A DNA stretch of 64,000 nt, from NCBI RefSeq assembly GCF_000218685.1, contig NW_006763302.1:726868-790867 (forward strand). The letters are read 5' to 3'. This document shows positions 1 through 64,000 of this stretch, in pieces. Position 1 is the stretch's first letter. The number at the start of each line of letters is the position of its first letter. The notes beneath the pieces were generated by a model that was not told the DNA's origin, did no database searches, and saw nothing but the letters and a program-made list of their open reading frames with translations. Position numbers and translations under genes: made by a program. The DNA comes from Serpula lacrymans var. lacrymans S7.9 (Eukaryota; Basidiomycota; Agaricomycetes; Boletales; Serpulaceae).

Positions 1-120
1 GGCATATTAATTACTATTCCACGTGGCACTGTGCCTGTGTGGCGCAAAGGCGAGTCTTTTTGAATATTCACTTTGTTATTGACACCTGTCCATGCTACCA
101 ATCAACTTTGGTGCATGACA
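1..120 (-). repeat. Harbinger-associated fragment, inverted copy of 15,402-15,522
   Basis: The first 120 bases are the near-perfect reverse complement of 15,402-15,522, with about two substitutions and one single-base indel. The right-hand copy sits at the 3' edge of a PIF/Harbinger relic, so this piece is read as the same element in opposite orientation. It ends at base 120, where sequence switches to Gypsy-1 pol; both partners share CA at the joint. The left end is cut by the window edge, so the full length of this copy is unknown. Confidence 0.75.
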
Positions 121-3100
121 GCGTCTCCCTTGGAGCATGGCCCCAGCGAGACAAACAATAGGGTGCTTGATTCTGGTAAAAATAAAATAGAAAAACATGT
201 TTCTTTCGATACTTCCTCTTTGTAAGAGCCACCCTTTCCTGAAATCCCAAGGTGTGCGTTGATGCGCACATATTTATTCCAAAAGGAGATCTGTCTAGAT
301 GTTGGTGTGGAAAACCTTGCCCGGGGCATAGTACACCCAACCAGTGCGCTGCTTGATTCAGGCGCTAACAAAATCTTCATAGATCAGGTCTGGGCGGAGC
401 AAATTGGACTCCCCCTTGTAAAATTAGATGTATCTATTCCCGTCTATAACGTTGACGGTACGCTTAACGCAGGTGGCTGCATCACGCACAAATGTTCTTT
501 TGTTGTCGAATACCAAGGACACAGAGAATGAGTCACCGCCAAAGCTACCCAACTAGGGAAGGTTATTTTAATATTGGGCTGGACCTGGCTATTTAAACAC
601 AATCCTGAGATCAACTGGCAGACAGGGGTTGTCACATTGTCACGTTGCCCTCAGGAATGTGTGAACTTGGGTAAGCCAAATCACGTCCATCACAATGAGC
701 GTCTTGAAAAGATAAACACTGGTCACGTTTATGAGCTCAGATCTTTTGAAAAGATCAACGATGACGATGACAAGGTAAAACCCGAGGAAAAGATTAAGAG
801 GCTGGTACCTCCCGAGTACCATGACTTCTGGAAAGTCTTTTCAAAACATAAATCAGAGTGCTTCCCAGAGGCTAAGCCTTGGGACCATGCAATAGATTTG
901 AAGGACACTTTCAAACCGAGAAAAGGACACATGATTCCCCTCTCTGCTCCAGAAAGAGATGAGGTCTCAAGTTTCATAGATGAACAGCTTAGGAAGGGTT
1001 ACATCAGACCTTCCAAAAGCCCTATAACATCCCCAGTGTTCTTCATTCCTAAAAAGGATGGTAAGAAGTGTATGATTATGGACTATTGTTACGTGAATGA
1101 GCACACGTGTAAAAGGCGTATCCGCTGCGTTTAATCAGTCAGCTAGTAGACAAATTGGTGGGCATCAAAATCTTTACAAAGATGGATCTCAGATGGGGGT
1201 ACAACAATGTACAAATCAAAGAAGCAGATGCTTGGAAGGCCGCATTCACATGCCACCGAGGATCCTTTGAACCCCTCGTTATGTTTTTTTGGGTTGACCA
1301 ACTCACCGGCAACCTTCCAGAGCATGATGAACAAGATTTTTGCGGATATGGAAAACTGTGTTGTCATTTACATTGATGATTTGTCAATATTTACGAAGTC
1401 GGATGATGAGGCTGAGCATGACAGGATCGTGCAAGAGGTCCTTCGACGCTTACAGGAACGGGACATATTCGTCAAACCCAAAAAATGGAATTTTAAAGTG
1501 AAGGAAGTAGACTTCCTCGGTATGATCATAGGCCAGAACGGAATCAGGATGGATCCTGAGAAAGTTCAAGCCATATTGAACTGGCCAGAACCTACTCGCG
1601 TAAAAGGAGTTAGGGCCTTCCTTGGCTTAGGAAATTTCTACCGAAGGTTTATCAAAAACTTCGCAAAAATCACGAGACCGTTGAACAATCTCACTAAAAA
1701 GGATATTGTTTGGCACTGGGGCGCCAAAGAACAAGAAGCTTTTGATAAGCTTAAACAGGCATTTACCACAGCGCCCATATTAGCATTTCCAGAATTAGAC
1801 AAAGAGTTCCGGCTAGAAACCGACTCTTCTGATTTTGCTACTGGGGCTGTTCTATCAATTAAATGTCCTGATGATCTTTGGAGGCCTTGTGCTTATTTAT
1901 CACATAGTTTGTTGCCTACAGAGTGTAACTATCAAATTTACGACAAAGAAATGCTAGCCATCATTAGAGCCTTAGAGCACTGGCGGCACTACTTAGAAGG
2001 TGCAAGACACCAATTTGAAATTTGGACCGATCATAAGAATCTGGAGTATTTTATGACGGCCTGAGACTTGAACCAAAGACAGGCCTGCTATGCGGTGTAC
2101 TTGTCTAGGTTTATTTATAAATTAATTCATAAGCCTGGAAGTTCTATGGGGAAAGCGGACACTTTGTCCAGAAGAGAGGATCATGCCAACGGCATCGAAG
2201 ATGACAACAAAGGTGTTACCTTGATAGACCAATCAAGGGTTGCCAATGTTAGAATCGAGCAGGATTCCGATCTTCTGGAAGTCTTCAAGAAAGAGATCTC
2301 CTCAGAAGAGAAGGCGCGCCTTAATGGCAATGAAAACTATTTATGGGAAAACGGGCTCTTCCATTTTAAAGACAAAATCTATGTGCCTGAGTCCGCAAGG
2401 ATCAAGGCAATAGATAGACATCATGACACTCCAGTGGCTGGGCACCCTCGGTGGCAACAAACAATGGAGTTGATCTCCAGAAACTATATGTGGCCTGGCA
2501 TGGTCAAAGAAGTACAGGAATACGTAAAATCCTGTCTGAGATGTGCCATGGCTAAAAATTCTCACCAACCGCTGGCCGGTAAACTTATGCCAAATCCAAT
2601 ACCAGCTGGTCCCTGGCAAGATATATCGGTTGATTTCACAATGGATCTGCCCGAGTTAAATGGGTATGATTCAGTAATGGTGGTAGTAGATTGCTTCTCC
2701 AAAGAAGTGGTATTCATACCCACCAATAAAACCATTACCGCCGCTGGTACGGCAGATTTATTTAAAGATTTTGTATGGTCTATCCATGGGTTACCCGAAA
2801 CGGATATCTCCGATAGAGGGCCACATTTTGCTAGCGAATTTACAAAAGAATTATGCCGGATGCTGGGCATCAAACCTAAGTTATCAACGGTGTTCCATCC
2901 GCAGACCAATGGACAAATGGAGAGACTCAACCAGGAGTTGAAGCAATACCTCCGTATATTTATTAATGACAGGCAGACAGATTGGGCCAAGTGGCTAAAG
3001 ATAGCCCAGTTCTCTTATAATATCAAACAGTCGTTGGCTACAGGAAAGGCACCATTTGAGGTTACTAGATCGTACCTCCCCAGAATGGGTGTAGAACCTG

Positions 3101-3780
3101 GTAAAAGCAAGAATGAGGCTGCTGAGAACATGGCCAAGGACATGAAATCTGTCTTGGACGAAACACGCAAGGCACTATTCAAAACTGCAGAGCAGATGAA
3201 AAACAGGGCAGAGCATAGACGCTCTAAGGCCCCTGACTACAAGGTTGGCGACCTGGTCTGGTTAGATACCGACCACTTAAAGTTAAAAGATTGGCAGTCT
3301 AGAAAACTGACCGAGAAGTGGATTGGCCCTTACCGGATTAAGGAAGTCAAACCCAATGCAGTGGAGCTGGAACTCCCAAAACGAATGAGGGTAGTACCCA
3401 CGGTCAACATTAGCCGTGTGAAACCCTACAAAGGGCTGCTGCCAGGACAGCGTGTAGACCAGACCGGACCGGTTGTAGTCAGCCAGGAAGGTGAAGAAGA
3501 ATTTGAAGTCAAACGGGTGGTGGATGCACGCTTGAAGCATGGTAAATTAGAATTCCTAGTCCTATGGAAAGGCTATGGAGACGAGGACAGAACGTGGGAG
3601 CCAGAAGCCCATCTGGATAACTCCCGCAACACTGTTCGCAAATTTTATTCTAAAAACCCCTCAGCTCCTAGGAAGCTTAGAGGCATGGATTCAAAACTTT
3701 TTAATTCCCTTTTTCAAACTATGCCCGAAAATTTAACTACCACCTCCGGTATTTGGTCGAGCCTGGAAGTCGAGCCTTAG
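121..3780 (+). pseudogene. pol: Gypsy-1A pol pseudogene
   Basis: The decayed polyprotein still shows protease (LLDSGAN), reverse transcriptase with an intact YIDD box near 1,370, RNase H, an HHCC-type zinc region, the integrase core and a C-terminal chromodomain (VDARLKHGKLEFLVLWKGYG). Breaks seen against copy C are a TAA near 222, CGA to TGA at 529-531, a disordered reading frame near 1,105-1,130, extra T bases in the run near 1,290, and CGA to TGA near 2,062. The 570-codon stretch 2,068-3,780 (end of RNase H, integrase and chromodomain) is still open. It is not expected to give a working polyprotein. Confidence 0.9.
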
Positions 3781-3791
3781 AAGGGGGGTAG

Positions 3792-4206
3792 TGTTACAAT
3801 AACACAATTTTCGGACCTTTCCTTTAATTTTCATTCTCCGCTTTAACCTTTTACTATAGTTCACACTCTGTGCCATGTGGCACTTTCCTTTTTGTTCTAA
3901 CTCCACCTTCTCGCGCAGCGCTGCCTTTATTCTTCTTTTAGACACAAACTCTCTCACACAGTGGAGCTGGTCACACGGGCTGCACCCTCTGACATCATCA
4001 GCCACTGCTCTTATCAACTGTACAGTACATAGGTACAAACACTCTGTATTAGTATAAATACTCCAATAGATCAAGGAGACTCCTCAGCGAGTCCTCCTGT
4101 TGTTAACCAACAAACTCTCTGCAGCTTAAGGGGTAACCACTCCCCCATCACTACCTTTATAGTGTGTTCTTGTGTTCACCAGAGTAACTAACTCTTGGTT
4201 GTTACA
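3792..4206 (+). repeat. Gypsy-1A 3' LTR
   Basis: The LTR begins TGTTACAATAACAC directly after the polypurine tract and ends GGTTGTTACA. It is about 415 bp and aligns along its length with the 417-bp LTRs of copy B and, less closely, the 390-bp LTRs of copy C. It retains the AGCGAGTCCT motif thought to act in self-priming. Confidence 0.9.
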
Positions 4207-4432
4207 ATTACTGTTTTGAAATGGACATATCTCCACAGCTGCTGGGCTGAATCACATGACCCAGGAACCATTTTGTAGCCAAGACCAAGTACTTTTGTTG
4301 ACCCCACCAAAGTTGAGCGACATTCCTATGCCTGTTAGTGGCGCGCTTTGCGCACCGTGTTTAGGCCAAACATTGCAACAGTTTTTGGAGTCACTGTAAA
4401 TGAAGTACTATGTTGTAAGGATAAAGGATATC

Positions 4433-4620
4433 TAGGGGCACAGCCCGTGTGACCAGCTCCACTGAGAGACTTGTAGCTAAGTATAAAGGAAAGCAGTGCA
4501 GCACGAGAAAGTGAAGTTTGAACAAAATGGAAAGTGCTGCATGGCACAGTGTGTGAAAACTACAAAAGAAAGTTAAAATGAAGAATGAAATTTAAAGGTC
4601 CAAAATTGTGTATTGTAACA
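4433..4620 (-). repeat. Diverged, inverted Gypsy-1-like LTR fragment
   Basis: Read on the minus strand from 4,620, the sequence starts TGTTACAATACACAATTTTG and follows the Gypsy-1 LTR, including a form of the conserved GTGGAGCTGG(T/C)CACACGGGCTG stretch. It is clearly more diverged than the other LTRs and is lost around 4,433. It is an old LTR remnant, facing the LTR of copy A tail to tail. The 220 bases between them show nothing recognisable. Confidence 0.7.
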
Positions 4621-4820
4621 AGTTCTCCGTTGTTGAGTGAAACAATGTAAAATATTTTAGATAACCATGTTGTGAATGAGTCAATCATACACCAATATGA
4701 TCCTAACTCAACAAGTCTCACTGTGGTGCTTTCCTGACACACACATGAAAGTTATGCCATATTAGTATCAGAACTATTCCCACCTGCCATACACATTCAC
4801 TGTCCAGACACTCATGCACC

Positions 4821-4976
4821 TCAGTCTTCTATCCACAGACTGAGGTAAGAATTCATACCTATAAATACCCATAGAATAATACTGATATTACCGTAGTAGA
4901 TTCCTTTATTTTATAGGTACTTATCAGCAATTCAGTCTTCTATCCACATACTGAGTAGATTCCTTTATTTTTATAG
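4821..4976. repeat. Short imperfect tandem duplication
   Basis: The words TCAGTCTTCTATCCACA (4,821 and 4,932) and AGTAGATTCCTTTATTTT (4,895 and 4,954) occur twice in the same order. The second unit lacks about 50 bases between them. This is a local duplication in AT-rich DNA. The rest of 4,621-5,530 contains no gene I recognise. Confidence 0.6.
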
Positions 4977-5530
4977 TTCATAAGTATTTCAAATCTATTC
5001 TATTCCAGCACACTACACTTGGAACTATACAATATTATAAACCCCTGGCACCACACTGATGCCACTGTTCTTTCCCAAGAAACTGGGAAAGGTAATCATT
5101 TTTTTTGGTACACTTGGGTACTTGGACCAGATTGTGATCACTCAAATATCATAGAGACTCTACAACACATCAGCACTACAATATGATGTGCAAAGTTTTG
5201 ACTGGGTTTGCTCACATACAGTATATATACTAATTAGTATCATATAGCTGCGGTGGTGTGATAATATTGACATACAAAGGATGCAAAGGATGACAAAGTC
5301 AAGGAATATTTGTAAACATTAGTTGATAAAATGAGGCCTTAGCATAGACACTTCCGTTTAGTGATGTATATGTACCGCCGCTCAGATACTACTTGCTCAG
5401 ATTCAAACAACCTATAGCAATCAAGAACAGTTCACAATAAAACACAGGAATGTTTTTTCACCCCCCTGTGTTGGCTACCAGCAAGGACATCACGGTAGGT
5501 CAAGATGGTTGGCAGAATCTCTTTCAAATA

Positions 5531-7294
5531 TTACAGTGGTTGCAGTAGGTCCGTCCATGCAGTCGTGATTGACCTTTGGTCCGTGATTGTGTCAAAAGCA
5601 GAGGGTTCAGCGTTTCTTCCAGGAAAACAAACGTGTTTTGAACCTACTTTTGATTTTGAATTCAAGGCTGGCTCGGGTGAGCTAGCCATGCTCAACAGCT
5701 GTGATGAATAAAAAATGTTGGACTCCGACGGTTGTGGGAGATGGCTTGTAAGATCGATAGACAATGTCTCGTTAATGCTCTCTCTTCCTCGGATATTTGC
5801 ACGCTCGTTTAATCTGGCATCAGAAATATCAGCGACCAACCAAGAGGACGCCATGTAAATAATGTATATACTCACAAGACCACTGAAAATCAGGCATAGT
5901 CAATAGTATGTTTACAGTGATGAAAAAATTAGTTGAAAACTCACGCATGGTATTAGCATATACACTAGGGAGGATCATATGGAAAGGCATCCTTTATCCA
6001 TGCATCATGGTTCATTAGCGCACAATCACATTGAGTAAATGATGCATACCAATACCAGTGGGTTTCTCCCACAACCCAGGTGACTAGATATATACCTTGG
6101 AAAGTCATCAGGAATATTCCACGATTGAGCACCAGGAATTGTATTGATTTGATGGTGCATCTTGTCCTATAAAAATGTTAATTAGTACTCATCTGGGTAG
6201 TAGAAGACGAAGTGGATGAAGGACACCATAGGAATGTGGAATATACTTACTTCTTGAATACTGTCGCCTTGTCACCCAGAAAGCGCAACATTGAGGCTGT
6301 TGCAACAAAATCACATATTGTCGGTGTAACGACACACATATTACCTATAATCTGAGAACGCTGGAGTCAGAATATCACAATGTATAGACCGTGGTATACA
6401 TCAAAAGTTTTAGTGCCAGTATATGCAAGGCCGACGGATGAGTGTTGCGCCAGCATACTAGAAAGGGCTAAAGCCATATGACATTGATCATACGGATATC
6501 ACATTACATGACACAGCGCGACCTACCCATCCCTAAACCTGTAAGGATAAAGAAAGAAAGAAAATAAGCCCATATATTATATGTGGATTGCACGTGGCAC
6601 CTACCTAAACCACATAGCGCAAAAAAGACCTAGAGTGAACGTAAAAACAGTACCTGTCCAATGTCTGCAAAAAATGCTGACCATAATCGAAGCCACTATC
6701 CAACTCTTTCTATTGACTGTCGTTGCACATGAACAAAAATGGTGTCTACTACCAGGAAAGTCTAGGATCACGTACGACCCTTGCACAATGTACGTTGCGA
6801 CAGTCTCTGCAGTATATTCCCTACCTTGAGAATCAGCAGGCGGCAGCAGGTGTGAAAACTGGCTTTACGTACCATGGCAGACGTGTAATAGCAGAGGGAT
6901 TGTCAAAAATTTGAACCTGAAGGATTCTTCATTTTACAAGATTGGCCCTTTGATAATGGACTGGAGACAAATCATGTAGATATAGTACACTTTGGCCAAA
7001 AATATCCAATTCAATGTGTTAATGATGCTGTAACGGGACGCTGGATGGGAAATAAGTCCTTATACTATGCTTTTTGCGTACATGATAAATGAAACCTGAT
7101 ACACTACAGTAAGAGCATCACGACATTGGAAGCGAAATCGTTACTCACCAGTGTCTTTATGGGCCACCGATCGTTGTGATTGTGGAAGTAGTAATAACCT
7201 TGCAAAAGCGTACATCCTAGAAAACTGGCCAAAGGTTCAATTTTCATGCAGAAACGAGCAGCTAAAGTAGGTAACATAGTTGCGACAAGGAGTC
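5531..7294 (-). pseudogene. Degraded DUF6534-type seven-helix membrane protein gene
   Basis: Several minus-strand exon-like pieces match the layout of the basidiomycete DUF6534 integral membrane family. The piece at 7,149-7,294 is flanked by good splice sites and reads LLQGYYYFHNHNDRWPIKTL. A piece near 6,650-6,750 begins FLVVDTIFVHVQ but runs into a stop or frameshift. A piece near 6,260-6,345 reads TPTICDFVATASMLRFLGD, as in the late helix of the family, and is followed by DKMHHQINTIPG. A final open stretch at 5,531-5,860 resembles the usual tail. The long gap between exons and the broken third helix point to a pseudogene. The family call is from remembered motifs; no first exon was found. 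Confidence 0.5.
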
Positions 7295-8821
7295 CTGTAA
7301 GAATGACACTGACTATTTAATGCAAACATGGATCTAATGAAGAATACGTACCCCAATAGCTGTATTCCGAGTATCTTTCATGCAGCTCTGATAGCGAAGA
7401 CATCTGACTTGTGCAAGTGAAAGAGAAGTGGGTGTATTCAAGTTGGTTCTCTCGATGCATTTTAAAGGCGGTGAGGAGTGCTGTTGTTAGCATGCGAACA
7501 TTGAAGATTTAAAACAAGGCAATGTTCATCATGATCTTGATCTCCAGTGCTCGAAAATGGTTACATCTCAAACTGTTTCTAGTTAATCTCAATTACCCGT
7601 AGTATCACATCTTGGTGTTCTATAATTCCAAATTAACAGATCAAAAGAAAGATTTCCAACCCACCTGGAGGGGGCCGTTGGTCTTCGGACTCTTCTACGC
7701 TCCAAAAGATGGCAGAATGGATATTAGGACTAAAATTGGCAAGACCCAATGCTACAGCACATCAGAGAGTGGCCGGATTTGCTCAAAGTAACAAGAAATG
7801 ACCCCAGAAACGACGTGCTCTGGGTTGAGACCAAAGTGGTGTGGTTGCGATTTGCCGACTTGCCAGCTCCAGGACTACCTTGAATTCAAATTATATTTCT
7901 GCGAAGTCCTGCAATACAGATGTTAAGAAAGACCATAAAACCACCTGTGTTTTGGTAACTTAGGGCCTGTTTGCTTGGAATAGGCCATGAGATGTGATAG
8001 CGATGCGTAATCCGAGTCAAAGGAAGATGAACCTGAAAGCTGAAACCCAGTCATTTCAGACTCCGCGGAGATACCGCTTCTACCCAACTTCTACCCTTTG
8101 CTTCAAGTTCAAAAAAACGTTGTGCACAATTTCAAGCTTAATCCCTACTTGAAATCACATTGAGGGCGCGAAACACACTCGTTACACATCCATGCTCCCA
8201 TGGTAATCACCCATTTCCGCATTCTCCCATGATACTGCTGGTCAGTCTTTGTTGTGTTTGATTTGGAGTCCTTGAAATAGGTATTCGAACGATATGAAAG
8301 ATGCATCAACGATGGTCAAGAACGATGATGTTGCTATTTACTCGTCCCGATCATGTTAGTATTGTTACCGACTCCTGATATTCTCGTGGCGGTACACATC
8401 CGTCGTAACCCTACCGTTGTCCTCGCACGCCTACGCATTACACTCAACGCTCACTAGCGAGTATGAAAAGATATAGGGAACAATGCTTCCGCATTGTCCC
8501 CCATATTTTCTATCCTCGCTCACCCACACCCAGATTGGAGATTGGTAACTCGCTTGAAGGCCAATGACTCCATTGACTACGTTGTGAAGAACTACAGTTC
8601 TTCAACTGCAGTAAAAGGGAGAGAAGAGCCCCAGGCGAGGTGCGATATCTTCATTGCTTTTGGATTACTACACACCCCCACCACTGTCGACGCCCAGCGT
8701 TCAACGTGCTCGTTCATGGGTACCATATTGATACCGCATTCAAAGCCTACTCCGTCGTGGTCGCTTCACAGCAACTCCATCCGTCTGCACATACATAACC
8801 TATGTCCCGGCTCACTCGTTC
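7295..8821. other. Intergenic DNA without a recognisable gene
   Basis: No convincing coding region was found on either strand. A 112-codon frame at 8,494-8,832 has no family resemblance and is not listed as a gene. The only structure noted is the hairpin at 8,456-8,520. Confidence 0.5.
8456..8520. repeat. 65-bp near-palindrome (hairpin)
   Basis: Two arms of about 30 bases, starting AGCGAGTATGAAAAG and ending TATTTTCTATCCTCGCT, pair with a few mismatches around a TTCC loop. The inner stem ACAATGC/GCATTGT is perfect. It lies in otherwise featureless DNA. Confidence 0.65.
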
Positions 8822-9149
8822 ACCGATGCTGACCGCTAACCACTTCACTCATTTCCATCGTGAACCACTCCTTGTCACTCTCACAACCCCCGTGTAACTT
8901 GTCTGATTATGAAGGTAAGTGGCTGAATTGTAGCTGATTATATCTAATCCCACAATATATGTGGTCATTAGCCATAGTTACCAGTGTCTATTTTTCCTGG
9001 CGTATCGATTTGCGCTGTCCTTTCTTCTTCCCTCAGTTGATTCTGTTCTAATTGAGGGTATGTTATCTTCTCCTCTTTATTAATTACTCTATCTGACATT
9101 ATACCTTAACTTGTATTCTAGCCTTTCACATAATTCAGTGGGGTCATTT

Positions 9150-9480
9150 ATCCTGATGAAGTCCTTTCTGTTCGACGTCCAGTCCCCTAGACAAATTAAT
9201 GCGGTCCGTCTGCCTTCTAATTGCACAAAAACCCTTTGAAGGCCTTTGTATATCATGCGACACGAACATATCAATATTTTAATTGCAAATTGGTGCTTGT
9301 TCTGATAGTATAAAAGACATTGAGAAACGTTGGAGCACGACCTTTAGAAGAAGGCCACTGTGACCTGATGCTGATGTCTTTCGAGTCCTGTTTAGCCGAG
9401 TCAGCAAAGCCTATGCTAGAAAGCAAACATCGACGCACCAGGAATTTGCCTGTTTGAGCACTTGACATCCATTCGACCTG
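9150..9480. repeat. Remnant of a lectin 3' flank upstream of the Nis1-like gene
   Basis: This stretch resembles 11,430-11,765, the downstream flank of the lectin gene, including the words GGTCCGTCTGCCTTCTAATTG and GCCTGTTTGAGCAC. Parts recur at 23,400-23,580, 25,295-25,485 and, inverted, 31,405-31,640. The likeliest reading is that a further lectin copy was once here and only its 3' flank remains. A 76-codon minus frame (9,271-9,501) is similar at 23,395-23,619, but I have no evidence that it is a gene. Confidence 0.55.
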
Positions 9481-10110
9481 CGCGAATAAGGTAAGTGACA
9501 AAACAACTGGGTGGATAAGAGGTAAACACTCACATTCTTAACCGCTTCGGACCAAACTCCCTTTACATCCTGTACATGCACCTATTACGAGTCGAAAGGG
9601 AAGTCCCCACGCCACACAACTCCTGTGTCAAGATGATTGCAGAGTGGCTGCGACAACTTGAAACAGTTGAACATCGCGGCTTTCTTAACTGCGGTGGTGT
9701 TACCACGGCAAGATGGATTATTTTTCGCTTTTGTTATCCACTTTCGTCTTTGAACATTCGCGAGCTTTGGCGGATTAAGCGTTCCAAACATGCTCTAGCG
9801 ACTGGCGAGCGGTTGGATCGAAACGTGCTTAAGCTCTATGCCAGTCTTACGAACAAAGGCGTCCCCAACCCCATTTTCACAGGTTATCAATTGTGATTGT
9901 GATCGACAGGATGTAATGCGCCCAGCTGTGGAAGAACCGTACCCATCCCCGAAATATCCAGCCGAAATTCAGTGCGTCTCTTTCTCATGGACCACTGATT
10001 TTGCTTCACTCCGGCTCACCATCACCGTATTTGCGGTTGGAATATTAGACCGACAACGTAAGGGCGTCATCCTCATTTTTTGACACGCACCGCTTATATT
10101 TGGTCCCCTG

Positions 10111-10117
10111 TATAAAA
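10111..10117 (+). promoter_or_regulatory. TATA box of Nis1-like gene 1
   Basis: TATAAAA lies 88 bases upstream of the start codon, in a block (CCCCTGTATAAAAGGTTCAG) that is identical at the other two intact copies (24,229 and, on the minus strand, 63,683). A pyrimidine-rich leader follows. Confidence 0.7.
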
Positions 10118-10198
10118 GGTTCAGGTTTTTAGTATTCTCAACATCAGCTCCTTTCTACTGCTTCTCTCTAGCTCAGTCCAAATCCACCCCATAGAGCC

Positions 10199-10747
10199 AT
10201 GTTCAAGTCTATCATCTCCCTTGCTCTCTTCGCTGGAGCTGCTTTTGCCCAGAATATTGCAATCGCCAACCCCGTGCAAGGTGCATCGGTGGCTCCAGGC
10301 AGCGATTTGATTGTTCAGCTCGAGAGGCCAGTAAGTGGAATCATCTTCATGCTCACGTCCTTTGCCAATGGTGAACCGTCGTCCGTAGAACTCTCAGTCG
10401 CCCTCTGAAGAAGTTGCTGTCGTTATTGGCATTCAGTCGTGCTCTAGTCAACCCTGTGCCGCTCCTGCTGATATCTTTGGTCAAATGTTGTACAATGGGG
10501 CTTACGACCCCGTGACCCACGAGCCTCAGTTGCCCAATTACCAAAACATCTCTGTGAAGATCCCTGCTTCGTTGCCCAAAGGAACTGCTCAGATCAACAT
10601 TCTTCATGTGAATTTGGTTGGCGTGCGTGTTTCTGTCCATTGTGATATTTCTGTAGTACCTTGTCGTGACCCTCTGACGTTCTTTTCTCACAGGCTGGTC
10701 CGACCCCCGACCTCCAGACTCTGAACCAGACGATCACGATCACCTAG
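10199..10747 (+). CDS. Nis1-like small secreted protein, copy 1
   Basis: Three exons (10,199-10,330, 10,398-10,622, 10,694-10,747) encode 136 residues. The introns are 67 and 71 bp with GT-AG ends, in the same places in all intact copies. The N-terminus MFKSIISLALFAGAAFAQ is a clear signal peptide, so the product is secreted. The mature part has an IANPVQGASVAPGSDL opening and one Cys pair in QSCSSQPCAAP, and ends AGPTPDLQTLNQTITIT. This order resembles the Nis1 family of fungal secreted effectors; that family name is my inference. The gene faces the lectin gene at 11,768-13,302 tail to tail. No lesion is visible. Confidence 0.75.
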
Positions 10748-11767
10748 ATCAGGGATACTGGCAAGCAACAACTGAAAATAAGAATATGGAGATTGGCGGG
10801 AGTTTTTCTTGCGATACTAGGCAGTCTGATAGGATTATCTGACATTACACTCTACACACATTATTCTAATGCTTCTACGTTGATATTATATCGCTCTTTT
10901 GATGATCAAGTTACTAGTAGCGTGTTTACTTTGGCTATTGCACTCTCTTTGGATTTGGACTTCGAATTGTCAGTGGCTCTATCACATTATCCACTAGTGG
11001 CCACGAGCAAAAGTCATAAGGATTCTCATCGCTAAAATGCATAACCATAACAAGGTCTGGCCAACTGTACTTCATATTAACCGTAACCCAACCCAATTGC
11101 AATACAAAGCGGACTATCTAGGCAATAACACAATTGTGCTTTCATCGCCTTGGTATGATGTGTATTACGACAACTGCAGTGATCTGCCCAGATTTATGTA
11201 GGCGCCATGAATAGCTGGCTAGCTATACTATCAAAGACTCATTGGTACAACCCAAGAAGAGCCCGAATGGTGTTTCCGTCCCGCCCCTGAAAACCTAACC
11301 CACCACAAACTACAACATCATATAGACAGCTCTGATCATTCATGTCCTCACGCGTGTGATCGTTCCGGAGAGCGATCAGCGAAGCATGACGTATGGACCG
11401 TGAGGCCAGTGAGGGATTTTCACAGCATATCAGGCATATGCACCGTCGAACCGTGAAATCCTCTCCGTTCAACGTCCGGCCCCCTGGTCGACAAACCGAT
11501 GAGGTCCGTCTGCCTTCTAATTGCACAAAAGCAAAGTCTTTTGTGATTATCATGAGTAACACAAGAATATTTCAATTGTAAGCGACCAGATTGGTGCTTG
11601 TTCTGATAGTATAAAATACAAACGAAAACCTCAGAGTAGGATCTCTAGAAGAAGCCCACCGTGACCTGGGTGGTGATGTCTCCCGGGTCCTATTTAGCCA
11701 AGTCAACAAAGCCCATACTAGAAAACAAACATCGACGCACGAGTAAATTGCCTGTTTGAGCACTATT
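10748..11767. other. Convergent intergenic region
   Basis: This is the shared 3' flank of the Nis1-like gene and the lectin gene. It recurs, inverted, at about 31,405-32,060. The part next to the Nis1-like gene also resembles 24,870-25,140 and the inverted 62,600-63,040. No separate gene is supported here. Confidence 0.5.
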
Positions 11768-13302
11768 TCAATGAAATTGAATCAGCTTGTGAAACAAAAA
11801 AAGAAAGGGAAACCCAGGAAGGGCTTCACTGTTGGCACGCAAAAGGAATATGAGGACTCACTCAAAGAACAGGACGGTCGAAAAGTCGCTATCGAGGAAA
11901 AAGTTGCACGACTGCCCACCGGATCCTTCCTCCGTAGACACTCCGAGCATCACACCGAGGAGTAAGTTCAGGCCCTGTCCAGAGTTTAAGTGCTCAGGTG
12001 ATTTCATTATAGTTATACTCAGATGATCTTACGTTGGCCAGAATATTATCACTTCCCCATTGAGCCAATTGCGCTTTGAAAGCTGAAGAGCTGTTAGTGA
12101 TGGACAATCTGATGCACTCATGGAAAAATAATGCACAGAGGGTAAAGTCGTCCTGGTCAAATAGCTCAGGTCGCAAGGTATACTTCTTCCCTTCGCCAAG
12201 ATTGGCACCAGCCCATATATTTTTCACGAGGTCCTTGTCGAGGACCCAGTATCTAAAGGTATCATATCCAGTCAACATCACCCCGTGGAGGCATATAAAA
12301 GAGAAAGAGGAAGCCTTACATCCCATTCATCTGATAGTTGACGAAGTGGCCTTGGAGAACAGGGTTGGCAATAAGGGCGTTGTCGACCTCTGCGCTTGTC
12401 CGGCTCATAGGCTGGAATGACCAGAGTTGGCTCTGGTTGGCAGTGTCATTCCACTCGCCTGCCCAGCCCTCAACGGCAGTTCCATTGCTACTGCTTCTGA
12501 CAAGAGAGTACTAATGAATCCTGGGATGATATAAACACGTCAAGATGACATACCCATCTAGAAGATTGACAAACGCTGGCAGAACGATCACGCGAGTTTC
12601 AGGAGCTCGGAGTGCAATTAATACGGAATGAAGGGAACACGTACTTCCACCCTGCAAATTTTGCATCCTAAATGGTCCCCAGTTTCATCAGACTTTGGCC
12701 GACTAAAGGTATCTAGTGGAAAGACTCACTTGTAAAATGTGCCTGTCTGTCGAATGATCCAAACCTGGTTGTTGCCCACGCGTTGCCACCCTTGAAGTGG
12801 GTTACCATTGGCGCTGCTACCTGAGTAAACCATCCGTCTCCAGGAAGCACTTTTTTATTACATAACATAACAGCCAGGCTTACCATTGGGCAAGTCAAGG
12901 TAGAGGCCGCCTCGGAGATTCTGTAAGGTAAAAGCATCTGTTGCTCCAGTAGGTGTGACCAGCCAGAGCTGAGCTAGGCAATTGGGGTTGGAGAATAACC
13001 ACTTCCCCCAACCCTGGACTTTTGTACCTGAATCAAACGAGTTGAGATATTTATATCAGGCATGACGGCCACGCTCACTCACCATCTGCTGAGCCACCTT
13101 GGATGATCAGCATTACAACATGGCAACGACCACAAGTTAGCTGATGCCGGACAACATATGAGAATGCGAATGTCATTACCGGAAGAAAGATCGATGGCAA
13201 GGGGAACAGCTGAATTCTCAATTGAATCTAAAATGAAGTGAACAGGAGAAGGAGTGCGTCGTTGCGATAAGGACACTCACAGATTCCGCCGATGAGCGAC
13301 AT
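11768..13302 (-). CDS. MOA-like chimerolectin (ricin-B-type lectin plus cysteine-protease-like domain), copy 1
   Basis: Twelve exons can be placed with GT-AG introns: 13,281-13,302, 13,180-13,227, 13,083-13,097, 12,884-13,027, 12,730-12,820, 12,645-12,667, 12,554-12,575, 12,320-12,496, 12,137-12,252, 12,033-12,082, 11,862-11,974 and 11,768-11,828. They join in frame to 293 residues, the length I recall for Marasmius oreades agglutinin. The first half is a three-lobed beta-trefoil with repeated (L/V)(D/N)L..G and QGW/EGW motifs that bind sugar in this family. The second half aligns with the family's papain-like domain. However, the nucleophile motif reads FDQDDF, with Gln at the usual Cys, and the histidine motif reads GGQSCNFF, with Gln at the usual His. 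If the last intron is not spliced, the protein stops just after LFFE. There is no signal peptide. Family members are cytotoxic defence lectins; proteolytic activity of this one is doubtful. Confidence 0.75.
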
Positions 13303-13700
13303 CCTGGTGAATTGGAAGTATAGTGAAGGGGGTCTGGTGAATACTCAGTAAGCTTTCCAGTGGTTTAAATATTATGAGAGTAGCTGTTTGGTTGGCACAA
13401 GACGATACTCCGTAAGGTCACCCACATTATTTTGGTGATTGAGTATCGCCAATTAGCACTCTTCACAGTTGGATTCACCAGGTCGCTGACCCATCCCTCT
13501 ACTACATTGGTACTAGCACCATCATAGTCGCTCGCATCACAGCAAAAGTGAATGTGATCACCATCGTCGAGAATCTCCAGTGAGTCGTGGTCAGAATCTT
13601 GGCCTGGGATAGATATTTGGCTGGACGAGAAAGCCGCAATACTAGCACTGAGTTGCGAGTTCCATTTCACCTGTAGGCAGCGGGAAGATTCTCAATACGT
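13303..13700 (-). promoter_or_regulatory. Conserved upstream region of lectin copy 1
   Basis: About 350-400 bp upstream of the start codon is shared with lectin copy 2 (27,054-27,450) and, inverted, copy 3 (29,740-30,074). The word GTGGTTTA(A/T)AT precedes each start by roughly 60-70 bases and is an AT-rich TATA-like position. Copy 2 has a better TATATAAA there. The region 13,701-13,960 has nothing recognisable. Confidence 0.5.
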
Positions 13701-13963
13701 TCCAGATTGGTGCGCTCTTCATAGTCTGAATACTTGGAACCCTACTCAGGCTAAGGCTCAGCGCTCCTGTTTAAGATTAGTGAAAAAAAGAGTAATATTC
13801 AGAGTGTTAGAAAGCATTACGGGATACACTAAGTTAAGACCGCCACTAATGAAAGTCCACGCGCACGCTGTGATGGAGGTTGGTGGATAGGCTCGTCCCC
13901 AACCTGCTCGGCTAGCTCGCGCTTATCATATTTGCCGATATGAATTTGCGAGCTTGCGAGCAG

Positions 13964-14301
13964 GCTGGGACCGCTCGTCGCCATTTTGTGAGGAGGATGA
14001 ATTCCTTCCTCACCAAAGATGAGGTGGGGACTTCATCACTTTTTGTTAATAGATATTTTTTGGAAAAATTTGAGGTGAGGTTGTCGTGGCTGTCACTACC
14101 ATTTTCTGGCAAAGTTCACTTGCAAAAAAAGTTGCAAAAATTTCCTGTATTCAATGTGTTCTACGAGTTACAAAATTGCCTTTTTGTATAGTAACTTGGG
14201 GGGAAAAGGTTTATGGCTTTCGAGTCCCTACAATTAAGTCCCCACCTCATCTTTGGTGAGGAATTTGTCCTTCTCACAAAATGGCGACAAGCGGTCCCAG
14301 C
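13964..14301. mobile_element. Foldback (MITE-like) element with about 68-bp inverted arms
   Basis: The left arm (13,964-14,033, from GCTGGGACCGCTCGTCGCC) is the near-perfect reverse complement of 14,236-14,301. Both arms contain CACCAAAGATGAGGTGGGGACTT or its complement. The 200-bp centre is AT-rich and non-coding. No convincing target-site duplication was seen, so the class is uncertain. Confidence 0.7.
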
Positions 14302-14305
14302 TGTT

Positions 14306-14358
14306 CACTGGGTGTGCTCGAAGACAATTTTGGCTAGTAACCAAAATTAAACCCAGTG
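14306..14358. repeat. Nested palindrome beside the foldback element
   Basis: CACTGGGT (14,306) pairs with ACCCAGTG (14,351), and between them AATTTTGG pairs with CCAAAATT around a short loop. Together they could form a two-stem cruciform or hairpin right outside the foldback element. Confidence 0.6.
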
Positions 14359-14437
14359 ACCTGGCTGGGTACGAGCCTAGTTGGTGGATAAATTTTGTTG
14401 ACAAATTATGACATTTGTTTATAGTATGAGAAAACAT

Positions 14438-14498
14438 GCATTGGCCAGGGCTTGAACCTGGGACTCCAGCTTTCATGGTCTGGCGCTTTACCAACTAA
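14438..14498 (-). tRNA. Broken tRNA-like sequence, probably tRNA-Met-like
   Basis: On the minus strand there is a perfect T arm (CCAGG TTCAAGC CCTGG), a GCATTGG 3' acceptor strand, an anticodon arm CCAGACCATGAAAGCTGG and most of a D arm (TTAGTTGGTAAAGC). The loop seems to hold CAT but lacks T33, so the anticodon is unsure. The 5' acceptor strand and the start of the D arm are missing exactly where the Harbinger-type terminus begins after TAA. It is read as a tRNA gene or pseudogene cut by that insertion. Confidence 0.5.
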
Positions 14499-15522
14499 GA
14501 GCATGTACGGGAACATCCAAACAATGTGGTTTGGGTGCCCAAAATTACCGCCCGTAACTATGGTGGCTGTCCTTTTAAGTCAGAGCTCTAACCTTGATAA
14601 TGGGATTTGGCATCCAAACATGGAAGTAATATTGTCGCTTGCCTGGGTGAGATATTGCAATGGATGATAAAGCTCTCTGTCTCATGCTACTGGAGTATCT
14701 GGTGTCGGATGATGAGGACTCAATGGATGATGATGACGAAGAAGACCATGCTGTACTCACCGCCTCCGAATCAATTGTGTTATACTCTCAATCGCTGTAC
14801 GACAAGACACCATACCACACTTCTGTGCTGTCAGGCCAAGGCTGGATCCAAGAGCTGATCAATGGACATGCGGGTAGGATCAAAAGTGAGCTAGGTGTAA
14901 ATAAGCATGTATTTGAAGGGCTGATCAGGGTGTTGAGGCGAGCAGGCCATACCAATTCCAAACATGTCACCTTACAGGAGAAGATGGGTGTGTCTTCCTG
15001 TATATGTGCGTCACAGGGCTCACTCTGAAGCATGTTGGCGAGTGTTTCCAGCGTGCAAATGACACCCTTTCAAAGTGAGTAAAGTTTTATCTACTAATGC
15101 ACCAGCTTTTCACCATTTTACAGGTATTTCAAGGAGATTTTATTCGCATTTTCATCAGCACCTATACACACCGACTATGTACACTTACCCTCTGCCAATG
15201 ATTCCATTCCACCCGAAATTCAAAACAACCCAAAGCTATTTCCATTTTTTTCAGGTGCTATCGGCACCATTGATGGTACGCACATTGCATGTGCCCCAAA
15301 GTCGTCTGAGCGCCATCTGTCAAGAAACAACAAGGAACCGGCTATTGTGGGAGAGCAATACTGACAATGAAATAGAGACACAGATCATCAGGGCCCCTCG
15401 GTGTCATGCACCAAAGTTGATTGGTAGCATGGACAGGTGTCAATAACGAAGCGAATATTCAAAAAGACTCGCCTTTGCGCCACACAGGCACAGTGCCACG
15501 TGGAATAGTAATTAATATTGCC
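14499..15522 (+). mobile_element. PIF/Harbinger DNA transposon relic
   Basis: The left end GAGCATGTACGGGAACATCC follows a TAA, as expected for the TWA target preference and the terminal repeats of PIF/Harbinger elements. A transposase pseudogene lies inside. No matching right terminal repeat was found; homology ends near 15,522, the limit of the block shared inverted with 1-120. The element is therefore 3'-truncated or internally rearranged. Confidence 0.65.
14660..15364 (+). pseudogene. Harbinger (HARBI1-like) transposase pseudogene
   Basis: The first exon starts at ATG 14,660 with an acidic region, then reads GVNKHVFEGLIRVLRRAG. An apparent 2-base insertion at about 14,990 shifts the frame; in the shifted frame the expected FLYMCVTGLTLKHVGECFQR continues. 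An intron (15,075-15,123) joins TLSK to YFKEILFAF. The nuclease signature GAIGTIDGTHI follows, holding the first catalytic Asp of the DDE fold. A TGA at 15,362 ends the frame soon after RNNK, and the later catalytic residues are absent. The transposase cannot be active. Confidence 0.75.
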
Positions 15523-15712
15523 CTTTTTGAACTTGTGGCTGATCAGCACCACCTCTATTAGGCAATCCAGTCACGCTCACCTTTGCTTTTCCATTCGGTA
15601 CTTTCCGTGTTTTGGCATTTTGGCAAATTTTCGCGTCGCCACTGGCTACACATTGCATTGTGCCCTCGCTTTTGTCGTTTCCCTTACACCCCTTCCTTTG
15701 CCTAGCCCCACC

Positions 15713-16255
15713 ATGGGCCCCTTCCTCTCCTTTTTATTCTCACCCGACGGTCGTTTCTGGGTCCCCATTTTAGTTCACCTCCTCGTCACCTCCACCCTCC
15801 TCCTCCTCATTTTATTTGCACCCCCACCATTTCTGATGTCACCACTTCCTATCCGCTTCCGTCGCCGATCCGTTGACTACCACGTGCCACTGCTGATATC
15901 AGCAAAGCCCCGGCGGCCGGTCCAAATAGGGCAACAGGTCCATCTTCATGACGTCGATCTGCCATCATATACTATCAAAACATCGGTCGCTCGTCTTGCC
16001 TGGTTGGAGCGTGGGTGGGTAATTTTTGAGCTGGAGAAGGTTCATCCCCTTGCGTCGCCCATGTTCATCGCTGTCCCATTCACTTGGGTACACTTATCTT
16101 TTGTCCATCGTCTTCGCTACAGCTACACCTACCACACGCTGCCTGGGACTCACTTGTTCCAAATTGGAACTACTCCTCTCCCTCCCTCGTTTGATCAGGT
16201 GGTCCAACACAACCAGTCCATTGGTAAGGCCATGGAACTGTCGGATTTGGACTAG
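15713..16255 (+). CDS. Hypothetical protein with one hydrophobic segment
   Basis: An open frame of 180 codons begins at an ACCATGG context and is followed by AATAAA at 16,375. The frame is open further upstream, but without an ATG and into the Harbinger-related repeat. Residues about 18-40 (ILVHLLVTSTLLLLILF) form a likely membrane segment, followed by a basic stretch (RFRRR). I recognise no family. It may be a real single-exon gene or chance coding in pyrimidine-rich DNA. Confidence 0.35.
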   Translation: MGPFLSFLFSPDGRFWVPILVHLLVTSTLLLLILFAPPPFLMSPLPIRFRRRSVDYHVPLLISAKPRRPVQIGQQVHLHDVDLPSYTIKTSVARLAWLERGWVIFELEKVHPLASPMFIAVPFTWVHLSFVHRLRYSYTYHTLPGTHLFQIGTTPLPPSFDQVVQHNQSIGKAMELSDLD

Positions 16256-18218
16256 GTGGTGGACCGGTGGCTCCAGTTTCTTTTTTTTCAGCAGAACATT
16301 CATTTACAGTGCGATTATTTTTGATTTTTGAATCATTTTTATGGACACATATTTTTTTAGAATGCCTGACTGACAATAAAGGAACTGTGTTGATACTGAT
16401 AGTGTTTTGCCTTGCCCTTTTTTTTTTACTGCATCTTCCCATGACATCATGATTTTCCTGCTCTCCTTTTGCTATTGGACTTTACTTTATGGCTGTACAA
16501 ACCTGTGATATTACTCACAGCATTTATTGTTCTATCCCTTTCTTTTCTTTTTTTGACAATCTTATCCTGTACTACCTACGCAGGATTTGTCAGCGTACAT
16601 TCCTTCCTTCATATTCTTTCTCATTCTTTTTGCACAGCTATACTGTGCATAGCCTACTTCTCTTTTACTATATAAACCCCTGTATTTTACCTTGTAAAAA
16701 AAACAAGAAATCCAATCCAGACTTCTTCTCTACTCTCAAGTTCACTACTCTGCTACTTGTGATCCAGTGTGGTCACAACACTTCCCACTTCTACCACTGT
16801 CAACTGCTGTCATCATCACTTCCCACTTTTGAAGTCATTGTCATCCCTTTCGATTAGAGTCCTTCTGAGCACTACAGTTTGTGCGTCAGGAGCCTGCTAT
16901 CACTGGGAACCTCGTCACCTCGTCATCCTTGTCGTTCTCAAACCTACCTTGTGCTACCATTAGCAAGGTAGTGCTCGTCTATACTCGCCACAAAGCCCCT
17001 ATCTTTCTATATTCCAACTATCCCTCCTCCTCAAAACCCACACCCATACATCACTGGGTTTTACTTTGAAGGACCCTTATACATACCACCCCACGAACAA
17101 CCAGAACACCCACTGTTCTAGGAGGCAAAGCCCATAAACAAGTGCCATGGAATCTGGGAGGATTGTGTGTTAGTTTGTTTTTGTGTGTGGTTTTCTAACA
17201 ACAGTTCTCATCATCGACAACGGAGTATGAGATTGGGAATTGGCTTAGTTCGTGCACTAGGCCCTTCTGCAGACCTTTGTCCCTAACTTGTTGGAATGAA
17301 CAGATAAGAGTAGAGGGTGAAATGTTGATATTTGAACTGCAGGAACAGAGTACAGGAGCTACAACTTATATACTGTCGGAGGAGTAAGAGCTCGTAAGGG
17401 GTAACTTGTAATGTAGGTACAGAGTTCCACGCGGAAAATTATCTAGCAAAAGAGAAATGTATGTGCAAGGAGTGTATCATAAGGTATAAACTACAGAGTC
17501 TATGAGGAGTATGAGAACATGCATAGGAAAGCATATGGCGGACTAGAAGTCTGGTGGGGGAGTATTGAAAAGGGAGTCTGGGGTACCATGTGGGCGTGGG
17601 GCACGAGGTTATGCCAACCGGCAGGCCATGAGGAGCGTAATCCCACTAATACCAAAGATTCAGGAGGTTTGGACTTGAGAAAATATCTCCTTTGGAGATT
17701 CCAGAATTCTGTCCTCCGGTACGGATATAACAGTACCAGACTGTAGATGTACAGATTTCCGTTGATATTACATGGTGCTACATAAGGGGGGGAAGAGAAC
17801 ACAGGTACAGTGTCTACATGTGCTACATAGAAGTACATCACAACACCAATTTTTCCTGATGCAGTCCATAAAATAGTGCAACATCTCTCACTAACAACAC
17901 AAGGTAGTGGGCAGATGTCAAGCTGGATAGACATGTACAAACCAAGGTGGTATGTCAGTTCCTTGGTCAGGTCACAATAGATAACAGACACATGTCATGA
18001 CGGAAAAATGTGTACAGCCAGCCGCCCAAACACCTATACATCCTGTCAGCCAAATAGTGGTCACAGCTGTACTTGCTGACATAATCACGCTATGTGATTA
18101 TGTAAGCTACTCTAAAAGCGGTCAGTGTAACCAAAATTGGTCTAGTGTATGTCTAACAGAGTCCTGTTTACTTTCAACATCATTACACCCTTTTCCACTA
18201 TACAACTCCTCACACAAA
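16256..18218. other. Intergenic, pyrimidine-rich DNA with LTR-like promoter words
   Basis: Long T/C-rich runs surround a TATATAAA at about 16,670. This resembles a retroelement or gene core promoter, but no matching LTR partner was found. A 163-codon minus frame (17,500-17,991) has no family resemblance. No gene is claimed. Confidence 0.4.
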
Positions 18219-18559
18219 TCAAAGAGATCTAATATAAACCAAATGCTCAGACTTTGTGGGCAAAGCTCTGAGAATGTATTCGCGTACCTAATATAAACCA
18301 AATGCTAGGTACAGAGTAAGTATATCACAAAAAACAAGGAAGGTATAAGATCCTCACCTCAGACTTCATGGGCGAAGCTCTGAGGTGGGCGATCGTTGCT
18401 ACAAAGGTTTTTAAACTTGAACGGAAGTATAACTAAGGGGGTTAATTGCCCCATCAAAACACACGGGCCATCCTACCACTACACTTTCCTAGTATGGTGT
18501 CCTGCACCATACTTTCCCTTCGTATGGCGCTTGTCTTTGTCGACTTGCGTTTTCTAACA
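18219..18559 (-). repeat. Copia-2 3' LTR, enlarged by an internal duplication
   Basis: This LTR is 341 bp, 112 bp longer than its partner. The extra part repeats CTAATATAAACCAAATGCT and CTCAGACTTNNTGGGCGAAGCTCTGAG with new sequence between them. The outer parts match the right LTR. Confidence 0.85.
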
Positions 18560-18584
18560 CCCCCCCTCAAGCGGTACGTAGGCC

Positions 18585-21500
18585 TCACGCAGCCGCAAAA
18601 TGTTTCACCTTTGCAGAGGGCAAGGACTTGGTGAGCACGTTGGCTGCCATCTCTTCAGTCGGGCAATAAGTAATCTCAATCTTCCCTTCTTCAATGGCGT
18701 GCCAAATGAAATGGTACCAAATATCGATATGTTTGGTTTGCGCGTGGTATTGACCGTCCTTCAAAAGCGCTATGGCTGATTGGTTATCACACAGGAGGAT
18801 GGTTGGTGGTAAGTCTTGATTGAAGAGTTTGCTGATGAACATCCTCGCCCACAGTAGTTCCTTAGTGGCATGCGTCGCAGCCACATACTCGGCCTCTGTC
18901 GTTGATAACGCGACAATTTCTTGTTGCTTCGAGTACCACAAGACGGCGCCACCATCAAGCATCATGGCATAGCCTGATATGGCTCGCCTGTTCTCGTTCA
19001 TACTCCCATCTGCGTTGGTGTATCCGATAAGTGGCTGTTCTTCCAGACCGTATGCTAACCATAGCTCTCTGCTCCCTTTTAGGTACCGGATCACCCTTTT
19101 TGCTGCCTCCCAATGGGCTGGACCTGGGTTCTCAACAAAACAAGAAAGAATTGCAACAACATGCGCGATATTGGGGTGTGTGCCAATCACCGCATACATC
19201 AGTGATCCCGCAGCCTCTCGATATGGGACGTTTCGCATTTCTGCATAGTCTTCAGGCGTCTTGGGGCTCTGATCTTTACTCAGGTACGTGCTAGCAACCA
19301 TTGGGATTGCTAACATTTTTGCATCTTCTAGGTTGAAGTGTTTGACAATAGTGTCGAGGTAGCTGCGTTGTGACATGTATAAGGTGCGTGTGCTTCTGTC
19401 TCTTTTCACTTCTATTCCTAACATCCAATGTAGCTCCCCCAGGTCACTAACTTCGAAGAGTTTTCCTAGGTCAAATTTCAAACGGTTCATCTCAGTCATT
19501 GACGGTGTGACGAGAGTCATGTCGTCTACATGAACTGCAATAATGGTGAGCTCTCCTTCGTTGCGCCTATGGAAAACTGCATCGTCTGTTTCACAGCGAA
19601 TTAAACCGATTTTCTGGAGTCCATCGCATAGAGTCTGATACCACCTGCGGCCGGCCTGCTTCAGGCCATAGAGTGTCTTGTTTAGGCGTAGGACTTGGGT
19701 CTCTTTTCCAGGTGCGTTGTAACCAGGCGGTTGTTGCATGTAGATGACCTCTTTTTCTTCTAGTTCGCTGTTTAGGTATGCACTTTTTACATCCATCTGG
19801 TGAGTTTCCCAATCATTTCGAGCAGCCATCGCTAAGATGATTCGTAGCGATGCCATCTTTGCAATGGGGGCAAATGTGTCGAAATAGTCTATTCCTTCCA
19901 CTTGGCTGTAGCCTTGTGCTACAAGCCTTGCCTTGTACTTATTGATGGATCCTGATGTTGTTTTCTTTAGCTTGAACACCCATTTACTCCCTACAATGTT
20001 CGCATCTTTGGGTCTCTCAATGTAAGTCCATGTTCCTGCTACTCGAAGCCTGTTCAATTCCTCATTGATCGCTTCTTCCCATTTTGGCCAGTCTGGGCGC
20101 TTTTGGGCTTCTTCAATAGTTCTGGGTTCAACGCCTTCAAGATCTGCCATGCATGCCACCATGGCTACATTTTGGGCGAGATCCCTTAGTGCTTCATTAT
20201 CTCTCTCTTCCTCATCTCTCCCATCCGGATCGTCGACGTTCAGTTGGATGCCTTTTGGGTAAGGTGGGTCCGTTATTTCCAGATACTGATCCTTTTCCTT
20301 GTAGGAAGTCATGAACATATTGGGTTGGCTGGCAAATGCGGGTACTTCAACGCGGAGCAACTATAGGTGGAGGTGGAAGGACTGGAGCTGGTAGGATGGG
20401 ATCAGGATCAGCTTGATCTTGATCCTGAGGGTAGAGTGGGTCAGGGATTGCTTGGGGATTGGGTGAATCGGGATGAGGTATGTGATCACTAATTTCTACA
20501 ATGTCACTCTCCTTTGGCGCTTGGTCCAGGACATCATACTCCCCCTCAAGCCCAAAGGGAGGTTCGTTGTCAGCATCTACAGGTACATTCCCGACGTTGA
20601 AATGCACTGAGCGCTCAACAGTGACTGAATGATTCTCTGGCCAATAGATGCGGTGTCCGAGACTTTCAGTATCAAAACCGACCCAGTGACCCCTCCTAGC
20701 TCAGCTCTCAAGCTTTGAGCAGTTGCGTTGTGCACGAGTACGTTGCAGCCCCATTTGTGTAGGCCAGCAAGATCCGGCTTGACACCATGTACCGCTTCAA
20801 ACGGCGTCATGTTGTCTAGTGCCTTGGTGGAGGTGCGGTTCTTCAACCCACATGCATGTTTGATGGCTTCCCCCCACAGGAATTTTGGCAGGCCACTGCT
20901 AAGTAAGAGGGTGCGTACTTTCTCCAGTAGGGTACGGTTCACGCGCTCCGTGACACCGTTCTGTTCGGGGGTGTCGTGCACTGTGAGTTTCCTCATAATT
21001 CCTCTATCTCTCAGATAGTCACTAAACACATTGCTCATATATTCGCCACCCCTGTCGCTATGTAAGACTTTGATTGCTGCATTCATGTGGTTGCAGACCC
21101 AGGCCTCATACATTTGGAATTGACGGAAAGTGTCAGATTTATCGTGCAGTAGATAAACATGTGTTTCGCGTGTCTTATCATCCGTAAAGGCAACATAGTA
21201 CCGTTTTCCACCCAGCGTTTCGACTGGTGCAGGTCCCCATAGGTCGGTGTGGATCTCCTGGCCATATTCCTGTGCACGCTCACCCAGTTTCACTTTAGGG
21301 ATTGCCTCGCGCTTGCCCTTGGCGCGGACACAAGTTTCACAGAAAGTGTCTGTTTCCCTATCCTCCAGGAGTTCTACCCCATGGATCAAGCCCTTCAACA
21401 CCATGCGCTTTGCTGCATCAATGGCTATATGGCCAAGGCGCTTGTGGAGTTCAGTGACAGATATGCGCTCAACAGCTGCATTGGCGCTTTCGTGGCGAAG

Positions 21501-22976
21501 ATTTGTGCCTCGCGACTGGTACACACCACCTACTTTAGGTATGTGTCCTCTTATTTTTCCTCTCAGGTCATAGATAACGCATTCGCTTTTCGCAAAGACG
21601 GCCTTGTAGCCTGCCTTATCCATACAGCCTATGGAAACTAGGGTGTAGGCCAAATTTGGTGCGTATAACACGTCTCTCAGGCGCACTTGCGTGTCTTTAT
21701 GGGCGCCGTTGGGGACACTAATCATCATATCCCCTGTTCCTACAGCAGAGAAGGAGTCTTGGTTTGCCACGCTTATAGGGTAAGGTGCAATCGTGCGGTA
21801 ATTGAGTAGGAGGTGTTGATGGGGGGTGAAGTGGCTCGTAGCGCCGGAGTCATAGATTTCAATGGGACTCTTGGGCCTCGCGTTCATGGCGAGTTGGTGA
21901 GTGAGGGCGCTCCACGCACCTTCTTCTTCAAAATCTGATAGGCTCGCACCGTCGCATTGGACGTGGACAGCAAGGTTCGCCTTTTCAGGCTTCTTTCCCT
22001 TTGCATCGCCCGTTTGCCCCTCTTCTTTCTTGTCTCCTGGTGAGTCCCCTTTTGACTCATTCTTTGTGGAGCGCTCACACTTCTCACTGGGGCACTGGTG
22101 TGACCTGTGTCCCTTTCCACCGCAGTTCCAGCATTCAAGCTCGCTGGTATCCTTGTCGTCTCTGCCGCCAGATGATTTTCCTTTCTTGTAGCGACCTCTT
22201 CCGCCTCGACTTCCACGTTTGGACGATCCTTGTCCTCCGGTGGCTGACATAGTGATGTCCTCTGATTTCGCTGTCGGGCATTTTCTGAATATGGTCTGTC
22301 GGTCGTATTCTTGGAGAAGGTACGAGATCAGTGTCTCTGGGTCCAAGGTCTGCTTTGACATATGGGCAGACGCTGACAGGTGTGACACGTAGGTGGTGTA
22401 TGAGTGCGGCAAAGACATGATGATGCTGGAGGTGAGTTCTTTGTCTGCTAGTTGGACTCCTGCTGCGCTGAGCTGTTCCCATAGCGCGCGAATCTTGTCC
22501 AAATGTGCGCGCAAGTCTCCTTTCTCGGTGCAGCGTAGGTTTGACAACCTTTCTCTTAGCTCAGACTGAACTAGCTCCGTTTTGTTCTCGTTTTCTTGAC
22601 AGATCATGACCCACATGTCAGCGACGGTGGGCTTGTTTAGGATCCTTCGCAGCGTCAAATCAGGTATGGTGCAACCTAATATATTTTGCGCGCGGTACTC
22701 CTTTTTTAGCCAGGCATCAAGTGCTTCTTGATCAGCCTTGCTGACTGTTGCAGGAGGAGATGTCGTCGCTGTGGCCTGGCCAGCAGTCTGGCTAGTGGTC
22801 TGGGATAGTGGTATTGGCCTTTTTGCTGTGCCATGGAGGTGCTCGACGCAGTCTCGGTCAGCAAGGGCCCATTCGAGGCGAGTTTTGTACATCGACCAGT
22901 TTGAGCCATCCGGCTCGAGCTTTGGCACCCCAAGGGTGTCTTTTTCAGTGTACGTTGTCTCACTTGCAGGGCTCAT
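18585..22976 (-). pseudogene. gag-pol: Copia-2 Gag-Pol polyprotein, frameshifted
   Basis: The frame opens at ATG 22,976 inside the primer site. Gag carries a zinc knuckle (CWNCGGKGHRSHQC). Then follow protease (DSGATSHF), integrase with HKRLGHI and CETCVRAK zinc residues and TDLWGPA/DRGGEY core motifs, reverse transcriptase (VHVDDMTLV) and RNase H (LSTTEAEY). The frame is lost near 20,690 in a G run after AELG, and again near 20,355 in the linker before RT. The three pieces are otherwise free of stops (22,976-20,577, 20,607-20,347 and 20,360-18,585). Two small indels thus appear to be the main lesions. Confidence 0.85.
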
Positions 22977-22980
22977 AACC
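22969..22980 (-). promoter_or_regulatory. Copia-2 primer-binding site containing the Gag start codon
   Basis: GGTTATGAGCCC directly follows the 5' LTR and is complementary to the anticodon stem-loop of initiator tRNA-Met, as in Drosophila copia and yeast Ty5, which prime with a half tRNA. The ATG within it is the first codon of the Gag-Pol frame. Confidence 0.75.
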
Positions 22981-23209
22981 TCAAAGAGATCTAATATAAA
23001 CCAAATGCTCAGACTTTGTGGGCGAAGCTCTGAGGTGGGCGATCATTGCTACGAAGGTTTTTAAACTCGAACGGAAGTATAACTAAGGGGGTAAATTGCC
23101 CCATCAAAATGCACGGGCCATCCTACCACTACACTTTCCTAGTATGGTGTCCTGCACCATACTTTCCCTTCGTACGGCGCTTGTCTTTGTCGACTCGCGT
23201 TTTCTAACA
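22981..23209 (-). repeat. Copia-2 5' LTR
   Basis: The 229-bp LTR begins TGTTAGAAAACGCGAG on the minus strand and ends GATCTCTTTGA immediately before the primer-binding site. Confidence 0.88.
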
Positions 23210-24228
23210 ACAAATACAGTACATATGTCAATAGAGAGTGCAATTCGGTGTTGAACACTGACCGCGGATCACTTTACTCATTTCCATCGTGAATTGCTCC
23301 ATGTCACCTTCACAACCCTCGTGCAACTCATCTACTTATGAAGGTAAGTGGCCGAATTGTATCTGATTGAACACAACATAATTTATTTCAATTGTTACGC
23401 GACCACACTGGTGCTTGCTCTGATAGTATAAAATACATTGAGAAACGTTGGAGCACGACCTTTAGAAGAAGGCCACTGTGGCCTGGTGCTGATGTCTTTC
23501 GAGTCCTGTTTAGCCGAGTCAGCAAAGCCTATGCTAGAAAGCAAACATTGACGCACCATGAATTTGCCTGTTTGAGCACTTGACATCCATTCGACCTGCG
23601 CGAATAAGGTAAGTGACAAAACAACTGGGTGGATAAGAGATAAACACTCACATTCTTAACCGCTTCGAACCAAACTCCCTTTACATCCTGTACATGCACC
23701 TATTACGAGTCGGAAGGAAAGTCCCCACGCCACACAACTCCTGTGTCAAGATGGTTGCAGAGTGGCCGCCGCAACTTGAAACAGTTGAGCATCGCAGCTT
23801 TTTCAACTGCGATAGTGCTGTCACGGCTGGATGGACTATTTTTGGCTTTGGATTCCACTTTCGTCTTTCAAAGCCCGCGAGCTTTGGCGGAGTAAGTGTT
23901 CCAGGCATACTCTAGCGACTGGCGAACGGTAGAAATGAAACATGCTTGAGCTCTACTCCAGTTTTACGAACAAAGGCGTCCCCAACCCCATTTTCACAGG
24001 TTATCAATTGTGATTGTGACTGACAGGATGTAATGCGCCCAGCTGTGGAAGAACCGTACCCATCCCCGAAACGTCCAGCCGAAATTCAGTGCGTCTCTTT
24101 CTCATGGACCACTGATTTTGCTTCACTCCGGCTCACCATCACCGTGTTTGCGGTTGGAATATTAGGACCGACAACGCAAGGGCGTCATCCTCATTTTTTG
24201 ACACGCACCGCTTATATTTGGTCCCCTG

Positions 24229-24235
24229 TATAAAA
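24229..24235 (+). promoter_or_regulatory. TATA box of Nis1-like gene 2
   Basis: TATAAAA lies 88 bases before the start codon, in the same conserved context as at copy 1. Confidence 0.7.
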
Positions 24236-24316
24236 GGTTCAGGTTTTCAGTATTCTCAACATCAGCTTTCTTCTACTGCTTCCCTCCAGCTTAGTCTAAA
24301 TCCACCCTATAGAGCC

Positions 24317-24865
24317 ATGTTCAAGTCTATCATCTCCCTCGCCCTCTTCGCTGGTGCTGCTTTTGCCCAGAACGTTGCAATCGCCAACCCCGCGCAAGGC
24401 GCCTCGGTGGCTCCAGGCAGCAATTTGATCGTTCAGCTCGAGAGGCCAGTAAGTGAAACCATCTCCATGCTCGCGTCTATTGTCAATGGTGAACCGTCGT
24501 CCATAGAACTCCCAGTCGCCCTCTCAGGAAGTTGCCGTCGTCATCGGCATTCAGTCATGCTCCAGTCAACCCTGTGCCGCTCCTGCCGACATCTTTGGTC
24601 AAATCTTGTACAACGGGGCCTACGAACCCGTGTCCCACGAGCCTCAGTTGCCCAATTACCAAAACATCTCGGTGACGATCCCAGCTTCGTTGCCCACAGG
24701 AACTGCTCAGATCAACGTTCTTCACGTGAATTTGGTTGGCGTGCGTGTTTCTGTCCATTGTGCTGCTTCTGTAGTACCTTGTCGTGACCCTCTGACGTTC
24801 TTTTCTCTCAGGCGGGTCCGAGCCCCGCCCTCCAGACTCTGAACCAGACGATCACGATCACCTAG
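24317..24865 (+). CDS. Nis1-like small secreted protein, copy 2
   Basis: Exons 24,317-24,448, 24,516-24,740 and 24,812-24,865 have exactly the lengths of copy 1 (132, 225 and 54 bases) and encode 136 residues with the same signal peptide. Differences from copy 1 are few and mostly conservative, such as Asn for Asp after APGS and Gln for Glu at the start of exon 2. The frame is intact, so both this copy and copy 1 may be functional. It is convergent with lectin copy 2. Confidence 0.75.
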
Positions 24866-25500
24866 ATCAGGGATACCGGCACGCAACGACCGAAAATAAG
24901 AATGTGGGGATTGGCGGGGGATTGTCTTGTGATACTAGGCAGTCTGATAGGATTATCTGACATTACACTCTACGCACATTATTCTAATGCTTCTACGTTG
25001 ATATTATATCGCTCTTTCAGATGATCAGGTTGCTAGCAGCGTGTTGACTTTGGCTATTGCACTCTCTTTCGATCTGGACTTTCAACGTTGGAGGCTACAT
25101 CACACTATCCACCGGCAGCGACAACTTTCCCATTGCTAACATGCATAGCCATAAACGGGCGGTTTGCTATCACAGACCCGTGATGACAGCTGAAACAGAG
25201 CCCAAGTCATGTTCCATTGAGATACCCTTTGCCACTGGCACATATTCCCGCCCACAAACACAACCACAACGATATTTATTTCAATCGTAAGCGACCGTTT
25301 TGGCGCTTGTTCTGGTAGCACGAAATACAGCGGGAAACGTCAGAGCAGATCTCGGCGGGCCCTAGAATAAGGCAACGTTGACCTGGGAGGTGATGGCTGT
25401 CGGGTCCTGTTTAGCACAGTCAGCAAAAGCCCGCACGAGAAACGCACACATCGACGCACCAGTAATTTGCCTGTCTGGGCACTATGTCGATCAAAGTGAA

Positions 25501-27053
25501 TCAGCGTGTGGGACAAAAAAAACGAGGAAAACCCAAAAAGGGCTTCACACTGCTGGCGCGCAAAAAAAAAGAGACGAAGACTCACTCGAAGAAGAGGACG
25601 GTCGAAAGATCGCTATCGAGGAAAACGTTGCACGACTGCCCACCCGATCCTTCCGCCGTAGACACTCCGAGCGCCACACCGAAGAGCAAGTTCAAGCCCT
25701 GTCAGGAATTTGAGCACCCCTGTGGGTTAATCGAACTTACACTCAGATAGACTTACGCTGGCACGAATATTGTCGCTTCCCCATTGAGCCAACTGCACCT
25801 TGGAGGCTGAAGGAAGGCGTTAGCGATGGACAGTCTGATGCGCTGATGGAAAGATATCGCACTGAAGACAAAGTCATCTTGGTCAAATAGCTCAGGTCGC
25901 AAGGTGTATTTCTTCCCCACGCCGAGGTTGGCACCAGTCCAAATACTGGCCACCAGGTCCTTGTCGACGACCCAATATCTAAAGGCATCACGTCCAGTCA
26001 ACATCACCCCATGGAGGTATATATAAAGAGAGGGGGGAAAAGGCCTTACATTCCATCCAGCTGATAGTTGACAATGTGGCCTTTGAGAATAGGGTTCGCA
26101 TTAAGGGTGTTGGCGATCTGTGTGCCTGTCTGGCTCACGAGCTGGAATGACCAGAGTTGGTGCTCGTCGACAGTGCTACTCCACTCGCCTTCCCAGCCCT
26201 CAATGACAGTCCCATTGGCAGTGCCCCTGAAAAGAGGGTACCGATGAGTGCTTGGATCATATAAACACGGCAATACGAAAAGAAGGACATACCCATATAA
26301 AAGATCGACAAACGCTGGCAGAACGATCACGCGAGTTTCATGAGCCTCGGAACGCCATTAATACGGAATGTAAGGGAGACGTACTTCCGCCCTGTGCGTT
26401 TTGCATCCTACACGGGTCCCCAATCTCATCAGACTCGACCGACTAGAGGTATCTGGTGGGGAGACTCACCTGTAAAACGTGCCTACCTTTCGGATGGTCC
26501 AAACCTGGTTATTACCCGCGCGCTGCCATCCTTGAAGTGGGTTCCCATTGGTGCTTTTACCTGAGTCAAACACCGGTCGTCAGCAGGTACCTTTTTAGAC
26601 ACCACAGCACAGTTGGGCTTCGTATACCTTCTGGCAAGTCGAGGTAGAGGCCACCTTGAAGATTTTGCAAGGTGAAGGAATCTGCTGTTCCGTTGATAGG
26701 TGTGACCAGCCAGAGCTGAGCCAAGCATTGGGGGTTGGAGAATGGCCACTTTGTCCAACCTTGGACTTTTGTACCTGCATCGACCCGGTTGAGCGATTTT
26801 TTGTATCACGTATCGCGGCTGGCGGCCACTCACCATTTGTTGGCGAACCTTGAAGGACGACGACGACAACACAGCGACGACCACAAGTTAGCTGATGTCG
26901 AGCAACATACGAGAACGTCATTACCGCCAGAAAGATTCATGACAAGAGAGCCAGCTGAATTCTCAATCGAATCTAAACATGAAAGTGAGCAGGAAGGAGA
27001 GTGCGACACACGGCGATGAGGGGATGCTCACAGATTCCACTGGTGAGCGACAT
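25501..27053 (-). CDS. MOA-like chimerolectin, copy 2
   Basis: The exon order of copy 1 is preserved: 27,032-27,053, 26,925-26,972, 26,834-26,848, 26,628-26,774 (one codon longer), 26,470-26,560 and 26,385-26,407, a 22-base exon ending near 26,293, then exons equivalent to 8-12. All splice sites I checked are GT-AG and the frame stays open through exon 11; the end of exon 12 is less certain. The beta-trefoil repeats (GGLYLDLPEG, WEGEWSS) are kept. The protease-like half again shows FDQDDF and GGQSCN, so the Gln substitutions are shared with copy 1. A TATATAAA lies at about 27,115-27,122 upstream. It differs from copy 1 throughout and is not a recent copy. Confidence 0.65.
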
Positions 27054-27770
27054 GCTGGTGAATTGAAAGTATAGTGAAGGGAGTCTGAGGAATACTCGAT
27101 GAGCTTTCCAGTGGTTTATATACGACGAGAGCAGTTGTTTGGCTGGAACAGGCTGATACACCAGAATGTCACCTACACTACTTTGGACATCGAATATCGT
27201 CAATTAACACTCCTCACAATTGGATGCACCAGTTCGCCGTCCCCAAGCCTCTGCTACGGTAATACTAGTACCATCATAGTTTGAAGACGTCGTTCGCATA
27301 CGTTGCACAAGTGAATGTGATCACCATCGTCGAGGATCTCCAGTGGGCTGTGAGGTTGATTCTTGGCCTGGGATGGATATTTGGCTGGGCGAGGAAGTCG
27401 CAGAACTAGCGGTGAATGGCGAGTCCCGTGTTTTCTAGTCTCCAGTAGGCAATCCAAAAGGTGTGAGGGAAGAACATCGACTCTCAATACGTTTGCACGT
27501 TTGTCTAAATATGGCTCGGAGTTGTGATACCACAGCAAGATCATATTGATTCTCCGCGCATTATGCTAGGACTGTAGCCACCCCTGCAGCGACAACATGG
27601 TCGTTTTACCTTATTTACAAGATTCGTGAATTTCCTTGAGATGACGGCAGATGTGACAAAATACGAGCAGGCCAAAATTGGGGTATTGACATGGGACGGA
27701 AGCGACCGCTGTTCCAGACTCTTCCGTTCTCAGTGAACCCCCCTCTATTCTGCACCTCCATTCGTCCATC

Positions 27771-27899
27771 ACGAACCCCATCTCCTTCATAGCCTCCCTC
27801 GTCCTCCTCGCGTCCCCCGCCCTCCCTCTCGCAACATCCCTCTCGCAACTCACACATTCCACCGGCGAGCGGGCAGTTGGGAAGCCTGTAGCTACCTAT
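27771..27899 (+). pseudogene. Cerato-platanin 5' pseudogene
   Basis: The DNA here and about 200 bp upstream match the 5' end and promoter of the cerato-platanin gene at 61,824-62,240. The start codon position reads ACG instead of ATG. The signal-peptide codons (IASLVLLASP) are kept, but homology stops soon after and the frame ends at TAG 27,897-27,899. None of the four cysteine motifs is present. It is a truncated, start-less copy. Confidence 0.6.
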
Positions 27900-28343
27900 T
27901 AGAGTGAAGAGGGTCTGGGGAGGGGGGCTCGGTGGGCTTTGCGTTGACGGTGGTCTGGCGTGAATACGACGAGGGTGGCTCTTTCAGTTGCCGACACGTT
28001 GGTGTGCACGGATACGCCGTGGTGCTCACCTACGCGTACGCTAATCAGGTCGGATTGGTACCAAAGTAGTTGGGATGTTGTGGGACGCGTCGACTGGGGG
28101 ACACTTTGTATCCATTTGAGCGGACGAATTAGTGTTTGACGAACCAAATAAAGGGGCAAGTCCGAGTTAAGAAAAAGGCGACATGATGCACCCATGCTGA
28201 GACGGATTCGCCAAATAAAATCTATAAGAATACGAGAGATTCAGGAGCCTTGTCACTCTATTCAAATATCGAGTCCATAATGATAATAGATATGCATGTG
28301 GTAGTACAAGTGAAAAACGAGATACAATAGAGCATGCCCCGAT
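27900..28343. other. Intergenic region before the F-box gene 3' end
   Basis: A 98-codon minus frame (27,899-28,195) starts with ATG but shows no recognisable domain, so it is not called as a gene. AATAAA at about 28,213 on the plus strand has no assigned gene. Confidence 0.4.
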
Positions 28344-29584
28344 TCACGTCTCCTCGTCTTCCTCCCAGGGACCGATCTTCAGCGTAAAGCGCCTCTGGTC
28401 CGCAATGTCCCTCCAACGCTGTGCCCTGCCGTCCTCCGCCATGAGCTTTGGGTAGAAGGAGACGCAGACGAGCTGGACGCCTCCGCTGTCCCTCTTCAGC
28501 ACCCTCTCCTCCAGGGCATCGCACACGGCGCCCACTTCGTCGTACAGCGGGACAGCGTACCACGCGTTGGTGACCTGCAGTTTGAGCACGGTGAGGTGCG
28601 GACTGATGCCGTGTATGAAGTTGTGCCTGAGCTCGTTGACGGTGACGAGGGAGAGGGCGAGGTAGTCGAGTGCGTGGAGGGATTGTATGAAAGTGGAGAG
28701 GGCGTGGGAGGAGAGGCGGGATGAGCCGAGGAGGACGAGTTTGCGGAGGGAGAGGGCGGGGGAGGGGGCACGGAGGAGGGAGGCGAGGTGGGGGTCGCGG
28801 AGCTCAAAGGCGAGTCTGTGGCCCTGTGAGTGGGAGAAGGAGAGGAGGCGGGAGTGGGGGAGGAGTCGGGAGAAGTCGAGTGTGTCAAAGGCGTTTGAGG
28901 TGATGGCGGAGAGGGAGAGGTGGAGGAGGGAGGGGAGGGCGAGGGGAGTGGTGCGGTTTGAGGCGGGGAAGTGGCAGTCGCCGGAGAGGCGGAGGGAGAG
29001 GAGGGAGGAGGGGCTGATGAGCTGGAAGGGGGAGACGCGGGCAGCGGGGTCGATGAAGATGTCCTCCGATGATATAGATTACCCTACGCTTCCTACTCAT
29101 GACTAGAATCAAGACCCATAGTGTCCATTCCCCGTTTGGCTTTCCCTGCCGTAGTGTAATGCGAAAGTGGAAGACGCGGAGGATGGCGAGGGAGGAGAGG
29201 CGGGCGAGGGCGAGGTAGAGCTGGGAGGCGGGCTCGATCTGGGGCACGGTCAGCGGGGCAAGGTGCAGGGGAGGGTGGACTCACGTGGTTTGTGGACGGA
29301 TCGTGGAGGACGCGACCGTCGTTGGCGACATCGGCCCAGTTGACTAGGCTGGCCCGTTCGCTGGTGAGAGAGTGGAGGAAGCGGGTGATCTGGACCTCGT
29401 TGCGGAGAGAGACGTAGGCGGACAGGACGGGGGCTGCCTCTGCGTAGAGGAGTGTGCAGGTGCGGAGGGGGCGGAGGTGGACATTGGTGGGCTGGGTGCG
29501 GTGGCTGACGCGTTGGTGGTCAGCGAGCAGAAGGGTGTAGATGAGCAGGCGGAGTTCAGGGGGAAGGGCGAGGAGGTGCGTCAT
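28344..29584 (-). CDS. F-box-type protein with leucine-rich C-terminal region
   Basis: Three exons (29,285-29,584, 29,116-29,238, 28,344-29,063) join in phase 0 to 380 codons. The N-terminus MTHLLALPPELRLLIYTLLL is an F-box-like motif, followed by typical text for this class (RTCTLLYAEAAPVLSAYVSL). The long last exon is rich in leucine and serine and ends in an acidic tail (GPWEEDEET). Such proteins usually pair with Skp1 in SCF ubiquitin ligases; substrates are unknown. The first intron is GT-AG (GTGAGT donor) and the second starts GTCTTG. Coding DNA is strongly C-rich, unlike the AT-rich transposons around it. It is divergent from lectin copy 3. Confidence 0.75.
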
Positions 29585-30074
29585 GGTCTGAACTGAGTGG
29601 AGTGTCGCTATTTATGCACGAGTCGCTTACACACTCCGAGTGTGTCGCTCACTTTGCAATTATCAACGACTAGTCACGCCGTCCTCTTCCATCAGAATCA
29701 CGCCCCCTCCGACACAGCTCCCCCATCCTTAGCGCTGCACCGGCTTTCTCGTCCAGCCGAACATCTATCCCAGGCCAAGATTCTGACCACGACTCGCTGG
29801 AGATCCTCGACGATGGTGATCGCATTCACGTGTGCGGTGATGCGAGCGGCTATGATGGTGCTAGTACTAATGTAGTCGAGGGATGGGTCAGCGACCTGGT
29901 GAATTCAACTGTGAAGAGTGCTCATTGGCGATACTCAATCACCCAAATAATGTGGGTGACATTCCGGTGTATCGTCTTGTGCCAACCAAACAGCCACTCT
30001 CGTCATATTTAAACCACTGGAAAGCTTACTGAGTATTCCTCAGACCCCCCTCACTATACTTCCAATTCACCAGC

Positions 30075-31405
30075 ATGTCGCTCATCGGCGGAATCTGTGA
30101 GTGTCCTTATCGCAACGACGCACTCCTTCTCCTGTTCACTTCATTTTAGATTCAATTGAGAATTCAGCTGTTCCCCTTGCCATCGATCTTTATTTCGGTA
30201 ACGACATTCGCATTCTCATAAGCTGTCCGGCATCAGCTAACTTGTGGTTCGTTGCCATGTTGTCATGCTGATCATCCAAGGTGGCACAACAGATGGTGAG
30301 TGAGCGTGGCCGCCATGTCTGATACCAATATCTCAACTCGTTTGATTCAGGTACAAAAGTCCAGGGTTGGGGGAAGTGGTCATTCTCCAGCGCCTACTGC
30401 CTACCTCAGCTCCGGCTGGTCACACCTACTGGAGCAACAGATGCTTTTACCTTACAGAATCTCCGAGGCGGCCTCTACCTTGACTTGCCAAATGGTAAGC
30501 CTGGCTGTTATGTTATGTCAAAAAAAGTGCTTCCTGGAGACGGATGGTTTACTCAGGTAGCAGCGCCAATGGTAACCCGCTTCAAGGGTGGCAGCGCGTG
30601 GGCAACGACCGGGTTTGGATCATTCGACAGACAGGCACATTTTACAAGTGCGTCTTTCCGCTGGATACCTTTAGTCGGCCAAAGTCTGATGAGACTGGGG
30701 ACCATTTAGGATGCAAAATTTGCAGGGTGGAAGTACGTGTTCCCTTCATTCCGTATTAATCGCACTCCGAGCTCGTGAAACTACGCGTGATCGTTCTGCC
30801 AGCGTTTGTCAATCTTCTAGATGGGTATGTCATCTCAGCTTGACGTGTTTGTATCATGCCTGGATTCATTAGTGCCCTCTTGACAGCAGTGGCAATGGAA
30901 CTGCCGTTGAGGGCTGGGCAGGCGAGTGGAACGACACTGCCAATCAGGGCCAGCTCTGGTCATTCCAGCCTATGAGCCGGACAAGCGCAGAGGTCGCCAG
31001 CGCCCTCGCTGCCAACCCTGTTCTGAGAGGCCGCTTCGTCAACGATCAGTTGAATGGGATGTAAGGCTGAGGCTTCCCTCTTCCTCTCTTTTATGTGCCT
31101 CCGCGGGGCGATGTTGACTGGATATGATACCCTTGGATACTGGGTCCTCGACAAGGGCCTGGTGGCCAGTATATGGGCGGGTGCCAATCTTGGCGAAGGG
31201 AAGAAGTAAACCTTGCGACCTGAGCTGTTTGACCAAGACGACTTGACCCTCTGTGCATTATTTTTCCATGAGTGCATCAGATTGTCCATGACTAACAGCT
31301 TGAGTGCGTCTTTTTCCTCCTTTTGCGTGCCAACAGTGAAGCCCTTTCTGGGTTTCCCTTTCTTTTTTTGTTTCACAAGCTGATTCGGTTTCATTGAAAT
31401 AGTGC
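30075..31405 (+). pseudogene. MOA-like chimerolectin pseudogene, copy 3
   Basis: Exons 1 to 8 of the lectin can be followed from ATG 30,075 with intact splice sites. One conserved Trp in exon 4 is Arg (QLR for QLW). The acceptor before exon 9 has changed from TTTAG to CTTGG. A TAA lies in frame at 31,207-31,209 after GEGKK. About 330 bp covering exon 10, exon 11 and their introns is deleted before the exon-12 homology at about 31,337. The nucleophile region reads FDQDDL. These lesions are independent and make the copy non-functional. Confidence 0.75.
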
Positions 31406-32070
31406 TCAAACAGGCAATTTACTCGTGCGTCGATGGTGTGTTTTCTAGCATGGGCTATGCCGACCCAGTTACACAGGACCCGGGCTTCTTCTTGAGATCC
31501 TGCTCTGACGTTTTCGTTTGTATTTTATGCTATCAGAACAAGCACCCATCTGGTCGCTTACAATTGTTGAAATATTGTTGTGTTACTCATGATAATCACA
31601 AAAGACTTTGCTTTTGTGCCGTTAGAAGGCAGAGGGGGCCACGTCGGTTTGGCCACCAGGGGGCTGGGCGTTGAGCGGAGAGGATTGATTTCACGGTTCG
31701 AGGGCGTGTATGCCTGATATCCTGTGATGAAGATCCCTCACTGGTCCATACGTCATCCCTGGCCGATCGCTATCCAGAACGATCATGTTCGTGTGGACAT
31801 GAATGATGAGTAGTGTCTATAGGATGTTGCAGTTCGTAGTTCGTGGTGGGTTAGGCTCAAGTTTTCAGGGGCGGGATACAAGGATGCTCATGGTCAAACG
31901 TGTCTCGATGGAAACACCGTTCAGGTTCGAAGTTCTTGACCTGTCATAATGCGTCTTTGATGGTATAGCTAGCCAGCCATTCCTGGCGTCTACATGGATC
32001 TGAGCGGATCACTACAGCAGCTTTAATTTATGTTATCATACCAAGGCGATGAATGCACAACCGTGATGTT
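31406..32070. other. Inverted copy of the lectin/Nis1 intergenic region
   Basis: The sequence is the reverse complement of about 11,140-11,765 with small indels. No gene is supported. Confidence 0.55.
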
Positions 32071-32253
32071 GCCCAGCCTGAGAGAAAAGAACGTCAGAGT
32101 GTCACAACACTACAGATACATCACAATGGACAGAAACACGCACGCCAACCAAATTCACGTGAAGAATGTTGATCTGAGCAGTTCCTTTGGGCAACGAAGC
32201 TGGGATATGTTTTGGTAATTGGGTGAGGCTCGTGGGTCACGGGTCGTGTAGTT
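32071..32253 (-). pseudogene. Nis1-like gene fragment, copy 4
   Basis: The end of intron 2 (TTCTCTCAG) and the second half of exon 2 are recognisable on the minus strand, including the codons for AQINILHVNLVG. Exon 1, the first half of exon 2 and almost all of exon 3 are missing, and there is a further small deletion before the NYQNI codons. Confidence 0.7.
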
Positions 32254-32255
32254 AT

Positions 32256-33662
32256 TATCCCCACTTACTCCATTCCACTCCCTAACCTTACACAGCCGTG
32301 CTCTTCTATCAGAATCACACATCCCCTCCTTGACTCGACACAGCTCCCCCATCCTCCCAGCCCGACCCCGTGCCCTTTCATCAGTCAAAGTCTTACCTTA
32401 GCGCTGTACTCGTAGGGCTTTCACTCTGAATCTTACTCTTTTTTCACCCGTCGTAAACACGAGCGCTGAACGAGTACAGAGTTTAGTAGGGTTGCAAGTA
32501 TTCAGACCGACGGCGAGGAGCTACTAGTGTACTCGGACTCACGTGTCTTTTATTCCATTGCTTCCATTTTACTTAGCGCGAATCACCCGTCCCCATCATC
32601 GTTGGCGCTTGGGGCACTGATCGTATCTTCCTTGCTGACATCTACAGCCTCCACCCCGTTCCCCTCCGTCTCCTCACAATATGTATTCCACCATCCTCAA
32701 GTTCTTAATTCAAATCCAACCTACGCGAAACACACAGCCCTACAGACCTCATGGTCGTCCTACCATCAGAAATCACTGCAGAAAGTGCGGATGAACACGG
32801 CTGTGGAACTATGCAGCCTCATCGCACGTCACGAGCCTAACCGTCCGTCTCGCGCTCCGTCATTTGGTCTGACCGTCTACATCCATGTTTATCACGCCCT
32901 CCTCCGATTAAAGCCGTACCACCTTGACTCTGTTCTGGTAGCATGCCACTTGCGTGAGTGCTTTTCACACTGCCCGTCCTCACCGCTTCTACTATTCAGA
33001 ACTCACCATCATCGGGCGCTACACACAGCTGCCTCTCGTTTTCCGATACACCCGCAGGATCAACTTCATACCACTCTTTGCCCAACCTTGCCCGCCTCGC
33101 TTGACACATCATCATCGCGCGCGGCACCTCATTCGCACCCGCTCCGTCCCGGCTCAACCTTCCATTCACTCGGCGTAGCGTCGCCCCCGCCGTCCTATAG
33201 CGTTCGCAAAACCAACATCAGGCATCTACCATCAACTCGCTCCACAAGTGGTACTCCACAGACCGTTCATTTCTTTCACTCCGTGCAAAACGCGGATGGG
33301 CAGACAGATCCCCCATCGCTGAGCCTTTACTTATTCACTGTATATAGGCGGTGAGTGGGGCTCATGGCGGTAGATGCTATGGTTTTAGTCGCTGAGAAGG
33401 CCTTTGGCATCAGGGGGTGGGAGTTCGTCGGAAATTAAGAGTGCTGATAAACTCGTCAGTGATAGTTGATGATATATCGTCCTTACGCCTTCAAGTTGAG
33501 CTCGAAGGTTTGGAGGAGTGACGTGAATGTAGGTTTTATTAAAAGTCTGCTTATGGCCAACTTGCCCGATATGCCGATCACATGTATGATCCCCATCGAT
33601 AGTACCACCTTAACGATCTCTTCCCCCATCTCCACTCTCTACAGGCTTGCATCCAGCTCCAC
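32256..33662. other. Intergenic region, gene content unclear
   Basis: A 275-codon plus frame (32,527-33,354) starts at GTG, lacks a useful ATG and resembles no family. It is proline-, serine- and histidine-rich, as expected from C-rich DNA by chance. Short frames in the other registers also look partly gene-like, so a decayed gene is possible. No call is made. Confidence 0.35.
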
Positions 33663-33842
33663 ATGCCCTATTCTCAACATGCATCACACGCCGAAGCTCA
33701 AATCGCTACTTACAATGATGTGGCCGGAAATCAACACATCTTCATCGTCGACGCTGCCGGTGCAGAGGCTGTCTTTGCGAGATTGGGGCTCGGAGAGGTC
33801 GGTAGGCCAGTTTCTTGGTTGCCAGACGACGTGACTCTGTGA
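33663..33842 (+). CDS. Small hypothetical ORF, 59 residues
   Basis: The ATG at 33,663 opens a frame ending at TGA 33,840-33,842. It reads MPYSQHASHAEAQIATYNDV and then GNQHIFIVDAAGAEAVFARL, a composition more protein-like than the neighbouring frames. A possible 3' splice site (CTCTACAG) sits just upstream, so it may be the last exon of a longer gene. The next gene (NADAR-1) starts 54 bases downstream. No family is recognised. Confidence 0.3.
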   Translation: MPYSQHASHAEAQIATYNDVAGNQHIFIVDAAGAEAVFARLGLGEVGRPVSWLPDDVTL

Positions 33843-33895
33843 AGAGCTTCCAGGGCCCTCTTCCTAGTCGCCCCCTGCAAGCGCGTCCCAACCCA

Positions 33896-34778
33896 ATGGA
33901 CAAGTAAGAGTTTGATACTATGGTTGGCTCCACAGTTTCGGTCTTGGAAGAGTGATGCCATTTGTACAGTGTCGATGGGAATGGACATCATGACGGCCCC
34001 TTTCCAGAACCGGGACCTAGTCTTCCTCCGAGGGCACGTATACTTTTCAACGGCAGCGACAATCCCTTCTATGATTTCTCCAACTCCAGTCCCCACCCAG
34101 TCCGATACGAAGGCAAAACCTATCCGACGAGCGAACATCTCTTTCAATCATTCAAGGTGCGTATATTTAGGTTGTCGTTTCGACTGAATGTGGAGAAAAG
34201 AGGGCGTTGGCGCTAAACCTAAATCCGACGGCTCGTAGTTCCTTGATGACAAGCCCAACATCGCAGAGTATATCAAAACATGTTCACGTTACCCGCGAGA
34301 CATCTGCAACGAAGCCGATCGGTACCACAACCAAATTCGCCCAGATTGGCTCCACGTCCAAATCAATGTGGTATATATAGCTTGCTAATAAACCAAATGC
34401 GGATCCCCGAAGCTGCTGTGCTAACCCCACGGCTTTGTGTAGATGGACATCGTTCTGTCATTCAAGTTCAACCAGCATGAGGACCTGAAGCGCGAATTGC
34501 TCTCCACCGGCGACGCTGAGCTGATTCAGGATTCAGGTAAGTTTCCATACCTCGAAAAATCCCAAAACGATATAGGTTGCGAGACTTCATAGGACTCTTC
34601 TTATGATGCTTATTGGGGATCTGGCCAGGATGGAAAGGGCGAAAACCAGCTTGGGAGGGCACTTGAGCGTCTGAGGGAAAAGTTGCGCGAAGAGGAAGTT
34701 GCCAAGGTTGTGGACGGGGCGGGAGAGGGTGCAAAGGGTGCCAATCGCACTTTGCATCTCAATCCGAGGGGCAGGTAA
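33896..34778 (+). pseudogene. NADAR-domain protein 1, frameshifted near the C-terminus
   Basis: Exons 33,896-33,903, 33,970-34,156, 34,239-34,370, 34,443-34,536 and 34,593-34,778 match NADAR (YbiA-like) N-glycosidase-type domains: ILFNGSDNPFYDFSNSSPHP, then YPTSEHLFQ, then RPDWLHVQ, then LKRELLSTGDAEL, then YDAYWGSGQDGKGENQLGRA. This fold acts on ADP-ribose-linked or riboflavin-pathway metabolites in other organisms. The word GATTCAG is tandemly doubled at the end of exon 4, directly before the GTAAGT donor. The seven extra bases put exon 5 out of frame and give a TGA within a few codons. The paralogue NADAR-2 has the single form. The conserved YWG C-terminal motif would be lost unless splicing differs. 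Confidence 0.7.
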
Positions 34779-34882
34779 GACTGCTTTATTTTGCTCAACC
34801 GTTTCTTTCTGTTCCCCTTCATTTGGGGGGACTCTGTCATAATAAATTTTTTGATTTTTGATTTTTTCCCAAGGACGATTAA

Positions 34883-35574
34883 ATGTATAGATTCGGTGGG
34901 AACCCACGTCATGATGACTCACAAAACGCGGTCACAGCAAATTCCTCTAGGCACCGCCTTGAGCTTGGATCAAGATCATCGACACCCAGCCATCGTCGCC
35001 GTCCTCGCATATTTTTCTTCAACAGCGATGATCCATACTACACTTTCACCAATCGCTATCCCAGTCCGGTCAAGTACGGGGGCAAGATCTATCTGACCAG
35101 TGAACATCTCTTTCAGTCGCTCAAGGTGAGAACCTATCTCATCCTCTTTAGAGATGTGGAGAAGAGCAAGGTTATTAACTTTTTGACGTGACTGATCATA
35201 TCCTATGACTCGTAGTTTCGTGAAGATGATCCCGAACTCGCAGAGCATATTAGAACATTTTCGGATGATGCGAGAGAGACTTGCAACGAAGCATATCGGC
35301 TTAACGATCACGTTCGCTCTGATTGGTCGCAAGTCAGAGTTCAAATGGTACCGTACAAATGCGACGTATGAACACCCTTGGGTAGCTGTCCTGACACAAT
35401 TCGTGACCAGATGGATTTAGCCCTGTCACACAAGTTCCGCCAACATAAGAATCTGAGGGACGAGCTTTTGTCCACCGGCAATGCTGAGTTGATAGAGGTG
35501 AGTTACACTTTCTCAAAACGAAGGGACGGGAATCCTGAAAAATAGTGGTAGGATTCTCCTTATGATGCATATTG
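34883..35574 (+). pseudogene. NADAR-domain protein 2, 5' part (gene split by nested elements)
   Basis: Exons 34,883-35,125, 35,216-35,347, 35,411-35,497 and the first part of exon 4 (35,552-35,574) have phases and lengths like those of NADAR-1. Motifs are IFFFNSDDPYYTFTNRYPSP, then SEHLFQSLK, then VRSDWSQVRVQM, then LRDELLSTGNAELIE, then DSPYDAY. Exon 4 is interrupted after TATTG by the 228-bp element and everything nested in it; the remaining codons are 25.7 kb away at 61,246. Apart from the insertion no lesion is visible, so the gene was probably intact when hit. Confidence 0.75.
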
Positions 35575-35713
35575 TGTTAGAATATACTCTGACATACCAA
35601 TACCCCATAGGATAATACCTCTGATTTGTAAGCCAATCCAGTATGCAGCAGCTATACTGTGTAAGACGTCCGTGGTTGCATGTCATGTTTAGGATCCTAC
35701 ATTGTATAACCTT

Positions 35714-35781
35714 GGCCATATAGCTCAATTGGTAGAGCAGCTGGCATATATCCAGAAGGTTCCAGGTTCAATCCCTGGTCT
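35714..35781 (+). tRNA. tRNA-like gene split by Gypsy-1 copy B; last 5 bases at 61,220-61,224
   Basis: The 73-base cloverleaf has acceptor GGCCATA pairing six of seven with TCTGGTC, D arm GCTC/GAGC, anticodon stem GCTGG/CCAGA with one mismatch, 5-base variable loop and T arm CCAGG/CCTGG. Box A (TAGCTCAATTGG) and box B (GGTTCAATCCC) fit the Pol III consensus. The loop CATATAT would give anticodon TAT (Ile) but has A instead of T at position 33. Copy B entered the 3' acceptor strand and duplicated GGTCT. It is embedded in the 228-bp LTR-like element rather than being a free-standing gene. Confidence 0.7.
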
Positions 35782-36198
35782 TGTTACGATAACACAATTT
35801 TCGGAACTTCCCTTTACTTTTATTCTCCGCTTTAACCTTGTACTTTAGCTTTCACACATGGTGCCACGCGGCACTTCCCCTTTTGTCCAAAACTCCTCTT
35901 TCTCGCGCCACATTGCCTTTCCTCTTATTATAGACACAATTCTCTCACACAGTGGAGCTGGCCATGCGGGCTAGGCCCCATGACACCATCAGCCACTGTC
36001 ACTATCAACTGTATAGTACATATGTACAAATAACTCTGTAGTAGTATATATACCCCAATAGATCCAGGAGACTCCTCAGCGAGTCCTCCTGTTGTTGACC
36101 AACAAACTCTCTGCAGCTCAAGGGGTATCCACTCCCTAATCATCTTCCTTATAGTGTGTTTCTGTGTGCGCCAGAGTAACTAACTCTTGGTTGTTACA
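35782..36198 (+). repeat. Gypsy-1B 5' LTR
   Basis: TGTTACGATAACAC to GGTTGTTACA, 417 bp. It contains TATATATA and, about 20 bases later, the hairpin CAGGAGACTCCTCAGC/GAGTCCTCCTG. Confidence 0.92.
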
Positions 36199-36200
36199 TT

Positions 36201-36210
36201 AGGACTCGCT
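36201..36210 (+). promoter_or_regulatory. Gypsy-1B primer-binding site, self-priming type
   Basis: AGGACTCGCT, two bases after the LTR, is exactly complementary to AGCGAGTCCT in the presumed 5' end of the transcript inside the LTR. No TGG-type tRNA primer site is present. Confidence 0.6.
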
Positions 36211-36411
36211 CTTCTACTCTCTCGCACATTTGTGCAAAAGTCTCACTGGGCACCCGGACTACAGGGTGAAGGAGATTTGGTTATTGGTTGGGAATATCCC
36301 GCATAGCAGATAGGTGCGCTCTTTGGGACAGCCTTGTAGTGCTTTGGGAGAAGAACCAAAACCTTTGATACGCGGCCTTCAGCGTTAAGGGGAGTACTTA
36401 GCTCAGCAGTC

Positions 36412-36556
36412 GGTGTGGAACCACTGTTGATTAGAACTAAAATACAAAACTTCACTTTCTCTTTCCTCTGACCAGGCCGGGCACTTGCCTGCGCCAGTTG
36501 GAGAAGGGTTGACAGCTTAACAAGCGGACCACCCCCTGACAACCGTTCGGACCAGG
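36412..36556 (+). other. Conserved leader module of Gypsy-1B
   Basis: From GGTGTGGAACCA to CCGTTCGGACC this non-coding leader closely matches the leaders of copy C (47,811-47,956) and of Gypsy-2 (57,829-57,970, minus). It may be a packaging or translation element. Confidence 0.6.
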
Positions 36557-36713
36557 GTTTCTTACGAATACTTTTTATATACTTTTCAAATACTATAGTG
36601 TGGGTAGTCGGAGATTGAGATCCGATACTCAGCTGGGAAGAGGTAGATCCGCAGATAGCAAGCGGGGACCCCCAGTTACATTTTTATTACTTTACAAAGA
36701 GAACAAGTCGACA

Positions 36714-37767
36714 TGTCATCGCAACAAGATATGAATGCTCTGCTGCACGCTATGCGTACGCAGATCACAACATTAACCTCGCAACTCGCCGAGCTGCAGA
36801 CGAACCCTCCTGCGGCAACCCCTCGGTAGAAAAAAAGTTCAACAAAAAAGTCGAAGTCGTCGCTGACCCTGGCACCTTTGACGGAGACAGAGCGCGATTC
36901 GCCGAGTGGTGGATCAAGCTCCAGATTTGGGTTAAGGCAAATTGGGATGCATTTGCCAACAATTTTGAGGTAGCCACTGCGGTGCTATCTTGACTAAAAG
37001 GACCTGTGGCGGGTCGATATGCCCAAGTTAGATTACAGGAGTGCTACACCGTGGGAGTGTGGCCAACCTGGGACAATCTCAAGAAGGAGATCAAAAAATA
37101 CTTCAAACCGCAAGCTGAGCGTGACTGGGCGCGTCAGCAAATCTGTTCCTTCAAGCAAGGAAACATGAGGACGGATGACTATGTTACCCGGTTCCTGGCC
37201 CTCTCCATCCAAGGAGGGCTTGGTAATGAACACGCAGTAGAACTGCTGGAGCGCAATGTGAACCCTCGCATTGCAGAACAGATCTACTTGCAGGATACAA
37301 GGAACAAGAACTTGGCCCTGGCGGCTGAGGAAGTACGAAGAATCGGTAGAGCCATGGAGCTTTACCAAATGCACCAAGGTGGCGGGTCCACCACCAAAAA
37401 CAACGAATCCCAGAGGCGCCCTGGGTCATCAAACCAACATAAACACTCTCACGGGTTCCAGCCGTTCGGGCTGCAACCAGGTCGGGGTGCTCCTATGGAT
37501 ATTGGCGCGGTCCAGGGCGGACAGACGCACAGATTCACCTGCTACAACTGTGGGCAGGAGGGGCACATAGCCCGAAAGTGTCCAAATGAAGCGCAGGCCG
37601 CTCAACAAAAAAATAACCAAGGGCGCCAGGTGCGCCAATTAGACTCTGAAAAACCGGACGATCGGCTCAATACTCTGGCCGGTCGTTCGTACAACGAAAT
37701 CCGAGCTTTCTTCTATGACCAACAGGTCAATGAAATGAAGGCTCAGGGAAAAGAGTTTGGAGCTTAG
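36714..37767 (+). pseudogene. gag: Gypsy-1B gag pseudogene
   Basis: This copy is homologous to the intact gag of copy C. One base is missing at codon 3, another in ACCCCTCGG near 36,820, and CGA has become TGA near 36,992. The last 253 codons (37,006-37,767) remain open, with the zinc knuckle CYNCGQEGHIARKC. The frameshift heptamer GGGAAAA at 37,746-37,752 is kept just before the stop. Confidence 0.85.
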
Positions 37768-37772
37768 ATCAC

Positions 37773-40273
37773 TTGGGTGCCTTCGCTCCACAAAACAATG
37801 AAGTAAACCACAACAAAGTGGCCCCTGCTCCGGGGTGTTGCACGAGCAATAAAGGAAAGACGGGGATGGCTCCCCAATTTGTAAATAGATTTTTAATTTT
37901 GTTATCTGAAGTATATACTTGTATAAAACATTGTAACTGTAATATTTATGATACTACCGCTGCACCAGCGTCTCCCTTGGAGCGTGGCCCCGGCGAGACA
38001 AACAATAGGGTGCTTGATTCTGGTAAAAATAAAATAGAAAAACATGTAACTTTCGATTCCCCTTTTTCTTCACTGGAGCCACCCTTTCCCAAAATCCCAA
38101 GGTTTGTGTTGATGCGCATGTATTTATTCCAAAAAGAGATCCGTCTAGACATTGGTGTGGAAAACCTTGCCCGAGGCATAGTACACCCAACCAGCGCACT
38201 GCTTGATTCAGGCGCTAACGGAATCTTCATAGATCAGGCCGGGGCGGAGAAAATTGGACTCCCCCTTGTAAAATTAGATGTATCTATTCCCGTCTATAAC
38301 ATTGATGGTACGCTTAACGCGGGTGGCTGCATCACGCACAAATGTTCTTTTGTTGTCGAATACCAAGGACACAGAGAACGAGTCACTGCCGAAGCTACCC
38401 AACTAGGGAAGATTAATTTAATCTTAGGCTGGACCTGGCTATTCAAACACAATCCTGAGATTGACTGGCAGACAGGGGTTGTCACATTGTCACGTTGCCC
38501 TCAGGAGTATGTAAACTTGGGTAAACCAAATCATGTCCGTCACAATGAGCGTCTAGAAAAGATAAGCGCTAGTCATAACATTTATGAGCTCAGATCTTTA
38601 GAAAAGATCGACGATGACGATGAGGAGGTAAAACCTGAAGAAGAGATTAAGAGGCTGGTACCTCCCAAGTACCATGACTTCTGGAAAGTCTTTTCAAAAC
38701 ATAAATCAGAGCGCTTCCCAGAGGCTAAGCCTTGGGACCATGCTATAGATTTGAAGGACACCTTCAAACCGAGAAAAGGACACATGATACCACTCTCTGC
38801 TCCAGAAAGAGATGAGGTATCAAGTTTCATAGACAAACAGCTTAGGAAGGGTTACATCAGACCTTCCAAAAGCCCTATGACGTCCCCGGTGTTCTTCATT
38901 CCTAAAAAAGATGGTAAGAAGCGTATGATTATGGACTATCGTTACGTGAATGAGCACACATGTAAAATGCGTAACCGCTGCCTTTGATCAGTCAGCTAGT
39001 AGACAAATTGGCTGGTGCCAAGATCTTGACAAAGATGGATCTCAGATGGGGGTACAATAATGTACGAATCAAAGAGACAGATGCTTGGAAGGCCGCATTC
39101 ACGTGCCACCGAGGATCCTTTGAACTCCTCGTTATGTTCTTTGGGTTGACCAATTCACCGGTGACCTTCCAAAGCATGATGAACGAGATTTTCGCGGATA
39201 TGGAAAATTGTGTCGTCATTTACATTGACAATTTATTAATATTTACGAAGTCGGACGATAAGGCTGAGCACGACAGGATCGTGCAAGAAGTCCTTCAACG
39301 CTTACAGGAACGGGACCTATTCTTCAAACCCGAAAAATGTAATTTCAAAGTGAAGGAAGTAGACTTCCTCGGTATGATCATAGGCCAGAACGGAATCAGG
39401 ATGGATCCTGAGAAAGTTCAAGCTATCTTGGACTGGCCAGAACCTACTCACATCAAAGGAGTTAGGGCCTTCCTTGGCTTAGGCAATTTCTACCGAAGGT
39501 TCATCAAAAACTTCACAAAAATCACAAGGCTGTTGAACGATCTCACTAAAAAGGATATTGTTTGGCACTGGGGCGCCAAAGAACAAGAAGCTTTTGATAA
39601 GCTTAAACAGGCGTTTACAATGGCGCCCATATTAGCATTTCCAGAATTAGACAAAGAGTTCCGGCTAGAAACCGACTCTTCTGATTTTGCTACTGGGGCT
39701 GTCTTGTCAATTAAATGCCCTGATGATTTTTGGAGGCCTTGCGCCTATTTATCACATAGTTTGTTGCCTACGGAGCGCAACTATCAAATTTACAACAAAG
39801 AGATGCTGGCCATTATTAGAGCTTTAGAGCACTAGCAGCACTACTTAGAAAGTGCTAGGCACCAATTTGAAATTTGGACCGATCATAAGAATCTGGAGTA
39901 TTTTATGACGGCCCAAGACTTGAACCGAAGACAGGCCTGCTACGCGGTATACTTGTCAAGGTTTAATTATAAATTAATTTATAAACCTGGAAGCTCTATG
40001 GGGAAAGCGGACACTTTGTCCAGAAGAGAGGATCATGCCAACGGCATTGAAGATGACAACAAAGGTGTCACCCTGATAGACCAATCAAGGGTTGCCAATG
40101 TTAGAATTGGGCAGGATTCTGATCTTCTGGAAGTCTTCAAGAAAGACATCTCCTCAGAAGAGAAGGCGCGCCTTGACAGCAATGAAAATTATTTATGGGA
40201 AGACGGGCTCTTCCATCTTAAAGACAAGATCTATGTGCCTGAGTCTGCAAGGATCAAGGCAATAGACAGACAT
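37773..40273 (+). pseudogene. pol: Gypsy-1B pol pseudogene, 5' part
   Basis: Protease (LLDSGANGIFID), RT and RNase H are recognisable. The frame is lost near 38,962 after NEHTCK and resumes at 38,984. The RT active site reads YIDN instead of YIDD. TGG has become TAG at about 39,833. The frame is then cut by Copia-1 at 40,273, within the codons before the integrase zinc motif. Confidence 0.88.
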
Positions 40274-40593
40274 TGTTAGTTTTGGTGATTCTGCACCTTT
40301 GTGCTACCTATATATTTTCATTCCTTTCTCTATCTATTCTTCTATCATTCACTATTGATTGTGTTCCCTATTATTTCGCCTTTATGGCTGCTTTGTTTAC
40401 CTTTGTTTACAAAACTTCGGACAGTACTGCAGAGTCCAATGCTTCCTATTCTCTAGTTACTCACATTGGACTCTAGGTACTGTATACCTGTCATACTCTC
40501 TAATAATATAGTTACTCACATTGGACTCTAGTTCCAGTCCCTGATTGCTCTCAGCAAGTGGCTAGACACTTCCTTCAAGCTTTGTTCTTAATA
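40274..40593 (+). repeat. Copia-1 5' LTR
   Basis: 320 bp, TGTTAGTTTTGG to GTTCTTAATA. It contains two direct copies of TAGTTACTCACATTGGACTC. Confidence 0.92.
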
Positions 40594-40605
40594 GGTTATG
40601 AGCCC
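40594..40605 (+). promoter_or_regulatory. Copia-1 primer-binding site
   Basis: GGTTATGAGCCC follows the LTR directly and is the same half-tRNA(iMet) site as in Copia-2. Here the ATG inside it opens only a 5-codon frame ending in TAG. Confidence 0.75.
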
Positions 40606-41759
40606 TGTGCTCTAGCCATCTTCCTGACCTCATATCTCACCATCCAAGTGTCCTACTGCTTATTCATCGTAACCATCGTCTTCTGGGACTCTTATTATCT
40701 CATCCATCACCTCAGATTACTCTGATCTCATCTTGATCTCCAACAACAACTCCTTGTTGCAAGTTACCCCCATTTCGGACCCTTTTTTGGTCTTATCTGC
40801 ACCATATCTCGCCCAATCCTTATCTGATCGTCCTGTAACTTCTACCATCGTCTACTACGGCCTAAATAACCCTAGGAGACCTGTCAGAGCGGTTGGATTT
40901 GAGCTGGATCTTTCTGTGAGCCTTCATCATCATTTGACCACCTTTTGGCCCCCTATTCCATATCTCCACATCCTGTGCTCGGATCTTGGCCCTATTTGAG
41001 CCATCTACTACCCTATACTATTGCACTTTACACCGTCAATTTGGGGGCAATCCATCCACTCCATCATCCTCTGTGAAGTTCGCATTTTTGGCACTTTCAC
41101 CCCTATTGGACTCCTATTGCATATCTCCACATCCTGTGCTTCACTTCTTGTGATATTTGGGCCATCTATTACTCTATAAAAACGTTCCCTATACCTCTGA
41201 TTTGGTGGCAATCCATCCATCTTATCTGTCTCTGCATCAATTTCGACTTTTTGCCCTATTTTTCGCTTTTTGGCATATCTGGTGTGTGCATAAAGCTCCA
41301 ATCTTCTCTACTCTGTCCATTATCAGATAGAACAAGCCTATAGACTGTGAAGCTCGCCTGCATTGCCTCAGTTTGCTGTTGCCTAGAGCCTCTCTCAGTC
41401 TGCGGTGTTTGGGGAGCTTAAGTCACTTCGTTGACTCATATACAAGCCCTATTAACCAACACTGTCTCGAGGCGATTTCTCTGTTAATATCAGTGTGGAA
41501 TTGAAAGGGGAACACAGGCGTAACCCTGTAGCAGCACTAGGAAGCCTTAGCACCCTCCTGGATCGCTTTTGGACACTTTTTGGACCCTATTTGGACCTAT
41601 CCTTGCGCTTTCTGACCCTCTCCATATCCTCTCTCTACCGCCTCACCATCTTATCTGCTCGCCTCCTACTGTTGCCCATTGTCTTTGCCACTATTCCATC
41701 GCCTATAGCCGTCTCCTACATCATTTATCATTGCTCTATTGTCTTATACAACACCCATC
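40606..41759 (+). other. Copia-1 long leader with an internal diverged repeat
   Basis: About 1.15 kb separates the primer site from Gag and has no gene. CATATCTCCACATCCTGTGCT and GGCAATCCATCCA each occur twice about 160-180 bp apart, in the same order, which indicates an old tandem duplication (about 40,960-41,290). Confidence 0.6.
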
Positions 41760-44700
41760 ATGTCTGACTCTGATCCCAAGTTCCATCCCTTGTCTGGCAC
41801 TAACTACCCCCAGTGGAGTGGTGAAATGCAAGCTTGGTTGATGACCAAGGGACTGTGGAGGCTCGTCTCTGGCGCTGAAAAGTGTCCTGGGACTGACACT
41901 GAAGCAATAGAGAAATGGGAGTTGAGAGCTGAAAAGGCTGCTGGTGCATTATATCTCAATGTCACCAAAGAGCAGCGCATCCATCTTGATGGCATCATTG
42001 ATGATCCTGTCAAGATCTAGGAGAAACTGGCAATTGTGCACATCTCTAAGAAGCCTGGGACGAGATTTAATGCCTATGACAACTTCTTCTCTATCAGAAA
42101 GAAGGAGGACGAGTCCCTACAGTCTCTCATGACCAGAATTGACGAAGGCATGCATCAGATTCAAAATCTTCGTCCTACTGGCTTCTCATTGTCTGAATTG
42201 GACGATGAATTGACATGCATGGCCATGATTAGGGCGCTTCCTGATCAATATGCCCACTTCACTTCATCTCTACTACTTCTGGGCACCTTGGACAAGACCC
42301 AGCTTAGGGATGCTTTCCTTGCTGAAGAGATCAATTGCCGTCGTCGTGCTGAAGTCGATTCTGCCTTGCATTCTTCGTCTACCACTGCCAATAGCACCTG
42401 CACCCATCCTAACTGCCATCATTGCAACCAATCCACCACCTCTACTCGCGTTCAGTGTGATTTCTGTGGTTTACTTGGTCATACCCAAGACAAATGCCAC
42501 AGATACATTGCTAGTCGCCAACAGGCAGTGGAGGGTGCTAAGAATCGCTACAAGCGTGGCAATAAGGCTCAGGCAGGCTCCAGCAACTCTCAGAATACCT
42601 CTCAGCAGCCCAAATCTTCGCCCAATCATGCCAATTCATCTACTGTGGTCACTGAATCAGCTGGGAATGCAAGTCTTCGTTCCATTCATCCCTCTGATCC
42701 TCATTGCCCTCTCCAACTTGATGCTGACATTGATTGGAATGCAGACACAGGCACCACTTCTCATATGACATCTCATCGTCATTGGATGCACCACTATACC
42801 CCATATTGTGTGCCAATCAAGCTGGCTGATCACACTGTTGTCTATTCAGCTGGTGTTGGTACTGTGGTGTTTAATCCTGTGATGAATGGCAAAGTGGCTA
42901 GGGCTGTGGAATTCTCTAGAGTGCTCCATGTACCAGATCTTCGAAATAATCTCCTCTCAGTCTTGTATTTAACTCGTCAAAGTGGTTTCAATGTCACTAT
43001 TTCGTCTCATTCCATGTCCTTTATGCTTGACAACACTCTCTTGTTCACTGCAACTATCAATGACAACAATGCAGCATTCCTTGATGGATCTACTGCTGCT
43101 TGTGTTGAATTGGGACATTTTACTGCGACTATACCACTTGATTTGATGCTCTGGCATCGCAGATTGGCTCACCACCATCATGTTGATGTCAAGAGACTGA
43201 TACAGAGAGATCTGGTCACTGGGCTTACACTAGAATCCAAGGCTACTCCTGATCCTGTCTGTGAACCGTGCTTGTCTGGCAAGATGCATGCCAATCCATT
43301 CCCCTCATCTGATACTCGCTCTGCTCATCCTTTGGACCTCATCCATTCTGATGTACACCAAGTCTCTTCCCCCACATTCTCTGGTTATCGCTACTGGGTC
43401 ACCTTCATTGACGATCACAGTCGATTCCGTGTTGTTGTGCCTCTCAAGGCCAAGTCAGATGTCTTTGATGCTTTCAAGAGATTCAAGGCTTATGCTGAGA
43501 CTCAATTGGAGCGTAAAATCAAGGCTCTGCGCGATGACAAAGGGGGAGAGTACATGTCCAAGGAATTTGAGCAATTCACAGATGACCATGGGATTGTCAG
43601 ACAGCATACCACCAGGAATCGTCCTCAGCAGAATGGTGTGGCAGAGCGAGCAAACAGACTTCTGACTGAGCGTATCACTGCCATGTTATCAGAGTCTGCA
43701 TTGCCTAACAGCTTCTGGGGTGAATGTCTGTCCGCTTTGGTGCATGTCTGGAACAGGTGTCCCACTGATGCAGTGGCCCATGCCACTCCATTTGAGTTGT
43801 GGTATGGATGCAAGCCTGACATGTCTCACCTTCGCGTTTGGGGCTGCACTGCCTATGTGCATGTGCAAAAGGACAAAAGAGGCATCTTTGGCTCTCATAT
43901 GGAGAAATGTGTGTTTATTGGTTACCCTGAGGGGTACAAGGGATGGAAATTCTACAATCCTACCACCAAGCGCACTGTTATCTCTGAGAGAGCTGATTTT
44001 GATGAGCGCTACTTCCCTGGCTTGAAGAGATCTTCTGACAATGTCCCACCTCCACCTCCCACTCCACCTTCACTATCCATGCCATTGGGCCTGATTGAGG
44101 ATGTCCCTGCACCAGGTCCAGGGGGAGATATGGGCCCACCAGCTGCACTTCAGCAGCCTCAGCCATTGCCTGACAATGGGCCTCATTTGGACCTTGATGC
44201 AAAACCACCTGTGAATCAACCTCCTGAGCTTCCAAATAACCCTCCTCATTGCTCACCTTCTCCTGACTTGCCTATTGCACTGAGACGCCCTGTAAGGGCT
44301 AGGAGACCACCTAGACCATGGTGGCTTCAACACAGACAACCTACTCCTGCCATTGAGAGTGATGACAGTGATTCTGAGGCAGTTGATGATGAAGTAGCAC
44401 ACTTTGGAGACTCTGCTGAGCCTAGGTTGTTTGCAGATGCAATGAAGCGTCCTGATGCAGATAAATGGAGAGAGGCAGCCATGGAAGAGCTTCAAGCTCA
44501 TGAGCGCAATGGTACTTGGTCACTAGTGGAACTACCTCCTGGAGTCAAGGCTATTGGTGGCAAGTGGGTCTTCAAGATCAAGTGCAACTCAGATGGCACT
44601 GTTGAGCGCTACAAGGCCAGATATGTGGCCAAAGGTTATAACCAGCGCCCTGGCTTTGATTTCCTCGAAATATTTGCACCTACTGTCCGCATATCATCCA

Positions 44701-45505
44701 TCAGAGTTGTCCTTGCCATTGCAGCCATCCACAACCTCCATTTGCGCTCCATTGACATTTCCCATGCATTCCTGAATGGAGTCATGGATGTCAAGGTCTA
44801 CATGCATCAGCCAGAGGGATTCCATCAGGGTCCTCGCAATTTTGTTTGCCAGTTGGACAAGGCCATCTATGGGACAAAGCAGGGAGGCAGAATGTGGAAC
44901 CAGAAGATGCACACTGTGCTTGAAAAACTCGGATTCAAGCGTACTTATTCAGACTCTGCCATCTATGTCTTTAACAGAGCTGATGTGCGCATTATCCTGC
45001 CTGTCTTTGTTGATGACATGACACTGGCATCCACTTCTACTTCTGCACTTGACCAAGCTGTCAAGGACCTCTCCCTGCACTTTAAGCTTCGTGATCTTGG
45101 CCCTACTTCTTACCTACTTGGCATTTCCATCACTAGAGACCTAAGTAATCGCACCATCTCCCTCTCCCAACATCAGTACACTCTGGACATTCTGGAGCGC
45201 TTTGGCATGAAGGACTGCAAGCCTATGTCCACTCCCATGGATCCTGGTTTGCGCCTCACCAAGGACATGTCTCCCAAAACATCCAGTGATGCTGCTTTGA
45301 TGAAGGACATTCCCTACCTTGCTGCTGTTGGTGCTCTGATGTATCTGGCCACTACCACTCGTCCTGACATTGCCTACACTGTTGGAGTCCTTGCCAGATA
45401 TAACTCTAATCCTGGTCTTACTCACTGGAGCGCTGTCAAGCACTTGTTCCGCTACTTGCAAGGCACCCTTGATCATTCCCTTGTCCTTGGTCCTGATCCC
45501 AATTC
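41760..45505 (+). pseudogene. gag-pol: Copia-1 Gag-Pol, 5' part (to early RNase H)
   Basis: The frame starts at ATG 41,760. Domains in order are Gag (GTNYPQWSGEMQAWL), zinc knuckle CDFCGLLGHTQDKC, protease DTGTTSHM, integrase zinc region HRRLAHHHHVD...CEPCLSGK with core DVHQ/DDKGGEYM, a proline-rich linker, and RT (FVDDMTLAS). One TAG at 42,018-42,020 replaces the Trp expected in VKIWEKL. The frame is otherwise open until Gypsy-2 interrupts it at 45,505. With the 3' part it totals 1,411 codons, in frame. It has thus only a single nonsense codon plus the insertion. Confidence 0.88.
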
Positions 45506-45889
45506 TGTGAAACCCTTATCCCCTATACCGAGTTAACGGAGGGATGAAGATTCAAATCAACAAGTAGCGTTACAAATAGCGATTGAAAATTAATCAACAA
45601 CTGAGGAAAGTATGTACATGATGGTCTACTATATATATGTTTCTGAAAGTCAGCCATGAGGCGCTGACTGAGCTAACATGCAGCAGCCATGAGGCGCTGA
45701 CTGATGTTCTTTGTAATGGTTCTAGACTCTTGTCACGTGATGGTCACGTGATCTGATATAACTATGTATTATGTTATCCGCGCTAAAGCAGCAGCTTAAC
45801 ATATCTTATCTGTCATGTGATTAGATATCAAAGCAAATGAAAAAAGGAAACTAGCGCTCAGACTAGCGCTTCTGGTTCAAGTCATGACA
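45506..45889 (-). repeat. Gypsy-2 3' LTR with a 33-bp internal tandem duplication
   Basis: 384 bp. CAGCCATGAGGCGCTGACTGA occurs twice here but once in the 5' LTR, which accounts for the 33-bp length difference. The pol stop codon lies inside this LTR, at 45,882-45,884. The polypurine tract AAGGAGGGGGTAA abuts it. Confidence 0.9.
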
Positions 45890-47202
45890 TTACCCCCTCC
45901 TTAGGACTTTCGTCCCGAAAGTAGGGGTCCATCTTTCCGTTTTCCCAATTAAACAATTGTTTTCGGACTCTAGTCGTTGTGAAGTTTTCGAAGGGTTGGA
46001 AATGTAATTGAAAACGGATCCGTCGGGGTGCACTAGGGTTGTTATCGTGGAATGTTTTTACTTTGTCGGGTGAGTTGTTTAGGTGTTGTTCGGGTTCCCA
46101 CGTGCGTTCCTCTTTTGGATAGTTCTTCCAATGTACTAAGTATTCCAATTTCCCTCGTTTTAGACGTGAGTCTAGAACTTCTTCGACTTCGTATTCTTCT
46201 TGTCCGTCTACTATTACCGGCGGTATCGGTTTAGGTTTCTGTTGGGAAGGGAACTGTGGTTCTTTGTACGGCGTGAGTTTTATCTCGTTGAAAACCGGAT
46301 GAATGGGCCGCCATGTCGGTGGTAGCGCTAATCTATAGGCTGATTCGCCTATTTTTTCCAGTATTTCAAACGGACCGTGTCTCTTATTGTCCAGTTTCTT
46401 GGCTGGTCGATCTGTTGAGATATTGGTCGCTTCTACGTACACCTTATCTCCTACTTTATATTCCACTGCTTCTCTTTTCTTCTTATCGTACTGCTTCTTC
46501 ATTTGTTCAGCTGCCTTTTGCAGCGATTCTTCTGCTTTCTTCCTTGTTTCTGTCATTCTCTTTACGAAATCTTCTGCATTTTCGTTCTTTACCCCCACTT
46601 TCACTACTTCCTGTGTTCTCGGATGATGTCCATGATTCAGGTAGAACGGGCTATATCCCGTCGCAGAATGTTGTTTGTTATTGTAAGAGAATTCTGCTAG
46701 GGTAAGCCATTCTGCCCAATCATCTTGTTTATGGTTTACGAAGATTCTGAGATACTGTTCTATCTCTTGATTGATCCTCTCCGTTTGTCCATCCGTTTGT
46801 GGATGCCAAGCCGTTGATGGGTTCGCTTTTATCTGAAGAAGCGTATGTAGATCTTTCATGAATTTTGAAACGAATTGCGGTCCCCGATCGGAGATGATCT
46901 TTTCGGGTATGCCGTGGTTTCTGAATACATGATCTCTAAATAGTCATGCCACTCCTTCCGATGTGATTTCCATCTGCGTGGGAATTACCTTGATCATTTT
47001 GGTAAATCGATCTACTACTACCATTATCATGTTATATCCATTTGATTCTGGTAGCGGTCCGATCAGATCTACTGATATGATCTGCCAAGGCTTATCCGGG
47101 ATCTCGTTTGGGTGGAGCGGTGCTGCTTTCTTTTTATGGTCTGTCTTGGTTCTTTGGCAGACTTCGCATCCATCTACGTATCTCGTGATATCTCTGTCCA
47201 TG
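45882..47202 (-). pseudogene. pol: Gypsy-2 Pol, 3' part (integrase core and chromodomain)
   Basis: The frame resumes with RDITRYVDGCEVCQRTKTD, then the integrase core (VDLIGPL, HPQTDGQTERINQE) and a chromodomain (LDSRLKRGKLEYLVHWKNYP). One TGA (46,944-46,946 region) replaces an expected Arg in GVARLFRD, a CGA to TGA change. It is otherwise open to a stop that lies within the 3' LTR. Confidence 0.88.
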
Positions 47203-47592
47203 TGTTACGATAACACAATTTCCGGACATCTCCTTTCCTTTTTATTCTCCGCTTTAACCTTATACTTTAAATGCCACGCGGCATTTCCCTTTCCCGCGCT
47301 GCGTTGCCTTTCGTTTACTTTTGGACTTAACTCTCTCACACAGTGGAGCTGGCCATACGGGCTAGACCCTATGACATCATCAGCCACTGCCTTCATCAAC
47401 TGTATAGTACACATGTACAAACAAACCTGTAGTAGTATATATACCCCAATAGATCCAGGAGACTCCTCAGCGAGTCCTCCTGTTGTATACCAACTAACTC
47501 ACTGCAGCCCAAGGGGTACCCACTCCCCATCTTCCACTACCTTTATAGTGTGTTCCTGTGTGCGCCAGAGTAACTAACTCTTGGTCGTAACA
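47203..47592 (+). repeat. Gypsy-1C 5' LTR
   Basis: 390 bp, TGTTACGATAACAC to GGTCGTAACA. TATATATA at 47,436-47,443 is a likely core promoter; a hairpin at 47,456-47,482 lies where transcription should start. Confidence 0.93.
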
Positions 47593-47594
47593 TT

Positions 47595-47604
47595 AGGACT
47601 CGCT
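47595..47604 (+). promoter_or_regulatory. Gypsy-1C primer-binding site, self-priming type
   Basis: AGGACTCGCT pairs perfectly with AGCGAGTCCT at 47,469-47,478 in the LTR. This is the arrangement known from the Tf1/sushi branch, where the folded 5' end of the transcript primes minus-strand synthesis. Confidence 0.6.
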
Positions 47605-47810
47605 CTTTCTACTCTCTCGCACGTGTGTGCAGAAGTCCCATCATTTGGGCACCCGGACTCCAGGGTTAAGGAGATTGGTTAGCGGTTAGGAATATCCCAT
47701 ATAGCAGATAGGTGCGCTCCTAGCGACGGCCTTGTAGTGCTTTGGGAGAAGAACCCAAAACCTGTAATACGCGGCCCCCAGCGTTAAGGGGAGTACTTAG
47801 CTCAACAGTC

Positions 47811-47956
47811 GGTGTGGAACCACTGTTGATTAGATTTAAAATACAAACCTTCACTTTCGAATACCTCTGACCAGGCCGGGCACTTGCCTCCGCCAGTCTG
47901 GAGAAGGGTTGACAGCTTAACAAGCGGACCACCCCCTGACAACCGTTCGGACCAGG
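47811..47956 (+). other. Conserved leader module of Gypsy-1C
   Basis: Non-coding leader shared with copy B and, more distantly, with Gypsy-2. It lies 158 bp upstream of gag. Confidence 0.6.
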
Positions 47957-48114
47957 GTTTATTACGTTTACATTTTATATACATTTTCAAATACTATAGT
48001 GTGGGTAGTCGGAGATTGAGATCCGATACTCAACTGGGAAGAGGTTGATCCGCAGATAGCAAGCGGGGACCCCCAGTTACCTATTTTTACGTTACCCAAA
48101 GAGAACAAGTCGAC

Positions 48115-49182
48115 ATGTCGTCGCAACCCCAAGATATGAATGCGTTACTGCACGCAATGCGTGTGCAGATAGCGGAATTAACCTCGCAGCTCGCCGAGAT
48201 ACAGGCCAACCCCCCTGTAGCAACCCCCTCGGTAGAGAAAAAGTTTAACAAGAAAGTCGAAGTCGTCGCTGACCCTGGCGCCTTCGAAGGAGACCGAGCG
48301 CGATTCGCCGAATGGTGGATCAAACTCCAGATTTGGGTCAAGGCAAACTGGGAAGCATTTGCCGACGACTTTGAGGTATCCACTGCGGTGCTATCTCGAC
48401 TAAAAGGACCTGTGGCGGGTCGATACGCCCAAGTAAGACTCCAGGAATGCTACACCGCGGGTATATGGCCTACCTGGGATGATCTCAAGAAGGAGATCGA
48501 AAAATACTTCAAACCACAAGCTGAGCGTGACTGGGCTCGGCAGCAAATCCGTTCGTTCAAACAGGGAAACCTGAGGACGGACGATTACGTCACCCAGTTC
48601 CTGGCCCTCTCCATCCAAGGAGGGTTAGGTAACGAACACGCAGTAGAACTGCTGGAACGCAATGTGAACCCTCGCATTGCAGAGCAGATCTACCTGCAGG
48701 ATACGAGAAGTGACGACCTGGCTCTGGCAGCCGAGGAAGTCAGACGAGTTGGTAGGGCCATGGAGCTCTACGCTATGCACCAAGGTGGCGGGTCCACCAA
48801 ACAAACCACCATACCCCAGAGGCGCCCTGGGTCATCAAACCAAAATCATAATCACTCTCGCGGGTTCAAGCCGTTCGGGCTGCAGCCAGGACAGGGTGCT
48901 CCTATGGATATCGGCGCGGTCCAAGGCGGACAAATGCGCAGATTCAAGGGCAGCTGTTACAACTGCGGCCAAGAGGGACACATGTCCCGAGACTGTAGAA
49001 ACGGGGCACAGGCTGCCCAACAAAAAAATAATCAAGGGCGCCAGGTGCGCCAATTAGAAAACGAAAAACCGGACGATCGGCTCAACTCTTTGGCCGGTCG
49101 TTCTTACGACGAAATCCGGGCCTTCTTCTATGACCAACAGGTCAACGAAATGAAGGCTCAGGGAAAAGAATTCGGGGCTTAG
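48115..49182 (+). CDS. gag: Gypsy-1C Gag
   Basis: This 355-residue frame begins at ATG 48,115 after a 520-base leader. The capsid-like region includes KKFNKKVEVVADPGAFEGDR and KQGNLRTDDYVTQFLAL. A single zinc knuckle CYNCGQEGHMSRDC lies at about residues 281-294, preceded by a Gln/Asn-rich basic region. No lesion is visible. The C-terminus is REQ-poor and ends EMKAQGKEFGA just after the slippery site. Confidence 0.92.
   Translation: MSSQPQDMNALLHAMRVQIAELTSQLAEIQANPPVATPSVEKKFNKKVEVVADPGAFEGDRARFAEWWIKLQIWVKANWEAFADDFEVSTAVLSRLKGPVAGRYAQVRLQECYTAGIWPTWDDLKKEIEKYFKPQAERDWARQQIRSFKQGNLRTDDYVTQFLALSIQGGLGNEHAVELLERNVNPRIAEQIYLQDTRSDDLALAAEEVRRVGRAMELYAMHQGGGSTKQTTIPQRRPGSSNQNHNHSRGFKPFGLQPGQGAPMDIGAVQGGQMRRFKGSCYNCGQEGHMSRDCRNGAQAAQQKNNQGRQVRQLENEKPDDRLNSLAGRSYDEIRAFFYDQQVNEMKAQGKEFGA
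49161..49167 (+). promoter_or_regulatory. Gypsy-1C -1 frameshift heptamer
   Basis: In the gag frame CAG GGA AAA GAA contains G GGA AAA, a canonical slippery heptamer, 12 bases before the gag stop. The pol frame (-1) is open from 49,134. The site is identical in copy B at 37,746. Confidence 0.7.
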
Positions 49183-49187
49183 GTCAC

Positions 49188-52100
49188 TTGGGTGCCTTAG
49201 CTCCTGTTAAAAATGAAGTAAACCACAACAAAGTGGCCCCTGCTCCGGGGTGTTGCACGAGCAATAACGGAATGACGGGGATGGCTCCCCAATTTGTAAA
49301 TAAATTTCTAAATTTGTTATCAGAAGTATGTACTTGTATGAAGAAATGTAACTGTAATATTTATGATACTACCGCTGCACCAGCGTCTCCCTTGGAGCGT
49401 GGCCCCGGCGAGACAAACACTAGGGTGCTTGATTCTGGTGAAACAAAAATAGAAAAACATGTATCGTTCAAAATTCCTTCTTCTCCTTCTTCTTCTTTGG
49501 AGCCACCCTTTCCCGAAATCCCAAGGCGTGTGTTGATGCGCACATATTTATTCCAAAAGGAGATCCGTTTAGACGTTGGCGTGGAAAACCTTGCCAGGGG
49601 CAAAGTACACTCAACGAGCGCACTGCTTGATTCAGGCGCTAACGGGATCTTCATAGATCAGGTCTGGGCGGAGCAAATTGGACTCTCCCTTGTAAAATTA
49701 GAAACATCTATTCCCGTCTATAACGTTGACGGTACGCTTAACGCAGGTGGCTGTATCACACACAAATGTTCTTTTGTGGTCGAATACCAAGGACACAGAG
49801 AACGAGTCACTGCCGAGGCTACCCAACTAGGGAAGATTAATTTAATCTTAGGCTGGACCTGGCTATTTAAACACAATCCTGAGATCAACTGGCAGACAGG
49901 GGTTGTCACATTGTCACGTTGTCCCCAGGAATGTGTAAACTTGGGTAAACCAAATCATGTCCGTCACAATGAGCGTCTCGAAAAGTTAAACGCTAGTCAC
50001 GTTTACGAGCTCAGATCTTTAGAAAAGATCGACGATGACGATGATGAGGTAAAACCTGAGGAAGAGATTAAGAGGCTGGTACCTCCCGAGTACCACGACT
50101 TCTGGAAAGTCTTTTCGAAACACAAATCAGAGCACTTCCCAGAGGCTAAGCCTTGGGACCATGCTATAGATTTGAAAGACACCTTCAAACCAAGGAAGGG
50201 ACACATGATACCGCTCTCTGCTCCCGAAAGAGACGAGGTATCTAGTTTCATAGACGAACAACTTAGGAAGGGTTACATCAGACCTTCCAAAAGTCCTATG
50301 ACGTCCCCGGTGTTCTTCATTCCTAAAAAGGATGGTAAGAAGCGCATGATTATGGACTATCGTTACGTGAATGAGCACACAGTTAAAAACGCGTATCCGT
50401 TGCCTTTAATTAGTCAGCTAGTAGACGAATTGGCTGGCGCCAAGATTCTGACTAAAATGGATCTCAGATGGGGGTACAATAATATACAAATCAAAGAGGA
50501 AGATGCTTGGAAGGCCGCGTTCACGTGCCACCGAGGATCTTTCGAACCCCTTGTTATGTTCTTTGGGTTGACCAATTCACCGGCGACCTTTCAGAGCATG
50601 ATGAATGAGATCTTTGCGGATATGGAAAACTGTGTCGTCATTTACATTGTCGATTTATTAATATTTACAAAGTCGGACGATGAGGCTGAGCATGACAAAA
50701 TCGTGCAAGAAGTCCTTCGACGCTTACAGGAACGGGACCTATTCGTCAAACCCGAAAAATGTAATTTTAAAGTGAAGGAAGTAGACTTCCTCGGTATGAT
50801 CATAGGCCAGAACGGAATCAGGATGAACCCTGAGAAAGTTCAAGCTATTTTGGAATGGCCAGAACCTACTCGCGTCAAAGGAGTTAGGGCCTTCCTAGGC
50901 TTAGGCAATTTCTACCGAAGGTTTATTGAAAACTTTGCAAAAATCACGAGACCGTTGAACGATCTTACCAAAAAGGACCTTGTTTGGCAGTGGGGCGCCA
51001 AAGAACAGGAAGCTTTTGATAAGCTTAAACAGGCATTTACAACAGCGCCCATATTGGCATTCCCTGAATTAGACAAAGAGTTCCGGCTAGAAACCGACTC
51101 TTCTGACTTCGCCACTGGGGCTGTTCTATCAATCAAATGCCCTGATGATCTTTGGAGGCCTTGTGCCTATTTATCGCATAGTTTGTCTCCTACAGAGCGC
51201 AACTATCAAATATACGACAAGGAGATGCTGGCCATCATTAGAGCTTTAGAGCACTGGCGGCACTACTTAGAAGGTGCTAGGCACCAATTTGAAATTTGGA
51301 CCGATCATAAGAACCTAGAGTACTTCATGACGGCCCGAGACTTGAACCGGAGACAGGCCCGCTACGCGGTGTACTTGTCAAGGTTCAATTATAAATTAAT
51401 TCATAAGCCAGGAAGCTCAATGGGGAAAGCGGATGCTTTATCTAGAAGAGAGGATCATGCCAACGGCATTGAAGATGACAACAAAGGTGTCACCCTGATA
51501 GATCAATCAAGGGTTGCCAATGTTAGAATCGGGCAAGATTCCGCTCTTCTAGAAATCTTCAGGAAAGACATCTCCCCAGAGGAAAAGGCGCGCCTTGACG
51601 GCAATGAAAACTATTTATGGAAAGACAGGCTCTTTCATTTCAAAAACAAAATCTATGTGCCTGAGTCCGCAAGGATCAAGGCAATAGATAGACATCATGA
51701 CACTCCAGTGGCTGGGCACCCTGGATGGCAACGAACAATGGAGTTGATCTCCAGAAACTACATGTGGCCTGGCATGGTCAAAGACATACAGGAATATGTA
51801 AAATCCTGTCTGAGATGCGCCATGGCCAAGAATTCCCATCTACCGCCGGCCGGTAAACTCATGCCGAACCCGATACCAGCTGGCCCCTGGCAGGATATAT
51901 CGGTGGACTTCACGACGGATCTGCCCGAGTCAAACGGGTACGATTCAGTAATGGTGGTAGTAGATCGCTTCTCCAAAGAAGTGGTATTCATACCCACCAA
52001 CAAAACCATCACCGCCGCCGGTACGGCAGACTTATTTAAAGATTTTGTATGGTCAATCCATGGGTTACCAGAAACGGTAATTTCCGATAGAGGACCGCAA

Positions 52101-53054
52101 TTCGCTAGCGAATTTACGAAAGAATTATGCCGGATGCTGGGCATCAAACCTAAATTATCCACGGTGTTCCATCCGCAAACCGATGGACAAACGGAGAGAC
52201 TCAACCAGGAGTTGAAACAGTATCTCCGGATATTTATTAATGACAGACAGACGGATTGGGCCAAGTGGCTAAAGATAGCCCAGTTCTCGTATAATATTAA
52301 ACAGTCGTCGGCTACAGGAAAGGCACCATTCGAGGTTACTAGATCGTACCTCCCCAGAATGGGTGTAGAACCTGGCAAAAGCAAAAACGAGGCTGCTGGG
52401 AGCATGGTCAAAGACATGAAGTCTGTCTTGGACGAAACGCGCAAAGCGCTATTTAAAACTGCGGAGCAGATGAAAGACAGGGCAGAGCGTAGACGCTCTA
52501 AGGCCCCTGATTACAAGGTCGGCGACCTGGTCTGGTTAGACACCGACCACTTGAAATTAAAAGACCGGCAGTCTAGAAAACTGACCGAAAAGTGGATTGG
52601 CCCTTACCGGATTAAGGAAGTCAAACCTAATGCGGTGGAGCTGGAACTCCCAAAACGAATGAGGGTGGTACCCACGGTTAACATTAGCCGTGTGAAACCC
52701 TACAAAGGACCGCTGCCGGGACAGCGCGTAGACCGGCCCGGTCCGGTAGTAGTCACCCAGGAAGGTGAAGAAGAATTCGAAGTCAAACGAGTGGTAGATG
52801 CACGCTTGAAGCGTGGAAAATTAGAGTTCCTGGTCCTATGGAAGGGCTATGGAGACGAGGACAGAACGTGGGAACCAGAAACCCATCTGGAAAACTCCCG
52901 CGACGCTGTTCGCGAATTTTATTCTAGGAATCCCTCAGCTCCCAGGAAGCTTAGAGGCATGGATTCAAACCTGTTTAATTCCCTCTTTCAACCTATGCCC
53001 GAAAATTTTACCACTACCTCCGAAATTTGGTCTCGCCTGGAAGTCGAGCCTTAG
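49188..53054 (+). CDS. pol: Gypsy-1C Pol polyprotein
   Basis: A 1,288-codon open frame is entered by -1 frameshifting from gag; the first listed codon is TTG, not an initiator. Domains are protease (LLDSGANGIFID, about residue 147), RT (FFIPKKDGKKRMIMDY), RNase H (LETDSSDFATGAV), integrase zinc region (HHDTPVAGHPG...CLRCAMAK, about 834-885), integrase core (VDFTTDL, SDRGPQF, LNQELKQY) and chromodomain (VDARLKRGKLEFLVLWKGYG, about 1,200). The RT active site reads YIVD at about residue 488 instead of YIDD, losing a metal-binding Asp. The chromodomain would tether integration to marked chromatin. The copy looks recent and intact except for this residue. Confidence 0.92.
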   Translation: MGALAPVKNEVNHNKVAPAPGCCTSNNGMTGMAPQFVNKFLNLLSEVCTCMKKCNCNIYDTTAAPASPLERGPGETNTRVLDSGETKIEKHVSFKIPSSPSSSLEPPFPEIPRRVLMRTYLFQKEIRLDVGVENLARGKVHSTSALLDSGANGIFIDQVWAEQIGLSLVKLETSIPVYNVDGTLNAGGCITHKCSFVVEYQGHRERVTAEATQLGKINLILGWTWLFKHNPEINWQTGVVTLSRCPQECVNLGKPNHVRHNERLEKLNASHVYELRSLEKIDDDDDEVKPEEEIKRLVPPEYHDFWKVFSKHKSEHFPEAKPWDHAIDLKDTFKPRKGHMIPLSAPERDEVSSFIDEQLRKGYIRPSKSPMTSPVFFIPKKDGKKRMIMDYRYVNEHTVKNAYPLPLISQLVDELAGAKILTKMDLRWGYNNIQIKEEDAWKAAFTCHRGSFEPLVMFFGLTNSPATFQSMMNEIFADMENCVVIYIVDLLIFTKSDDEAEHDKIVQEVLRRLQERDLFVKPEKCNFKVKEVDFLGMIIGQNGIRMNPEKVQAILEWPEPTRVKGVRAFLGLGNFYRRFIENFAKITRPLNDLTKKDLVWQWGAKEQEAFDKLKQAFTTAPILAFPELDKEFRLETDSSDFATGAVLSIKCPDDLWRPCAYLSHSLSPTERNYQIYDKEMLAIIRALEHWRHYLEGARHQFEIWTDHKNLEYFMTARDLNRRQARYAVYLSRFNYKLIHKPGSSMGKADALSRREDHANGIEDDNKGVTLIDQSRVANVRIGQDSALLEIFRKDISPEEKARLDGNENYLWKDRLFHFKNKIYVPESARIKAIDRHHDTPVAGHPGWQRTMELISRNYMWPGMVKDIQEYVKSCLRCAMAKNSHLPPAGKLMPNPIPAGPWQDISVDFTTDLPESNGYDSVMVVVDRFSKEVVFIPTNKTITAAGTADLFKDFVWSIHGLPETVISDRGPQFASEFTKELCRMLGIKPKLSTVFHPQTDGQTERLNQELKQYLRIFINDRQTDWAKWLKIAQFSYNIKQSSATGKAPFEVTRSYLPRMGVEPGKSKNEAAGSMVKDMKSVLDETRKALFKTAEQMKDRAERRRSKAPDYKVGDLVWLDTDHLKLKDRQSRKLTEKWIGPYRIKEVKPNAVELELPKRMRVVPTVNISRVKPYKGPLPGQRVDRPGPVVVTQEGEEEFEVKRVVDARLKRGKLEFLVLWKGYGDEDRTWEPETHLENSRDAVREFYSRNPSAPRKLRGMDSNLFNSLFQPMPENFTTTSEIWSRLEVEP

Positions 53055-53065
53055 AAGGGGGGTAG

Positions 53066-53455
53066 TGTTACGATAACACAATTTCCGGACATCTCCTTTC
53101 CTTTTTATTCTCCGCTTTAACCTTATACTTTAAATGCCACGCGGCATTTCCCTTTCCCGCGCCGCGTTGCCTTTCTTTTACTTTTGGACTTAACTCTCTC
53201 ACGCAGTGGAGCTGGCCATACGGGCTAGACCCTATGACATCATCAGCCACTGCCTTCATCAACTGTATAGTACACATGTACAAACAAACCTGTAGTAGTA
53301 TATATACCCCAATAGATCCAGGAGACTCCTCAGCGAGTCCTCCTGTTGTATACCAACTAACTCACTGCAGCCCAAGGGGTACCCACTCCCCATCTTCCAC
53401 TACCTTTATAGTGTGTTCCTGTGTGCGCCAGAGTAACTAACTCTTGGTCGTAACA
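53066..53455 (+). repeat. Gypsy-1C 3' LTR
   Basis: 390 bp, preceded by AGAAGGGGGGTAG. Differences from the 5' LTR are three single-base changes near the middle. Confidence 0.93.
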
Positions 53456-56374
53456 CCATGTAGGGCCACCAGTATTGTCGAGTGATTAGCTCCTTCGTCT
53501 TATATCTTCCTGGATGGCCTGCAATAACAGAGTCGTGGTTTCGTCGGATAATCTCTTCCCTTAACGCGGCATCTTTCGGTACATAGATCCTGCCTTTGAA
53601 TACTATGTGACCGTCTTCGTCTAGCCAACCATCCTCTCTCCTCTCTATCTTTCCTTTCATCTTTTTTATCAGTTCATCTACATTTCCTTTTCTCTTTGTA
53701 ATCCACTTTGAAATCTCTAATTCTTCCTCTTGACTATCTGCGATCTTTTGTCTTTGTTCTGGAGAGAGAGTCATTCTTACAAATAGTTTCTCATCCAGTA
53801 GTACGACGTCTTCGTTGTCGTTTTCTCCTTTGTTATGATCTGATCGCCTTGAGAGAAGATCTGCTTTTATATGCTTCCTTCCTGGCATATGATGTATCGT
53901 GAAATGATACTGGCTCAACTCTGTCATCCACCGCGCCTGTCTCCTATTCAACTTCTTGGGTTCTTTGAAATACAGCAGATTTTGATGATCTGTCCATATT
54001 TCAAATTCCTCTTCTGCGTCTATTAAGTAATGTCTCCATTCGTTAAGTGCTGTCATGATGGCAAGAAGTTCTTTGTCATAGATCTCGTAATTGCGTTCTG
54101 TGGGGTTTAACGCTTTGGAGAGGTATGCAATTGGCTTCCAGTCATCCTTTTGTCTTTGTGATAAGACAGCACCCATAGCGAAGTCACTACTATCTGCTTC
54201 TACTTTGTATTGGCCATGTGGTACTGGGAGAGCTAACACTGGGGCTGAAGCTACACGTTGTTTTAATGTGTTAAATGCTTCTTGTTGTTCATTTCCCCAA
54301 ATGAAGTCCTCTTTTCCCGTTAACTTGGTCAATGGTTTGGCTACTTCCCCGAAGCCCTCTATGAACCTTCGATAGAAATTTACAAATCCCAAGAATGCTT
54401 GTATATCCTTCTTATTTTTGCATTCTGGCCATTTGCTAATTCCTTCTACTTTTACCGGATCCATGCGAATTTCGTTTTCTGAGATGATCAGTCCCAGGTA
54501 TTCCACTTCTGTCTGTTCGAAATCGCATTTTTCTGGTTTAAGGTAGAGATGATTCTTTCTTAGGATTTCTAACACACGTCGCGTCGTTGCTCGGTGCATT
54601 TCTATATCCTTTGTGAATATCATGATATCATCTAGATATATGATTACTAATCCTTCATCTATCAACTCTTTGAAAAGCGTGTTCATCATCATTTGGAACG
54701 TGGCTGGGGAATTTGTCAGTCCGAAGAACATGACTAATGGTTCGAATAATCCCCGGTTTGTCCTAAATGCCGCTTTATGCTCGTCTCCTTCTCTCATTCG
54801 GATATTGTTATATCCCCATCTTACATCCAACTTTGTGAAGTATTTTGCTCCACTCAATTTGTCTACTAGTTCTCCGATCAACGGAAGTGGATATCTGTTT
54901 TTGATAGTGATATCGTTTAGCTTCCTATAATCTTGAACTGGTCTCAACTTCCCGTCTTTCTTTTTAATGAAGAAGAATGGTGATGCAAATGGGGACTTCG
55001 ATGGTCTTATTCGTCCCGATTCTAGATTCTCCTTTAGGAACGCATCTAGCTCTTCTTGCTCTCCTCTTGCCAATGGGTAGATCTTGCAATCTAGGGAGTG
55101 ATCTCCCAGTATTAGTTCGATTGCGTGATCCCATTGCCTTCTTTCAGGTAACGTGTCAAACTCCTTTTTATCAAATACGTCTTTGTATTGATGAAGGTGT
55201 TTTGGCACTATATTTTCGAATCCTCCTTCTTTTCGATCTTTGCCTGCGGCTTCTGCTAGCTTCTGTGCCATTGTGCCTTGGGCTCTGATATGGTAATATT
55301 GATCGTCGATCGTGGCATCTTCGAAATTATGGAGATTCACCTGTATCATCCTCTCGTCTTCTCTTAGTTCCTCAAAGAATATTTCCGGATCCTCCTCTGG
55401 ATCAGAGATTCGGATTCTCGGTCTACATTCTTCAGGACATCTTTCAAAGGTCAACTTCGATTCTTTCCAGTCTATTTTAGGATTATGTTTGTTCAACCAC
55501 TCATGTCCTAGAAACATTTTTCCGTTACCCAGATTGGTTACGGCAAGATGTATCTTCTCGACGTGTTCGTCGATTTCCATGAGCAGTATTACAAATTCAT
55601 TGATGGCTCCGTTTTTATTAAGAGTTCCATCTGCATTATAGACTGGAATAGGTCTCGGTATCTTCCTTGTCTCATATCTTTTGTCTTTCACAAATTGGGA
55701 GTCGATGCAACTCCCCGTGCATCCACTGTCCAATAGTGCTTTGACTGTTTCTGATTGGAGAGTATCTAATGTAGTAAGCTTACATTTTACGTTCATTTGA
55801 TTGCCTTGGGTGCCCCTAATGTACTTTTTTGGGGAGGCAATTTCTATGATCGCTTGTATAACTTCTACTTTTGGTAACCGGTTGATTTCTTTTATCGTTT
55901 CCCGGGTTACTTCTCTCGCTCTCTTTTTATGTGTCCAGGCACTCAGAATCCCAATGGATCTTTCTTCCTTTTGGTCTCTTAGCCTGTCTACTACCCATTC
56001 TGGGGTCCAGACTTCTGTTCTAGGTTTTTTTAGAGGGGTTCCTGACCTCTCTTCTACAGTCTCTGCTGCGTTTTTCTCCGTAGAGCTCGCCGCATCGGGT
56101 GTAGGAATCTTAGGTTCTATCGTAAATGCTGCGCTTTTTAGTGATTCGCCCGCCGTCGAAACTGCGGATGTCTTATCACTCTGCGCCGCTTTTACTCTAG
56201 TGGCATCTTTTTCGTTTTGGATTTCTTTCTTTGTCTGAGTGGAAATAGTTTTATTGTTATCCGCGCTAAAGCTGCAGCTTAACAATTCTGAGTCATATGT
56301 ATCTACAGTTAAAGGAAGAAATCGATTCGAAACGTCTTTAGGCTCAGTCGGTCGATGCGGTACCGCTGGCCTCT
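53456..56374 (-). pseudogene. pol: Gypsy-2 Pol, 5' part (protease to integrase zinc region)
   Basis: Protease (LLDSGCTGSCID), RT (VIIYLDDIMIF), RNase H (VEADSSDFAMGAV) and the start of the integrase HHCC region (RNHDSVIAGHPGRYKTKEL) follow in one open frame. An ATG-less N-terminal stretch is reached by frameshifting from gag. Gypsy-1 copy C entered at CCATG, between YWWPY and the Cys pair of the zinc motif. No other break is visible in this part. Confidence 0.88.
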
Positions 56375-57493
56375 TTAAAAACCCTCAAGGAGTTTTTCCC
56401 TTTCCTCTTTCGTCATCTTTTCTAGGAACTCTCGGACATTAAATTGTGGCTTCCTTTTTTGTGCGTCTTTGCACTCGAAGCTTCTATGTCCCTTTTCTCC
56501 GCATCGGTAGCATCGTCCTTCAGTGCGGAACTTTGCTTTGTCTACCTCCATTCTTTCTCCGCTACCGGTATAGGTATATCCGGTTCCGTCTCTCTTCTTC
56601 TCTCCTTCTTTCTTTTGTTCCGAATAGGGTTTCTTCCCAGTATCGGAACCTTTCTTCTCTTTTTCTCTCTCTCTCCAAATATAGTCTATTCTAATAAGTT
56701 CCCTTTTCCACTCTTGGTAATCTCTGGGAATATGCCCGCCGTAGATCACCCTATCTACTAGCGGCTTGTTCATGTTCCTTCTGAGTAGAGATATTAGGAA
56801 CTCTTCGTTTATCCTATTTGTATATCCCGCCCATCTTTTCTTTTCCTCAAATCTTTCAAAGAAGGCTTGGGCGGTTTCATTGCCCTGTCTCAGGGTCAAT
56901 ATTTCGTTCTTGGCAGTTTCTTTTTCAAAGCTGTCCTTGAACCTTTCTTCCATTTTGTCAGCAAAATACGGCCAACTTCCGTATGTGTTTGTAATATCGA
57001 GCCCCAGCTGTTGGGCGTCGACTTGGTTCTCTAGCCAATCGGTCCGGAAGGCCGCGGCTTCTCCTTCTTTCATAAAAGATAGCACAAAGCTTATCTTTTT
57101 TTGGTCGTCTCTGAAATATACGGCATCGTCTTCGAAATGTAGTAATAAGGACTCTCTAAAGGCCCTATACTTTTTCTTATCTCCGGAGAAGTTCTCGGGT
57201 TTCTCCAGTGCCGTTCTACTTCTTTCCACCTTTTCTGGAGGTGGCGGTGTCTGTTTCTTTAATTTTCTTTGCAAGACGCTCACTTCTTCGAGCGCCTCGT
57301 CTAGCTGCGATTGGTAATGCATTTGTGTTTGTCTTATCGCTTTTTCTACTTCTTGTTTTACGTATGCTTCCAATCGCGCTTCTTTCGGGGGGGGAGTGTC
57401 TATTCTGGGTAATGCGTCCATCATTTCCCTGGTAAATGCGCTGTCCGTGCTGTTGGATGGCTCGGGCAGATCGCGATATTCTAGGTTGGACAT
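56375..57493 (-). CDS. gag: Gypsy-2 Gag
   Basis: This 372-residue frame starts at ATG 57,493. It has a coiled-coil-prone N-terminal part (EAYVKQEVEKAIRQTQ), a capsid-like middle (RFKDSFEKETAKNEILTLRQ) and a zinc knuckle (CYRCGEKGHRSFEC) near the C-terminus. It is open throughout. An overlapping upstream frame (57,653-57,216) in another register starts 160 bases earlier and may be a uORF or a displaced N-terminus. The stop TAA follows directly on a frameshift heptamer leading into pol. Confidence 0.85.
   Translation of the reverse strand: MSNLEYRDLPEPSNSTDSAFTREMMDALPRIDTPPPKEARLEAYVKQEVEKAIRQTQMHYQSQLDEALEEVSVLQRKLKKQTPPPPEKVERSRTALEKPENFSGDKKKYRAFRESLLLHFEDDAVYFRDDQKKISFVLSFMKEGEAAAFRTDWLENQVDAQQLGLDITNTYGSWPYFADKMEERFKDSFEKETAKNEILTLRQGNETAQAFFERFEEKKRWAGYTNRINEEFLISLLRRNMNKPLVDRVIYGGHIPRDYQEWKRELIRIDYIWREREKEKKGSDTGKKPYSEQKKEGEKKRDGTGYTYTGSGERMEVDKAKFRTEGRCYRCGEKGHRSFECKDAQKRKPQFNVREFLEKMTKEEREKLLEGF
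56378..56384 (-). promoter_or_regulatory. Gypsy-2 -1 frameshift heptamer
   Basis: In the gag frame the end reads GAG GGT TTT TAA, so G GGT TTT is a canonical X XXY YYZ slippery site immediately before the stop. The -1 frame is open from here into pol (KRPAVPHRPTEPKDVSNRFL). Confidence 0.7.
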
Positions 57494-57828
57494 TGAATGT
57501 GAGTTGGGGAGGAGGGGGAGTTTCGGTTTTGATCAAAGGGGATGGGATTCTGATGGGTTCTATTTCTGGTAAGGGGAATTGCCCTTTGAATACGTAATCT
57601 TGAGAGTAAATGTGTTGCTCTCCGATCCAAATGTAAAAATCTCTACTAAGCATAGAAAGGAGTTCACCAGTGATAAGCTGGATTGATACACCGCTTTCTA
57701 AGATCCTAGTAGTCTATCTGTTCTCTTTGAGTCAAAGTGGTCCTCTTCAGCCCACTACTGACAATGTATGTATGGTGACTATTTTTGTATTTTACGAATT
57801 TTATGTAAAAGGTATAGTGATAAATTGG

Positions 57829-57970
57829 GGTCCGAACGGTTGTCCCAATGTGACCAGCTTATTAAGCTTTCAGTCCTTCTCCCGACTGGCGGACGCAAAT
57901 GCGCGGCCTGGTCAGAGGAAATTGAAAATGAAACTATGTAAAACCGAGAAAATCTCAATGGTTCCACACC
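57829..57970 (-). other. Gypsy-2 leader segment conserved with Gypsy-1
   Basis: On the minus strand it runs from GGTGTGGAACCATTGAG through CCTCTGACCAGGCCGCGCA to ACAACCGTTCGGACC. It is clearly similar to 36,412-36,556 and 47,811-47,956 although the two families differ strongly in gag and pol. It is non-coding. Confidence 0.65.
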
Positions 57971-57998
57971 AAAGAGATTATTGTGATATAAAATGTAT

Positions 57999-58208
57999 TT
58001 ACAGGGGGATGGTTACGAACGAGTCTTGGGATGAGGAGGGGGAGACGTTGGCAGGGAAAAATGATAAAATGGTGTCGGGGCGAGTGGGTAGGTGATGAAG
58101 TGGGAGGGTAGTGGTAGTTTGGTTTGAGCGTTTGAGCAGGTTTAGGATGAGGAAGATAATGATGACGGTGACGATGATGGTGGTTAGGATTGTTGCTGTT
58201 ATATTCAT
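57999..58208 (-). CDS. Small membrane-type ORF in the Gypsy-2 leader
   Basis: A 69-residue frame begins 28 bases after the 5' LTR. Its N-terminus (MNITATILTTIIVTVIIIFL) is a strong hydrophobic segment followed by a basic stretch (LLKRSNQ) and a Ser/Pro-rich tail. It could be a signal-anchored accessory protein or a chance upstream ORF. No homologue is recognised. Confidence 0.3.
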   Translation of the reverse strand: MNITATILTTIIVTVIIIFLILNLLKRSNQTTTTLPLHHLPTRPDTILSFFPANVSPSSSQDSFVTIPL

Positions 58209-58236
58209 AAACGGTACTTGTGGCAGTTGTTGATTG

Positions 58237-58587
58237 TGTAAAACCCTTATCCCCTATACCGAGTTAACGGAGGGGTGAAGATTCAAATCAACAAGTAGCG
58301 TTACAAATAGCGATTGAGAATTAATCAACAACTGAGGAAAGTATGTACATGATGGTCTACTATATATATGTTTCTGAAAGTCAGCCATGAGGCGCTGACT
58401 GATGTTCTTTGTAATGGTTCTAGACTCTTGTCACGTGATGGTCACGTGATCTGATATAACTATGTATTATGTTATCCGCGCTAAAGCAGCAGCTTAACAT
58501 ATCTTATCTGTCATGTGATTAGATATCAAAGCAAATGAAAAAAGGAAACTAGCGCTCAGACTAGCGCTTCTGGTTCAAGTCGTGACA
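58237..58587 (-). repeat. Gypsy-2 5' LTR
   Basis: 351 bp; on the minus strand it begins TGTCACGACTTGAACC and ends GGGTTTTACA. It contains CACGTGATGGTCACGTG, two overlapping CACGTG palindromes. Confidence 0.9.
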
Positions 58588-58592
58588 AATTC

Positions 58593-59079
58593 CACTGAAC
58601 TCTTCACCACTTTCTCTGATGCTGATCATGGTGGTGACAAGGACTCTGGTCGTTCTACTGGTGCCTATATTGTCAAGATGGGATCTGGTGCTGTCTCCTG
58701 GAGCTCCAAGCTTCAGAACATTGTTGCTCTGTCCACCACTGAAGCAGAATATATTGCTGCTGTTGAGGCTGGCAAAGAGATCTGCTGGATGCGAAATTTG
58801 TTGAAGGAAATGGGCTATCCTATCACCTCTCCTTCCACCCTTCATATTGACACCCAATCTGCCATCTCTGTATCCAAGAACCCTGAGCACCATGGTCGGA
58901 TGAAAAACCTTGATCTGCGATGGCATTGGTTGAGAGATGTTGTTGACTCTGGGAAGATTGCTCCTACCTTTGTTCCCACTGCTGAAATGCCTGCAGACTT
59001 GTTGACCAAGGCTCTTGCCAAGCCTAAAGTGGAAGTGTTCAGGAAGACGATGGGACTTATTAGATCAGGGGGGAGCTAA
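58593..59079 (+). pseudogene. gag-pol: Copia-1 Gag-Pol, 3' part (RNase H)
   Basis: This piece continues the frame after the AATTC duplication: TELFTTFSDADHGGDKDSGR, then LSTTEAEYIAAVEAGKEI, typical copia RNase H. It ends at TAA 59,077-59,079, close to the polypurine tract. Confidence 0.88.
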
Positions 59080-59108
59080 TGCTTGGGAGGTGCAGCATCA
59101 GGGGGGAG

Positions 59109-59428
59109 TGTTAGTTTTGGTGATTCTGCACCTTTGTGCTACCTATATATTTTCATTCCTTTCTCTATCTATTCTTCTATCATTCACTATTGATTGTGTT
59201 CCCTATTATTTCGCCTTTATGGCTGCTTTGTTTACCTTTGTTTACAAAACTTCGGACAGTACTGCAGAGTCCAATGCTTCCTATTCTCTAGTTACTCACA
59301 TTGGACTCTAGGTACTGTATACCTGTCATACTCTCTAATAATATAGTTACTCACATTGGACTCTAGTTCCAGTCCCTGATTGCTCTCAGCAAGTGGCTAG
59401 ACACTTCCTTCAAGCTTTGTTCTTAATA
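59109..59428 (+). repeat. Copia-1 3' LTR
   Basis: 320 bp, with no difference seen from the 5' LTR. Confidence 0.92.
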
Positions 59429-59433
59429 GACAT

Positions 59434-60786
59434 CACAACACTCCAGTGGCTGGGCACCCTGGGTGGCAACAAACATTGGAGTTGATCTCCAGAAACTACC
59501 TGTGGCCTGGCATGGTCAAAGACGTACAGGAATATGTAAAATACTGTCTGAGATGTGCCATGGCAAAGAATTCTCATCAACCGCCAGCCGGTAAACTTAT
59601 GCCAAATCCAATACCAGCTGGTCCCTGGCAGGATATATCGGTTGATTTCACAACGGATCTGCCCGAGTCAAAAGGGTATGATTCAGTAATGGTGGTAGTA
59701 GATCGCTTCTCCAAAGAAGTAGTATTCATACCCACCAATAAAACCATTACCGCTGCAGGTACGGCAGATCTATTTAAAGATTTCATATGGTCTATCCATG
59801 GGTTACCAGAAACGGTGATCTCCGATAGAGGACCACAATTCGCTAGCGAATTTACGAAAGAACTATGCAAGATGCTGGGCATCAAACCTAAATTATCAAT
59901 GGTGTTCCATCCGCAAACTGATGGACAAACGGAGAGACTCAACCAGGAGTTGAAACAATATCTCTGGATATTTATTAATGACAGGCAGACGGATTGGGCC
60001 AAATGGCTAAAGATAGCCCAGTTCTCATATAACATCAAACAGTCGTCGGCTACAGAAAAGGCACCATTCGAGGTTACTAGATCGTACCTCCCCAGAATGG
60101 GTGTAGAACCTGGTAAAAGCAAGAATGAGGCTGCTGGGAACATGGCCAAGGACATGAAGGCTGTCTTGGACGAAACACGCAAGACGCTATTTAAAACTGC
60201 AGAGCAGATGAAAGACAGGGCAGAGTGTAGATGCTCTAAGGCCCCTGACTACAAGGTCGGCGACCTGGTCTGGTTAGATACCGACCACTTAAAATTAAAA
60301 GATCGGCAGTCTAGAAAACTGACCGAAAAGTGGATTGGCCCTTACCAGATTAAGGAAGTCAAACCCAACGCGGTGGAGCTGGAACTCCCAAAACGAATGA
60401 GGGTAGTACCCACGGTCAATATAAGCCGTGTGAAACCCTACAAAGGGCCGCTGCCGGGACAGCGTGTAGACCAGCCCGGACTGGTTGTAGTCACCCAGGA
60501 AGGTGAGTTCAAAGTTGAACAGGTAGTGGATGCACGCTTGAAGCGTGGTAAATTAGAATTCCTAGTCCTATGGAAGGGCTATGGAGACGAGGACAGAACG
60601 TGGGAACCAGAAGCCTATCTGGACAATTCCCGCGATGCTGTTCGCAAATTTTATTCTAAGAATCCCTCAGCTCCTAGGAAGCTTAGAGGCATGGATGAAA
60701 ATCTTTTTATTTCTCTTTTTCAACCTATGCCCGAAAATTTTATCACTACCTCCGGTATTTGGTCTCGCCTGGAAGTCGAGCCTTAG
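59434..60786 (+). pseudogene. pol: Gypsy-1B pol pseudogene, 3' part (integrase and chromodomain)
   Basis: The frame resumes after the second GACAT with HNTPVAGHPGWQ and runs open through the integrase zinc and core motifs (CLRCAMAK, VDFTTDLPE, SDRGPQFAS) and a chromodomain (VDARLKRGKLEFLVLWKGYG) to TAG at 60,784-60,786. A two-codon deletion before the chromodomain (QEGEFKVEQ) is the only visible length change. Confidence 0.88.
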
Positions 60787-60797
60787 AAGGGGGGTAG

Positions 60798-61214
60798 TGT
60801 TACGATAACACAATTTTCAGACCTTCCCTTTACTTTTATTCTCCGCTTTAACCTTGTACTTTAGCTTTCACACATGGTGCCACGCGGCACTTCCCCTTTT
60901 GTCCAAAACTCCTCTTTCTCGCGCCACATTGCCTTTCTTCTTATTATAGACACAACTCTCTCACACAGTGGAGCTGGCCATGCGGGCTAGGCCCCATGAC
61001 ATCATCAGCCACTGTCACTATCAACTGTATAGTACATATGTACAAATAACTCTGTAGTAGTATATATACCCCAATAGATCCAGGAGACTCCTCAGCGAGT
61101 CCTCCTGTTGTTAACCAACAAACTCTCTGCAGCTCAAGGGGTAACCACTCCCTAATCATCTTCCTTATAGTGTGTTTCTGTGTGTGCCAGAGTAACTAAC
61201 TCTTGGTTATTACA
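60798..61214 (+). repeat. Gypsy-1B 3' LTR
   Basis: 417 bp, preceded by the polypurine tract AGAAGGGGGGTAG and ending GGTTATTACA. Confidence 0.92.
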
Positions 61215-61245
61215 GGTCTGGTCATTATCCAATTTTATCATATTG

Positions 61246-61336
61246 GGGGATTGGCAGGGACGGTAAAGGCAAGAATCAGCTAGGTAGGGCGTCGGAGCGA
61301 TTGAGATCTAAGCTATCTGAGGAGGAAGTCAGATGA
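61246..61336 (+). pseudogene. NADAR-domain protein 2, 3' part of the last exon
   Basis: The exon continues exactly where 35,574 leaves off: TAT TG plus G GGG ATT GGC gives YWGIGRDGKGKNQLGRASER. It ends at TGA 61,334-61,336. This is the C-terminal NADAR motif, now 25.7 kb from the rest of the gene. Confidence 0.75.
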
Positions 61337-61823
61337 GGTGGGGAAAGATCCAGAGGAAATCCAGTCTTTATTCTCAAGCCGCACAGTGCCGAGAGTGGAA
61401 GATATATCCGTAGAGCAGCAGCGTGGTATGATATGATAAGACGAGATTAAAAAAATATTCAGGAGTCAGCACAATTTTATGCCTCGCTCTCTCGACGCTG
61501 TGGCTGGCACACAAACTTGACTTCATCCCAGAGTGACCGGTGACCTCCCTTAGAAAATCCGTCAAAGGTGTTTTTGACTCGGCACTGCATTCTATACGGT
61601 TTTCCAATACACACTCTGACTCCTTTCACATTTTTTTCACTTATTATAAACGCTGATCTAATGTAGAGTTTATTAAAGGTTACAAATTATCCCGACCACG
61701 AGGGGCACCCTAGCTGCTCAAGAATTTTCCGATTCCAAATCCTCAATCCTACTAGTAATATCTTGATCAGTAACCGTGCATAATATACGACCTCAGGAAC
61801 ATACAAAGGGCCGCTCACCTCTT
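61337..61823. other. Intergenic region
   Basis: No gene is seen between the NADAR-2 end and the cerato-platanin stop codon. The stretch is AT-rich, and a short TTTTTTTCACTTATTATAAAC segment weakly resembles 32,430-32,470. Confidence 0.4.
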
Positions 61824-62240
61824 CTAAAGACCACAGACAGACGAGGCAACTTGCTTCGCACTGACGGGAAAAATCAGACTGAGGCCCTCGGTGTTACTAC
61901 CCAGCAGCTGATCCTTTGCTGCGGAAGTCAAACCGAAACTGGGGGGTAGACCATAATGTCTGACGCCATCGACCGCTGCCACTGCCACGACGCCCCCTCC
62001 ACTCGACGACAGCTCCCAGCACGTTCCGCACCCACCAAGGTCCGCGTCGACGGCACTGACGTTGGGGTAGGACGGTAGCTGGCTGAGCGTCCAGTACCCC
62101 CGGGCTTGGAGCTCTTGCGAACAGACGAGCAGCGTGGTGGGGTAGTTGGGGGCGTCGAACGGGGGGAATACGGATGCTTGATATTGTGAAAGGATGGGGG
62201 ACGCGAGGAGGACGAGGGAGGCTATGGCGATAGGTTTCAT
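61824..62240 (-). CDS. Cerato-platanin family secreted protein
   Basis: A single-exon frame of 138 residues starts at ATG 62,240. The first 18 residues (MKPIAIASLVLLASPILS) form a signal peptide. The mature domain has the family's four cysteines, in LLVCSQ, GGCGTCWEL and SSVCGL, and the typical GCGTCWEL block followed by a hydrophobic strand pattern. Family members are small secreted double-psi beta-barrel proteins, often loosely wall-bound, acting as expansin-like or elicitor proteins. A start-less copy lies at 27,771-27,899, sharing promoter sequence. It lies 0.8 kb downstream of Nis1-like gene 3 on the same strand. Confidence 0.8.
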   Translation of the reverse strand: MKPIAIASLVLLASPILSQYQASVFPPFDAPNYPTTLLVCSQELQARGYWTLSQLPSYPNVSAVDADLGGCGTCWELSSSGGGVVAVAAVDGVRHYGLPPSFGLTSAAKDQLLGSNTEGLSLIFPVSAKQVASSVCGL

Positions 62241-63046
62241 GGTGGATACCGTTCGTCGTGGAGGTTTGGGGGTGCTATTAGAGGGGAGCCGAGAACTGGA
62301 GAACCGAAAGGCTGTCGCTTACGCCACATGTCGACCCCTCATTTCCGGCTTGCTCTTAATTTGCGTTATCATCAGAAAGGAGGATGTAAATGAATCTGGA
62401 AAGACAATGTTCTCACTACAAGCAGGTGTTACGAGTCAGCCCTTCCAGGTCGCCTGATACTAATACTAGAATGCGCGGAGTATCAATATGGTCTTACCGC
62501 CGGCGACTCGGATTCGGAAGCCATCATCTTGGACTCGCAAGTGTACTGAGAATCTTCACTTCAAATCTTTTGTGTTGCATACTGGTGAAAACGGCTCTCA
62601 CAGCTCAGCGCTAGTTTTGCGTAGCCACCAAGGCGATGAAAGCACTATCGTGACATTGCCCAGATAATCCGCTTTATAATTGCAGTTGAGTGTGCTTACG
62701 GTTAATACGAACCAGCGAACAACTTGGTATGGTTGGCCGGTCCTTATGGCTATGCATTTTAGCGACGAGAATCCCTTCTTTTTCTCGTCGCCGCTACTAG
62801 TGGATCTGATAGAGCCACCATTCAAAGTCCAGATCCAAAAAGATTGCAATAGTCAAAGTAACCATACTGATAACTTGATCATCTAAAAGAGCGATATATT
62901 ATCAACGTAAAAAATTAGAATGAGGTGCGTAGAATCCCATGTAATGTAATCTCAGATAATCCTCTCAGACTGCCCAGTATCACAAGAAAATCCCCCACCA
63001 ATCTCCATATTCTTATTTTCAATCGTTGCGTGCCAGTATCCCTGAT
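62241..63046. other. Intergenic region between cerato-platanin and Nis1-like gene 3
   Basis: The first 230 bp is the cerato-platanin promoter, shared with 27,560-27,770 inverted. From about 62,600 the DNA is the inverted 3' flank of the Nis1-like genes (compare 10,750-11,170). No gene is supported. Confidence 0.5.
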
Positions 63047-63595
63047 TTAGGTGATCGTGATCGTCTGGTTCAGAGTCTGGAGGGCGGGGCTCGGACCAGC
63101 CTGCGAGGGAAAAATTGTCAGAGTGTTAAACAAGGTACTACAGAAGCAGCACAATGGACAGAAACACGCACGCCAACCAAATTCACGTGAAGAACGTTGA
63201 TCTGAGCAGTTCCTTTGGGCAACGAAGCTGGGATCGTCACAGAGATGTTTTGGTAATTGGGCAACTGAGGCTCGTGGGACACAGGGTCGTAGGCCCCGTT
63301 GTACAAAATTTGACCAAAGATATCGGCAGGAGCGGCACAGGGTTGACTGGAGCACGACTGAATGCCAATAACGACAGCAACTTCCTGAGAGGGCGACTGA
63401 GAGTTCTACGGACAACGGTTCACCATTGACAATAGACGCGAGCATGGAGATGATTTCACTTACTGGCCTCTCGAGCTGAACGATCAAATCGCTGCCTGGA
63501 GCCACCGATGCACCTTGCGCGGGGTTGGCGATTGCAACGTTCTGGGCAAAAGCAGCACCAGCGAAGAGAGCGAAGGAGACGATGGACTTGAACAT
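63047..63595 (-). CDS. Nis1-like small secreted protein, copy 3
   Basis: Exons 63,464-63,595, 63,172-63,396 and 63,047-63,100 reproduce the 132/225/54-base structure of copies 1 and 2 and encode 136 residues, ending in TAA instead of TAG. The signal peptide (MFKSIVSFALFAGAAFAQ) and Cys pair are kept. It is intact. Unlike copies 1, 2 and 4 it is not paired with a lectin gene inside the window; its downstream neighbour is the cerato-platanin gene. Confidence 0.75.
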   Translation of the reverse strand: MFKSIVSFALFAGAAFAQNVAIANPAQGASVAPGSDLIVQLERPVSEIISMLASIVNGEPLSVELSVALSGSCCRYWHSVVLQSTLCRSCRYLWSNFVQRGLRPCVPRASVAQLPKHLCDDPSFVAQRNCSDQRSSREFGWRACFCPLCCFCSTLFNTLTIFPSQAGPSPALQTLNQTITIT

Positions 63596-63676
63596 GACTC
63601 TATAAGGTGGATTTAGACTAAGCTGGAGGGAAGCAGTAGAAGAAAGCTGATGTTGAGAATACTGAAAACCTGAACC

Positions 63677-63683
63677 TTTTATA
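63677..63683 (-). promoter_or_regulatory. TATA box of Nis1-like gene 3
   Basis: TATAAAA on the minus strand, 82-88 bases before the start codon, in the conserved promoter block. Confidence 0.7.
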
Positions 63684-64000
63684 CAGGGGACCAAATATAA
63701 GCGGTGCGTTTCAAAAAATGAGGATGACGTCCTTACGTTGTCGGTCCTAATATTCCAACCGCAAACACGGTGATGGTGAGCCGGAGTGAAGCAAAATCAG
63801 TGGTCCATGAGAAAGAGACGCACTGAATTTCGGCTGGACGTTTCGGGGATATGTACGGTTCTTCCACAGCTGGGCGCATTACATCCTGTCGATCACAATC
63901 ACAATCGGTAATCTGTGAAAATGGAGTTGAAGATGGGCCTTTGTTCCTAAGACTGGAATAGAGCTTAAGCACGTTTCGATCCAACCGCTCGCCAGTCGCC

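Follow-up and report, generated by a model that had tools for sequence, protein, structure and literature searches.

A split solo LTR with a tRNA-like sequence in Serpula lacrymans, assigned to a Helenus-type TRIM, and its hybrids with a probable Ty1/copia partner

The window analysed here, a stretch of 64,000 nucleotides from the Serpula lacrymans var. lacrymans S7.9 genome, contains a long terminal repeat (LTR) of 228 bp, designated LTR-B, that is split in two by a nested insertion of about 25 kb (Table 1). The insertion is, by its open reading frames, of the Ty3/gypsy type, presents an LTR of about 417 bp (3' copy at approximately 60798-61214) and houses additional LTR elements. A preliminary description had joined the two parts across the insertion and read them as one LTR-like unit with TG/CA ends and a 5-bp duplication. 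Both points hold: the reassembled sequence aligns over its full length with further copies in the genome, starts with TGTTAG and terminates in TATCA, and the same five letters stand on its two flanks. The window also contains a copy of the Ty1/copia family A, which is interrupted by other elements.

Table 1. Features of the window and of hybrid elements in the genome (positions are those of the window; TSD, target site duplication).
Feature	Position	Strand	Basis or detail
LTR-B TSD, 5' copy TATTG	35570..35574	.	flank letters
LTR-B positions 1-207	35575..35781	+	40 of 40 scored genomic places (149 candidates) match across 1-207
tRNA-like stretch, LTR positions 140-207	35714..35781	+	Rfam match; remaining 5 nt at 61220-61224
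A box (TRGYNNARNNG match)	35721..35731	+	pattern
B box (GWTCRANNC match)	35766..35774	+	pattern
TSD of the insertion, 5' copy GGTCT	35777..35781	.	flank letters
Nested insertion, Ty3/gypsy-type, outside LTR-B	35782..61214	.	type taken from open reading frame letters
Ty1/copia family A copy	40274..59428	+	LTR-A 40274-40593 and 59109-59428; TSD GACAT
Coding piece of the family A copy	42036-45536	+	within 40274..59428
TSD of the insertion, 3' copy GGTCT	61215..61219	.	flank letters
LTR-B positions 208-228	61220..61240	+	tRNA-like end 61220-61224; T4 run 61233-61236
LTR-B TSD, 3' copy TATTG	61241..61245	.	flank letters
Hybrid L032			flanks CATCC, matching
Hybrid L147/L156			flanks GTATC, matching; only two ends read
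Hybrid L026			flanks TAACT, matching
Hybrid L031			flanks TAAGG, matching; 6153 bp; outer LTR-B pair 227/228
Hybrid L145			flanks AAAAA, matching, low-complexity; 6313 bp; outer LTR-B pair 225/228

The 21-mer at the 5' end of LTR-B was detected within two mismatches at 140 sites of the 42.6-Mb genome, with none for the reversed control, which shows the 228-bp sequence to be multicopy, not single copy. The set of copies that were read comprises 99 copies of at least 150 bp, drawn mainly from 100 listed places exact at this 21-mer and from 30 cut-out loci, with diverged copies under-sampled; six of 104 targeted loci yielded no copy of that length. Most of the copies read are now solo LTRs. Ending at TG and CA, as the preliminary description had anticipated, 62 of the 75 full-length solo copies presented perfect 5-bp TSDs (at most six in 10,000 permutations), a count that excludes eight partial copies, 15 copies adjoining a primer site or polypurine tract, and L153, omitted because it adjoins a changed polypurine tract.

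The analysis also revealed a complete miniature element at locus L034. Flanked by the TSD CAATA, it spans 566 bp and consists of two LTRs (locus positions 2956-3183 and 3294-3521) separated by a 110-bp non-coding interior, with a primer site (GGTTATGAGCCCTG) and a polypurine tract (GATCAGGAGGGAG) adjoining the LTRs. Located right after LTR-B, the primer site is perfectly complementary, over 14 nt, to both genome places that exactly match an anticodon-arm pattern of tRNA-iMet. The preliminary description had proposed a non-autonomous LTR element whose LTR carries a tRNA, and had named full TRIMs with two such LTRs as something to look for. This reading of the 228-bp piece, as an LTR belonging to a miniature element, is supported; the plain two-LTR form accounts for one of the 11 TRIM interiors found. 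For such a fungal analogue of Cassandra the preliminary description gave no family name. TRIMs with a tRNA-like sequence in the LTR were named Helenus in 2024 (Kojima 2024, PMC10886601), and the novelty of the element is therefore smaller than had been supposed.

The tRNA-like stretch encompasses 73 nt of LTR-B (positions 140-212 of 228), and the tRNA structure described earlier was recovered with Rfam, its A and B boxes by pattern. In the interrupted copy of the window, RF00005 scored 45.5 bits at 35714-35786, the final 5 nt of the match belonging to the insertion, and ARAGORN called no tRNA in the window. At eight other loci, RF00005 returned nine hits, eight at 52.5-53.3 bits and one at 37.5 (cut-off 29). 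Of 30 LTR-B loci fetched, 28 received a tRNA call from ARAGORN (27 Thr-TGT and one Ile-TAT), as did 80 of the 90 full copies, so that automated gene finding in this genome would list many spurious tRNA genes. A functional tRNA gene is unlikely, because two pairs of the cloverleaf are non-standard and position 33, at which tRNAs carry U, is an A. A pattern search for a host tRNA-Thr(UGU) gene as donor yielded tRNA-Thr(AGT) only, at four places, and for a second tRNA-bearing repeat, in the orientation TG...TA, no adjoining iMet-type primer site was found.

Both boxes were present in 84 of the 90 full-length copies, as against two of 2,000 letter shuffles of one copy. In a comparison that left out the first 21 columns of LTR-B, variants common to at least four of the 90 copies fell in two of the 73 tRNA columns and in 15 of the 134 others, a modest difference (Fisher p 0.036) among copies that share history; private changes were equally frequent inside and outside the tRNA-like stretch (67 and 107, p 0.38). 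The lower number of subfamily changes suggests that the tRNA part has been kept while the element replicates and, together with the A and B boxes, points to a putative Pol III promoter, although the boxes could also be a relic. Retention of the whole cloverleaf, as attested by the ARAGORN calls, goes beyond what two boxes need, and would fit a stretch that is no promoter and has been kept for RNA packaging, tRNA mimicry or integration-site choice. We consider this unlikely, since the boxes themselves are kept, the atypical pairs and A33 make a working tRNA improbable, and boxes A and B are the conserved part of other Helenus families (Kojima 2024, PMC10886601).

Family A encodes Retrotran_gag_2, rve and RVT_2 domains and carries the same primer site as the TRIM. 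In each of four family A copies examined, an LTR-A end (about 130 bp fetched) precedes the primer site and LTR-A follows the interior; the LTRs of the coding Ty1/copia elements A and A2 differ from LTR-B. Protein matches to named fungi, with identities of 40-60% and in some cases covering a portion of the query, came from the Agaricomycetes Sparassis, Taiwanofungus, Agaricus, Mycena, Sanghuangporus and Trametes.

In addition to these elements, the genome contains hybrids that combine LTR-B or the TRIM interior with a coding A/A2 element, the junction lying at the primer site. Among 13 LTR-B/primer-site junctions, hand-picked out of 93 primer-site places, ten continue into the leader of A (five) or A2 (five), and LTR-A or A2 precedes eight of the 11 TRIM interiors; the primer site also lies behind other LTR-like ends at about 79 further places, beyond those read. 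LTR-B ends in AACA, as LTR-A2 does, in all five joins to the A2 leader, and in ATCA in all five joins to the A leader. Across 91 full LTR-B copies, 88 end in ATCA and three in AACA, all three of them joined to A2. At L146, a single LTR switches from A2 to B at the common letters CCAGAAG. Furthermore, the composites L031 and L145 present the order LTR-B, A interior, LTR-A, TRIM interior, LTR-B, one of them with an open frame of 1410 aa containing six Pfam families. Matching 5-bp flanks were identified in five of the seven hybrids read at both ends (Table 1) and were absent from L016 and from L048/L155, for the latter of which only two ends were read. Because such hybrids suggest that the TRIM and A/A2 have been reverse-transcribed together, A/A2 is the probable mobilising partner, named through the joined sequence, and may not be the only one.

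In the reading that we judge likely, the feature in the window represents a solo LTR from a TRIM of the Helenus type, which would be transcribed from a Pol III promoter and copied by A/A2, with the hybrids as by-products of strand transfer. In this mechanism, LTR positions 140-212 would provide the promoter, and the T4 run near the end of LTR-B would constitute a weak terminator, so that Pol III could read on across the interior. Speaking against Pol III use, eight of ten host tRNA genes examined are followed by a first T run longer than this one. Proteins encoded by A/A2 would take the TRIM RNA into particles and reverse-transcribe it, with tRNA-iMet priming at the primer site common to both, and integrase would then insert the cDNA into the genome. 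Since the TRIM and its partner share this site, strands could pass between their RNAs, and hybrids of both kinds (LTR-B with an A/A2 interior, LTR-A/A2 with the TRIM interior) would represent transfers between co-packaged RNAs. The more specific proposition, that Helenus and the copia element share one particle during copying and repeatedly swap ends there via the tRNA-iMet primer site, stands at roughly even chances; recombination of cDNA or of one-LTR circles would yield the same junctions as strand transfer in a particle.

Alternatively, the hybrids could have formed after integration, through DNA recombination or gene conversion among genomic copies, and would then say nothing about shared particles. 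The solo LTRs attest to very frequent inter-LTR recombination in this genome, nested copies are observed, and in two of the seven hybrids the flanks do not match. The other five, however, retain matching flanks and exact LTR termini on both sides, and matching flanks are the criterion by which Sabot and Schulman (2007, PMC1950507), in the text available, separate reverse-transcription products from DNA recombination. Moreover, conversion of a whole outer LTR needs a tract that stops exactly at the LTR tip, where both LTRs share TGTTAG. An origin after integration is thus improbable.

It is also quite doubtful that LTR-B derives from a 6-kb autonomous copia lineage organised like the composites, with the 566-bp form as a deletion. 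The size of L031 and L145, their near-identical outer LTRs, their matching flanks and the long open frame are consistent with such a lineage, and by LTR-A the nearest to L031 among six copies compared is L145 (98.11%, next 97.79%), so that the composites are not clearly apart. By the same measure, however, L145 is nearer to L066 and L068 (99.06) than to L031, and by leader both L031 and L145 are nearer to L069, an ordinary A copy (97.61 and 98.46), than to each other (97.31). A complete LTR-A inside a composite, as in L031, and LTR-A on both sides of the interior in four of four A copies likewise argue against LTR-B as the plain LTR of an autonomous copia element. Finally, a SINE with TG/CA ends by chance, to which the short length and tRNA-like part could lend themselves, can be practically dismissed, in line with the preliminary description, given the fixed 5-bp TSDs, the lack of an A-rich tail, a tRNA located at 140-212 of 228 and, by itself sufficient, the existence of L034 with its two LTRs, primer site and polypurine tract.

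If the TRIM and A/A2 are indeed copied together, the genome itself would directly record, in its hybrids, the autonomous element responsible for mobilising a Pol III-type TRIM. Some of these integrated hybrids would have a 6-kb gag-pol interior bordered by a tRNA-bearing LTR, others two unrelated LTRs; a full-length coding element could then come to carry a tRNA-bearing LTR. Fixed hybrids with TSDs indicate the partner via joined sequence, not via short-motif similarity. How the dependence of a TRIM on an autonomous element is maintained is given as unknown by Kojima (2024, PMC10886601), and the hybrids open this question to testing with long reads. Among the interiors found here, hybrids outnumber plain TRIMs; a possible reason is that an element whose two LTRs are unrelated has no way of being reduced to a solo LTR.

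Swapping of LTRs between autonomous and non-autonomous elements is reportedly, by its title, the subject of work by Du et al. 2010 on soybean, cited in PMC5668417; we know of no tRNA-bearing LTR among those elements. The 5' head tRNA, A-rich or repeat tail and variable TSD of tRNA-derived SINEs are not features of LTR-B. By description, the LTR-B element is a fungal Helenus, assigned by features and not by sequence match to named families. It shares with Helenus the tRNA-like sequence with boxes A and B in the LTR, the TRIM structure of two LTRs and a non-coding interior in less than 1000 bp (L034), the primer site and polypurine tract, the 5-bp TSD of fungal members and a primer site common with a Copia element of the same genome (family A). 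According to Kojima (2024, PMC10886601), tRNA-Thr-like members occur in fungi, with hosts that include Agaricomycetes; lengths range from 311 to 1263 bp and are related to the processivity of Pol III; and Helenus LTRs do not resemble those of the partner. The same paper itself states that experimental validation of Pol III transcription is lacking. The present element differs in its hybrids with the copia partner, none being described for Helenus in the available text of that paper, nor was a TRIM/copia hybrid of this kind found described in the other literature available.

Cassandra, a plant TRIM with 5S rRNA in its LTR whose autonomous partners are called unknown (PMC7215508), resembles the element in placing the promoter of a small-RNA gene within a TRIM LTR, as predicted for LTR-B, and in tandem arrays with common LTRs, and differs in its host and RNA, LTR-B being fungal and matching only tRNA in Rfam. 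Complex LTR insertions produced by template switching were described by Sabot and Schulman (2007, PMC1950507), who cite VejuL and BARE2 as having arisen through switches between distinct RNAs. Like the composites, their complexes contain three LTRs and two interiors, with TSDs flanking the whole and outer LTRs that match each other; each of those shown, however, belongs to a single family, whereas the present hybrids unite a TRIM and a coding copia element, whose LTRs differ, at a primer site common to both.

The 228-bp LTR with a 5-bp duplication proposed in the preliminary description (LTR-B) was confirmed by the TATTG flanks of the copy in the window and by its dispersal in the genome (42.6 Mb searched, 29 contigs). 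Its 5' 21-mer returned 140 sites at two or fewer mismatches, and none with the reversed control, establishing it as multicopy rather than single-copy. Positions 1-207 were matched in all 40 places scored among the 149 candidates of a DNA search. The 99 distinct copies of at least 150 bp examined comprised full-length solo LTRs with a perfect 5-bp target site duplication (TSD; 62), with four of five matching positions (5) or without a TSD (9), copies adjoining a primer site or polypurine tract (15) and partial copies (8). Omitting one TSD-less copy that sits behind an altered polypurine tract, perfect TSDs were present in 62 of 75 full-length solo copies, as compared to a mean of 1.0 and a maximum of 6 in 10,000 rounds with reshuffled flanks. 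Median divergence from the per-column majority was 1.3%.

The tRNA structure with sense boxes A and B was likewise recovered. The Rfam tRNA model scored positions 140-212 at 52.5-53.3 bits in eight of nine matches (eight loci; the ninth at 37.5), ARAGORN typed 79 of the 90 full-length copies as tRNA-Thr(TGT) and one as tRNA-Ile(TAT), 80 calls in total, and both boxes were present in 84/90, with a spacing of 34 nt in the one copy shown. When the letters of one copy were shuffled 2000 times, the boxes arose in two of the shuffles, counting either strand; none were found in the single LTR of the coding family A tested. tRNAs follow the U33 rule, and the LTR-B stretch carries an A at position 33 and two non-standard stem pairs, making a working tRNA unlikely. 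The terminator also looks weak by its sequence, since LTR-B has a closing T4 run (87/90 copies) and the first T run is T5 or longer at eight of the ten host tRNA genes inspected. Variants common to at least four copies fall in 2 of 73 tRNA columns versus 15 of 134 outside (p = 0.036), and private changes show no depletion inside (67 inside, 107 outside; p = 0.38). By this modest test, the stretch seems to be guarded while copies replicate and to decay freely once inserted.

A complete miniature element (TRIM) was identified in a locus in which the two LTR-Bs are identical at 221/228 positions. Its interior opens with GGTTATGAGCCCTG, an exact complement to 14 nt of the tRNA-iMet anticodon-arm pattern, which has two exact genomic matches, and closes with a polypurine tract. 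This supports the reading as a miniature LTR element. The same anatomy is given for fungal Helenus elements by Kojima 2024 (PMC10886601), and LTR-B is, on these sequence features, a Helenus-type LTR, a kind already described; the supposition that it lacked a name is not borne out.

Features identified in the window and at other genomic loci (coordinates refer to the window)
Feature	Location	Structure	TSD	Remarks
LTR-B	35575-35781 + 61220-61240	228 bp	TATTG	halves parted by nested insertion
Nested insertion into LTR-B		~25 kb	GGTCT
A copy	40274-59428		GACAT
196-bp repeat, piece	14399-14499			minus strand
196-bp repeat, further loci	L073-L078, L129-L144
Complete TRIM	L034	LTR-B, 110 bp, LTR-B (566 bp)	CAATA
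Hybrid	L032	LTR-B, A2 interior, LTR-A2	CATCC
Hybrid	L147/L156	LTR-B, A2 interior, LTR-A2	GTATC	two ends only
Hybrid	L026	LTR-A2, TRIM interior, LTR-B	TAACT
Hybrid	L016	LTR-A2, TRIM interior, LTR-B	none
Composite	L031	LTR-B, A interior, LTR-A, TRIM interior, LTR-B	TAAGG
Composite	L145	LTR-B, A interior, LTR-A, TRIM interior, LTR-B	AAAAA	low-complexity TSD
Hybrid	L048/L155	LTR-A, TRIM interior, LTR-B, A interior, shortened LTR-A	none	two ends only

A second dispersed tRNA-bearing repeat, of 196 bp with ends TATCACAAC...TTTGTCA, was detected at 125 sites (two or fewer mismatches), with 5-bp TSDs on 18 of the 21 whole copies examined. Boxes A and B show a 34-nt spacing in the one copy checked for them, the anticodon loop is degenerate, and one locus (L077) holds a pair of copies separated by ~86 bp, the second preceded by a purine-rich stretch. 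Judged from sequence, it is perhaps a second Helenus-type family. LTR-B was observed within a copy of this repeat (L024), and the repeat within LTR-B (L132/L158, TSD ACCTT); with each found inside the other, the periods of activity of the two families overlapped. The window also contains an apparent nest of Ty3/gypsy-type elements, judged from ORF letters (1207-3780, 37006-39835, 47203-53384 and 53406-57493), one inner element having LTR-like copies at 47203-47521 and 53066-53384.

Family A, the probable partner of the TRIM, is a Ty1/copia family with a 320-bp LTR (LTR-A) and a 1410-aa frame matching six Pfam families and carrying gag, integrase and reverse-transcriptase domains; its protein relatives among named fungi are Agaricomycetes. 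At least 33 copies at ≥96% protein identity were found among those scored of 1268 candidates, 13 of them without a stop. Four copies inspected each present an LTR-A end ahead of the primer site and LTR-A behind the interior. The subfamily A2 has a 334-bp LTR (LTR-A2), ~81% like LTR-A. Family A has its primer site in common with the TRIM, and a near-identical polypurine tract, but not the LTR. Beyond 13 LTR-B sites, the same iMet primer site follows another LTR-like end in 80 places, mostly TAGTTTTATTA, one being the LTR-A2 end in L033.

The 13 LTR-B/primer-site junctions lead into the A leader (5), the A2 leader (5) or the TRIM interior (3), and eight of 11 TRIM interiors lie behind an LTR of A or A2, three behind LTR-B or a piece of it. 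Both ends were sequence-checked in seven hybrids, the two so marked in the table being known from their ends alone; L033, L039, L049, L053, L091, L146, L152, L153 and L158 are incomplete or rearranged. Comparisons bearing on separate origins of the composites L031 and L145 are mixed: the leader of each resembles that of an ordinary A copy more than that of the other composite, and among six LTR-A copies compared the nearest to that of L031 is that of L145. In L052 (1501-1740), LTR-B runs, with no spacer, into the apparent start of an LTR-A-type LTR.

Because ordinary reverse transcription makes the two LTRs of an element alike, it would not be expected to yield an integrated element bearing two unrelated ones. 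The hybrids may have arisen by strand switching between TRIM and A/A2 at the primer site. A plus-strand LTR-B with the primer site at its end would pair with an A2 minus strand where the latter terminates in the primer site, yielding LTR-B, A2 interior and LTR-A2; the converse annealing would yield LTR-A2, TRIM interior and LTR-B. A minus strand being made on TRIM RNA that jumps, at the primer site, onto A RNA at its 5' end would generate the five-part composites. Such a scheme predicts a switch at the primer site or in the final LTR letters, and this is its position: LTR-B ends in AACA, as in LTR-A2, whenever joined to A2 (5/5), and in ATCA whenever joined to A (5/5). In L053 the change from LTR-B to the A leader occurs at 14 letters common to both. 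A chimeric LTR was also observed in L146 (268-396); its left part is A2 and its right part LTR-B from position 178 onward, with the change at the common letters CCAGAAG within the tRNA-like stretch. Alternatively, cDNAs or one-LTR circles may have recombined to give the hybrids.

No Helenus-copia hybrids were found described in the portions of Kojima 2024 (PMC10886601) and other literature covered. The former argues that Pol III restricts Helenus-type elements to ~1.3 kb. This limit concerns transcription, and it is not contradicted by the 6-kb composites in themselves, since their transcription need not have started in LTR-B. For strand switching between TRIM and A/A2, PMC1950507 offers a precedent in one-family complexes from template switching, with TSDs, and proposes switching between different RNAs for VejuL and BARE2.
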